From: Polytrichum commune | Lineage: Eukaryota > Streptophyta > Polytrichopsida > Polytrichales > Polytrichaceae | NCBI GenBank assembly: GCA_950295325.1 | Contig: OX485803.1 | Location: 51,785,554 to 51,849,553, forward strand | Reading direction: 5' to 3' | DNA: 64,000 bases | Part shown: in pieces, positions 1 through 64,000 of the stretch | How the letters are laid out: each line of letters starts with the position of its first letter | Position numbering within the stretch: the stretch's first letter is position 1 | Made by a program: the position numbers and the translations under genes | Notes under the pieces: generated by a model | Databases searched by the model: none | Told to the model about the DNA's origin: nothing | The model's input: the letters and a program-made list of their open reading frames with translations, nothing else

Positions 1-250
1 ACCTACACTAACACAAACAACAAGGACATGGTTACGAAAAACAAAATTGGCAACAATAAATCTATGAGAAACCTAGATTGATTTGATCACGTCAACTAAC
101 GACCACAGTTGTTTGAAACCATTTTGGCCATTTAGGAGCATGTTTCCCACTAGTATTGCTACCTAGTGCCCATAAACAACCAACCTAGGCATAAACTACA
201 CATTCGGTTTGTACCAAGCAAAAGGTGCAAAAATCCATGGGAGAAGTAAA

Positions 251-488
251 GTACTACACAAAATATGATATTTTAGTGTCATATACTATTTGGAATTACG
301 CAACTCTTTAACTGTTTAATGTTCACATCTCATTTTTTGACCAACAAAAGTCTAACCGGTTGTTTGGCCATTATAAAAAAATGAACATCCTTACGTGGCC
401 AAAAAATCACACTACTAGTGAAGAGATATAGGAACGTGTAACTCCAAATAGTGAGTGACTCTAAGATTTCATATATTAGTGTCGTACT
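251..488. mobile_element. MITE with long terminal inverted repeats (subfamily A)
   Basis: About 238 bp, non-coding. The left arm (251-307) and the reverse complement of the right arm (432-488) match over about 55 bp with scattered mismatches. Both start GTACNACAC and share the inner block ACTATTTGGARTTAC. No transposase ORF lies inside, so it is non-autonomous. The same inner block recurs at 726, 8948, 15647, 42292 and 58892. The superfamily is not assigned, because I cannot see a clear target duplication. Confidence 0.75.
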
Positions 489-725
489 TACACTTGTTTG
501 TGTGCGAGATGACTTGGGCGCAAAGCCAAAAATACTGACAATATCTGATGATAAGTTAAATCGGTCCTTCACTCTTGTCGTGCTATGCTATTGTTTGTTC
601 ATTCGTCGGTAAGTAACAATTTCTATCAAGATAGGGAAGACCAAATGTCGGTTGCTTACTTTTACCCGCCTTGGTGAATCTTCCCATCATGCTTGTGTTT
701 TAAGCTACACTTGTTTTTTTTTTTG

Positions 726-934
726 GTCTAGTTAGTGTGGGTTACCATTTGGAATTACACATTGCTACAATATTTTACTGAGAGTATCATTTTTTTAAAC
801 CCAACTAGCATGAGTAGTTGTAACTATGCACACACCGAAGATCATGATATACCTTGGTTGGTAAAAAGAACAATAATGTCGGCAAAGAGTTATAGCAACA
901 CGTAACTTTGAATGGGAACCCACACTAATTAGAC
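726..934. mobile_element. MITE with long terminal inverted repeats (subfamily B)
   Basis: About 209 bp. The outer tips are GTCTARTTAGTGTGGGTT on both sides in inverted orientation. They are followed by a diverged copy of the block seen at 251-488 (CATTTGGAATTACACATTGC on the left). No ORF. The tips differ from those of subfamily A although the inner block is shared. Confidence 0.7.
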
Positions 935-2537
935 AAAACAGTGTAGCTTGAGTAAGCACGGAAGTTTGTAGTTCTCACATGAAGGTGACACTGCAAGGAA
1001 AAAATGGGTTACGATGACACATCCTAAATGCCAAGAGTCATATGAGGATTTTTAAGGGAAAACTCTCTTGTTGGGATATGAATCACATGCGATGAAATGG
1101 GCTATGAAGAAATGCACATATTCATAGAATGGTTTTTTTTTAAAAGTTGATTAACATTCTTGAAATACGTCTAATATGTATACTAAATGATTTTATGAAA
1201 TTCACTCCTCTGAATTTATTCCGTTATTTTATTTTTATTTTTTTGCACATGGTTCTTAATACCTTACAAAGAGTGACCTCCCCAGGTAAGAGACATGTCA
1301 CGACTATCATTTTTTTTTTACGTCTTTGATGTTAAAAAGATCCTAACAACACTAAAAGTGGTTGTTTAGCGACACGCCTCCTCTAACTCTTGTCACTTTG
1401 GGAGGTGTTGTCTCACCCCCTTTTTCCTCGTAGTGTGAAGGCGGTAACCCAACAACAACTACTAAGTGCAAAACTTGGGCTCACAATCACCCAAAAAGAA
1501 AGCATTATCAACTCTTGAGCCGCAAATTTTTGTACATGGCCAATGCATGATGTAATAGGTCAAAGTCCGACTAACTTAACTTAGTACAACCTACGCAAAG
1601 GAAGGGCCCAAGGGCAAGGCCCAAATTTACATGAGGTTCACCGGACAAAAGACATGTGTCGAGAATTCATTCGTTGTGATCCATCAGAGATCTACAAATA
1701 CCGCATTGATTTGATCAACATGGGAGACTCAATATGCACATAAAACAATAGCATCTACAAACTCAGACGCCCATTACACTAGAAATTTTGGCAATTTTGC
1801 AACATTGCATCATGTTCAATGGAAAGTGAATTTAAGACAATAAAAACAAACGGGTCCAAACAACACAATTCAACCAATTCGACTGTCAAATCAACACGGC
1901 CACGGTCCACAACAAGTGAATGAACATTTGCAACCACAAATAACTTTGGAATAGAAGCCTTTTATGTTGATGAATGAGCGATTTTGGTTATAAATGAAGG
2001 GACGAGCATGTCGTCAAATCTTTAAAAGTTCCAAAGCCGATCCCATGAGGTGTTCATGATTCAACAATTTTTTTTTATGTCAATCTGTACATTCCCAATG
2101 GGAATACCCATTTCCGAATGGAATGGTTGGCGGTTCAATTCCCGCTGTGAAATATTCTCTCTCCTTGACGGGAAAAAAACTAGTTATGTAGGTAGGAAGC
2201 CAAGAGCCCACCCACCGCAAGGTAGGCAATAAACCTCACCCTACATCAAGAGGATTCTTGAGCAAGGTGGGGCCAATGGGCTCAAATTCACATCAGATTG
2301 CCTGACGTTGGTTACTCATGTATTTATTTCCAAATAGGAATGGAGTGGGTCTCAAGAAACTTTAGATTGCCACGTGGTAAATTTCCAAAAAATTATTTAT
2401 TTTTGTCGAAATTTGAAGCTAGAAGCATTCAATAGAGAGTAGAATTACAAAATTCAAATTTAAAAAAATAAAAATCAATTTGGACTTAGCAAGGGTGAGC
2501 AAGACACGTAACTTGCCCTTGATGAACTTGGGATATG
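935..2537. other. Intergenic, no gene seen
   Basis: AT-rich DNA without a convincing ORF. The longest open frames are about 60 codons, with no family signature. A tRNA T-loop look-alike near 2131-2150 lacks the rest of a tRNA. Confidence 0.6.
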
Positions 2538-2835
2538 TAACACCTAAGGTGTGTGGGCCTTATGTGGTCACTATGCTTGATTGGGCACCTTTAATTAAGT
2601 GGTAGGTGCCTATATATAGTAAGCCTTGTAGTTAAGAACAGACGTGGTGACAATTGAACTTTGTGCGCAAAATATGAACATCATTCTAGATCAACGATTA
2701 ACACAATAAGGAATGTCTATGTGATGGTAATTTTGCACTTTTGTTTTTTTTAATATATTCTTGTTTTTGCATCTCAACTTGAATTGATAATCTTTGCGGC
2801 TCACAATTGCTAATGAGATGAGACGGTTACCACTG
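2538..2835 (+). repeat. Dispersed repeat R1, copy 1
   Basis: Non-coding copy of a roughly 300-340 bp repeat. Landmarks in order: a GGCCTTATGTGGTCAC-like start, GTAGTTAAGAACA, a tract with GTGCGCAAAATATG and CATTCTAGATC, then TTTTGCATCTCAA and CACAATTGCTAATGAGATGA. The same order is found at 7064-7402, 15320-15550, 22211-22905 (interrupted) and inverted at 63025-63345. No inverted termini or ORF were recognised, so the class is unknown. Confidence 0.55.
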
Positions 2836-5800
2836 CAATTTGGCAACCAAATTTGCTTATGGACTTGGAAATACCCACAATCGGACAACATGCCTTAGAA
2901 CCGAGTATGAACCTTTGGAGTGAGGAACTATTCACCACTTTTTGCATATCAAACATGATGCCAATCCACTTGGAACTATTGGCTTGATGATTGCATGTTG
3001 TGCATATACTTGTACCTATATATATATGTAGAAGACAAGAAAAAGTGGTTCCTTCACCTTTGACAATGTTACGGTTGAACAAACAAATTGACTATATTAT
3101 AATTCCAACTCACAAAACTATGTGCATCAACTACCTATTTGAGTAAACAAATTAAGTTGGGGCCTATATTTCAACTTCGATTGCTTCAACGTGTGGCAAG
3201 GTGTCAAGTATAGTATGGTGAGCAACCAAATCATCAATTTGAAAACGTACTTTGCATGCCAAAATATACTCATTAATGTTGGTTCCATGCATACATCTTT
3301 GCTTCAAAGGAGAGGAGTCTCTCTATATGTTCCAAACGTTCATTTTGTCTAATCACTTGTAGTTATAGGTATGAGGATCAAAATTACTATCTCACAATAA
3401 ATCAGGTTCTACACAGAACGAGTTGGAACAAAGATTCTATTGGATCAACGATTATGAGATATTGATAGTTGATTCCCTTATACATGTGTTGAAGCTCTCC
3501 CCTTTATGAGTTGCATATTGAAGGGACGGAAGAGTTTAGAGAGGAGAGAGCACCTCTAAAATATTGATACTAAGAATGGGTGGACACCTACTCTATTAAA
3601 ATACATCTCTTAATTGTTTAGAGTACTTTGTAATGGGTACCATGTGATCTTCTTTGTATGTAGTTATCTTGAAATATGGAAGTTTCCTTCTTTAAGACCC
3701 ACCCAAAAAAAAAAAAAAAAAAAAAAAAGTTAGAAAAAATGCATTAAAAAGGTGTTAATGCCCGTAGATTTGGAATCCTCAACCTTAAAACGGACTAAAC
3801 ATGGTATTAACATGAGCATAACATTTTTCAGTTGGGGGAGGGGTTGGGTTCAGTGGGGCCAACACCAAACCCAAGCATATAAATAAAGCATTATTGAACC
3901 AATTTCAAGCATGAGGAGGGCATGTAATTACTTTGAACAACAATCCCATCAATGCACATGTCTAAAAACAATGATTATTATAGTGAACATCCAACATTGA
4001 ACATTGCACTATGAGTACAAAACCCAACTACGTTTAGGTTGTGAACAAACAATGCAAAATGATTAATGTTATGAATGAATCACACGCTAAGTAGAAAGCC
4101 CAAGCTTGTTTTGCATGTTCCAATAAATAATAGGGGGGAGGGGGGGGTTGAGGCCGGGGCTCCAAAGAGGTAATAAGCAAGTGGGTTCATTTATAAGCGA
4201 GAGCCATGCAATTGATTGTGTGGATGCCACTCCAAGACCCGGCTTCGCACCACAAACAACAATGTAATGGGAAATCTGAAGCCTAGGGCACAAGTGGCAC
4301 GTCCCCATTGGTTGGGGCCACGTGTTCGGGCGGTGTGGATGTGGGGCCAGCCCATGACATGTGAGATAGTAGTGTAAGGGTGAGTTTCCACATAGGCCCC
4401 TTGCCCACCATATTGTAGTGGGAATAAGGACAAACTCGTTCAAATGTTGATAGAATCTAGTGGGGTAGGGTTCATATGTGCCAACTAACTACTCTCACTC
4501 TTCTCAAATCCGGGTCCACCTACTCATCTCCTCCTCCTCCTCCTAACACCGGCCTTCAATCCTTCAATGACCAACACTTGTAGGTTAAAAAAAAACACTT
4601 TAGTGGGCACACGAAAGTCCAACAGCCCTCCACATTCTAGTAGGCCACCATACTGTGGTCGGTCAGCGACTCATGCTTACACCTCCAACCCCCCACTATT
4701 CTCTAAAATCTAGTGGAAAAGCCGCCTACATGGAAACTCCCGGCAAGGCGCTCGACAATAAGGAATGCGTCCGGGAGCCCGGTTGAAGGTGGGTAGGAAA
4801 GGGGAGGGGGGTCGGGGTTTGTGGGTGACACCTCCTCCGAGGCTTGGAGAACACTTCAATGTGAAAAGTTCAACGGGAGCCAGCTAGCCGGCCCTTAGGG
4901 CCCAATCGCTGCATGCCTCCTAAGCCCAACGAAAAAGAGAGTTGGAAATAAGTTAAGCAAAAAGTCCCGTACATGATTCCTCCCCCATGATGCTCCAAAC
5001 TCCCATTCCTTATGGGCCCCCACATGCATTGGTTGCTTACCCCTAAGAAATGCTTCTTACATATAAGGTCAAGGCATCCATAGTCGACTAGGTCCATTTA
5101 GACCACTCACTAGGCTCATGTAAATGTCGACATACACGAGACTTATATTTTGTCAGGCGAACGAAGTTTAGAGTTCAAAGTAGAGGCGCCTATAGCTGAT
5201 GGTTTAAGAGATCTTACATGAGATTTGTAGAAGTATAAGGTAGTGCAAGTTTTTCCCGTGTAGGAAGGTAGGAATCGGGAGGGTTGTAATGTTTTTGGTA
5301 ATTTTCTTCTTTGAGTTGTGAAGTTTTGAAGCCAAAGGTTGGTTGGATCGTATTCCCAATGTCTAGAGTCTACCATAACCGATCATTCCTCCTCACTTTA
5401 GCACACAAAACCAGGACATGTGTCATGGCACTATTGATCCTAGTCTATCTGAAAGTCAGGCCCAACCTTATCAAAATTCCGGTACCATGTAGCTTGCCCC
5501 GATGGGGTCCTGATTAGGAATAGGCGCCTCCTACTATATATGGTGGCGGCTTGTAATTGATTACCCTCGTAAGAGTTTTGACAATTGTTGTAGCCAAGGA
5601 GTAGCATTGAGATGAGCAATTATGGGTTAACCTATAGATCAACTATATATGTGCAACCCTAAAATTTACTATTCGGAATTTATACCGATTTCCAAACTCA
5701 TGATTTTTTTTAAATTAAAAAATTGCATTCTCCTTAGAATGTATGTTTCTTCACAAGAAAAATAATTCCGTGGGATTACTCCTCTTAAACTCATGCAAAC

Positions 5801-7063
5801 TCTTTTATTTATCGGTTATAAATGCCTCGATCTTGGATGGATATAAAATTAGTGCATACTATAACACTGCACAAATGGATGATCATGTCTTGATACTATT
5901 TTAGTCAAGTTCATTGCCACACGGCAAGCTTGCCCTTTGAACCCAATTGTCATAACATTATTCAGATGCTATCAATGATCCCATTCTAATCATATCCGTA
6001 CACTGCTTTCACTCAATTTTTTCCAGCTTGAATCTGCCAATGCAACGCTCTACCGTTAGAATAAACACAGTATAATTCCAAATAGAATCTTTCTCAATCC
6101 AAGCCCCACCCAACGTACACACTCGACTGAATAATGTTATGGTTGCACGAACATTTCAATTTGGTGTAGATCATCTCAACATGCTCTTACATGTGAAAGA
6201 GTATAGTAGATAGATAGATCAATATAACACAATCATTAGGACCAATGTATAATACGGATGGATGGTATTATGATACTACCTATTTTGGTCGATTTCGTTG
6301 CCACACTCCAAGGCGGCTTAGATTAAACCCAACATTCATTAACGTACGAATATGGACATTATGTTCAAACGTCAAGGTTGCAAATGTGAGGGCCTCCCAA
6401 CACAAAACAACTGTAGGTTGCGGAGCAACGTTGTGTGTAATCAACCGCATAATCTAATGCATTTTCAATACTAGTGCATTGTGTGTCGTGACAATAACAT
6501 AATTCAACATTTATAACAATGTTGTCTCACCGGAGGAATTTATGCTCATGGCACTTGAATGTGTTGCAAGTTTGGTCCCATCTTAAAGAAGGCAAGGAAT
6601 GAATTAGAGCAGCAATTTACCCTGCACCTGCTACCTGGGGATATTTAAAAAATGGTGGATAGTGTTGGCATGATATAATAAGAAAAAGGTGGCCTTGTTG
6701 TGGGCGATTCCAACTCCGTGGACTATTTTGACCGTTAGATTGATTCAAGGATCGTTTCAGACCAAAAAGCAATTGCGAATCATGCACATTGTCACTTTAT
6801 GTTTCAAAATTGGAGTCCAGTCACAGAAACGATAGAAGGTCAAAGTCCACATTATCTTACTTCTTAGGTAATCACATAGTATGCTCCCTCTCCCATTTAT
6901 GTTAGCAATTGAACTTAGATTGGTGTTTACATTTTGAGAACGTAATTCAATCTCATCATTACACATGTTTTCTTGATGTCCATTGTTAACGACAACCTTC
7001 CCATTTACCACTCACCGAAAGAAACAAAGAAAAAAGAAAAAAGAAATCCATTCAAGAAGAGTA
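2836..7063. other. Intergenic, no gene seen
   Basis: No recognisable gene. It contains a 24-base A run (3705-3728) that could be the tail of a retrotransposed sequence, a short CTC microsatellite near 4527-4544, and G-rich runs near 4132-4147. Open frames of up to 118 codons on the minus strand (4087-4443) show no domain. Confidence 0.55.
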
Positions 7064-7402
7064 GTCACATAAGGTCCATGCACCTTAAGGTATGTTGGCC
7101 TTAATCGAACACTAGTCTTATGCAACCACCATATTTGAAGTGATATATGGCACTACTTGTAGTTAAAGAACTCCTACCAAAAGACATGTGTTACGATTGA
7201 GATTGGACTATGTGCTCAAATTGTAGAGACCATTCTAAGTCTAGTTGTTAACATATATGGGAGGGCCTATGCGATCGTCTAAAGGAAAGGAAAGAAAAAA
7301 CTTCCCTTTGACCTTACGTAACTTTTGCATCTCGACCCCAATTTTAACATGTAATATGATCATCTTCATTATCCACAATTGCTAACCGGATGAGACAATT
7401 TG
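7064..7402 (+). repeat. Dispersed repeat R1, copy 2
   Basis: The best preserved copy of repeat R1: GTCACATAAGGTCCATG-like start, GTAGTTAAAGAACTCC, AAAGACATGTGTTACG, TATGTGCTCAAATTG, then TTTTGCATCTCGA and CACAATTGCTAACCGGATGA. It is diverged from the other copies throughout and carries no coding capacity. Confidence 0.55.
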
Positions 7403-7763
7403 TTATTCCACCCAATGGTCAGGTGTACATTGACTCTCAAAATTGCATCAATCATCAAAACAACAAAATCTAGGAAGCCATATATGGAAGAATATTGATA
7501 TTTTTGCCAAACCGTAAACTGGGTCACATGCACAACCAAGCTTGGTATCATTCTTTCAAGTTTCAATGTGAACACTATAGCAACAAGAGGGAAATTGCAT
7601 TTTGAATGAACTTAGGTCTATTGACTCAGTTATGGATTTGTTTTCATCACTCACCTTCAATTGCAAGAATAAGTTCACAATGTTGCCTAGGGTTCCTCCT
7701 CTTACTTATGGTTAGTAGTGTGGCCTCTTAGGACATTTTCTCTTATGATTGTGAAGGTTTTCT

Positions 7764-8162
7764 TTGCCCATGAGAGCATCACTTGAGGAAAAGAGGTTGA
7801 GTGCTATAGCCTTGTTGCCACATGAACATAGCACATGTGAAATGTCAAAATTGTTGGGTATCTCTCAATCCACATGCTCTAGGATTCGTAGAGAGTGTGT
7901 TCCTCGTGTGGAGCCTTCAAGAGGAGGGCGTCTAAGAAGCATCACCTGTGCTCAACGACTAGCGTGCATGTGAGCCATCACAATTGGAGGACTAGATAAT
8001 GTTGTAGACTTAAGGAATGCTTTTAGTGAGCACTTGAATGTGGTAGTGAGCACCAACACAATGAGGCATGCAATTCATGAAGCATTGAGTATCCAACACC
8101 AATCAAAAGAATGCTTGAATTGTGGGACCGTGCGCAAACTTCTTTCGTTCCATCAATTTTGA
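7764..8162 (+). pseudogene. Tc1/mariner-like transposase, 5' fragment, decayed
   Basis: One frame runs through 7764-8162 with a single internal TGA (7971-7973). The peptide opens with a helix-turn-helix typical of Tc1-type transposases: MRASLEEKRLSAIALL, then CEMSKLLGISQSTCSRI. A PSRGGRLRSIT linker follows. After the TGA come AITIGGLDNVVDLRNAFSEH and LNVVVSTNTMRHAIHEAL, which fit a second DNA-binding helix region. The TGA stands where an arginine codon (CGA) would be expected, a likely C-to-T decay. The DDE catalytic part is absent downstream. I see no flanking inverted repeats. Family assignment rests on the HTH and linker motifs; it is not active. Confidence 0.7.
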
Positions 8163-8947
8163 GCAATGTCAAAAGGTCTATCATAGCATGTCCAATTGCA
8201 TCCATGTTGTTTTAGCTTTTAAAGGAGGGCAGACAAATTATTGATCTATAGGTAAATGTAGGTTACAAAAATGAGTCAATGTATATAGTTCTTTTCAAAT
8301 CACCATTTCTCCATGTGTAGTTTTGCAATAGACATGAGATTTTGGAAAGGATGTACTAGACTATGACTATTAACTTACATAAGTGAAAGGTTGTGTGATC
8401 TTGTTTTCATTTGCCTAGCGTTGTGTGTGAAAATTGATGTAGTAAGTAGCTGACTTAGTTTTGAGGGTCAGTGTATGTGGAGTTGGAAGTGTCCATTATA
8501 GGCTACCGCACCTTACCTTATAACCAATCGAGTAGCTATGAGAGTGGTGTGTGAGTGAATGCTCACAACATCTATTGTGGGGGAAAGGCAAGTTGGGTGA
8601 AGGAGAAGATAAAAACATTAATTGTTGTTCTGAAACATAATTTAAAATTTAAAACCAACTTAACCCTGAATTAAGGTTTTTTTTAATAAAAAATCTCAAA
8701 TTCATCTAATGAACTTAAATTAGAATGACTCGACATACTTGTCACAACAAGTTCTTATTATTACCCCCTTGGTATGTGTTAGTGTGAAACAAAATCCATG
8801 GTGTCTTACATCTCTAGCAACTAAGGACTTATAAATAAGGGGGGGGATTGTGAAAGAACATCTTTTTGAACACTAAGAATTATATTCGGTTCCTCATCAA
8901 CATGATCTTGAATCTTTGTCAGATGCCTCCCGAGTCCCTTTGACTAC

Positions 8948-9165
8948 ACTGATTATCCCAATTAGTGTGTGTTATTATTCGGAGTTATGCAATGCTATAA
9001 CTATTTAACGAGAATGCAATATTTTACCAAGCAAATTCATTCATGTTCTAGTATAATGTCCAAAGAACCTATTGAACTTTCGTTAGTAAAAATTGAACTC
9101 CTGAGTAGGACTTTGTTGCATTGCGTAACTCTAAATAATAACACACACTAATTGGGATAATTAGT
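8948..9165. mobile_element. MITE with long terminal inverted repeats (subfamily C)
   Basis: 218 bp. The left tip is ACTGATTATCCCAATTAG; the right tip reads ACTAATTATCCCAATTAG when inverted. Both continue TGTGTGTTATTATTCGGAG-like and TTAYGCAATGC, giving arms of roughly 50-60 bp. There is no coding sequence. It is the cleanest copy of this subfamily in the window. Related copies are at 15647-15775 (short) and 42292 (left end only). Confidence 0.8.
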
Positions 9166-9220
9166 TTACTAATTTACCACAAATCTCCTCACCCAAATAT
9201 TTTTGCATCCCTTTAATTAA

Positions 9221-9370
9221 GGGTCATTTACACAAATGACCAATGATTGGTAGATAAAAATGATTTAGGATTTCTTGTGGTCATGGTAGGCAATCCAAAG
9301 ACCATGACCAAGGGAAACCCACATCATTGCTTAAAGGCCTTGGTCATGGGGAATTGTGTAAAAGGGACTC
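9221..9370. mobile_element. Short inverted-repeat element, Harbinger-like ends
   Basis: About 150 bp. The left end GGGTCATTTACACAA matches the inverted right end GAGTCCCTTTTACACAA with one indel and a few changes, and both ends also carry a GACCAA or CATGACCAA block. The left flank is TAA and the right flank is AAA. The terminal pattern resembles that of the elements at 20677, 43279 and 62402. Confidence 0.45.
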
Positions 9371-11326
9371 AAACTCCGGTGTAAGTGTTTTTTATATAAA
9401 AAATAAAACCTCATCAAAATAAAGGATTGGCTAAAATTAAGATACGATGAATCAAAATAAAATAAAATAAAAGTTGTAAATTGTTTTTGCCATGGTCACT
9501 TTCCCTTTTCGCTAGGACATATCTTTATTTGATGGCATGTAAAATCCAAGTCACCCCCATGTCACTTTCTCATCCATTCTCTAACATTAACATTTTAATT
9601 TCTAGTAGCTTGGTGTAAAACGAAGTGGGACCAACATTCATTTCTCAGCCAAGTGAAAGAATTCAGTAGGCGGTGATCATGGCAGTTGGTCACTTAGGGT
9701 AAAGGTTGCCTAATAACTCCATGGGGTCCAATGGTAGTTGTGTAGCAGCAAGAGCGGAAGAATTGTTGCATGCAACCTTCCTTCTCATTTCATCGAATAA
9801 AAATGTCCTAAGTGTAAAGTTTTGTTACACCTACTAGGGGGTTTTGAAAAATCCAAAGATGATTATTTCAAGCCAAACTAACCCCTAATTTGGGATCAAA
9901 GATCACAAATCAATCCAGTGAGTTAATTTTTTTGCGAGGGATAATGTTTACCCTCCACTCGGTAGGGTTTGTGAACCAAATTCATGTATTGGTATGCAGT
10001 CATGATATTATGTTGATTTGACATTTATATTACAATCTTTCATCTCTTTACTCAAGGCACTTGAATTATATTCCATAAAATCAGGGTGGCATATGCTACT
10101 TGAAGTTCTTGGTGAAACAAACTTCCTTGCTAAACTAATTGTCATTGTAAAATCGTGAGGTATTTGCATGCATGGGTGTTTGCCAACACATGTCAAAGTG
10201 AACAAATGTATGTAAAAATAGCTCTCATTTGTAAAGGTTTGAGAATCCTTGCACATCGATTTTGTTGCCTCTCCCAAAGCAAACAAATGTGCAAGTCCAT
10301 CTTTACAAAGTCCACATTGAACAATGCAATGTTTTAGTTCAAGCATGTGTTGAACTAAGAATACATCATGATTTCTATATTTTGTAAAATATTTGTGGTG
10401 TTCTGCTATGACGTGCACCACATGAAATCAAGCTATTAAAATTAGCGACAAAAGTTCAAAACAATAAAGCCCATACCAAAGCGATACATTAACCACAAAC
10501 TTATAGGAACAATTTTTTAACATGAATGGATAAAGGTACATTGATTGCAATAGTTCATGTGAATTTCAATTGAGAGTGTAGGATTTCAATGCTCACCATA
10601 GGTTGTTGCAAGACAACAAAGTATTGTATGTAATTCATTGCGTAACATGTTAGTGATTTATAAATCAATTACATATTGTATTTTTTTGAATACGTAGCAT
10701 ATTAGTAATTCGTCAATCCCCCCCCCCCTCCTTCCCTTTCCCCCCCAAGTTCATAAAATTCCTCATTGTTATGAACATATTTTAGAGAAATTTAACCATG
10801 TGGATGTAAGCACTTTGTAGTCTTTAAACTCATAATGTAAATTTGCATAACTTCAAACTTCTTAGATAGATTATAATGCATGAGTGTGAAGTGGTATGAA
10901 TGGGGCATCATTCGCAATTTTCTCTGGTATTTCAAAATTTGAAAACTTTATAATCAAATTAGTGAATTTTACAAACCATCATAGGAAATCTTGTCAATGT
11001 TTCAATAGAACTACATTTAAAAAATAATTGAACATTTCACATGACAAAAAATGCACAAATATTACATCCAACTATTATTTGATATAGCATTGTGTAAGTT
11101 CAAATAATAAGTGACAATAAACATCATATTCAGTGGAGCATTTCACTCCAATTCATAGCATTACTCAAATCTAGGGTGTTGTTCCCCTAGTGCTGGGAAT
11201 TTTACAAGGATCGTTACCGCATTATGTTGGGCCGAACTTATTGAGATTTTTAATGGAAGTTGTCATAGAAAACTTTTGAAAATGCTAGGTAGTATGTACT
11301 TGCTATGGTGAAATCGAATAGTTATT

Positions 11327-11367
<41 letters not shown>

Positions 11368-12701
11368 TTCACAATGACAATGTTTAAAGTGTCAAACTAG
11401 AGCATGATAACAATGTTGGATCTTGATTGACGCACAACTCATAGTTAAGGAAGGTTTGAGGGTTCCAGCTTTCATATAGCAACATGTGCATTTTTGTTTT
11501 GTAGTAGTAGGTTTGATTATAACTCAAAATAGACTTAAACACCTAATCTATGGTGTGAGTACCGGATGTAAAGCACACCTGATATTCCCAAGCATTTGCA
11601 CTTCATATTGAAGGAATATAAGGGAAAGTGGCCCTAAACAAACATTTTTAGCTTTGCACCCACTTCTCCTAGGATAGGAAACACATGATTAGTGCAAGGT
11701 GGTTAGCGAATCCAAATCAATGTTATAATCATTTTCCTCATTTTCTTGGAGCTCGTATGCATATCTTATTTATTATCAAAGTGTGTGTGTGTGTGTGTGT
11801 GTGTATGAGAAGTCTTAATAAACTCAACCGTGAATGTTTTCAATGGTTCAAGTAAGTAAATTTCATTCAAACATGTTGGCCTTCTAGTGTGTTAAGTGCT
11901 AATCTCGTCCCCAAAGAATATGGGTTAACACTACAAGTACATGTAGAACTTGGTTTATGTCCTCAACATATTGTCTATCCTCAATGCACATAGAAGATGA
12001 ACTTCTAATGTGTGTTGGGAAATCAAAAAATACCATCTTTGATTTTTCTTTCTCTCTCACCTATAATTTTTTTTTATAAATATGAACAAATTTTCAAAAT
12101 TTAAAGCAAGTATTTCCAAAATATGTAGGAGGTTCATAGTAGATAATGTATTATTAATAGAGAAAAAGGCCTACATTGGACAATGTTCAAACACAACAAA
12201 GACTCTCCAGTGCATCAACAAAATGATGCTCACACACACCTCAGGTGATGGAAATGCATACAAACGGCAACTCCAACACCTCTAGGTCCCCTCTTCCCAT
12301 CGGATTACACCACACATGAATAGGTCATGCTATAGCCTATAAACATGCATGTGTTCGACCCTCACATGTTGATGCCCCTTCCCTCCCTCAAAAAAAAGAG
12401 ACTCTATCTTCACATTTTTCTCATTGGGGGCTTACCCACTTATGCGCCAATTCCTTCTCATCCTACGGATGGACTTAAGGTTCACCATATCAAAAGTCAC
12501 ATCTTTCTATGATGGGTTCCATGATCTATAGAAAAGTCAATAAATCACACCCCTCATGGCCACTTACAAGTCCAATGGCTAAAATGTTCGACCTTTCACA
12601 GTCCAACAAGGTGGTCTCCTAACACCACCCCCGCTGAATGATTGACTCAAATACTCCCTCCTTAAATTGCAAACCATACATAACCAACTCCACGTGATTC
12701 C

Positions 12702-12759
<58 letters not shown>

Positions 12760-13589
12760 AAAGGCAACTAAGGTAGAGGGTGCTTAAATAACACTTTAAG
12801 CTATTGCACATACATATGGCACCAAGCTTGAACCAATAATGCCATAACACATGCTTTGGTTTTGATTACTAAATTGAGGAGGAATGAACGATTATGGTAG
12901 ACTCTAGACTGTGGTAATATATTTGGACCAACTTTTGACTTAAAAAATTCCCAGTAATTTCAATTCAAGGAATAAAATTACAATAAAATTGCAATCGTTT
13001 GATTTCTATCTTCCTACACGAAACGGTTTTGCACCGCCTTATACTTATCCAAATCTAGCATAGAATCTCTTAAGCTATCAGTTATGGGTGCCTATACTCT
13101 AGTAAAATGTGGGCAATTGAGAGACGTTTATAGGTGTTGCTTTTGGGTGGGGTGTTGGGATTTAGTACCCTCTACCTTATCCAAACCAAACCAATACGTT
13201 GAAGCTTCCCGTAACTAGTATATCGGTGGAATATTTAACTACCTAGGATAGAGACCGGCCCCAACATGGGGGAAGTAGCATGTGGGCAAAGAGGATCTTT
13301 GCTCATGCTTGCTCCACGTCGGGGAGACGTTTATATCTATACGTTATCGACATAATTTTGGAGCTCGATTATCCAAAGCAGATCAATTCTTGTAGAGTTG
13401 TGGTCAACTAAGAAAAGGGAGAAGATTAAGCAAACTTCCACCTCCAAAAATGATTTTGAGGTTTGAAGTATTGAAAGGCATGAACAAATATATGGGAAAA
13501 CGCTAAGAGGGCTTTATCTCAGGTTTCCATACCCCACATGCATTGAAATGAAATGAAATTGATTTAAAAGTCCAGGAAGCAAAAGGGTA
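9371..13589. other. Intergenic with microsatellites
   Basis: No supported gene. It holds a run of 11 C (10718-10728), TG repeats at 11335-11361 and 11781-11804, and a TC repeat at 12704-12756. A 137-codon open frame on the minus strand (10008-10421) is long for this AT-rich DNA but shows no domain or splice context. The segment around 9550-9715 is a diverged relative of 14290-14450. Confidence 0.55.
12704..12756. repeat. (TC)n microsatellite
   Basis: Uninterrupted TC dinucleotide repeat of about 53 bp, the longest dinucleotide tract in the window. The Arg-Glu open frame read on the opposite strand is an artefact of the repeat. Confidence 0.95.
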
Positions 13590-13979
13590 ATGGAACTAGA
13601 AATACATCGAGATATTTTCAAACTGGCCAATTCTTTAGAACGGCAAAGTGCGGTAGCCTCCGTGAGATAGAGGCTAATGTCAAGTTGCTAGTCCAATCGA
13701 AAGAAAGACTTGAGGCTTTCTAGTACTACATTCTCAAATAGTGATGGAAGTTTATCTCCGATGGGGTTATACAGGGAACACTCCAACACAAAGTGTGCCT
13801 CATTTTCAACTTCACTATAAGAGCAAAAGCGACATAGTATATTACCCCTAGAGATAGGGAGACTCGACCACTGTCCAGTTTCAATGGCATGTCTATGATT
13901 GGAGGTGCAATAAGAACCAATGATCTTGCATTGTGGTGATGTCAATGGTTGCTGCAAGTACAAATGCATTGTGAACACT
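13590..13979 (-). pseudogene. Non-LTR retrotransposon (LINE) C-terminal remnant
   Basis: On the minus strand the frame reads SNHRHAIETGQWSSLPISRG, then CRFCSYSEVENEAHFVLEC, then SLYNPIGDKLPSLF. This is a CxxC...HxxxxC zinc-knuckle segment as found at the C-terminus of plant and animal LINE reverse transcriptase ORFs. A stop follows (after FFRLD), and a shifted frame continues as DISLYLTEATALCRSKELAS, so at least one frame break is present. The reverse transcriptase and endonuclease domains are not in the window. The element is dead and truncated at its 5' side. Confidence 0.65.
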
Positions 13980-15319
13980 ACTCTGAACTACCCCACTCTA
14001 CTTGTATAAAAGGTTGTTGGCTTTATCTTCTTCCCAAGAGTTACAATTTTGTGAATGTGGATTATTAGTGTCTATTAACTGGTTAGTAGTACACAAGGCA
14101 TGTGGATTATTTTTTCTTCTTCAAAATAAGTCATTTTTGTACTTAGTGATGTATACACATATATTTTGAGGTCATTGGAAAAAGGTTTCCGAACAATCAC
14201 CCTCATGTTATGTTAGGCAACTTATTTGCCTTTCTAACCTCAAAACCTAAGTGTCCACCAAACATTATTCATTTTGAGCAATGCAAGATTTCACATCACT
14301 TGCTCATCTGTTCTTTGACGCCGTCAATCTTCATTTTGCGTGACCTTGTGTGAAATGAAGTGAGACCACCACTCCTTCCCCAACCAATGAGAAATTTCAT
14401 AAAGCGTTGGTCACGACCCTTGGTCACTAGTCCAAACATGCCCTAAGTCACACCAAAACTATGAGAACTCAAACAAGCAATTGGAAGTTACATGATCAAA
14501 GTGTTGGATCTCATGACTATTGCAAGAGCCAAGTCCCCACAGAAAAACAAACAACTTCACTACACGTGAATTCAAAAACACACTTTATATCTTTGACCAT
14601 CAATCTCACATATTAATACCAATAAAAAAAGGAGCATTGAATCTTTCACACAAGATAACTATATTAAGTATGTCCATGAAAACCCTAATCCATTTTTCAA
14701 AAAAAAATTCTCAAACTTAACAAAGCTCGTAGAGATCATATATACATATACGGTGATATAATAGTATAGCCATGTCGTACATTGAGAGCCCCCCACGTCC
14801 TTTACGGGCCCATAGACATGTTTTTATGAACCCATGATTGGCATTGTAGTTTTGGTTTGTGTTTCCTCTTCTTTTTGTTTCCACTAATTGAAGGGACCGG
14901 GAAGCACACACCAAAGTTGTGAGTGGAAAGAGTCTGTAGGCCACCTACCAACAAAGGCCGAGCTTGCATGAGCCAAGGCTATTAAACTTATTACTAGGTG
15001 AATGTGTACCTCCAATTTCTTGAAGGCTCCAAACCCAAAAGTGCGACCACGTCCTTAAGAATTTCTTTGAATATAATAAAGCAATCTACGGAATACACCT
15101 CCGGTTACTAAAGAATAACAACATGTAACTAGTGGGAGTTGGGATTTTTGACCGATTCCGCCCAAAAACCCACCCCCACCCGACACCGGTAGGCAAACCA
15201 CCGATGGAAACAAAAATATCTCCACGATTTCGACCGAATTCTACTACCTCACCATCAACAACCCAATGTACGAATTCTACGTAATTGGACCTCTATGTTT
15301 GTTTTGATCAAGGGTTGGA
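13980..15319. other. Intergenic, no gene seen
   Basis: No coding signature. The part at 14290-14450 (GTGAAATGAAGTGAGACCAC, then TTGGTCAC motifs) resembles 9590-9715, so it is probably another old repeat family. A terminus-like TGTTTGGACTAGTGACC (inverted, near 14430-14445) has no partner nearby. Confidence 0.5.
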
Positions 15320-15550
15320 AGTAGTTGAGAACAAACACCAAAAGACATTGTGTTTTGATGACGTTGGACGACGTGCTCAAATGATAGACATCATTCTTGG
15401 TTTACTGATGAATATAGTTACATGATCGTTTGAGAAAGAGAAAGAGAAAGAGAATGTAACCCATGACGAACTTCTGCATCTCAATTCTGGTTTAAGAAGT
15501 TGAAACGACAATGTTCACAATTGGCAATTGTGGAACCGGATGAAACGAAT
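15320..15550 (+). repeat. Dispersed repeat R1, copy 3
   Basis: Carries AGTAGTTGAGAACA, AAAAGACATTGTG, GACGTGCTCAAATG, TTCTGCATCTCAA and CACAATTGGCAATTG in the same order as the other R1 copies. It is truncated at the 5' side and followed by MITE 15647-15775 after about 100 bp. Confidence 0.5.
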
Positions 15551-15646
15551 TCTGAATATGATCCAATATGGAAAAATTGTTTGTGGAGTTGGCAGTGCCC
15601 ACAATATGACCACATGGTTTAGGTCGCACAGTGGTCTACATGATAC

Positions 15647-15775
15647 GTTGATTGTCCCAATTAGTGTGTGTTCCTATTTGGAGTTACTTTGCTTGGTAAA
15701 ATATCACATTCTCGTTAAATAGGTATGGAACCGCGTAACTCCGAATAGTGACACGCACAAAATGGGACAATCAGT
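15647..15775. mobile_element. Short MITE, subfamily C derivative
   Basis: About 129 bp, almost all of it the two inverted arms. The left arm reads TTGATTGTCCCAATTAGTG and continues with the CTATTTGGAGTTAC core. The right arm, inverted, reads CACTGATTGTCCCATTTTG followed by CTATTCGGAGTTACGC. It is probably an internally deleted form of the 8948 type. Confidence 0.7.
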
Positions 15776-16959
15776 GTCTCCTCCGGTTTTAATAACTCCT
15801 CTCAATTCTCAGCTGATTCAGAATGCTTCATTGCTGAAAGAAAGAAAAAAAGACTCCGATAATCACTACTCCAACATGGGCAAGTTATGTGCACATAATT
15901 TCTAGCGAATTCTACTACTGAATGGAAGTAATTTCCCCGTAAATATCAGGTCGCACATGTAACGGCCACACACGTTTGAAAACGCCGGTTTTAAAAATGG
16001 AGTTCGGTAAGCCAAGGTGAAAGAAATTTGGCCTCCACGTCTGCCTAACTTTCACATGAGATTGGTTTCAAGGGTGATCCCTCCTTTTTTGGGGGATGAA
16101 ACCGTTCGTTTTCAACTCCGATCCAAGAGGGCAGTTTTGCAATGCTTAAACCCGATGTTTTCATTTAGAGTTGGAAACAAACGGTTGTAACCACAAAGTA
16201 AGAGGGGCCAACCTTGAAACCAAGCTCCTCGAAGTTAGGCAGATGCGGAAGCTGAAATTCTTTAACCTCGGCTTAACAAACTCCTTCTTTGAAATTGGCG
16301 TTTATGAACGTGTGTGGCTCTCCTTTATAGTCGCAATAGTAGTAGTGACCTATTGTGTTCAAATTATCCATGATCGCCTCCTGCCGATTTTACGAATCCT
16401 TCCAAATCTTAACTAATCATGAGAATATCCACCACCTTAACGTTAGGCCCCTATGTTGGTTTTAGGTCATTGGAGTTACCAACGAAAATTTCAACCCTTA
16501 TTATAACCTTTGAATACAAAATTCTAAAGAATATTCTATTTTTGTGTGTCGGAATACCCTCTCTATAGCTGACGATAATCATCTAATATTAGTACAAATG
16601 CTCGATGCTTAAGCGGTGGTGTTTAACACCATCTATCTTATATAAGGGCATTATAACCTCCTCATGATGGAAATTACATAAACACATTTGTCTTCGAAAA
16701 CACTCTAATATTTAGTTAGGTGTGGTTCCAAGAACGGACACCAAAATGACACGTGTTTTGAATAGATTGGATCGCATGTTCAAATACTATGATAACCATT
16801 GTGAATTCAATGGCTACCATAATTGGAGGGGAGAACCTATTACGGTCATTCAATGAGCACACGAATATTCCACTTTGACATTGAATAAAATATTCATATG
16901 AGCTCATGAGGAAAGTGGTGACACCCTCAATTTGAAGTTGCTAACCCATCTCGTATTAG
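15776..16959. other. Intergenic, no gene seen
   Basis: No gene or element recognised with confidence. Part of 16720-16900 shares GACACGTGTTTTGA and CATGTTCAAATAC motifs with the middle of repeat R1 and may be a further decayed copy. Confidence 0.5.
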
Positions 16960-17165
16960 TGTCCAGGGAGAGTTTTGGGCATAGTCGGTCAAAATCCTTG
17001 TGGTTCCCAAGTCCAACCAGTTACATGTTGTAATCTTTCGGGTTTTTCTTTATTAGTTTGAGGTATATTCCATACATTCCTCTTTAAAAGGATCAATAAT
17101 TTTTCCCAAAGTCTTGATGAACTTCAACCGGTCATTCCTCAAACTCAACCGGTCGATCTATAACT
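16960..17165 (+). repeat. Dispersed repeat R2, copy 1
   Basis: Shares a run of blocks with 21868-22070 in the same order: GGGAGAGTTTTGGGC, a short segment ending in CCAAGTCCAACCAGTTACA, TTTTTCTTTATTA, TGAGGTATATTCCATACATT, then CTTGATGAACTTCAACCGGT. A third copy, inverted, lies at 57395-57545. No ORF; the class is unknown. Confidence 0.55.
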
Positions 17166-18281
17166 AGCGGTTGGTTCTCCCCATTCACTATCTTGTATTA
17201 ATCGCGTGATTTTTCATAGCCTAGCTAGGGGACGAGGCTAGTCGAAAAAATCAGCCATTTAAGACCCGTCTACATGTAACCTTAATTGCTACCAGTGTGT
17301 GTATGTTTGACAAATTTCATTTGACATTCAACTTCAAATCCAAAGTGTCACGTGACGCTTCCAAAAACAAAAATGAATGTCAATGAACACCTACCATTTT
17401 CTTCTTAAAATGTCACCTCAACGTCACATGCCTAGTCGTACGTGCCATGTCAATTTCTGAAGCGTCAACTGACGTGTAGTTGTTTTTTTCCTTCACAAGT
17501 CACACTACACATCAAATTCTAAACCGTGCGGTTCGATTAACGTGCATTTTATTCATTTGTGTGCAAGTTTTTGCGTGTCAAATGTCAAAAACTTCCCAAA
17601 ACTTTGTCAAAAAATACACACTGATTGCTACACCATGAACACAATTAACACTGGATCCGAGGGAGGCCCGCAAATGATCATGTGCGAATTTCCAGTGCCT
17701 AGCTAGTAGTTCCCTCCTGAGACCTGGCGGTGGCAGATTTCATGCTTAATTAGTACGTCCAAATTCTGAGCCTAGCTACCTACACGTAGAGTGTATAGTG
17801 CCTTACAGACAACTCCTAATAAAACCCAACACCACACCCGAGTGTGACCCACCCTTTACTTATTGCTAGAAACATTAATGAGAACTTTTATACAACTTCC
17901 ACCTATAACTACCGCTTTATACATATATATAATAGAGTTATCCGTAAAAAGTCCCTCAAAGATTCACTCCACTGATTGATGGATCCCAATTAACTTAGTC
18001 GCGTGTTACTATTTTTAGTTACGCAGCGCAACAGTAACGCCTTACCGAGGAGTTATGAAAGTTTTTAGTAATGAAAGTTTGATAGTTTGTTTGTTTGGAC
18101 ATTATACTGGAACGTAAATGACTTTGCTTGGTGAAAATATTGTGTTCTTGTAGTTGAAATGTGGTAGTTTTATGGCACGATGGTCTAATACCGAAGTGAT
18201 CAGAATGACGATGATTGGTGTCATTTTAGTCACTTTGTATTAGATTGTCGTGTGTGACGAAACTAGCACGTTCCTATAACG
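17166..18281. other. Intergenic with one MITE end
   Basis: No gene. Near 17974-18045 there is a diverged left arm of MITE subfamily C (ACTGATTGATGGATCCCAAT, then GTGTTACTATTTTTAGTTAC). A right partner could not be identified with confidence. Confidence 0.45.
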
Positions 18282-18655
18282 TTGATTCTCCCGATTAGGT
18301 GAGGGACAACTAATAGTGAGTGAGTGTAGGAAGTTCGTGAAAACGATACTCCGTTTCTATACGCTATGAAATTAGTGCCACCGAAAGATCCAGGAATCAT
18401 TGTTCATCTCGGTACTACTCACTCAAAATACTATTCATAGCAACACTATGCATTGAAAGTACTAGCATTATTCATCCTAGTACTATTCATTGACAAGCAT
18501 GTGTTTGCATTCAATGTTTTGTTTGGTGTTTTTTTTTTAATTTCACTCTACAAGCACCTTAGAGCACGCACTAATTTTCTTGAAGCGTATGGTAACAAGC
18601 ACAAATTCATGAACTTAGTAGCATGCGGTGAAAATTTCAGCCCTCGCTACTTTTG
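18282..18655. repeat. Repeat H, partial copy
   Basis: Diverged copy of the element at 41401-41780. Shared blocks in order: TTGATTCTCCCGATTAG-like left tip, GCGATACT-like, GAAAGATCCAGGAATCATTG, CATAGCAACACTATGCATTG, CACTCTACAAGCACCTTAGA. The matching inverted right tip is missing here, so this copy is truncated. Confidence 0.6.
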
Positions 18656-20676
18656 AGCCTTGGCAAAATAGTGTGTGCTACGGGAAATCAACACCATATG
18701 CACTAATCGTGATAATAAACATAGTGGACCATGGGTTCGATCCTCCTACTCTAAGAAAAACAACGAAACTTTTGATGAGGAGCTTGTTAGTAACAGTAGC
18801 TCCTCGTGCATCGGAGCCCGTTTTCGAAAGCCATGTGAAACATTTGGGACCTCCTCCTCGTTCCACTTCTCAATACTTGAAAGAATTTTAAAGATCTACA
18901 GTAGGATATGAACATGGAACTTGTTGTCCTAAATCCCAGAGTGGCTTATGCAAGGCTAGCTTAGCTTGACCCCCCCCCCCCATCCTAGTAGGACGAGCTA
19001 TGAAGCAAAGTTTCTAATAGCTCCGACACATGCCACTCTTTATGTATGGTGAATCAAGCATTAAGAAAAACAACTTGGGTGACTTTGTGTTAATTCTCTT
19101 GAACTCGGGGTTGGGGACTAAACCGATGATGGAAAATAACTATAACAAGAAGCGCCAACTCCTCCAGCTTATGAGTAGATAACTGACCCTGTGTGTGTGT
19201 GTGTATAGACCGTGTCAGCCAAGTGCTAGTAGTAGTAGTAGTAAAGAAGATTCGGCAGTGTAATCTTTTGGTTTTGTTGGGGTCTCATAATTTGGGTGCA
19301 GAAAGTACCCCTTGAATTATTAGTCCGGCTCAGTTGCGCGGTGGGGGCCTTGAATCCCGAGGTAAGTTAATTTCGCAGACGAGCATACTCGAAAGTGCAT
19401 ACAATAATACACCAAACCCTCCCTCACTCCGCCACTCTCCCTTCTTGTGCATTTCATCAAGACGGATAGATAGATAGATGGAGTTAGGCATCTTGGACAC
19501 AATAATAAGAATAAGACTAATAATTGAAGATACTACATGATACGTGTCACATGATTGCTAAAAACTGGTGTAACATAATAACGTGTCTTCAACATCTAAA
19601 GGCCGAAGCCAAATCTTCCCAAACTCGTCTGAAAATCAATCAATGCAACCCAATTCAACGGTTTAGTAGACCAAAATTGATACCATGTATGATATATATA
19701 TATATGTATGACTCTCTCTATATATGTCATCTTTGTGTAGTAAGGATAGTTCACACAAATTCTCGATTGTCTTTGTGTCCAACATCATAATATTACGACG
19801 TACATGTGTATTGTCGGGCGATGGGCGACTGCTTCGATAGAAACACTCAATAAGTGCAAGATGATTAGCAAATCCAAATCATGGTCATAGTCATTTCCTC
19901 ATCATTTTTGGAGCTCATATGAATATTTTATTCATTATCAAAGCGATTTTTTCTAAAAAAAAATTGTGTAAATTCCCCAATTTTATTGGTTGTTGATCTA
20001 GAATGGTCAACAACTTTTGAGCATGTAATTTGATTTTTTCAAAAACACATATCTTTTGGGTGTTTATTCTCATATCCACACCTGACCACACACACACCAC
20101 TCAAATTATATAGGTGTCCATTTAAGATGAGTAACCAAATTAGGCTTACCTATTACCTTTGTTCCATGACCACTTCAATGCACAGGGAGAATTGACCGCT
20201 AGTTACTTACAAATGAACCAATTGAAGATGAAGACTTCGATAGAATTACCGATCTTTGTAGAAGAACCTAAGGAATACACCCTTGATTTTATTATAATAA
20301 TAATAATTATAATAATAATTATAACTACACTAAATAGGATATTTAGTGTTTGATTATATTTAATGTTGTTACCACCTACCCTACTCAACACTAATTTTCA
20401 ATTTTTTGACAATTACTGTTGGAAGATATGCTAGAAGATATCATGCATTTCTCTTTTTTATCATTGTTTGTTTTTTAAATTCCATATCCTTACTAACACT
20501 AAATTCAAACATGCAACTTCCACATAACACCATAGTTGATATTCAGTGGTTGAGTTTACATCTAATGTTACTTACTTTCATAGGGTTATTGATATTTAGT
20601 GCATGCGTTCTTATTTAGTGTATTGATATCACAACATGCAAGTGGCTGGAGTTGGAACAACTAGGATTGCGACTGA
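18656..20676. other. Intergenic, no gene seen
   Basis: No supported gene. It includes a run of 12 C (18970-18981), a short TG tract near 19191-19204 and an ATAAT-type microsatellite near 20294-20330. A GGTTCGATCC B-box-like string near 18733 has no accompanying tRNA. Confidence 0.5.
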
Positions 20677-21579
20677 GGGCCGCTTTACACCTAGAGGCCG
20701 GGCCAATTCGTTGTGTAAGAGGCTTGAAATCCTCACTTGTGATTGGCCAAAAGGCTGAAATCGGCCCCAACCCCTTTACACCTAGAGGCCGGGCCGATTT
20801 GGTGGCATGACACGGCCCCGAGCTCATTGAATTGGGTGCACCCAAAATGGAAGGCCAATTCTTGACCTCGGGGCCTATATCATATTTCAATTAAAAATAA
20901 ATAAATAACAAACTATGTTTTTCTTAGCAAACCATTTCCATCGGATTATGTGGAAATATGAACAGCTCTATGCTAGATTATGCTAGATCCGTTGGATTAT
21001 GCTAGATTCATTGAATCGGCCTAGCTTCTTGACCCTAAGGCCTTTACATATGGAAAAACTGACCCCCATTATAATCTTATTATAATGTGTAGTGGAGGCC
21101 GGCCTCCAACCCAAAAAGGGCTGAAATTTCATGCAATCGGCCTCAAGGGGAATTGGCCCGGCCTCTAGGTGTAAGAGCATCCTCAGTCGGTCTAGGTAAA
21201 GCTCACTGCAAACCAAAACCTATCTTTTGACTGACCTAAAATTAGAAACTGAAATTACCATCATTAGAAGCACACCTAAATAAACGTGAGATATTTCTCA
21301 AGAAAAAAGAATTGTAAAAATTTGACGTAGGTGAAATCCCTCATTGAAAACATCACATTTTCAAAATTTAGAGGGAGTGCACCAAATCTTGCTTAAAAAT
21401 GGAAAGATCCTCCCACACTCCCTCCAAATTTTTGACATTTAGAGGGAGTGTGGGAGGATCTGTCCATTTTTAAGCAAGATTTGGTGCACTCCCTCTAAAT
21501 TTTGAGCATTTTAAGCAAGATAGGTCTTGGTTTGCAGTGAGCTTTACCTAGACCGACTGAGGATGCTCTAAAGCAGCCC
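20677..21579. mobile_element. Harbinger-like non-autonomous element (outer) interrupted by a second element
   Basis: The left terminus GGGCCGCTTTACACC begins at 20677. The matching right terminus is split by an inserted element: GGTGTAA ends at 21174 and AGCAGCCC resumes at 21572. Removing the insertion and one TAA gives an inverted right terminus GGGCTGCTTTACACC, one mismatch from the left. Beyond the terminus, arms continue as CTAGAGGCCGGGCCAATT on both sides. The flanks are TGA on the left (20674-20676) and TGA on the right (21580-21582), a 3-bp target duplication. A second internal copy of the CTTTACACCTAGAGGCCGGG block lies at about 20771-20800. No transposase ORF. Confidence 0.85.
21175..21568. 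mobile_element. MITE nested inside the 20677 element, with internal palindrome
   Basis: 394 bp flanked on both sides by TAA (21172-21174 and 21569-21571), a 3-bp target duplication. The ends are inverted repeats of about 42 bp, starting GAGCATCCTCAGTCGGTC and continuing TAGGTAAAGCTCACTGC, with near-perfect identity. Inside, 21366-21505 forms a second large hairpin whose arms contain AGGGAGTGCACCAAATCTTG and its complement. The high arm identity suggests a more recent insertion than its host element. No coding capacity. Confidence 0.88.
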
Positions 21580-21867
21580 TGATTATGCCCTAAAATCTCC
21601 CCCGGACACTGGACCACTTTTGATGCATCTGTATGTTGGGCCCGGGAGTTGAAGTTGTTTTTTTTTATAAAAAAATATTAGGTTGGTTAATTAGGAAACT
21701 TGGCCTGCTTTATAAAATTTTCCCTTCACTTTTGGAGCTTGTGTGACTCTGACAAGCGTGTGTCATATAGAAGCTCACTCCAGACAAAGCAGGCCCTTAA
21801 TCCTGTTAAGTTAGTTATTGTTGGCCTCCAAATAATCAGCCTCGCATGTCTTTTAGTTAGGGCCATC

Positions 21868-22070
21868 TGTAGCGTCCCGGGAGATTTTGGGCCATAATCG
21901 GTCGATGCCCAAGTGTTTCCAAGTCCAACCGGTTACAAATTCACCTCTTACGGTGGTTTTTCTTCTTCTTCCCTTCTTTATTACATTGTGGTATATTCTA
22001 TGGATTCCTCCAAAATGATCGGTAATTTCCCCAAAATCTTGAACTTCAACCAGTTTCCAGCCGTGATTTT
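21868..22070 (+). repeat. Dispersed repeat R2, copy 2
   Basis: Same block order as 16960-17165: CGGGAGATTTTGGGCC, TTTCCAAGTCCAACCGGTTA, TTCTTTATTACATTG, GTATATTCTATGGATTCC, then CTTGAACTTCAACCAG. It is diverged from the other copies by substitutions and small indels. Confidence 0.55.
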
Positions 22071-22210
22071 GTTGGGGCTTATGTTGAGAAATAGATGTTG
22101 ACCCGCCACTTTTCACATTATTACGGCTGGAAATGTTGATGAATGGTGTTTGAACTGGCCGATGTGATGAGCCCCTCAAGTGAATACGTGACTTCACAAG
22201 TTACAACATG

Positions 22211-22905
22211 TGATTAAGGTAGGTGGGCCTTATTATAAATATAATCGGCTCACTCTTCTAATTGGACATGTATATTGCTAGAATGTCACTATATGGCAAG
22301 CTTGTAGTTGAGAACATGCACTAAAAGGACATGTGTTGTGTGGCTTTTTTGGTGTTCATTCATTTTTTATTTATTTTTAAATCTTGGTCCTTGGTACATT
22401 CTCCCTCAAAGGAAGAGAGGGGGGGGGGGGTAATTTATGGGAATCGTGGTTTTTGGCTCACCATTCGTTCTCTCCCATTGGATAGTTTTACATCTACTAC
22501 AATGGTAGATTTCTGATCCTTGTTTATAGGTCTCAAACCCATCTAGTGCTTGCGATGAGATTGGCTTGTATGATGTAAATAGAGACAACATTCCAAGTTG
22601 AATAGTGAACACAAACACAAGGATCTATGTTATCACCTAAAAAGTAAAAGAGTCTTCATTATGACCTCTTATAACTCACTACGGAAAGAAATTGTCGTTG
22701 GTTGTCTTCCACTTGTAGGTGGTTTTTGAAATCTATGGATGATCTAGTATTGTAGTAGATCTCAAAACCATCTAGGGAACAATACAAATGTTAAGACGGT
22801 GTGATTTATGTAGTGAATCTTGCATCTCAACTCCAATTTTGACATTTGAAATGACAAGGTTTCTTTATTACTTACATTTGCTAACCAGCTGAAACAACTC
22901 TAAAA
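22211..22905 (+). repeat. Dispersed repeat R1, copy 4 (interrupted)
   Basis: The 5' part (22211-22345: GGTGGGCCTTATTATAAAT, TTGTAGTTGAGAACATGCAC, GGACATGTGTTGTG) and the 3' part (22826-22905: CTTGCATCTCAACTCC, CTTACATTTGCTAACCAGCT) match R1. About 480 bp lies between them and includes a 12-base G run (22419-22430). I could not identify the intervening segment. Confidence 0.45.
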
Positions 22906-23926
22906 CTCATACAATAGTTCAAAAATGCGTGTGGCATAGGTTGTAAATTGGTCACTAAAAGAATCACGGGTGTCTCACCACTAGTCTCTTCCACTGTATG
23001 GATTTGAAATATGGTATTGCAATGCACTGTAAAACCCACCAATTTATTGGAAGAGAACTACGATTAAGACCAATGCTAGACCGCTCATCGTTTTTAAAAA
23101 GTCCTCTCAAGACATGAGGGTTTCACTATGTTCTTTTGATACCAATAGGGCATGGGTACTTGACACTGGTACCGTTTGAGTGTATATGTACCATGCAAGA
23201 GCCTTCATACCTACACCAAATCAATCCTAGTGTCAACATGGTTTCGAAGACTCGGGATTCACGGCTTATGTGTAAACCCATCCAACATGGATGAAGGGGC
23301 TCTAGTAAAAAAACCAACCCCCTACAAGGTTGAGGGTTGATTCATCTCAGTATTGAGACTCCACCATGCTAATTTGGAGCCTTCGATGCTATTCATGAGA
23401 GTCAAATCGTCTAAAACTATCCATCGTACATGCTATAGTGTAGTCCACTGCGTTTTCACCTACGCAATGGGTGAGTTTCTACAGACACCACGAACCCCTA
23501 GCCGATTTGGAGTGGCACTAACCAAAACAACAGCTCCTTGGGGCATATAAAGAGTCTCTTGCCTTGACAAACCCATCCAAATAGCATTGTACCACTATTC
23601 CAATAATACCACAATCTCGAAACCCTAAAGATCTTTTGATACCATTATCAACGTTGATTATTGCTACTCATGCAATTCACCTATACATACACATCACACC
23701 GGTCCAACATTGGCGAAGACCAAGGCAATCTTTATACATAAAAGGTGGTTATAGGGCCCATTACATCCTAACCAATAATAGGTATATTGTGGAAACACAT
23801 AATGAACAATAGGCCGTTCATGTGCAATTCCATGCCATAGTCATCCACTTACTCTCTCCACTTGCTCTACCAATCAACCCAACAATCCATCAATCACTCC
23901 ACCCCCCCCCCCCCCTTCTTCCACAT
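22906..23926. other. Intergenic, no gene seen
   Basis: No gene recognised. It ends in a run of 14 C (23902-23915) just before the target duplication of the next element. Confidence 0.5.
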
Positions 23927-23934
23927 CATGTATA

Positions 23935-24840
23935 CAGGGGTGTTTTTTCACAAGGTCCCTAACATGTCTAGGGACATGTTCATAAAAGAAAAACATTTCC
24001 AGTGGACGGGTTCTTAGAAAATGAACCGGTTTTGGGACGTGTCAAATTCACTTTGGACGGGTTCTAAAAATAACATTTTTTAAAATTAAAAAAATGGTAC
24101 AAATATCAATTACGTTATGTCATATATGACATGTGAATATAAGCATAATGCAATCAAACCACTAATACCCAATCAAACTATCAATCTTGAAGTGCTTGAT
24201 TCACCTGCATACATTAATTCATCAACCACAAAATTTAGAACCTTTTTAACATAATGTCAAAGATTATAATTGAAGGTAAACTTAGTAATTGAATAAGAAT
24301 TAGTATATATAAACATGTTAAAAAGTTTAAAAATAAAGAGCTACTTACCCTTCAAAGAAATGGACGAATTCTCCTATCCTTCATGTTTCTCCAAACAAGC
24401 ATCATTGCATTCCAATCGATGTTAGTTTCAAATGAACCGGTTGAGTTTGAGTGACTGAGTCTAGTTCAGTTTCTCTGAACTGGTCTGTGGACAAACAGAC
24501 AAAATGGGGCAGTGACAGGCTGGCAAATTGGTAATTATAATAGAAAAAGCATAAATGAACGAAGATAGTAAGATACTATTGTTTCCAAGTGGCAAGTGCA
24601 CCAATCACATGCCGACATCTTTCGGGTTATCTTTATCGATTTGTTTTTTCCTTTAACCTTTTCATGGACGGGTTGGTTTAGAAATTACCGGTTTTGGGAC
24701 GGGTTGTTTTTTCTTCAACCTTTCTATGGACGGGTTGGTTTTGAAATCACCGGTTTTGGGACGGGTTGCAATTTTTTTTGCCTTTCAATTCGAGGTTTTG
24801 GGACGTGGACGGGTAAAAACTTTGTGAAAAAACAGCCCTG
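23935..24840. mobile_element. hAT-like non-autonomous DNA transposon with perfect 8-bp target duplication
   Basis: 906 bp. The left terminus is CAGGGGTGTTTTTTCACAAG and the inverted right terminus is CAGGGCTGTTTTTTCACAAA. The element is flanked by CATGTATA at 23927-23934 and again at 24841-24848. A CAGGG terminus plus an 8-bp duplication is the signature of the hAT superfamily. It has no transposase ORF. Inside, a block beginning ATGGACGGGTTGGTTT and ending CGGTTTTGGGACGGGTTG is repeated at 24664-24706 and 24726-24768. Related GGACGGGTTC and CGGTTTTGGGACG strings lie near the left end at about 24004-24060. Such subterminal motif arrays are where hAT transposases bind. The perfect duplication suggests a fairly recent insertion. 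Confidence 0.9.
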
Positions 24841-24908
24841 CATGTATACGTTCATGATCATTTAATTTGCAAATTCTATATTTGACGTCACGTGAACGGA
24901 TCGGATGC

Positions 24909-24940
<32 letters not shown>

Positions 24941-24942
24941 AT
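24909..24942. repeat. (TA)n(TG)n microsatellite
   Basis: Compound AT then GT dinucleotide tract, about 34 bp, lying 60 bp outside the hAT-like element. Confidence 0.9.
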
Positions 24943-27900
24943 GTACGGTAAAAGTAAGTATAGTGCCTTGGACCTATGTTTGGGGAAAACCGACGGCTAG
25001 TTCATTATCAGCCGATGGATTTCCCCTCATGGCCGGTCCAAATTTCCAACCATCGGATGGCAATCCGACTGTAATTTCAATCCTCCGGCAATTAGCCGAT
25101 GGACCAAAAAATGTCCCGGAAATGTAGCCAATTCTTCTTGTGAGTTACTGGATTTCAGCCAGAAGCATCCAGAGTGCTATTTGTCTGGGGCATCTGATGA
25201 TGCACTTGAGGAAGTACCCTAAACCTTAAACTTTTTGAATTATGCAACCTTTCCATGACCAAATCCAATTGTTTCTATGAAGAATTGGGGGACCCTTGGC
25301 CTTCAAGCGGTGAAGGCATTGCTAGGTTCAATTCCTGCCAAGGATATTAACTCTTCAAATTTAAAGTTTTGAACATGCCTTTCTTTTCACTTATTCAAGA
25401 TTTTGTACTAAGAAATGATTTCTAATAACTTTTCATACATTTTTAAAACAATTAGTACCGATATGAATTCCATTTAATCGGATATTGGCCAATGAAAATA
25501 TGAAAATATAGGCAATTGGCCGATTGATTTTACAAAAGACCGGCTGTTGCCGATGTAAATTGGAAAAAATCCGACCCTTCGTAGCAACTACCGGCAATTA
25601 GCCACTAAGGCTTCAAAAACTTCCCGAACTCTGCCTTGGACTCATGTGTGTTGTATATATAAACGAAGTATATACACTTTCATATATATATATATGTGCA
25701 AATGAACGACTGTTGCAGACTCATAATTATGTGAGCTCCATGGAGCCAATTTTAAATTATAAATAGGGTTTGCACCCATTTGAATGCATGGGGACGGACG
25801 GGGCAATTACATTATAGGGCTCTAGCTAGCTAGCTAGCTAGCTAGGGCGCCTGTCTACGTAGAGACAAGGAGGTGTTATTTTTAAGCCTTGTTCTTATTA
25901 TTGTTCGTATTCTTATTATTGTTATTATTATTCCGGCTCTTTGTGTGGGATCATTCATGCGGGTGTTGGTGATGAATTGGGTGAAGTTAAAGAGGCCTGC
26001 CCGCTCGATGTCATGCAGCATATATATATATATATGTAAGTTCGATGGGAGTGGGAATTTGGGAAACAATAATAAGTTAAGTTAAATCCCCTCTCCTCCT
26101 CAAAAAGATGCCCACACCACCACCACCACGACTACTACTACCAACCAAAAGGGCTTGAAGCCACTTGATGTCCACAGTCAAGAGAGAGAGAGAGAGAGAG
26201 AGAGGAAGGAAAAGGGGAGGGGAAGGAAGGGGGGGGGGGGGTGTCATGGGGTGTTGATCCTAAAAGCCAAAAATTGAGAGCGGGGACGGGACAACTCCTA
26301 AGAACCAAAAAGTGCAAGGGACAACCCTCCCCCGTATTGCCTTTCATTTGTCGACAACTTTTCGATGCTCCCCAACGGCCCCTAGGCCGGCTTCACGCTC
26401 AAATAGGGGCGACCGATGCTCGGATCGGGAGCACTTATTGTGAACAACAACAACTCCATATTAGCTTCGTTACTAGGAATGAATAAACAAGTAACTATAA
26501 CAATAACAATGGCATTATGAATGATAATGCTCTCCTTCTATTGCATCGATCGTCCACGAATCCAAGGTTAGGGGTCGACGTAATTGTTCGTATGTAGCAT
26601 CAATGGCAACAATAGTTGCTACATAGACTAAAGGGGATTTGTCCAACTCCCGGGATGGTGGACCAAGCCATGTCATCCCATAAGGCTCGATGTGGGTCCA
26701 TTATTATTTATTGAAGGGGAAAAACAAAAGTCGAGAGGAGGGGGGGGGGGGATTGTATTAGTTGTTATGAAGGAGACATGATTTTGAAGGGAATAATAAT
26801 GGCCAGGCCTAGATGTCCTCGCCTCTTTGATCTGGGCCCCACCACTCCTACCAAGTTAATAAGGAGGTCTAGTAAAACAAGCATGATTCCCCGTAAGTTT
26901 TGTGGTCAATTTATCTCAAGTGGGTCTCCCCTAGACTATTCAGAACTTTTGATACTAATCTATGGATCAAAATCCCCCACAAAAGGAAATTTACACATGC
27001 TCTAATAATAGTAGAATGTCTTGCATTATCACCTCGGGTAAGATTGTAGGGCCTTAGCTCAAAGCAGTGGGTACCTAGACCTAAGACACCCTAAAAGCCC
27101 AAATCCCCCACCTCGTGGATTAGTCGACGTCGGTTTTATAAGAAGTATGTTTAGACTCGTTACTTTGGGGAACCATGTAGGCATATGGTTAAGTGCGACA
27201 TTCCAATTGGTGTATCATGTTAATCGGGGTGGTCTTTACGATTCGTCATGTGATGCCAAATATCATGCACTTCCCTCTCTTGATGATCATTATGACTATT
27301 TTCAGATGGAATGCCAGAAGCTAACACCAGGAAAAAGGAAAAGAAAAAATTCAAGAACCAAGAAAACACGGCCACATACCCTCTCTACCTAGTTGCTACC
27401 TCGTGATTCCAAGACAATCAAGTGGGGGTTGGGGGATGAACAGTGCAGCCCGCACTAAACCAAATGCGTTGGGGTGGTTTGAGGCCAGGTATGGGGCCAA
27501 GAAACTTGGGAACCAAAACACCCTTAACCTGGACCCTCCTTGTGGACTCCAGATTGGGCCCAACCTTGAGATTTTTTTATTTTCTCGGAGGGGGTGGGAT
27601 ATCAATGCTTGGGAGTGGGGACCCACGAGATTTGACAAGATATCGGTGCCACATCATTACCGCCACATCATCGCCCTCCTATTTGGACTCACTCTCTCTC
27701 GGACCCCTCCCTAGCATAACCTCTCTTTGGACCCCAACTTGTTCACACTCTCAACCAATAGGATTGCTTGATTTTGAACTCCCCTTTGGCGTTGGACCCT
27801 AGTGATGCAGCCCTAGTCCTAATTAGTGTGGGTAGGGGGGGGGGGGGTAACAAATGAAATGGGGAATTACATACATACATACAGCCAGTAGTTGGTTGGG

Positions 27901-29698
27901 GGAATGGGGTTGAAGGTAGTATTGAGGAGGGGCTCCTCACACACTGTAGGCTTAGAAAGCGGCCTAAGTGTAGGCCTAAACCATGGCTGCTGTGCCTGCC
28001 CTTTTGGCTTGGGCACACATGGAAAGCTATTAATAATAATAACACCGCCACCTTTTCCCACAAAATAGAGGAAGTATGTTAGTGTTGCAGCAAATCTATT
28101 CTGGTCGGAACCAGTGTGTGGCTATGGATGGATGAACGTCTGGATGGATGGATGAGAAAACGGACGGATGGATGGAGGGGAGGGGTGTGTAGGTTTGTCT
28201 GTGGTGGGTTCCATTCATTAGACCCATTAATTATAAGCAGGAGCGGGCCCACTCCATGACCGGGGAGAAACTCGACCGCTAGTTACAGATGAGCCCGTTA
28301 GAGCTCATTTTAATAATAACCAACCCACCCATCGTTGTTTTTTTAAAGAAACTAGGGAATATACCCTCCAAATTAAATAAAAAAACCCGGGAGATCGCAA
28401 CATGGAATTAAGTCCGGTGGGGGGCTTGGGAACCACTACTATTACGACGACGATTACTACTACTACTATTACTACTAATAAGATGATCTTGAGAGGATTT
28501 GTGTGCCGGGAAATGTTCCCGGGGTGTGTGGGGCCACGAAGGTGAAGGGATTTTTTTGTGGGGTTTGAAGGAGACCCTAGCTCATAGTCCATCGTGGCCA
28601 AGCAATCGGGGTCAAATTGATAATACGAGACATGCTTTTGGATTCCTAGGATGGGGAGGCTTTGACTGTTATAGGGGGGGGGGGGGAGGGCGGGTAATGA
28701 GGCTAGCTAGTCGCGTCGCCACCCCCACATTTGTAGTATGCATGACTCGGTACTTGAAATCACTAAGAAATTGAGTCCGCAAAGCCGTGTTGAACAAGAC
28801 ATTCGTCCCCACTACCGGGGGGACACATGTAAACTTCCACTTCAAAGTTGCAATGTTGTTTTTTTATTTTATATATATACCACTCACCAACAACAAGAAA
28901 AAGGGAAAGTAGTTAGTTAGGTCTCCCCCCCCCCACCACAACCATGAAAGATGCCTGCTCTCCGATGGCAGTTGGGTGTGATATTTAGTGACTTGTGGAC
29001 TCCGTAATATCATGCTTTTGTGGCACCCAAATTGCACGTGATATTGAAGAGTTTTGTAGTGTTAGCGTGGATGCGTGTGACATTATGGAATAATCATAAA
29101 GTCGAGATCGGAAGAATGACGATGATTACAATGATGGCGACGTGGTGTGTGCAAGCACGTGGGTTGAATTCTTCGGTGGTTTATTTTAATGTCGAAACTC
29201 GTGATATATGGGAGTGAGATTTAAGCTGAGAACCTCCGTTCCTTTCGGGACATAAGAGAAAGGAGTGACGATGTGGAGGTTCATACTACAAAGTTTAGAG
29301 TGTGTATTAATACATGCAAATGGCAACTTCACTAACACTTTGCACGTTAAAGTTCTTACGATTCACCAATGTGCCATGTCGACTTCTTTTAAGATTGCAC
29401 TTGATAGTTTTGGGACATGCGGTACTTTCACTTCAAAAACAAGATTAATTAGTGTTGAAGCGACCATGGGAGACCGGTAGATAAGTCAAACGTAGAGTAT
29501 TGGTCTTTGAATTTGCCATGAGAGGAGAATCGCACGTTCTAGCCAAGCATTTGTAACACCTCGTTGAGAATTTGCTGCTCGTTTCGATTATAATGTACTC
29601 CAACTTCACATGCATGCACATTGATGCCTAAGGTTTATTGCCATTACAATAAGAGGGGAGTATCACATATGAGCGTCCCCTCCCATTTCTCCTACATT

Positions 29699-29700
29699 AA

Positions 29701-29731
<31 letters not shown>
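29699..29731. repeat. (AAAG)n microsatellite
   Basis: About eight uninterrupted AAAG units. Confidence 0.9.
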
Positions 29732-32483
29732 TGTGACCCCTATGAGTTCATGGCTTATTCACCTCAATTGACTTGGATTAGACTAATTTTGGGTCTTTAA
29801 AACTAAGTTGAGAAGGTGGCAGTAAGTTGACAGACGTACCTCTCAAGAAGAACATTGAAATAGGTCAGAATTGTGGGGTGAAGATCAAAGGAAACAAAGT
29901 GCACTTTTCTCATGCATTTTTTGAGTTGGGTTTAGACGTAGGATGTACCTATATTATGCTACACGTGCCACTTAATTTTTATAATCGGTGTCTTGATTTT
30001 TTTTATACTAGGGTACTTGGCATTATACTTATTTCATCCAAGTTGCAATGCTCCAACAACATGAGTCATTCCAACGACAATACACATATGATTTAGTGTG
30101 GCATCAAAATTGGTGTGCGATGTTGATTAGAGTGGTCTGTGAGATTTGTCACGAAGCATCAAGTGTCATGCGACACCTTCTCTTGTTGCCACCCAATGAT
30201 TGCAAGACAATTCATGTGGATTTATAATTGATATTGTGGACCACACTAAATCATACATTTAGCAAAGTGTCATTGTCTCGACCTCGGGTTGTCTTGAGCT
30301 TGCATCTCACTGAGAATTAGGATTCAAGAATGGTGGTCTCTAAAAGTCGCGTTTCCCTTAATCTATCATGCCCATGTTGACATCTACAAAGACATGATTG
30401 CTACACCAACATCACTTATCAATGCGGCCCACTATAATTTGGACACACCACGATCACTTTTGTCAATGTAACGTTTCTTGACCCATGTCAATTTTGAGCA
30501 CACAATATCATATGTTCATAATTGGTAACATCGAATAATGAATAGATGCATTCACATAAAACAATGTGACACGTCAAATATTTTTGTTTGTAAGAAACTG
30601 TCACCTCACCGATCATAATAGTAGATTTCACGATTTCCCCTTTCAAAACCTAAGTACTCACTCTTCACCTCGATCATGCAACCCGGCCTGCAACATCATT
30701 TCAAGAAGAGGACACACATCCCTAAATTCTCATAAACTTAAGTCTACAATTAGCATGGGCAACCCTAACTTGTGTGGGCCATGCTAGTTTCTACATGCCC
30801 ACCCTAAACTGCCAGACCACACTAATAGGTGGTATATGTGTAGTTGTCATTCTTTGATATCTCGTGTTCCTTACAAGTACTTAGTACCCATATATCTATA
30901 TATATCAATTTTCTTCTCCTAGTGGGTGGATTTTCCTACACATCTTTGAGGTCCTGATGTGTCGGACAATTAATGGCATCATCTAGGTATTCATCATCCC
31001 TCAAAGCTAGTAATGTACGTCCTTCTTGAAGATGGGTGGCAAGTAAAGGTAGGTGTAGGGTAATGGACCACCTTCAGTGCCCCTTCACATGCAAGTAGTT
31101 TTCAAGGACAAGTGCTAGAACAAGCCCTCATGTGTGGAATACATCAAGGCAAGTGCATTACACCGCATAATAATTGAAAATGGTGCATTCCATGCGGGAA
31201 CTCTTTTGATTCATGTCTATGAAATTTTTGAACGCATGAAACTAAAGATGATTTTCTTATTATTATCATAGTTATTTAAAAGACCCCTTCTCCATTTCCA
31301 GTAGAAATCATATGAGTTTTCGCTGAATCGAATAGATAATAACAACCATGGCATTAAAAACTCGAGGATTACATGTACTAAGAGAAGACCAGACCGTGAA
31401 GACATTTGTTGCACTTTCTTTTAGGTCGTATGCAAACAAGAATCGAGGACACCCCCACAAATCAAACTGTTGTAATATGTGGATACGTTTATACATGGCA
31501 TGATCTTTACTTTGTCCCCTATTGAATGTACCCATTTCCAACACATGTGTTTTCTAAATATATCACATGTTGAAACACCCGAAAGCTTGTGACACCACTT
31601 GCTTATTCTTCAATCTCATGGATGATGCATTTAAATGCACCCATGTGACTATGAGAGGTCTCCTCCTGAGGCGACATGTACTTTTCTTCTCTTGCAATTG
31701 AATTTTTGTTTTTGATTCGTGTCAAAAAAAAAGAGACTAGGAGAGGTCCCTATGGTTCTCAACTTCAAGTACTCATAAGATGGCCAACTATGGGTTCAGA
31801 AATCATGTTTCTTTTTGGGATCCCGTCGGGTTTTTCATGTATATGTTTTTTCACATGAATGTTATTTCAAGCCGAAACCTCATTCAACAAGAAACTCACA
31901 AATACACCTACACATAATGCCCAATTTGGGTGTTTCTCACAAAGGAACGACAAATAATGTTGAGGGTTCACATTTACAATCGGCGACGCCACATGGGCGG
32001 TTCACAATTGGTATTGAGCAAGACACCTAGAATCGGTGACACTAAACACAATAACTACACCACATACGATATTCAGTGTCACTCTCTCACTCATGATTTG
32101 GAGTTACAAAACACACTCCATCTTTTTCACCATTGAATACCAAGTGTGAAGTGGTTAGTGGTCTCGCATGTCCCAACAACCAATTCGACATTCATTGGTA
32201 ACCTACGAGACACACCCAAAATAGATTCCCAATAGCAAAGTGACACACACAACACACTATCTACCATAACGTAGGCACTCCGGGCTCTTATATCCTCAAT
32301 TGCCTCAAAACGACGGAAATAGGTGCCTCTACACACCCCCCCACCCCCCCACCCAACACACACGACGGGGGTTGGTCATGGCCATGAACTTGGCAAGCCT
32401 CGTCGCAACAACAACAACAACAAAAAAACATAATGGCCGAGTGGAGGGGCAAAAAGAGAAGGGGGAACAACAATGAGGGAAAA

Positions 32484-32502
32484 GGGGGGGGGGGGGGGGG
32501 GG
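32484..32502. repeat. 19-base poly-G run
   Basis: The longest G homopolymer in the window; the neighbourhood carries further long G or C runs at 32638-32648, 32750-32759 and 33069-33082. It is polymorphism-prone and potentially quadruplex-forming. Confidence 0.9.
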
Positions 32503-32579
32503 TGGGGGGATGGGAGTCATGAATCGTGCTTCCTGGGACGAGCGTCAGGAGGCAATTAATTACCTTACCAACAACATAC

Positions 32580-33480
32580 ACATTCTCTCCCTCTCTCTCC
32601 CTCTCTCTCCCTCTCCCTTTCCCTCCTCCTTACCCCTGGGGGGGGGGGCAGGCAGGGCAACCATGGACCTCACATGGGAGCAGGGGCACTCAGGGTTCGT
32701 ACCCATGACTGCAACCCGGACACATGGAGCCTGCAGGCTAAAGCTAAAGCCCCCCCCCCTCCGCCCCTGCATGCACACCCACTAACCCCTCTCACTAACT
32801 AGCCCGCTTAGTGAGTGAGCTGAGCCACTAGCGACTGGCTGACTGGCAAGGCAACTAGTGTGGTGTAGTGTAGTGGGCGTTTGAAAAGTCACTAGTGGGG
32901 GAGGGGGGCGGGGGATGGCCGACCGGGTCATGGAGGGGAGGGGGGGGGTGAGGTGGATTAAGTGGGTGGCCGTGTTTTAGTGGAGTGGGGCGAGGGGGGG
33001 TGGAAGCGGAGGGAAGGGAGTGACTAATTGGGATTAGTGGGTGATTAGTAAGTGACTAATGGGAGAAAGGGGGGGGGGGGGGAGGCTAGGCCTTTTGAAG
33101 AGGAGCGTCCGTCGTCGTCCTCCCCTCGTGCCCCCCCTCCGCCACCGCCCTCTTTGCACAAGCCTGCCTTCTTCATTGCCCCGCCCGCGAGGTTTTGCAG
33201 GCTAGGATCTCGCTCCGTGTCCCCTGTGAAGCCGATTCCCTTGTTGCGCCCCTCTCGCTGGTCAGTATGAGCCCTCACTCGCTCACTTTGCTCCAGGTTT
33301 GAGTCAGATAGATCTCTTCCAGACTCGGTCACTCACAAAACCACAATAGCGCGCGCGTAAAACACACACAGGCAGAGAGAGAGAGAGAGGGAGGGAGGGA
33401 GGGAGGGGGGAGAGACTGGGGGTTTAACGTGAGTAGTGCAACGTGTTTGAGGATTTTTCGTTCGCTCGCTCGGCGCTCGC
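32580..33480 (+). promoter_or_regulatory. Putative promoter and start region of the DCD gene
   Basis: Composition changes sharply here from AT-rich to GC-rich. It has a pyrimidine-rich patch (CTCTCCCTCTCTCTCC-like, about 32583-32626), long G runs and a GA tract (about 33371-33390). Pyrimidine patches near the start site are common in plant core promoters. The DCD coding start is about 2.7 kb downstream, reached through a long leader. I could not pick a single TATA box or start site, so the bounds are approximate. Confidence 0.4.
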
Positions 33481-36152
33481 ATACGGCCGCTCAGCATCCT
33501 GTAGCTTCCCTCCTGCCTGCGCTAAGAGTGAGTGTGTGCGTGCGTGTGTGTTTTCGAGGTTTTTGAGCTTCTCGGGAAGTTGGCCATACAGCCCCCGCCC
33601 GCGGGTGCTTTGTTCATGTGGCTCATCGTCCCTGCTGTTTCTATTGCGGCTGTTTGTGAGAGACAGGGTGGAGGTTTTTGGTTCGTTGGTGGTGGATCAG
33701 TGAGGTGTGTGTAAAGGTTCTAGGAACTCGGGTTTCATAAGGTTTTAGAGTTTCTGTGAAGGTTTATGTTTTCTTCTTCTCTTCAAGCCCCCCGCCTGCG
33801 ACGATACTACTGTTCATAAGCTTCATCACAAGGTTGGGTTAGTTTCATACTTGGCTGGCTGCCTCCTCAACGAGAACAGGCTCTTTCTCCTGTCAAGCAC
33901 AAGTCCGTTTCGTAAGTGCGAGGGTTAAGGAAATTTTGGTGTAGTTGAAACTGAGACGGCTCAGTGTTGGAGATAAATATTCTTTGTCTTCAAGCTTCCG
34001 CTATACCTTACACAAGTGAGACCATTGTATTTGCGAAATATCTCTTCCTCCTCTCAAAACTTGAGCACGTCGACTTTTTGAACCTTTTCCGAGACAGTGT
34101 GTGTGTCTTTAGAAGTGCGTGTATTACAGCAAACGGAAGCACTATCCATATCACTCCATCCACCTACAACCTGCTTGTCTTCGTTTCTTCAGCTTCAGAA
34201 ATATATTTCTGGAATAGATTTTCTACCGACTGCAACTAGAGCGGGTTATTGTTCGTTCAGGAGTTGGTCGGCCCCCCCCCCCCCTCTTCTAGCCTTTACC
34301 TTACCTTACCTTTTCTTTCTTCTCAAAACTTTCACGATAATCGCTTCATCCGTCTTCGAAACTATATATATTCCAAGGGGTCTCGGTCTCGTCTGTAAGG
34401 GGAGAGTTAAGCAAAGCCATTTGTTCATCTTCTTTCTTGTAGAAAAAGTCTGTCCACTTCTTGTAATAGCGTCTGCAAATAGCGCGCTTTGTTGTTGGCC
34501 TCTACGACTACTAGTCCCGTGGTTTTTGAAGCGGCTCCTGAAGACTCCATCACATTCTCCACAAGGAAAGAGTGACCTTCAGTTCCACAAATTTTGATGT
34601 CCATTTAGCCAAGGTACTTCCGTCTCCGGCTCCTCTTAAGTTATTAGTTGGCTAGTCACTGTTTTCTTGCCGTAGTTTCCTCATATTACAGGTCTTCCTA
34701 GAAGGACCCGACCGCACTACTAGCAGGGGAATAAAAAGGATTTCAATTATTTTCAAATATACTTTCTTAGACTTTGTTTGGGGACGCTCACATCAATCGT
34801 ATCGTTTCTCCTTATCCATTTGCATTTTAAAGATGGATGGATAGCTTAGGTCCAATCCGGCGCTGCCAGCCTTTTCTCAGCATACTCCCTGTTTTCTTTT
34901 TTTGTGAAATTTATTTAACTCTCAGTTTTCAAGACCTCTTGAAATTTCTTTCTCCGAGTCACAGTTCTTGTAAGGTCCGTCCGTCGAAGGTCTCAAGGTG
35001 CATGCGAGCGAGCGACTATAGGCATTCATTCATTTTCTTCTTTCTGTTTCCAAGTTCCCTCCCCTCCTCCCCTCCTCCTCAAGCTCCATAAAGACCACAA
35101 TAATAAAGATCCTTTGTTGTGTACTTCTGAGCTCTAACTTGTTGCAAAGAGGCTTCACATCATTTGTTCTCCGTACTTGGCTACATGACTTGATCAGCAC
35201 TCATTCTCTTCTGCACTTTGTTGTGGAACAAGTGCAACTTCTTTGTTCTGTCTGCAATATTAAAATAACATCTACGACCAGTAGTCTCTTTCTTTCATTC
35301 AAGTAGAGGATCCCTCATTTTCTCACGTTTCTCGAACGTGAGAGCACTTTCCACCAGATCCTGTTGCGAACATCATCTTCTTGTTCATCTTTAATTGTTT
35401 GCGAACCCCCAATTACTCTCCAATTCTTGACAACGTCAAGTATGATCCATTCACGTGAGGTTTGGCAGTGCGTTACAGGTTGTGAAATTTATGGTGGTCT
35501 TCTATCGTAATTGAGTCTGCACACCTCGTTTCTTCCTTATCCTATCCTTCTTAGCCTACGATATAGTGTGCATGATTGGTCATTGTGGACGTTATTTCCA
35601 AGAAGCATGAGATGATCATAAATTGCTTGTGTAATCATCCAACGATTCCAGCATTTGCGTGCTGTAGGATCGTATGCAGCTTTACTTTTCGGTAGAGTTT
35701 GAAGATGTTGTCGTTGTTATCAGAATTGTAATATCTAAATTTCAACTAAAGAGCCCATATCGCGGTTGTATTGCCGAGTCGAGTTATTCTCGGTTATAGA
35801 TGACGGTCTTTGTTTATATTTCCAACATATTTCCCAAGTGTCTCTTCATGGTGAACTACGTAGTCCCTCTCCACGGGATTGAAATTCTTCCCTGGCCGCA
35901 TGCAGTAAAGACGTGGCTTCTGCATTTTCTGTTATTTTCTTGCTGCAGCTCTTTTGAAATTCTGAGCCGTTGCACATCTCCGTGTTGCGAATCAATTGTT
36001 TGTACTCACTCAGTCACTACATTAGGGGTGGCGCTCTACACATGCATGTTTACGGAAACTGCATTTATATTTATAGGATATTATTAACATGGGCATTTTG
36101 TTGTGACCAGGCTTGGAGTTAAGGACGTGTAAAACTTAAATTTGGAGAAGAA
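33481..36152 (+). other. 5' leader and leader intron of the DCD gene (inferred)
   Basis: CT-rich DNA without a conserved ORF. A good acceptor (TTGTTGTGACCAG) ends at 36110. The exon from 36111 carries a short untranslated part before the ATG at 36153. The donor of the leader intron is not certain; several GGTGTGTG and AGGTTTAT sites between 33250 and 33760 could serve. Open frames in this stretch, including a 166-codon one at 34097-34597, have low-complexity Leu/Ser/Phe composition and look like chance. Confidence 0.4.
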
Positions 36153-39090
36153 ATGCGGAGGTATGGAAGAACTGGTGATCCTGATTTTAACCTTGACCAG
36201 CCACACTCCCTGCTTGTCAAGGTCAGTATACTGGTTCATGGGGGGGAATTTGCGTCTTAGGAGGTGTGGGGGGAATTTTAACATCGGAGTGGAATTTTCA
36301 TCTCGGGAGCGAGAGTGAGAATAACTTGTGGGAGTGCAAGTGATGTGCAAAGATGTGCAAGTGGGAGGAATATGTATATGTATTCTTCTCTTGGAGATGA
36401 TGATATCTTCCCTCTCATCCTACCGTCAGTCTGTGATTGTGTCCGGAGTCGGTATAACTTTCTCTCTTAGTTCCATCTTATAGTCCTGTGTTACGTTTTT
36501 CAAGCTCTCCCCGGAACCAATACTCCATAGTTGTTGTGGTTTCGATGTGGGTTCTAGAACTTTTCACGCCCCGGGTCAAGAAGCTTCAAATCAGATCCCC
36601 TTGGGTGGAGTGTGTTTCAAGTTCTATATGTCCGATTCTTCCTGTTGGGTCTGAGTGGAAATCGTTATAGCCTTACTTGGACATCCTGGATTATTGGGCT
36701 GTGGAATCCCAGGTGTCAAGTCTTATACATTCTCCTCTTTGTACTCAGGTGGACTGATATGCTCCTTTTAATACCCTCAGCTGAATTTCAGTGTTACGGG
36801 TGTCGTTTCTCCTTTTGTTCTTTTCAAGAAGTCCGTCTCTAGTATGACTACTACCATCTCATGCAGGGCATTTAAGTCAATGAATTTCTTTCCTTATATG
36901 TTTAATGTTACATGTGGCCATCTGTGATGAGTGTGTTTGGAAATTGGGGTCTATTTTCAATCTATTTGCAATCTCAAACATCGGTTGTCTTGACAGCAAG
37001 GCTTAAAATAATAATATAGTGTACGGGTAGCAGGTTCATTGCCTATACTGGTAGCAGATTTGAATTGAGACATTTCTGTTGTGGTCTTTCAGTGCTGAGA
37101 ATGATCAGGTCACAAACCTGTGTTAAACTGAGATGAAACTCAGTATCAATTGTTGTGTTATAAACCATAACAAATAGAGTAGACAACATGAGGTGCAGGT
37201 TATAACGCTGCAGATATCCTATGCCAGACTTGGCAGATTACACTAATTTAAAGTGAGTGACATGGCACTCAGTAAAATTGCCCGACACCCGAGCAGATTT
37301 GTTCATTGTTGATATAGATTTGTGTCTTGGTTCAGTCCAGTCCCATCTCTTTGCGTAGGACTTCAGAAATTCCTCCTTGATTTACTCTGTCAGATTTCAG
37401 TCACTCTTGAACCATCATCTCAACGGCAATTTTCAAATAATGTTGCATTGATGCATACCAGACGACGAGAGATTGATGAGTTCTGAGGGCTTTTTTCATT
37501 AAATGTTTTTTTGGACACAGGTGGAAACTTCATTGCGCCAATCAATAGGCATGGAAATTATCGACGTGATCTGTAAATACACACATCAGCCAGTTATGGC
37601 AGAAGGTCTCAGATGAATTTGCAGTTGGTGGAGGACCGTGGTTATACCTTGGTGTCAATTTTCTTCTTGGGCTTCTCCGTCTCAATAGCCACTGTTTCCT
37701 GGATCTTTTTGATTTTGTGCTGCCAACAACCGATCTCCCCCTTATACATCTTTCTCGGGTACTAAAAGTCTTCACCGCTGGCGAGTCCTTATTCTTATCT
37801 GCTGTTTGGGGAAGGGTTGGGCGGTTCCAGGGGTGGCACCTTGGACCAAAACTGGGCGCCCATCCCCACTGCCTCAAACCCAACATACTTTGACCAGAGG
37901 CAACAGGCTGTGTTTGAGAAAAGGACACTGCTGCAACCAGAGCCAAAACAAGTTGCTGCAGATTTCAAACGCACAGTTGGTGAGGGTCGGCGTCCCCAAA
38001 AGCAAACAGCAGGAGAAAGAAAGCAAGCCTCCGGTGAGCAGAAGGCTAGTACAGGAGTTATGACAGGCGTGTTTAATGGAAACCCTCCCTATCAGATTGT
38101 TAGCGGCCATGACAAACGATTCAAGTCGCTTCCTCCCACAGAGATGCTCTCTCGATATGAGACATTGGGAGGCTACATTTTTGTTTGCAACAACGACACC
38201 ATGCAGGAAGATCTCAAACGGCAACTTTTTGGTGAGCTCATGTCTGCTATCTCATCGAATTAGGGTCTATGTGTTGGACACGGCAGTTGCAGTTTAAAAT
38301 AGAAACTGTTAGTAGAGGGAGATGTGCGAAATGCTGACCACTTCCAAGATTTGAGAGGGACATTATCATAGTATGGTTAAGCTGACATACTCGTGGCATT
38401 GACACATGTGTGCAATTGATAAGTCTGTAGTATGTACATTATTTCCTGGTTCTAATGTTATTTTGCAATGAAACAGGGTTGCCTCAGAGGTACCGGGATT
38501 CTGTGCGGGCAATCCAGCCTGGCCTTCCTCTTTTTCTGTACAACTATACCACTCATCAGCTGCATGGTGTATTTGAGGTAAGTATTAATTTGGCCTTGTC
38601 GAACTTACTGTATGGTCAAGTGTGTGTCGTCCAGGTATATTGTAGATCTCTTCTATCAGTATTTTGGTGTTTGGGATTTACGTATCACCGCAGTGTGTTG
38701 TTTTTTTCCCCGTGTTAGGATATTGTAGTGAGATGGCAAATGACTTTGTATTGTACCCTTGAAATTGCAGGCTTCAAGCTTTGGGGGTTCAAATTTAGAC
38801 CCAACAGCATGGGAAGACAAGAAATGTCGAGGGGAGTCCAGATTCCCTGCTCAGGTGTGTACTTAATTATGAGTAGTTAAATCTGCAGTTGACCAATGAA
38901 ATTCATCTGAATGACCAAAAGAGAATTGTATGATTTACCATCATTATCTGGGATGCCTTAGGTACGCATTCGCATTCGAAAGCAGTACAAGCCTCTTGAG
39001 GAAGATGCTTTTAGACCTGTGCTCCATCACTATGATGGACCCAAGTTTCGTCTCCAGCTTTCAGTACCAGAGGTATGGGTTTTGTGCTGT

Positions 39091-39131
<41 letters not shown>

Positions 39132-39346
39132 TTACTACTACTACTACTATTACTACAACTACTACTGCTACTACTACTACTACTACTCTATGAATGACTT
39201 GTGGTTAAGAGCTCTTGTTCAGGGAGCTGCTTGTATGCGTCTAGTGAGGATTCTGTTCTGTAGGCGTTTCTCTGATTCCCTTGCCACTTTGATCGTTGCA
39301 GGTGCTAGAGTTACTGGACCTGTTTGCTGAGAATGGACCTCTCTGA
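36153..39346 (+). CDS. DCD-domain (N-rich-protein class) protein
   Basis: Six coding exons join to 290 codons: 36153-36221, 37769-38231, 38477-38577, 38771-38854, 38962-39072, 39302-39346. All introns are GT-AG and the phases agree. The C-terminal half (about residues 157-286) is a Development and Cell Death domain. It has the four family motifs: FGLP (across the 38231/38477 junction), LFL (in PGLPLFLYNYTTHQLHGVFE), PAQV (across 38854/38962) and PLEE. WEDKKC and HHYDGPKFRLQL are also family-like. The first half is Gln/Lys-rich and probably disordered. The long exon 2 has no in-frame ATG ahead of the conserved part: its frame opens after a TAA at 37763. I therefore start at the ATG in the upstream exon (MRRYGRTGDPDFNLDQPHSL), which joins in phase 0. 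Exons 2-6 are very secure; exon 1 less so. The family acts in stress and cell-death signalling in seed plants; the molecular role here is inferred. Confidence 0.88.
39091..39187. repeat. (TAC)n microsatellite in the last intron of the DCD gene
   Basis: About 97 bp of TAC triplets with a few TAT, AAC and TGC variants. It starts 18 bases after the donor at 39073. The Thr and Tyr runs read from it are artefacts. Confidence 0.95.
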
Positions 39347-40538
39347 GGATGGAGGAGTTGTGTGTCAATTTGATGAAAGGAAGGGTGGTGAATGTAACGA
39401 TGGGAGATATGTAGCGAGTTCTGTCTTTTGTAAGATCAAGGGCTTCCGTAATACCTACAGCAGTCTGTCCGTAATGTATGGTGATACAGAGGCACAGGGG
39501 AGTTGTACCTATTAACATCATCAGGTTTATAGTATCATATTGAAAGGAGCAAATTATTTTTGCTCAAAGCAAGGGCCATTCTTACATGACCCCCATAGAA
39601 GAAACGAGTAGGGATAGATGTGAGAGCCCGGCTACATGGTGTATCCGTAGGCTCATTTTGAACCAGGCAACTCTCAACATTGAAAATGAGAAATCTGTCT
39701 GCTGTATAAAATTAAGTTGGATGTGGGAGCATCACAACCGGTTGATCGTACGAGGTTAAGTTTTTTTGAGGTTAGTGCACTTGCAGAAGCTCTACCCATC
39801 ATTTTAGTGGTAGACACACACAACCAATCAGTTTGGTAGCAAACTGTGCAGCCCTTGAAGGGTGCTCCCTCAACTGGGTGTGCACACCACCGTTGACACA
39901 AGTGTCGATAGTCAATAAAAATGTTAATTATGCATCTTATCCGTCCCTCTTTCTATGTCAACTTGCACATCTATTTTTCACAGCTTTCATTGAAGATTCC
40001 CTGTTTGGAGATTCAGAAGTCGACATGATGCCCAAAGAGACTGAGGTACGCATTGCATAACAACCAATTTTGGAATTTCTCATTTCCTTGATGCCTCATA
40101 AACTTTTCATGAGGAGATCGTACTCATGGAGTTACCATGAGTAGTCAAAAAACTGAATTATAGGATTCAGCACACATACATGAAGATTGCAAAATTATGT
40201 AGCAACGCACTCTTTCAGCTCCTAATGCACTAAGAATCCACAAGCTGTACACTGACTGTAAGCCACAACATTGTCAATGGCTATTGTGAACAAAGAGTCC
40301 TAGCTGAGAAACAGCAACTACAAACTTGTAGTTGCAATCTTGTAGCGCCAGAGGTCTGGCGAATGTGTATATGAAGGCGAGATCATGAAGCTCTGGAAAG
40401 ATATGGAGGTAAAACCAAAGTGTTTGGAAATGGAAGTGAAATAAGGGCCCTCTCCATGAGGAGTCAGGGCCAACTAGGCTTTGACATGCATAAATCCTTG
40501 TACGTATAGGTCTAATTCATCAAATCATCTAATCCCCA
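39347..40538 (+). other. 3' untranslated region and downstream flank of the DCD gene
   Basis: No conserved coding sequence. One segment (39984-40045, 62 bp) is bordered by a strong acceptor (TATTTTTCACAG) and a donor (GAG/GTACGC) and could be an alternative or 3'-UTR exon. Its protein reading has no recognisable domain. Confidence 0.4.
39914..39919 (+). terminator. Candidate polyadenylation signal of the DCD gene
   Basis: An AATAAA hexamer about 570 bp after the stop codon, the first canonical one I see downstream. Plant signals are loose, so the true 3' end may differ. A possible extra exon lies beyond it (39984-40045). Confidence 0.3.
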
Positions 40539-40741
40539 AGGCCTCTTTACATGATGAGAGTCAAAGGCCATTCTCTCTGAAATTCATTTTCTAATGAGGT
40601 GAATTTCATATTTTAATGCACTAAAGAAAAATCTGACACTGCCTGAAGTAATAGCGATTGGATTCCTCCCCCCTAGTCAATATTTTGTGGGAATTGGCTT
40701 CAGATTTTAAAGACCTTGACCCCTCATGTAAAGTGGACCTA
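40539..40741. mobile_element. Inverted-repeat MITE, Harbinger-like ends
   Basis: About 203 bp. The left end AAGGCCTCTTTACATGATGA corresponds to the inverted right end TAGGTCCACTTTACATGAGG. The arms continue with GAGTCAAAGGCC on the left and GGTCAAGGTCTT on the right. No ORF. Arm identity is moderate, so this is an older copy. Confidence 0.6.
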
Positions 40742-41061
40742 GTCTAATGAGAGCCTCATAAGAGCCATGGTGCTTAGAAATGAATTCTCAGGATACACTG
40801 CAAATAGTTTGAGAGAGAGAGAGAGAGGCAGCCAAGGTACATCCATGGCCATCCATGCCATGCATATGTATGCCCATGTGGATTTGATGTATTGCACATG
40901 GGGCCTACATGATGATGGCTCATGGCATGGATGGCATGTTGTCGTAGAAAGGAAACTTAATCACATTATGAGTCTACTTAAAGATCTCCGTTTGTGCTTT
41001 TATTATTCATGGATAGCTAACTTCTTTCTTGGCCATTACTTCCCGGCGGGTCCATAAGTTA

Positions 41062-41888
41062 GGGGTTGTTTACATCAAGGACCATGGAGATTGCTCCCTT
41101 ACAATATGTGATTGGCCGTTGTACTCGTCCCGGGTTCACTTTAGTTTACATCTAGGAAAAAAAATGTCAAAGTGATTATGGAACTTGAGGTCCCTAAAAG
41201 GTTTATTTGGTCAAACGAAATTGTAGTTAAGAAGAACGAAGAGAGGAAGAAGGGGAGAACGTATTACATGAAAAGAAAATCCAAAATTGCCCTTTTTGGA
41301 CATATATTAAAAAATAAACACATCTTCCTTTTTTGGGTGCATGGTCACTCCTCTTGGTCCACATTTGGTGAACTGATGAGAACGTGGACTAAAAGTATGA
41401 ACTGATTATCCCAATTAGTGAGGGAGGGTGAATAATGAGTGGGAATTTAGTGAAGGCGATACTAAATTTCTTTACACTATGAAATCACACCACCAAAAGA
41501 TCTAGGAAGCATTGTTCATCCCGACATTATTCACCAAACATGCTATTCATAACAACACTAGTCATTGAAAGTACCGGCACTTGGCACTATTCACTGAAGG
41601 TATCGACATTTGGCACTAATCATTGAAGCATGTGTTTCCATATAATCTTTTCTTATCACTCTACAAACACCTTAGAGCACACATTAAATTTCTTGAAATC
41701 TATGGTAAATGAGCACGTATTCACAGATTTAGTGTCATTACCTAAAAATTAGTACCACCCTCTCTAATTGGGGAAATCGTTGTAGTAGAAGCCCAAAGGC
41801 TTCAGAATTTTCACTTTTCATAAATTTGACCATGGGAAAATGCCATCTGACTTGGGACAACTTCGTGGTCCATGATGTAAACAACCCC
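41062..41888. mobile_element. Inverted-repeat element, Harbinger-like ends, carrying another element
   Basis: 827 bp. The left terminus is GGGGTTGTTTACATCAAGGA and the inverted right terminus is GGGGTTGTTTACATCATGGA. Identity extends to about 28 bp with four mismatches. The left flank is TTA; the right flank (CTT) does not match. Inside lies the 380-bp element at 41401-41780. The remaining internal DNA is non-coding. Confidence 0.75.
41401..41780. mobile_element. Repeat H element nested in the 41062 element
   Basis: The left tip ACTGATTATCCCAATTAGTG is followed by AGGGAGGGTG. The right tip, inverted, reads ACGATTTCCCCAATTAGAG followed by AGGGTGG. The outer tip equals that of MITE subfamily C (8948), but the interior is different and is shared with 18282-18655. 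It contains several short direct repeats around CATTCACTGAAG/CATTGAAG and TTGGCACTA. Confidence 0.65.
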
Positions 41889-43278
41889 CTTCATGTGTAC
41901 CCAATGCATGTGGGTTTCCTTTTTGATTAATTAACCCACAATCTTGAATGTTTAATGTGCCTTCATTTTTATATCAATTTAAAACCCTATTTTCCCCTCC
42001 TCCATGTCCCTTTGGCCTCTAGGTTTTTCTCTGTAGACATCAACCAACATTGTGTGCCTTCCGTTACCTTTACAACACTCATTGGGAAGAGCTACTACAT
42101 GGCACACAAAAGGATCTGTATTTATCCCACCAAGTCGGAGAATTTTAACATTTGTACTTTGTGTTTCACTATGGAGCCCTTTGTGACTTGTATTTGTGGT
42201 TTTTAAAAAAAAAATTGAAACAAATTTCCAAGCCAATCATAATAGCCATGCCTAACTAGTCTAAGTTTTTTTTAAATAAGCAAAATAAGTACACTAATTA
42301 TCCCAATTAGTGTGTGTTACTATTCGAAGTTACATAGTGCTATATCTATTACATGAGAATGTGATATTTTACCAAGAAAAGTTAACTATATTGTATAATG
42401 TACGTACAACATATTAAATTTCCGTAAGTAACCCAAACCAAAAGTATCAATAAACTCCAATACTTGCCCAACGTTGTTTGTCATTATGATTGTACAAGGA
42501 GACATCTTGGATAAAAAAAAAAGTTACTATAATGTTGTCTAGGGGTGGACTCTTCATTGGAAAACCTAGATGACATGCGTGGATCACTATGTAATTAAAA
42601 CCCCTATATACGAGAAGTCGATTGAGAAAGTCAAATGTATACGTACTAACAATGCTCTAGAAAGTGAACTCATGTATTCAAACTAAGCTTTTCAATTCAA
42701 AGTGATAGATGCCTCCACTTCATATAGAATCATGACTCGAATAGGCATTTAACATCCACTTATGATATCCACTTTCACTTCTAGTTGCGAAAGTTATTGA
42801 ACATTTTTTCATTCATAATATTCAACTCAACAATTGCATCAAACAAACAAAGACGAGCACCATTTACTCAGCCACAATCTGCAAAGCAAAACTCAAGGAA
42901 ACCCATGAGCACTTCAAGAGCCTCTAGTTCCTGGGGGTAAACTCTTCAAACCACTTTACCTCTTAACTTCCCGCCGACGTGCCCTTATGAGTCGGCCTTG
43001 GTAAGCGGCAGTCAAAAATTGAATGAGAGCATGGGTGCCCATGCTTTTGTGGGGAGGGAGTGGCCAAACAAATCTTAATTGAAGATCATTATACTGCCAT
43101 TCCGGATCATGCATGATGTTGAAATTATTATTTGATGTACAGATGGAGGATTAGGTCTAAGTTATGGAATGATGGTTGTTTGGACCTTTATGTTGCTTCT
43201 TTTACATTGGACCTTAGTCGGAGGTCTCAAAAACAATAATGTATAGGAGATGGTTTACGAGGGGTGTATATATACTAA
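41889..43278. other. Intergenic with one MITE end
   Basis: No gene. At 42292-42420 there is a left arm of MITE subfamily C (CACTAATTATCCCAATTAGT, then GTGTTACTATTCGAAGTTAC) without a detectable right arm, so this is a truncated copy. Confidence 0.55.
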
Positions 43279-43682
43279 GGACCGGTTCACATGGGATCCC
43301 AAGTCTTAAGTCCTAAGTCACTTGAGGTCAATCCCTGCAATCTCAATCATTGAGAGCATGGAAGTTGGGACTTATCACTTCACAGAGGGTCCCAAGTCCT
43401 AAGTCCCAAGGCATGACATGGATGCCTACACGACAACACTTTTTGAAGGCGAGACTTGGGACTTGTGTTGAGAGTTGGGTTGAGTGAAAAGTTAGACCCA
43501 ACTCTCAACATTAGTGCCAATAAATTTTTGCATAAAATAATCAAGATATGAACCATACTTTAATGAATATAAATCATGTTTTAATTGGTATCTTGAGGTC
43601 CGAAAGTTGGGACTTTGCCTCCACGTTGGTACTTGCTAACATGAGTGGGACTTAAGACTTGGGACCCCATGTGAAGCAGCCC
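43279..43682. mobile_element. Inverted-repeat element, Harbinger-like ends
   Basis: 404 bp. The left terminus is GGACCGGTTCACATGGGATC and the inverted right terminus is GGGCTGCTTCACATGGGGTC. Both continue CCAAGTCTTAAGTC, giving arms of about 34 bp with few mismatches. The flanks are TAA (left) and TAG (right). AAGTCCTAAGTC-type blocks are repeated inside near both arms. No ORF. Confidence 0.8.
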
Positions 43683-46600
43683 TAGAAAGATGATTCACAT
43701 GGACCTCTTTCGATGGGCAAGAATGCAAGACTTCATTGCTTCTACCTACTCTTGTATCTCTCTTCTTTGTTGTTGTCTCGACAATTTAGCCTCTTCTCCA
43801 ATTCATACCAATCATAACATTATTCAGCTATATGGTTGTGTTTCATTTTATATTTAGCATTTGACATGGGCCTCAATTATCTTACCTTCAAGGGAAGAAA
43901 CTTAGATAATAAGAAGATATTGATGCTTGTATCAATAATATGAATATTATGAATAATGTTGGTATTTTTAGTGAATAGTGCATCTGCTATGAATAGTAAT
44001 TTCATTGAACAATGTTTGGACGAACAATGTATCATGTGAATAATGCCACGATGAACAATAGTACCTATGACTAGTGTTGGGAGTATAACTCCACCCACAT
44101 TTTCAATTATCAACTTGTATGTATGAATAATAAACGAATATTACTACTTTATTCAAGGAATCCACAAAATATAACTGACGTATTCCATGGAGCTAACCCA
44201 CATGTTTGAATAATGTTAAGACGTTTTCTTGGCCTCCATTTAGAATAAAGTTGTATGATTTTGTTTGCAAATGAAGGTTTAGTTAGTGAGAGAGTAAGGA
44301 CTTCTTCTCAAGGGGAGATTGAAATTTCATAACTAACCCCTAACTTCCCACGCCCAATTTCCCTCAAATCTACTTGTGACCTCAATTTCAACGACCGTAG
44401 CTGAAGATCTAGAGTTTTTTCGACAAATCCAATCATACGTATGTCTCCAAGTTAGAAGTGACTACTCACAATCCAAATTTTAAACTTTGAAGTTTTGTTA
44501 TGTAGGAAATTATAATAATGAGAATGTCAATAGTGGTTTTGAGGGGCAACAACCTAGAAATTAAATTGAGGTTGGTTTTTTGATTGAACCTCCGCTCAAA
44601 TCATCTCCAAATGACAAATTTTTACCCTCATTCAAAAGAAGGGCAATATACCTACTCAAATTAGCTCACAAATCTTGAAACCAATATTTTCAAATTTTAG
44701 GGAAAGCTTTGCAATTTGAGGCAGAGATGCCACAATTGCGCACCTTCCACATGGATTTACACCCACCAACACATGTCCAACTAAAAATTCCAACACTAGA
44801 TGTTTCGAACATGCTACTTTTGAGTGTCATGCAAATTTTTAGATTAATTGGGAATCATTTGCACATGAGGATCAACAAAAAAGCATGTTTAGGATATGTT
44901 GCCCCTAAACCGTGGAGGTGACAAATGTCAAGGAGGCGTTCATGGACCAGCTCCACTGTGAACCAGTAGAGAGCACAATCCCATATTTGAATCAATCCAA
45001 AAATAACTAACTCTGTTGAATCATACTTATCCATGTGGCAGGACATAGCAAGCTTGAACATGAACAAGAGTAGTTGAAACAGTCCAGAATCCATCCAAAT
45101 TGGTATCAAAGGGGTTAGAGCAAACTGTTCACAACCATATTATGGTCCCATGGGACATTAGGAACTAACAAACTATCCATCACACTAATGCGGGACAATT
45201 GAGAATTGTCCATCACACTAATGTGGAGTTAAATAAAGTCATTATGGGTACAACAAAGTCAATTGTGCAGTTGACCTGGACCATTCGATCTAGTTGACAA
45301 CAACATCTGGACCGTTGATAACAACCGACTGCTAAGAAAATACAGTATAATAGTATTCCATTATAATTATTTATTTTAAAAGAATAATGACAAAAGAGAT
45401 TTTCAAGCCTAATTGACTGTTAAACATGTATCATTGTCAATTGATAGCAGTTGATTGCTAGAAAATACTCAACCAAAATAAGAAGAGTGAATAATAATCA
45501 TTTAGCTAGTTAATTAATGGAATCAGTGATTCTAATAGTTCTAATGGATGGATGATAATATGTTTATGATAATATGCTCTCACAAAGAGGAGAAACATGT
45601 TTCAAAAGAGGGCATTGAGAGGAGTCTATTGATACGACTTGTGTTTGAATTAGAAAATTTATGTATTTTCAAATATATGAATTTTACAAATGAATAGAAA
45701 AAATAATGGCCACCATCCAAACCCTCTAGGTGTTGACTTTCCTTCTATGAAAGTTTATATATTTTTAGAATTTATAGTTCTGAAAATATTTATAATCAAA
45801 AATTAATTCCAAAAAATTTATACTTAGAAAGGGTTTAGCAACTTCAAACCAAGTCCTAAAGATGTGGACCCTTGCGAGTTCTATAGATAGTCGCCACCCC
45901 AAGATAATTCATTAATGTAGTATTTATTTTAATTATTATAATCACATTTGGACAAGTCACACCAATGTCAGTTGTGATGTGATGTGATCGCCACATATCA
46001 CATCACATCACATCACAATGGCCATCTTTGAGTGTGGACACATGCCTACTTTAATGACACTTTCTATCTTCAAGCACAATGTAGGTATGAATTTCGCAAC
46101 AAGGGCATGTGACATTTATGCCCCCCCCCCCCCACCCTCTCCTTGATAGAATCCCTCTTTTTAGAAATAGCTAGTATTTAGATAATCACATTTTTTGGGG
46201 GGCCAATTCCACACTTAATTGTTGCCAAATGTTTGCGCAGATCATGTCCATTGTTTTTTGATATACAATCACCTACATAATGGGTACATGGCAAGTACAA
46301 ATAACAACACTTGAAACCCAAGTGTTCACAATTTTATAAATGTTTGTGTATTTTCGGACTCATCAAAACTTTGGAGTTGCCTACCTACTAGATAATTTTT
46401 GTACGTGAAGTCCATAGTAATAGGCATCCTCCAACAACTTTGGTGTGGATCTAAGAACCATACCCTACTGTAAACCCACCTTAAGCTTTATTGCCGATTC
46501 ATTTAAGCCTTTGATGTTTTGGTACTAAAAGTTTATTCATTTATAAGTCACTCTAGTTTTCAATTGATGAATGCAGTGGACCACAGTATTTTCCACCCAC

Positions 46601-47952
46601 CCTAACTTTCAGCCCACAATAATAGGTGTCAACGGTGTGAGAAAATCAAAATCAAACAACAAAAACTACATTTGAGCACATACGAGTGCAAAGGATGAAT
46701 GCGACCGTATATTTGGGTGGCTCTAGCTCTCATGCACCAAAAAGGTTGTGACATAGCTCTTTCTAACATAGCTCCTACAGGGGTGAAGCACTCCTTCCAT
46801 GCTGACAAGGAAGAATAGACACATACACGCATGCCATTTTCGAGCAAATTGCAATTATAGATTTGAAAGCTTGGGTTTCTACCAAACTTATTTGCATGTC
46901 ATCATTTAGAGTGGAATCCATCAAAGGATGCATGTTGAGCATTGCCTTCTTGTTGGCACATAAATGATCAACATCAAGAAAGACTTGATAGGGCATAACA
47001 TTACTCGATAGAGTAAGGGTCTTCCTACATCATTAGGTTGACACTATAGCGTGGGGGGTAGAAAATTGCAAGATGATGTTATTATACTCTTAGGATTCAG
47101 TGGCCCATCCGACTGAAGGCATGTGCTGACTAATGTTATGGGCAACATTATCATGTAGAAACATTAAATTATTGCAATTACATCGTAACTTGAAAACAAT
47201 GTCATGATGATTACATTTATTTTCTCTCTTTATCCTCTTAATATGTGCCACATTATATACACGAAGTGGATTAATACACATACCGAAGTACTCCTGTCAA
47301 CATTGATGTTGGGTCGTGATCCCATCCCCAGCCTGTTGTCACAAGGTCATTTTCGAGGATCGCCAAGCAGCCATCGGGACTGCCATAAACATGTGCCTGC
47401 CCCTTCCGACGAAGATTTTTAATGCACCAATTAGATTATTTTCTTGACCTTTCTCCACATTACGAATGAACGGGGTTCAGAAGAGCCTGATACTGATGAA
47501 ATACAGAGGCCCTCAGATCACATAAACCTTCCCGTATAACAGAGTTAAGGTAAGATTGTTGTGGCATCAAAATGTGATCTCTCGTATCCACATCTATTGT
47601 GGAAGGGGTAATATAACACTAGTGTTGCAGTCATGTTGCCCTATGATGTCGAACTTGAACTTGCATGCTCAAGTCAGATAAAGGAAAAAAGGAAGTTCAA
47701 ATTTAAGAAGAATCTTGACGATTTAGTCTACATCCCTCTCTCGAGGAGTACAAACAAAGCTAACACCTCTCAAATTTTTTACTCGCTCAAGAACGAGTGA
47801 CCTCACTGCATGCTATGGAACATGCAACATGGCAAAAATAATCAACTACAATAACACAATCCATGTCCAGTTTGCAACAATTTGTAACAAAACCTAGAGT
47901 GGAGGAGGACATCAGTAACCAACTTTTGAAACAGAAGAGTGAATCTACGCAG
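43683..47952. other. Intergenic and 3' flank of the IQD gene
   Basis: No supported gene. A perfect-looking hairpin built from TGATG units lies at about 45973-46018 (GTGATGTGATGTGAT and its complement). A direct repeat of CCATCACACTAATG occurs at about 45177 and 45210. A run of 13 C is at 46121-46133. The first several hundred bases next to 47953 should be the 3' UTR of the IQD gene; a minus-strand AATAAA (47216-47221) is a weak candidate for its end. Confidence 0.5.
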
Positions 47953-50900
47953 TCATGATCTCCATCTGACTCCAGATTTGCCGTCTGAGCTCCCAAAAGA
48001 GTTTCTGCGAATTGGCGAGTCAGCTCCAGCATCCATCTGAGGCTTCTCTTTCATCTTGGGACTTGGACTTCCTCGAACCTGCGAATGTGGGACAAAAAAA
48101 TTGGTTAGTTCTTCCTACATAGTAACTAACCTTTCATTCTCCCACATTCGTACACACCAACCTTTCATTCTCCCATGCGGAACTACCAAGTGACCCATTG
48201 CTATTCTATTCTATTAGAGAAAGTTGCTCACTGCGAAGGAAATTCGTCTTTTGAACATTCTTCTGATCTTTTCACTTATGTTACAAGACAAGTACTGTAC
48301 TCCTGACAGCAAGAAAACGTCTTGGAAGAAAGTGTCGACTACGGACAGTGCTGAAGGTGTTTGCAGAGAGTCAAGGAAACTCAGTTACAAAGTTGTTGGT
48401 CCCTATCAATTTATCTAACCAAGAATGCTTACCAGACTTTAGTAGCCCTTAATAGACCTTACTTAAGTGGAATACACAGAGTAACAATATTCCTCTTCCG
48501 TGACAGCTAGAACATTCAGCTAAGGACCCTAATCTGCACAAAATTCAGTATATAATCTGTGTAACTGCATATTGGGCTTGGGTCAGCTACGTCAGGAATC
48601 TGACACCAGATTTGGTATATCTTTCTGCAAGGTCATTCCAATAGAAGACTGTCGTTGCATTCATAAAGTACCTGAAATGAGCTGATCCGCTGTGGTGTAG
48701 AATTGGTAGTCTTGGGAGATTCAGTTTTGCCTCCATGAGAATAACGCTTTGTCTGCTGCTTGAGAGGCGACTCAAGTGTAGTATCAGGGCTCCTTGTCTT
48801 GGGGTTGCTGAGTGACCGGAACTTTGCTTTCGCTGACTCCGTAGCAGCCATGTAGCGACATTTTGCGGGTTTCACACTTGGCGTGATGGGACTATCTCCG
48901 TTTTCCCCAACTTTCTCTCCATTGCTGGGGGTGCTATGTCCAGCTTCTAGATGGCCATTGCCTGGGCGTGCATAGAAAACATCACATCATTAAGTTCAAC
49001 AACTTCTGGTTTTATTATAACATTGAGATGTTATAATTTGCTCTGTATTCCAAGACGAGTTGGAAAACGGCTTGCAAACAATCGTCTAAGTTGAGTAAAC
49101 TTTGTTCCTTTGGAATCAAAATTTGAAGCACGTGTATTTAAAAGGGATTGGAAGGTCTATGCCATCCTCATGTCATCGAGTTACTGCTTGGCATGACGTG
49201 TTGAGAACCATTTCGAGGACAGAGAATGTCACCTGAAGTTGAGTTCTTGAGGCTAGGGCTATCCTCCATATCCACACCGTTCAAAGATGGATTGTTGGAG
49301 CTTTGATATAAGCCTGCTCCATTTGTCCCTCCTTCGTTGACCTCATGCACCTCTGATAAATGTAGACCTTCCATAATGGCAGATGTTTCACCCACACCTA
49401 AACCCATCGTTGGTGGGCTTTCCGCCCCTGGAAGAAATGAATCTGAACCTTGTGGTGAAAGAGGCACGGGAAGGGAATCATCCGAGAGAGCAGGGGATGC
49501 GGGCACTGAAAGGGACTTCTCAGTGATGGGTGATTTCGGACCCTCTGGCGTTCGTGGCTCAAGGGGAGCATCTTCATCATCTTCAACAGCTGAATGTGAA
49601 GGCACTTCTATGGGAGACGGTTTGGAAATGGCATGGCTGCTGTTTGTCGATGGACTACCTGCTGGAGGAGAAGGTGGAGGGACAGGCAAGGCTTTTGGTA
49701 TACGGATTGCTTGTTGAGTTACAGCGAATTGAGTTTCTCGCTTTTCTGTAAGTGGACTGGTAGATATGGACTTGGAAGTGATAGAGTTTGAAGAAACATT
49801 TCCATTATTCTTCACTTTCAGAGTGCTTGAATCTACCTCCTTTGTGGCGTATCCAGAGTACTTTTGTGAAGGAATTATTTCAATAAACTCCTTCGAGTCT
49901 TCAAGTTGGTGAACCTCCCATGGTCTGGAGATTGTCCATCGTTCGAGCCACGTCCAACCCCAGTGAGGTTGCTGGTGATCACAGTCGATGTACAAAGACC
50001 TTTTATTTTGTGTATTATTCTTCAGCTGCACACAAGTTTTAAAGACAGGTATCAGGATTACGGGTTGTTGTCACCATAAAGCGCAGTCAACAAATTGAAA
50101 CTCTTTGCAAAAATGATGCTACCGATCGTAATTAAGGAAACTGGGGAAAACTGCGATACCACATCCACAAAAGGTGTTCTACGATGCAGGAGAGGACCTG
50201 GCCTCTCTACGTTCCAACCCAAAATGTGGAAGGTGAACATTTTTCCTCATACGCGGCCAGACACAACTATACCAACCTCTTTTCACGAAGAGCACTTAAA
50301 GAAACTAGTCAGCGCAAGCCCCACCATTCATATCTCTGCTCTTTTAATTTAGGGACCTCAAGGACACGATTGTGAATAAAGAATCACAACCGCTCTTTAT
50401 GTAAAGGGATTTCACTAAACAGTCATTGGCTCTCGAAGTGACAAATAGATATGTATACAGACGGCGGTGCGATCTGACGAAATTACAAGGGAACGTTGAA
50501 CGAAAGGCTGCAAATCTCCATCAAGTAGTTTACTCTCTTTCAGTGCAATTTGAGATTGCTTTGATGACATTTCCTGCGAGATGCACAATTGCAGGGTTTA
50601 CAACTTTCTAGATTGCAACTGCTTTCCTAATAAGAAACACTTTCCAAATCTAATTTGAGGTTACATATTGTGTTATCGCCTCTAGCTCAGTCATTTACAA
50701 AAGAAATCAGAACAAGAGATGTCTCAACTCCCTCATGTTGTGGCACGGTGAATCAACAAGCTCTTATATGGACAATAGAGATCTAACACTACGAGTGGTT
50801 TCAAAAAGTGTGAACAAGCTGGATGACTTTCTCCATCATGACCACGCTAAAATCCCAAAACTAACAAGAGATGGAGGCACCCAAATGCCAATTTCAAACT

Positions 50901-52721
50901 CCCACCCTGAGTGATTATGTTCTTGCTTCCAAATCAAGGTCGGTAATATGACTGCTCTTATAGAGTGCCCAAGTACCTGTTGAGAAAAGGCATACGCCAT
51001 AGCTCGTTCACGTTTTCGGACACCCTCTTTCCTGCTGCTCTTCTTCGCATTCTTGTCTTGCAGAGTGCCTCTGCTTGCGTCCCAGCGACCACCCTGATTT
51101 ATATATATTCAGTATTATAGTGGAAGGAAAAGAAGCAAACCATGCAGGTCCTAGGGAATTCCTTTAAGAACTCAAATCAACAATACAAATAAGAATTGAG
51201 CCATAATCCTCATCTGACTCTGCAAGAACAGCACAACCCTTAACCAATAAAAACAGTTGTCGAGATCGTTCTTCAAACACTATCCGTATCCTTCATCATG
51301 TCAAAAGAATGTGCTCTATTGAGATATTCATAATGGGAATTCTAGTTCAATTCAGACAAATACAGCTCTCTTTCAAGTTTCGGGTGTAAAATTCAAACAT
51401 ACTCCAGGTTTACTAGTGCGAGAGTTGAGCTGTCGACGTCGTAATATTTTACTCTGCACAGCCTGGCCCTCCTTTGACATTCGGACCTGATGACCGCGCA
51501 CTCGAGCTTGAAAACGGACAAGAGCCTCAATGGCACGTAAGGTAGTGGTAGCTTGTCTTCTTACTTGATGCCCACGAACCAGGGCTTGGAGCCTGATCAA
51601 ACCTCTTAGAGCCTGTGTGATAAATGAACCATGTTATACAAGGAAACCGCGTATTCACAGATATTCGTGACTAATAAAAAAATTTCATTCGCAACATTCA
51701 TCAATTGCATGATTCTATTCTACATGATTTAAATATAGTGAAACGCTGAGGGATCTGCATGATAACAAACTCTACACTTTTTTTTAAATAAGACGTAAGC
51801 AAGTAGGATAAACTTCAGATACATCTTCAAAAAGCTACAGGGCTGGGGGAGGAAACAGTCACGGAAGGGTAAGAAAATAACACATCCATAGAAAGAAGAA
51901 GATGAGGAGTTTGGTAAGCACCATGGGACCACCGAAACGTTGTTCACACTTAAGGGCTGCCTCTTCTTCACTCACATAACTGTAGTCATCTTCTTCATGT
52001 TCCTTTTCCTCGGGTTGAACTTCATTGTTCCTTTCCATAACTTCCTCTTCCTCCGCTTCATCTTCTTCCTCTGTAGGAAAGTCAACTATAGTCACATCTG
52101 GCTCTGCAATTTCTGGAGCTGGTGATATCTGGTTGTTAATAGTATCTTCAGGCTCCTGGCGATGCTCAGCAGCAACAGTCTCAAAAGACGGAAGTGGATG
52201 AGGCTTTGGCATCTGGTGAGGAGCTGGTGACAGATCATGGCTGGAGAGAACTTTCTCATCTGTGTGAATTCTCTGCAAACGACCCAATAACCTCAGCACA
52301 CAATCATCATGCAGTCTGCTCACAGACTCACTGTTGACATTAAATAGCTTCAGCTAATTGCAATACTTCTCTTATCGTGACCTGTGATATAAAATTCAGA
52401 CTTCAGTGCAGGATCTCAAAGGTACCTTGATTGTGACCTACACTCCTGTTCCTTCATGAAAAGCACATGGGAGGCATTAAAGATTAGATGAAGCAAAGAT
52501 ACAAGGATACTGATTGATTTTGTTAGATTGGATGGTTTTAATATCCAATATATTCATATATGCCCAATCCAGCATTTCCGACTAGACAACAACAACTGCA
52601 CCGAAAAGCATACCGTATCATCCTGAGCACTGGGCTTCTCCTTAGAAGGAGAGCGAGAAGGTGAGCGGAAGGCTTTCTTCACAGCTTTAAACCACTTAGT
52701 AGGCTTGTTGGACTTTCCCAT
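47953..52721 (-). CDS. IQ67-domain (IQD) calmodulin-binding protein
   Basis: Seven coding exons give 664 codons: 52721-52614, 52272-51922, 51612-51403, 51093-50977, 50025-49233, 48961-48672, 48078-47953. The introns are GT-AG and all phases agree. The N-terminus MGKSNKPTKWFKAVKKAFRS is the IQD hallmark. An acidic exon 2 leads to the IQ67 region. IQ motifs 2 and 3 are intact (RLQALVRGHQVRRQ near residues 160-173, RFQARVRGHQVRM near 186-198). Motif 1 is degenerate (AALKCEQRFGGPM: Cys-Glu in place of Ile-Gln). Further conserved parts are RKRERAMAYAFSQQ, HWGWTWLERWTISRPWE, a DUF4005-like CRYMAATESAKAKFRS (about 561-576) and the C-terminus SGVRWRS. Exon 5 is Ser/Pro-rich, likely disordered. The exon 2 donor is weak (ATG/GTGCTT); a stronger GTGAGT 54 bases earlier keeps the frame and would give 646 aa. 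IQDs bind calmodulin and act as scaffolds at microtubules, membranes or nuclei; location here is not known. Confidence 0.92.
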
Positions 52722-55699
52722 CGTTGCCTGTCTTCTTGAAACTTCAAACCAGCATCAAGTACCTGAGGACATCATGACAGTCATCAGCAATATAAAATGT
52801 TTTGCATGCACATCTCATTTACCAGGCTTTATCTTGTTAACGTACCCAGGAATCAGTAACTTCAGGTAGCACAAAACAACCCCAGATCCTTAGATTTTCA
52901 GCGATCCATATTTTGAAACACTGAACATAACACTCAGGAAACATAATGGATCGACTGAAATTCATGAAACCTATCAGGGAATGTAAGACAAGATGTGAAC
53001 ATCAAGTCGGATAAAAATACATGGACCTCTATTTTGAATAGGGCATTGACATCTCCCTATTTATGAGGGGCTCTTAAAGTTCTGTTAGTTGTGAGGGTAA
53101 AATTCCCTCCAGCAACTTCTGTGTATACAAACCAGAAGGGCCACTCAAGAGAAAGAGACGAGTTTGGCCGAGCATGGATGTGTATATCACTATGTTTAAA
53201 CTTTGAGCTGTGCTGAAAGTGCGGAAGAATGACAAGGTGTAGCAGAGGACTTATTACATTTGAAGTGGGTGCATGTACTGCACAGTCCCTGTCATCCGTC
53301 GTACGTGCAACTCTGACTCGATATCCCTACCATTAGGCAAAAGTGTGTCCAAAATTCGTCTTGCACATCTCGGGTATTAGCTCCACGACGTAGTTACATT
53401 CCTGTACGTAGGACAAAGAAGTGCGATGTCAGATCCTGCGCCTGGACTTCTCTGTGAGCTTAAGACATAGATTTGCAGCCATAAAGTCTATTGGTGAAGA
53501 ATCAATAAGTTGAAACTACATCTCTCATAATTTTGATTTGTGAAGACATGTTTATTAATGATACTAGTCCAAAGGACAAAGGAACTCGGGGAAGCGCAGA
53601 TGCCACGATTTATCAGTCGATAGGAAAAAGGGAAATAAACACAACATGAGTTGAAAATATCTGGAAATAGGAGCGAAGCATCATCTACGTGAAGTTGAGC
53701 GATTTGTTCCGACTATTATACTCAATGAAGCATTCACCAGGAAGACAACGAATATTAAACTGCAAGAGACAGGAAAGCTTACATATACTAACAGCATTCA
53801 ATGTTCTGTTCTGAAGATACAAATACTGATAACGCAGGCACCCGGTGTAATCAACGAGGAAAGAGAGAGCTCAAGCTGTAGATAACGCTTATATTTTACT
53901 AGAGACTGAAACAAAATAGAAGACCAAAACACAAAACCAAAACAAAACAATTATCACAATGATGACTGTAAGGCACGCTCCAAATGCTCTTCAAGTTCTT
54001 GGTACTGATAGAGATGGACAAATACAAAAGAGGCAAGCTCATATGGTGGCAAGGCACTTCTAAATAAAAACCAGATCTGAAAGTAGCTTGAGGAACACTT
54101 AGACAACTGCGAATATTGCGTTAAGTACATTTACCTTCGAGCGTATATTTTCTGGCAGATATATGCTGCCAAAGGGAAAGTCACGATGCTTGACACATGA
54201 AACTTAATATGCAAAGTAGGCGACAATGCGAACAGAGAGATTGAGCAACGGTGAAGTAGAAGATCAGAAAGCGATTTAGGCTGCTATAACAGAAACTTTT
54301 TTGGAATGTTTGTTGCGCGAACAGAATGGGAATAGAGGACTGATCAGTAGTTTAAAAAAAGAAGTGAGTGAGAAAGGAACGACCTAGCCCCGAGCTAGAC
54401 TAAGAGCTGCTCTTGTGAAACCAGGGAAACAACAATGAACAGGAAGCCTAGAAGTATAACTTGAGCTGAACAGAAGTACATTAACAGATATTGCAAAGAC
54501 TCCACAATACTCTGAGGACGACGACGATGCAGAAGAAGGTCCAGTGCCAAACAACCTCGTTTCACTTCAATATGGCTCTCTGACACACGCGTAATGGTAA
54601 GTTATGCAAGCTACAGTGCGGAGCATGACGGAGCACGAGACAGTCGCCACGTCTGCCGCTGAGGATTTGTGACTTATTGCAGTCGTCATGACTGAGCCTC
54701 ATCCTGAGACGTGAGGAAGAACATTATTATGAGGGGAAGCCATCCTAATGGCAGAGGCCTTAGTATAACGAGCTCGTAGAGAATCAGAATGTCTTCGATG
54801 CAGCTTCAAGAGGTGAAAGAGGCCTGGTTGGAAGGAGGATAGCTGCCAATGCTGAAGTCTCGGCCGATTTTAGTGTACAATGTAAACTGTCGGGATTGAG
54901 CTCTCTCAAGAATATTCAAAACAATGGTCGATAGATAAGGGAAGTTTGCAGGGGAAGTGAAGAGAAACGAGCTCTCCTAACCTCATCGAGATTTCGAAGG
55001 AGCTTCAGACTCAGCAAGAAAGGCCAGAAAAGGTGAGAGCGTAACAACTGATTATTCTGGAAATCCGAAACACCTTAGGCTGCAGAAGAGGAAACAATCG
55101 CTAAGAAGTTCTATCTAGTACACGTCGAGACTACAAATGCCTGAACAATTGCCTCTCCGCCGTTTCGGAGCAGTGCAATAGGCCTTCTGGACGGGGTTTG
55201 GCTCTCCTCTGAAGAAGACTATGGCCACAGGAAAGAAGCCCTACCAAAGTTGGCACGCTTCGAAGCAGTTCCAAAGGAGAGGCTATTTGAAAACTTCAAT
55301 CAAAACACAAGGCAAAATAAACGCATCCGTTCTGTTTGAAAAGCTAGCATCATCACGAGGCAGGGGCAATGGCAGCAACATACAAACGCAAAAGCAGTTT
55401 CTCAGCTCTCATGTTACCTCCGCTGCAGCCTCGCATTGCCCACCTCCGAAAGACAAATGTCTAAAGCTGGTGACAGGATAAACCGATCTTTCTCATTCGA
55501 TATACTATATATTCCTCACTTGGCAGCAGTGCTACCAATGTTGACCTCGGGCACTCTATCTTCTCTTAGGATAAAGCAGTACGATCGACTTCTTCGACTG
55601 TTTACAAAGCTCTTCTCCCTCGCTCGACACCAAGAAGTAACAACACTCTGCAGCCTGCAACAACTAGCTTAGAGATACTCTTGCGTCCTCCGCCGTAGA
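52722..55699 (-). other. 5' leader and leader introns of the IQD gene (inferred)
   Basis: The ATG exon begins after an acceptor (GATGTCCTCAG) at 52763-52765, so at least one intron lies in the leader. The upstream DNA is moderately GC-rich and has no conserved ORF on either strand. An 86-codon plus-strand frame at 55221-55481 shows no domain. Exact leader exons cannot be called without transcripts. Confidence 0.45.
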
Positions 55700-55712
55700 T
55701 AATTTTGTCCTG

Positions 55713-55748
<36 letters not shown>

Positions 55749-56340
55749 ACGACACATGAACCTGATCACATCTTCTTCAAGTCATCGAAAGCTTTCAACT
55801 ATTGTCAGTGTCGCCGGTGCCTCGACTGCACCTCACCGAGCTGATCCTCTATCTCCTCTGCACACACACACCGACTTCTTCTGTCGACTCTGTCCGTACG
55901 ACCTCGCTCATAATTTAGTTTCTTCGATCGGGTCCCACACAAACCTCCGATTAAGCTAAATTTGCACATAACCATATTACCTACCTAAATCTCGGAGTTC
56001 CTCGTCTCCCCGCCTCGGTTCTCCGCCATACACCGCCCCAAGCTAGCTTAGCTGCAGCAACCTCCACTTTCCTGCCCGAGGCCGGTCGTCGCTCTCCCGC
56101 CTCCCCTAGCTACAGCTCCGTCCGCGTCTCTCTCCCTCACTCCACTCTACATAGCTCAGCACAAATTTACTGACCTACTTACTGTGCAAGTCCGCACAAT
56201 TGGTTAGTACACCACCTTCATTCACTCATTCTCCTCGCCATTAAATACAATATAAGCTCATAGGTGAGCGATTAGGACTTCCTCCAAGCTCGTCGCCTGC
56301 CTCTCCGCCCGCGCGCACACACACACACCAAAGTAATGCC
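55700..56340 (-). promoter_or_regulatory. Putative promoter and start region of the IQD gene
   Basis: A CG-richer stretch with a TC/GA microsatellite (55716-55747) and pyrimidine- or purine-rich tracts. It resembles the compositional shift seen upstream of the DCD gene. It ends at a CA repeat near 56310-56328 and the MITE at 56345. No TATA box or start site could be fixed. Confidence 0.35.
55716..55747. repeat. (TC)n microsatellite
   Basis: 32 bp of TC repeats (GA in the direction of the IQD gene). GA repeats near start sites can act as GAGA-factor binding sites in plants; that role is only a possibility here. Confidence 0.9.
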
Positions 56341-56344
56341 CTTA

Positions 56345-56669
56345 GGGTGGGCTTACACTAGGGTCCATGACCCCAAAAACCTCCGAAATCGCGCAATCTT
56401 ATTGGCCGAGAGCTAAATGTTGGACCCAAGAAGCTCAACATTAGAGTTCGGTCCAAGCCCAAGATATGAAAAAATGAAGTGGTGCTAATGTGACATCACT
56501 TTAATTTTCTATAAAATCTTAGCGGTCCCCACTCAAGAAAAATATTCCCCCTAGTTTGAGAAAAGAGTTGTCAAGCTTGTGTCCAATCTTGAGTTCAAAA
56601 GTAAGGTTTATGAAGGGTGTTTTCAATACCAAGTTTTTATTAAGCCCAAACACTAATGAAAACCCACCC
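56345..56669. mobile_element. Inverted-repeat MITE with TTA/TAA flanks
   Basis: 325 bp. The left end GGGTGGGCTTACACTAG corresponds to the inverted right end GGGTGGGTTTTCATTAG; the flanks are TTA and TAA, so CTTAGGGTGGG and CCCACCCTAAG form a palindrome. No ORF. It sits directly upstream of the IQD promoter region and could carry regulatory sites, but this is not shown. Confidence 0.65.
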
Positions 56670-56795
56670 TAAGAGTACACTTTCATGTGCTTGCCATTTT
56701 GGCAAAGCAATATAAAGTTCGCCGACATTGGCTAAGCTCCCCCCATTATCTTACAACATCTTCAAAGGGCCGACCATTCCATGTGGGAAAAGGGG

Positions 56796-56831
<36 letters not shown>

Positions 56832-57394
56832 ATATGAGGAGTAGATATGCTTTGACCAACCTCGTACTTACCCATTTCAAGTATTACATGACTGAATCTA
56901 ATGAACTTCGTATCTTGAAATTCTAAAAAGATCCATATAAATCCAAAAAGTATGAAAATATTGGCTAACTTTTGAATTATAGAACAATACGTCATCGTAA
57001 GAAGAAAAGAAAAAGAAAAACAAGTGTTCAATATGACAACCTCAAGTCCACACCATCATTTTTATACAAAATCGTTTTCCCCCACTCAAATGAAAATCGG
57101 TCTTGAAGTTCCGAAATAGAGAGTCGGTCAAATCCCCAACCTCAAACTCCCCCCCCCCCCCCAATGTGGGCTGTTGACTTTTATTTGTAGAAAACCTTCA
57201 GCACACATGTCCATGTGGAGGGGGTCCAAAAATTTGTCATCTAGTAGTTTTTGCCGACTTCACCCTCATCCACCCCCCATGGATTCTTTTTCACTCCTCC
57301 TCTTTCCTCAATCAATGCACACACCATGCCGTCAAGGCCTTTCTTCTGCCTCCAAACCAATGAAAAGGGAGGAACGGACTGCTAGGTGCAGATG
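56670..57394. other. Intergenic, no gene seen
   Basis: No gene. Contains a GA microsatellite (56799-56829) and a run of 14 C (57149-57162). Confidence 0.5.
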
Positions 57395-57545
57395 AACCGG
57401 TTTGAGTTTGAGAAATAGCCGGTTGACGTTCAAGACTTCCGGAAAAATTCCTAGTCATTTTAGAGGAATCTATAGAAGAATATACCTCGGTTTAATAAAG
57501 GAAAACCCGAAAGATCACAACATGAAACCCAGTTCGACGACTTAC
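57395..57545 (-). repeat. Dispersed repeat R2, copy 3 (inverted)
   Basis: Inverted relative to the copies at 16960 and 21868: ACCGGTTTGAGTTTGAG, CCGGTTGACGTTCAAGACTT, then GAGGAATCTATAGAAGAATA, which is the complement of the TATTC-TGGATTCCTC part of R2. Confidence 0.45.
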
Positions 57546-57989
57546 AAACACTGGGATCTTCACCAATTATGCCCCAAACCCCCCCCCCCCAAACACTGCT
57601 CCTCTAAACCTCCAAAATCACTTCCCACTTACAACTCTCTCCTCCATCCCTCGGCCGCATCTTATTAAGATGGCTCCGCACACTTATTAGGGTATGTGGG
57701 TGTCATTTGGTTCGTTTTCCATGTTCTCCGGCTTCTACTCATTAGATATGCACAACAAAATGCAAGTTGCATTAGGAACTCTACGATGAAACATATGCAA
57801 AAAAATTGGATTGAAAATCATATCTCCTCTTATTTAGTTATGGTTATTGGAAGTGCATGTTTGTTGATTTCTTACTAGACACATGGCCCTTCTATTATCA
57901 ACGTGGGGAAACCCATGCTTAAAATGCCTAAGAATCGTACGACATAATAAAGCGGTACACCTCATTACCCATGCATGACAAGCTAACAT

Positions 57990-58480
57990 AAACACCTGAT
58001 TTCTCACACTGACCAATGCAGGCAACCTTAATAACAAACCCCCCCGAACAAACAATCCCATATTGGCTCCTTGAATGTACATGCCCACAAATAACATGCC
58101 AATGCCAAGGCAAAATACAACCAGAATTTTTAAGCATAATCGGAGCCCCAAAGCATACACAAACACCAATAGCACCCTCCCCCGCACTCACAATCCAACT
58201 CATTGAATTCACATACTGACACAACAAATACCCTGACCAAGCCCTCACACACAAACACGCCAAATACGACCCCCTCATTAACACTATACAAAACAATGGG
58301 TGGAAGACCAACCCCCTAATTACCATCACAACCAAAGTAAGAGGGTATACGAACACTCCATCAAAAAACTTACCAATCTAAAGATCCCAAACCCAACCAT
58401 TAAAACCCTCATGAGAAATATCCACGAGATTGCCATCAAATATCTCACATATTTGGTTTTAAACTAAAGAAAACTTGAAA
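57990..58480 (+). pseudogene. Decayed retroelement-like ORF (probable non-LTR type)
   Basis: A strand-asymmetric (A/C-rich, G-poor) segment. One frame reads TIPYWLLECTCPQITCQC, then GAPKHTQTPIAPSPALTIQL and IEFTY, then a TGA (58217-58219). It continues HNKYPDQALTHKHAKYDPLI, NTIQNNGWKTNPLITITTK, then needs a frame change to read KIPNPTIKTLMRNIHEIAIK and YLTYLVLN, followed by a TAA and RKLENK. The clustered CxC...CxC and the KYDPLI...NGWKTNPLIT block resemble segments I associate with non-LTR retroelement ORFs, but I cannot verify this here. Retained frame with two stops and one shift shows an old coding sequence, now dead. Confidence 0.45.
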
Positions 58481-58891
58481 ACAAACACCCCCTCCCCCCC
58501 CCCCCGGCGTAAATTGGAAAGGTACATACTACACCCGAGCCCACCTCCTAGGTGGCATAACACCTTATGTTGCATCACATACTACCGTGATCAACATCAG
58601 GCCAACGGGCTCACATTCACGCTGGTACCTAGTTATGGGCGTTACTTTTTCTTTTTTTCTTTTCTTTTCTACACAAGTCCTCCCAATTGTGTTCACGACT
58701 GAGTGTAGAGTAGTTAATATCAATGTTTGAAGACATAGTCCAACCCTTTTTTAAGCATGTGTCTTTATGGTGTTTGCACTTTGAACCTCGTTGAATCACT
58801 TACCAATCAAATCTAGGGGGTCTGATTAAGAAAACAAGCCACTTAAGATCCATATACCTTATTATGATTTAGCATGGTAGGGTACTAATAT

Positions 58892-59114
58892 GTACACCAA
58901 ATATGATATTTGTTTCACTTACTATTTGGAATTATGCAATGCTATATCTATTTACCATGTATCTCATATTTTACCAACAAATGTCAAATTGATTGTTTGG
59001 ACATTATAAAACACTAACAACTTTACTTGGTAAGAAATTACATCAACAATAAAAAAGACATAGCATTGTGTAACTTCACACAATAAGTGACACTAAATAA
59101 CATGTTTAGTGTAG
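58892..59114. mobile_element. MITE with long terminal inverted repeats (subfamily A-like)
   Basis: About 223 bp. The left arm reads GTACACCAAATATGATATTT, then CACTTACTATTTGGAATTAT and GCAATGCTATATCT. The inverted right arm reads ACTACACTAAACATGTTATT, TAGTGTCACTTATTG and ACACAATGCTATGTCT. The interior holds TTTTACCAA and its complement TTGGTAAG-like. It is related to 251-488 at the tips and to 8948-9165 in the core. Confidence 0.72.
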
Positions 59115-62100
59115 TTCTATGTGTTGTACGTCATATGTGGCCCTTGTCGCTTCCTTTGTTAGTTGGCTTGTCTTTGGTTAAGTTCAATGTACAAATGCCC
59201 TCCATTATTTGTACATGTAAGGTAACCCAATAGTCTTAAAATGGTTAATATGTAGAGGGTGCTTTCTTTCATCTCTACAAGTGCCAAAATATTTGTAGTT
59301 TCCACGTGGGATACAGGAGGCTTAAGCCAATATGAACGTGACATGTGGCAAAAATCGATGGAAGAAGACTTAATTATCTGTCAAGATAGAGAGCTTTCTA
59401 TAATTATTTTTCATGTTGTTTGCAATGAGATACAACTCCGGTGCTTTGCCAAGCCAAAATTTTGGCTAAAGTAAGCAGGTGTAATTTGATCATTTATCTT
59501 AATTGGAAAATGTCTATATCTAAGTGGTGTTTGAATAATTGTGGATTTAACAACAAAGACCTGAAAGACATGTTGGACGCGAGCATGGTCAAGTGGACAA
59601 CTTTTGAATCATGCATAGGTTTAAGTGATATAAAACTATATACTAACTTTGAATTTTGTGAAGGAAAATTATTCCAAACAATTGAAAAAAACACATTGAT
59701 TTACAAAGCCAATCCATTTATGTTGAAATTTTTTTGAAAAAAAAATCTACATATTTTAGAATATAGTGCAAGTGGTGTGCAAGCAGCCGATATTGATCAA
59801 ATAATTGTCTAAATTCTATTTAATATGATAAAATTACACTAAATTGATTTTTTTTTTACAAATATTTGTAATGATGCCCTCAAGTTTATGATGAATTCAA
59901 GGAAATATGAAATCAAATCCAACTTAAAATAATTGAAGGTCATGAAATTTACGTCCAAAGTCAAATTCAGCCAATAACTTTTGAGCATCTTTTTCAATGA
60001 TAAATTTTAAGATATTCTACATTTGAGCATTTAACACAACAATAAAGGTTGCCGTGATAAAAAAAAATCAATTTAAACAACACTTTGCTACTACTTTGAG
60101 GCGTTTGACCCCCAAAGAAAATGCCTTTAATATACTAGAGCGTTTATTTTGGTGCACTTGGCCGTGCTCGCACCTTTTGTTGAAAAGAGATCAAACTACA
60201 TGCTCAAAATTTGTTAACCATTATGGGTTCAGTTATCAACATAATTGGGGGCGGGGGCGGGGGCGGGGGCGGGGGGGACATGCATGGCCTTCTTATGGCT
60301 CACTACCAACAAACTTTGACAATTAATAGCAATTTACGATTATTTCCAATGATTTCTTCATATTCATTTTGCTAACACACCAAAACTTCAACCTCACAAA
60401 CTAAAGCAACACAAAGAAGCAACAACACAATCCATAGAAGATTCGATTATATATATACATATATATAAACATGTACCTTAATATGTGAATGTGGAGAAGC
60501 CATGTTCGATTGCGGAGAAGACATTGATAACCCTTTTTGCATTGATATGAATTCTTAAAGGAGGGAGTGTTTTGGATCGCTCGTTTCTTGGCTTTTCGAC
60601 CCCAACATAAGCCAAGTACTTCTTCTCTGCCTTTCCTTGCCTCCCATCCTCCATGAGTAGATGAAAGTACCGTTTCTCTTACATCCGAGTTTTGAGTTAC
60701 TTTCATCATCTCCATCTGACAAGCTCGCCTTCAAGCATTGTTTTCAATTTCACCCATCACACTTGAATTTTGAAATGGCCAATTAATTAGTCCATTAACA
60801 TAAAGATTCTCTCCTAGTAGCCCCCCCCCCCCTTTCCCCTCCCTAGGGCTTGGTTTAAGGTTGCGTAACATTCTCGCATATTATGAGATTGTTGCACGAT
60901 CAAGTCTCTTGATCGTGTCTCTTATATTACTTGGTTTGTTGAGTCCCTATTGAACTTCACTCGTTGTCACTACAATAAATAGTCTTATTAGAGTGGGTGG
61001 TATATTAGTGTGGAAATGATTAGCTCGGCTAACCCTAATTCCTAGTCAAGGTGGAACTCGCATGCGTCCAAGACCCAGGTCTTTCCCCAAGTCTTTGTGA
61101 AGATTTTTGACCAACACGTTGATTATTGATTATAGGATAAAAGCAACACTAATCACCCACATTAATTTTCTACTAGAAACCTAGCCTCGGATGAGAATTA
61201 TTGTGGCCCACGATGATTCTTAGTATGAGAATTCACATAAGCTCTAAAAAAAATTGTGGCCCACAGTAGTAGGACTATATAGTGTAGTGCCCACCTCTCT
61301 TCCCATGCCAAAAAGATCTAGCAAATAGAAATGAAAATACAAATTTGGCATATGATTAGAGAGTTGTGCCACAATCCTTTGGTATTCTTGACAAGTCTAT
61401 AATTAATCGTAAGTGTTCAAAATGAGTATGAAATCGATATTCATGTTTGAAGGGATGTCCCATATTGAGTCCATATTTGCCATTCTCGAACTTCCATGTG
61501 AGTGACTTGATGACACTAACTATCCACGAACCTTCGATTTGATTCCTAATCAAAGGCTACAATTTGAGTTTCTTTCTTGAACATACTTTTAGTTGGGGAC
61601 TACACAAATGTTTGACTTAGTGGTTAAGTCAAACATGTGCACATAGGTGGCAAAGAAGGTGGACAATATTCTTTTGGTCGTGTAAGAATTAAACAAGCAA
61701 GCTCCTAAAACTTCAAGACTTTTTGTATACACACCATACTTGTATTCGGAAGACGAAATCTCGTCAAGTTCGATCGTCATCATCTCAAGGACGACTGATT
61801 TAATGTCCAAAAAACAACAAAGACAAAAATAAAACTACATCCGTCACTTTCAAACCGAACCATGAAGTGAGGTATGATATGTGTATAACAAATAGCGTTT
61901 AGAAATGTAGAAACAAGAGTATCAACTATTGAAGGCCATTACGGCTATAAATTTTGTGATTGACATTCATGAGGTGATTTGGGGGTGAACGAAATCTCAA
62001 ACTTGCCTCTTCCTTCATTTTAAAGGTGTGTTTTTGGTGAAGGAATTGGAATTGAACAAGGAACATGACATATCATGAAATTCCATACTAAGAGAACCCT

Positions 62101-62398
62101 TCCCTTCGGGGAAAAATGTGTCCAATCCGACTTGTCATTTGCCACTAAAACCCTTCATTGCAACTCCACCAAGTCGTCACGAACGATAGGTGCCGCAACA
62201 AGGACAATATGTATTGGCCAAGCTTAGCTTTCTCATGGTGAATGGGATCATAGTAATAATACTATTTGGGTCATAAGTCAGAGTTTCAAAGGACTCCAAG
62301 GACAAGATCTTAGAATCCTAATACCAGTCGTCCCATGTTATGCTGACACAATCGCCATCAAGGCAGTAACAAACTTTGGGCGTATGAGAGTCCATACC
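59115..62398. other. Intergenic, no gene seen
   Basis: No supported gene. Contains the GGGGGC repeat (60247-60277) and a run of 12 C (60821-60832). Open frames reach about 100 codons (59441-59737 and 60401-60715) with no family signature. Confidence 0.5.
60247..60277. repeat. (GGGGGC)n hexanucleotide repeat
   Basis: About four GGGGGC units followed by a run of seven G, in otherwise AT-rich DNA. Four or more G tracts with one-base loops fit a quadruplex-forming sequence. Confidence 0.9.
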
Positions 62399-62401
62399 TA
62401 A

Positions 62402-62913
62402 GGGCCACTTCACACACGAGCCAAGAGCCGTGACCGTGAAATTGTGAGAGCCCAAAAGAAAAGTGTCCAAAGGCCGTCCCAACACACCTCCAAAATCACG
62501 TAGTGTGGTCACGGACCCTCAAGTGTAGTGTGAAGTCCTATGTGACCGGGCCCTCAACCAAATGCTATTTCAATGAATTTGCTATTTCTATTTTATTCAT
62601 GCGGGTTGTCGTGCATGATAAAATAGAAGAAGTCAATGGTTGTGAGCGCTCAGAGTGCCGTGGTCTCCCGGTTTGGTGTAAGACCTACCTCCCAGAGGTG
62701 GTTTTTAGAAATAGTCCGAGTGATCATGAAACGTGATCCATTCGATGCCATGTAAAAATCCATGTAGGCTTTACATCCATCTTGCATTCACATACTCCAT
62801 TGGTCCCTCGAGCGTGGTGTGAAGCGAACTTGGACCCGCTCCGCCTTTTCCACCAATGAGAGTGCTTGGAATGTATCGGTCACAGGCTCTTAGTCTCGTG
62901 TGTGGAATGGCCC
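62402..62913. mobile_element. Harbinger-like non-autonomous element with TAA target duplication
   Basis: 512 bp flanked by TAA on both sides (62399-62401 and 62914-62916). The left terminus is GGGCCACTTCACACACGAGC and the inverted right terminus is GGGCCATTCCACACACGAGA. Both continue to AAGAGCC and GTGACC, so the arms reach about 37 bp. No transposase ORF. A TAA duplication and G/C-rich short termini fit the PIF/Harbinger group. Confidence 0.85.
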
Positions 62914-63024
62914 TAAGTTAATGTATACTTCTTGAGTCCAAAGTTTTGTTATTGACCACTACACATGTTCACTCGATTGTGGAGTTTTGGGGGGATTTGA
63001 CCCATATTGTAGGCTCACTCTGAA

Positions 63025-63345
63025 CTCTATAAATAAATTTGAAAATTGTCTCGTCTGGTTAATATATGTGAATTATAGAAAGTGTCATTTCAAGTTTGAA
63101 ATCAAGGTAGAGATGCAAAATTTATAAGAGTCTAAAGCGGGAAAAAAAACAAAAAAAAAACCTCTTATTTTGTCACATGGTCACGTAGGCCTTCCCGAAT
63201 GTGTTAATCGGGAACACTATTTTGAGCACATAGTCACAACACATGTCGTTTTGGTGGCCGTTTCTCATTACAAGCCTAGCCATGTACATGTCAAATATAG
63301 GTGTCCAATTAAGAGGAATGGTCACATAAGGTCCACATACCTTAT
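63025..63345 (-). repeat. Dispersed repeat R1, copy 5 (inverted)
   Basis: Inverted R1 blocks in reverse order: TCTGGTTAATATATGTGAAT, AGAGATGCAAAATTTATAAG, TTTTGAGCACATAGTCACAA, CACATGTCGTTTTGG and GGTCACATAAGGTCCACATA. The last two match the 5' part of copy 2 at 7064. Confidence 0.55.
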
Positions 63346-64000
63346 AGGAATTCTTTGGCAAAAGGGAAAATTTGCATACAAGCATAGCTTTCAGGCATCC
63401 AACCAATACACCTTGAAATAGTATGTAGGTCGGAGGCCACTTAGTCTAGATCATTTTGACACAAATATAAGCATGCGAGACCCTAAATTAGTCTAGTATG
63501 ACATATTTGAATTGAACTAACCATGAAACTACAGCGGGGAGGTTCTCTACATAGAGAGACGAGAGGTTTGTTGGCATGCACAGTTCCCTTTCACCATGTT
63601 GTTGTCTTCCTAATTCATTACATTATATGCTACCTTTTAAAATCTCAAATACGCATGCCAACATAGCTATTACTGCAATGGGCCCATGCTGCCCCAATAC
63701 TTTGCACCCCTGCATAGGTAATAACATACCACTTTAACCTGGTCCCCAAGTCCTTATACCTGCCCTTGCCTTTCCAAAAATATTGAGGAACATGGAACGA
63801 TGACCACTACCACCACCATGTTGTTCGTTGTACATAAATAGCCTTGAGAATAATCAAAATATAGCATCATGCGTTAATCATAAGATACTTCCATGTTCAA
63901 AATTGCATAATGTTTGGTGGATACCCGGATTTTGTAGGGAGAGAACCTAAATAGGTTATCTCAATGGGAAGTAAAGCCGATTATGTTAGAGATTTTTCAA
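63346..64000. other. Intergenic, no gene seen
   Basis: No gene or repeat recognised up to the window edge. Confidence 0.5.

Follow-up and report, generated by a model that had tools for sequence, protein, structure and literature searches.

Elements with a shared end layout in the window

The window analysed here, a 64,000-nucleotide stretch of the Polytrichum commune genome (C1:51785554-51849553), contains seven elements (F1 to F7) whose ends were compared for a common layout, a G-run followed by 3-6 bases and then TTTACA or TTCACA, together with an element nested in F1 and a repeat nested in F5.

F1, 20677..21579, unstranded: PIF/Harbinger MITE, 506 bp without the nested insertion; TIRs alike at 32 of 33 positions; target-site duplication TGA at 20674-20676 and 21580-21582
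Nested element in F1, 21175..21568, unstranded: 394 bp, GAGCATCC...GGATGCTC; flanks TAA/TAA
F2, 43279..43682, unstranded: MITE family, 404 bp; ends GGACCGGTTCACATG / GGGCTGCTTCACATG; flanks TAA/TAG
F3, 62402..62913, unstranded: MITE, 512 bp; ends GGGCCACTTCACACA / GGGCCATTCCACACA; target-site duplication TAA/TAA
F4, 40538..40740, unstranded: repeat with inverted ends AAGGCCTCTTTACATGA / AGGTCCACTTTACATGA; no target-site duplication; left edge approximate
F5, 41062..41888, unstranded: element with perfect 15-bp ends GGGGTTGTTTACATC; mismatched flanks TTA/CTT
Unrelated repeat nested in F5, ~41401..41750, unstranded: abundant in the genome; edges approximate
F6, 56345..56669, unstranded: old repeat family, 325 bp; ends GGGTGGGCTTACACT / GGGTGGGTTTTCATT; flanks TTA/TAA
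F7, 9221..9368, unstranded: short repeat; ends GGGTCATTTACACAA / GTCCCTTTTACACAA; no target-site duplication found

All seven elements end in an inverted counterpart of their first end, with 0-4 mismatches over 15-17 bases. All eight end strings quoted in the initial annotation were present, six of them at the quoted base; the string placed at 40539 starts at 40538, and another lies at 43668-43682 on the minus strand, where it is the other end of the element at 43279. The interiors had been described as different, and no blastn match at E ≤ 0.01 was obtained among the seven elements. The TAA or TGA flanks described in the same annotation were recovered in part: the 3-bp flanks are identical in two of the seven elements (F1, TGA/TGA; F3, TAA/TAA), differ at one base in two (F2, TAA/TAG; F6, TTA/TAA), and do not match in the window copies of the remaining three (F4, F5, and F7).

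The true right end of F1 (21565-21579) is interrupted by the 394-bp nested element, which sits in a TAA within the right TIR of F1 itself. Removal of the nested element together with one TAA restores a right TIR identical to the left one at 32 of 33 positions. The nested element, in which 52 of 60 outer bases are alike in inverted orientation, probably belongs to a further MITE family that makes 3-bp duplications. Most of the window elements are PIF/Harbinger MITEs, and their transposases are located elsewhere in the genome; the assignment of F4 and F7, which are without clear duplications, to PIF/Harbinger is uncertain. The initial annotation had seen no such transposase in the window, and tblastn with the transposase of locus L010 (described below) gave a best E of 0.74 there.

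Frequency of the layout in the genome and in the window

The shared layout, for which a genome scan against a control had been proposed, was borne out in the 407.8-Mb genome (64 contigs): TWAGGGNNNNTTYACAY occurred at 9,338 + 9,325 = 18,663 sites versus 78 + 77 = 155 for the reversed pattern, so that the layout with TWA was about 120 times commoner than its control. The first 100 listed sites contained 33 versions of the variable part, including CCAC-TTCACA (F3 type) at 37 sites and CCGC-TTTACA (F1 type) at six, and the base after ACA was C at 90 of these 100. The 15-mer end of F1 was found at 351 + 370 places genome-wide (control, 0 + 1), that of F3 at 4,212 + 4,273 = 8,485 places (control, 1 + 1 = 2), and that of F6 at 3 + 3 places (control, 0 + 0). 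A chance origin of the layout was rejected on the count of 18,663 versus 155, and was ruled out for F1 and F3.

In the window, chance was assessed with 100 dinucleotide shuffles. The loose layout occurred at 21 sites versus a shuffle mean of 12.5, a count reached by 6 of 100 shuffles, and formed 10 inverted pairs within 1 kb versus a mean of 0.44, with no shuffle reaching 10; both counts are inflated by overlapping matches at one end, which were counted repeatedly. The layout preceded by TNA occurred at seven sites (mean, 1.2; reached by 0 of 100 shuffles), and no inverted pairs within 1 kb with TNA in front were present in the window.

A coding element with the ends of F1

End pairs 3.4-3.5 kb apart were seen among the genomic places of the F1 15-mer. 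Two of them, L009 (3,397 bp) and L010 (3,499 bp), both have identical 33-bp inverted ends flanked by TAA/TAA. L010 contains a 367-aa ORF matching DDE_Tnp_4 (PF13359; E = 1.4e-28) and Plant_tran (E = 2.1e-11). A second ORF of L010, the locus covered by the domain scan of this Myb-like ORF, faces the transposase and resembles Myb_DNA-bind_4 (E = 4.6e-5; 24.2 bits, below the Pfam cut-off of 27). The transposase stretch of L009 is split over two ORFs, and the one scanned matches DDE_Tnp_4 (E = 2.8e-15). Full-length Harbinger-encoding elements with the ends of F1 are thus present; the initial annotation had proposed looking for them and had described the transposase as PIF/Harbinger-like from the size of the flanks.

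F1, with the nested element removed, aligned with 16 copies (L012-L027) and was 97% identical to L010 over its first 134 bp, 80% over a middle stretch, and 89% over its last 187 bp. On these alignments, F1 is a plain internal deletion of its 3.4-3.5 kb coding element. Another locus, L011 (C1:20564300-20571100), where two perfect F1 ends lie 6.2 kb apart, was considered as a gene-carrying element; this reading was dropped because a 5.7 kb insertion at MITE position ~398 separates the two parts of what is an F1 MITE, and three scanned ORFs of L011 gave no Pfam match at E ≤ 0.01. L028 contained no such pair of ends.

Target-site duplications

Among 27 distinct end pairs from loci L001-L111 and the window, with ends alike at 12 or more of 14 positions, 22 had identical 3-bp flanks, and 21 of these 22 were TAA or TTA, in agreement with the PIF/Harbinger assignment; the pairs are mostly of F1 type, and many were chosen for two perfect ends. 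When flanks were compared between different elements as a control, 258 of 702 (37%) were identical. The target context over the 22 exact pairs leans towards A-C-TWA-G-T. Maize PIF has a palindromic target; a PIF target consensus was not found in a literature search of one open-access collection.

At three places (C1:4529880-4529912, C1:4888656-4888688, and C1:210107-210137), two adjacent elements have ends that face outward and are separated by exactly 3 bp. The spacing suggests that the 3-bp duplication of an earlier element served as the insertion site of a later one; the intervening letters were read at the third place.

Ends of related transposases

The L010 protein gave 111 scored relatives out of 1,955 candidates, 45-100% identical to it. 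Relatedness between transposases is expressed here as percent identity to the L010 protein alone. In the F1 group (83-100% identical), 22 of 25 loci carry TNA + GGGCCGCTTTACACCTAGAGG, in this or a closely similar form, and its distance from the downstream gene is nearly constant; the other three have no such upstream end. All five group b loci (76-78%) have an end at a similarly near-fixed distance, with outer bases identical or close to those of F1 and ...AAGGAGT further in. Inside the genes, these end motifs were found at none of the 60 loci tested. In groups c-f (47-56%), 13 of 15 chosen upstream regions show T[ACGT]A followed by a group-specific version of the code, and those of L093 and L094 (54%) are without such an end. 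The ends of groups b-f were read on the transposase side only, and those of groups c-f are as follows.

Group c, 53-56% identical to L010: ends GGGCCGGTTTACACTACGG and GGGCCGGTTCACACTATGG
Group d, 47-50% identical to L010: end GGGGCGGTTTACACYATRGACCATGAA
Group e, 49-50% identical to L010: end GGCCCTCTTTACACTAGAAACG
Group f, 49-51% identical to L010: end GGGCCACTTCACACACGAGCCAAGAGCC

The first 51 bp of F3 are 92-94% identical to the 5' ends of group f loci L099-L102, and in L099 an F3-like stretch directly adjoins the end; beyond approximately the first 51 bp, no clear match of F3 to group f was present in the stretch read. In L111, a group f gene, the DDE part is 65% identical to that of L010, compared with 49-51% for whole group f proteins. 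F5 is 76-80% identical to the 5' region of group d (L095, L096, and L103) at the end and over a second stretch. The protein match is free of stops in L010 and in loci belonging to groups c, d, e, and f, and several transposases may therefore have worked recently; each of the five group b loci with ends has at least one stop inside the match. Separately, L112 (C1:5137945-5138660) holds head-to-tail copies, at 222-bp intervals, of the beginning of an F3-type element including its end and TTA (3.2 units in the stretch read, 94% matches), which looks like a small satellite-like array that originated from a MITE.

Of the 30 loci with the best PF13359 scores, 17 have an end of related form, GG[GCT][CT][CG]...CCA[GC]AC, which reads like GGCCCNTNCCASAC; in 15 of these loci, GGCAGG comes next. 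Fifteen of these 17 loci are 43-46% identical to L010, and the other two show higher values over shorter stretches. None of the 30 has the TTYACA form; 13 have neither form, eight of which are more distant (29-36% identity). In the groups of L030, L031, L039, and L051, homology breaks revealed no ends, and the end of L031 was read later. Two PF13359 loci on different contigs, L053 (C1:3000848) and L054 (C4:4299466), are 99.86% identical over 3,516 bases; either a larger segment was duplicated, or a Harbinger element from a more distant group has transposed recently.

F2 and F4-F7 as repeat families

In DNA searches of the genome with the window families, 40 candidates were scored per query. 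With the window copy excluded, the main matches were 81-86% identical for F2 (best 40 of 2,298 candidates), 71-78% for F6 (best 40 of 927), and 75-85% for F7 (best 40 of 353); F4 gave partial matches (best 40 of 66). The 32-base end of F2 was found at three places, two of which are the window itself; it is so rare because F2 copies are 14-19% diverged, just as the exact 15-mer of F6 occurs only six times because its copies are 22-29% diverged. With F5 (4,487 candidates), the 39 scored places besides the window match within ~333-708 of the query, the nested repeat, and pieces of the outer F5 were found at one place, C7:12981512-12982091. F5 is also similar to a d-type element in L080. No coding partner was found for F2, F4, F6, or F7 in the search, which covered PIF/Harbinger transposases only.

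Copies elsewhere in the genome differed in their flanks. F2 copy L109 has TAA/TAA and L110 has TTA/TCA, and F6 copy L105 has TAA/TAA; F6 copy L104 does not match at the edges, and, by eye, F4 copy L106 and F7 copies L107 and L108 have no clean flank match. At the left edge of F4, similarity to L106 extends past the supposed end.

A probable single lineage with several end types

We consider it highly probable that what these elements share is the conserved outer terminus of a single PIF/Harbinger lineage, and that the window holds its non-coding MITE passengers. The initial annotation had suggested that a single transposase may move many interiors. At the protein level this is wrong, because F1 and F3 match transposase groups that are 49-51% identical, and each group carries the inner end sequence of the MITE family that it matches; the lineage is a single one but has at least seven end types, as well as GGCCCNTNCCASAC-like relatives. 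The best-resolved elements each match their own related enzyme, not one common enzyme, and the outer code seems to belong to the transposase lineage, with the inner bases distinguishing its groups.

By inference from the family, the transposase of the coding element and its Myb-like partner would bind the outermost tens of bases at either end, and the predicted enzyme would excise the element and insert it at TWA, duplicating 3 bp. The outer ~14 bases evolve slowly and are similar across subgroups, and the bases just inside evolve faster and differ by subgroup. As the inner bases differ between subgroups, each MITE family would most probably be moved by its own transposase subgroup; mobilisation by matching enzymes is predicted on the same family grounds.

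Alternatively, one transposase might read the shared outer code alone and move all of these MITE families. The outer code is common throughout, and the outer 14 bases are shared by F1 and group b despite transposases that are 76-78% identical, so that exchange between near groups is plausible. However, each of F1, F3, and F5 matches the inner sequence of a different transposase group, identity to the transposase of F1 is 47-51% for groups d and f, and the stop-free matches in L010 and groups c, d, e, and f point to several possibly recent transposases; we regard a single enzyme as improbable. A chance or compositional resemblance between unrelated repeats would fit the weak enrichment of single sites in the window and the missing duplications of F4 and F7, but is very improbable in view of the genome-wide excess, the matching 3-bp duplications, and the coding partners of F1 and F3.

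A reading confined to F4 and F7, and perhaps F6, is that they form another inverted-repeat family merely resembling the code. The window copies of F4 and F7 and, by eye, L106-L108 are without a 3-bp duplication, and L106 shares the left edge of F4 beyond its supposed end; against this, the ends of F4, F7, and F6 hold TTTACAY after the G-run, and F6 copy L105 is flanked by TAA/TAA. We consider this reading somewhat unlikely.

The elements themselves are ordinary in kind, and the interesting part is how their end sequence may track transposase relatedness. The outer 14 bases are the same at 76-78% identity, a few changes appear at 47-56%, and the GGCCCNTNCCASAC-like ends lie mostly at 43-46%. 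We hold with middling confidence that such graded end codes follow transposase relatedness and that MITE families are tied to at least three groups, F3 having reached 8,485 exact end copies with only ~51 bp clearly shared with the 5' end of its partner. If true, the graded codes would provide a natural map of the end bases read by a PIF/Harbinger transposase. One enzyme lineage would explain several seemingly unrelated repeats, two or three MITE families of the window gain likely enzyme partners, and a genome in which transposases can be paired with their ends in several sets could be used for testing how recognition specificity changes over time.

Comparison with known PIF/Harbinger systems

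Two literal end sequences were not found in a literature search of one open-access collection. In rice, according to the portions of the sources available to us, mPing/Ping comprises Tourist-type MITEs moved by PIF/Pong elements (PMC2836001, PMC9921582), and both ORF1 and the transposase are needed for mobilisation (PMC2836001). The present elements are alike in that short non-coding elements share ends with a coding PIF/Harbinger element; in contrast to what those portions describe, several sets with different ends coexist here, and they are known from sequence alone.

The MtPH PIF/Harbinger elements of Medicago truncatula, in the excerpts of PMC2213677 available to us, have 3-bp TAA/TTA duplications, short ends starting with G, a transposase and orf1, non-autonomous deletion derivatives, and homologous ends in subfamilies within transposase lineages. 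The same organisation was seen here: TAA/TTA duplications, G-starting ends, deletion derivatives, and ends linked to lineages. The motif used for mining in Medicago, G(N)5GTT (PMC2213677), is close to the layout of the initial annotation and, by eye, fits the left end of F2, F5, and groups c and d, whereas F1, F3, and groups b, e, and f have CTT in place of its GTT. Nine of ten Medicago consensus ends in these excerpts hold GTTTGG, GTTTGT, or GTTTGC (PMC2213677), whereas the ends here read on as TTYACAC. The excerpts list 89 elements, from BAC sequence covering part of the Medicago genome (PMC2213677), whereas one end alone, that of F3, has 8,485 exact copies here.
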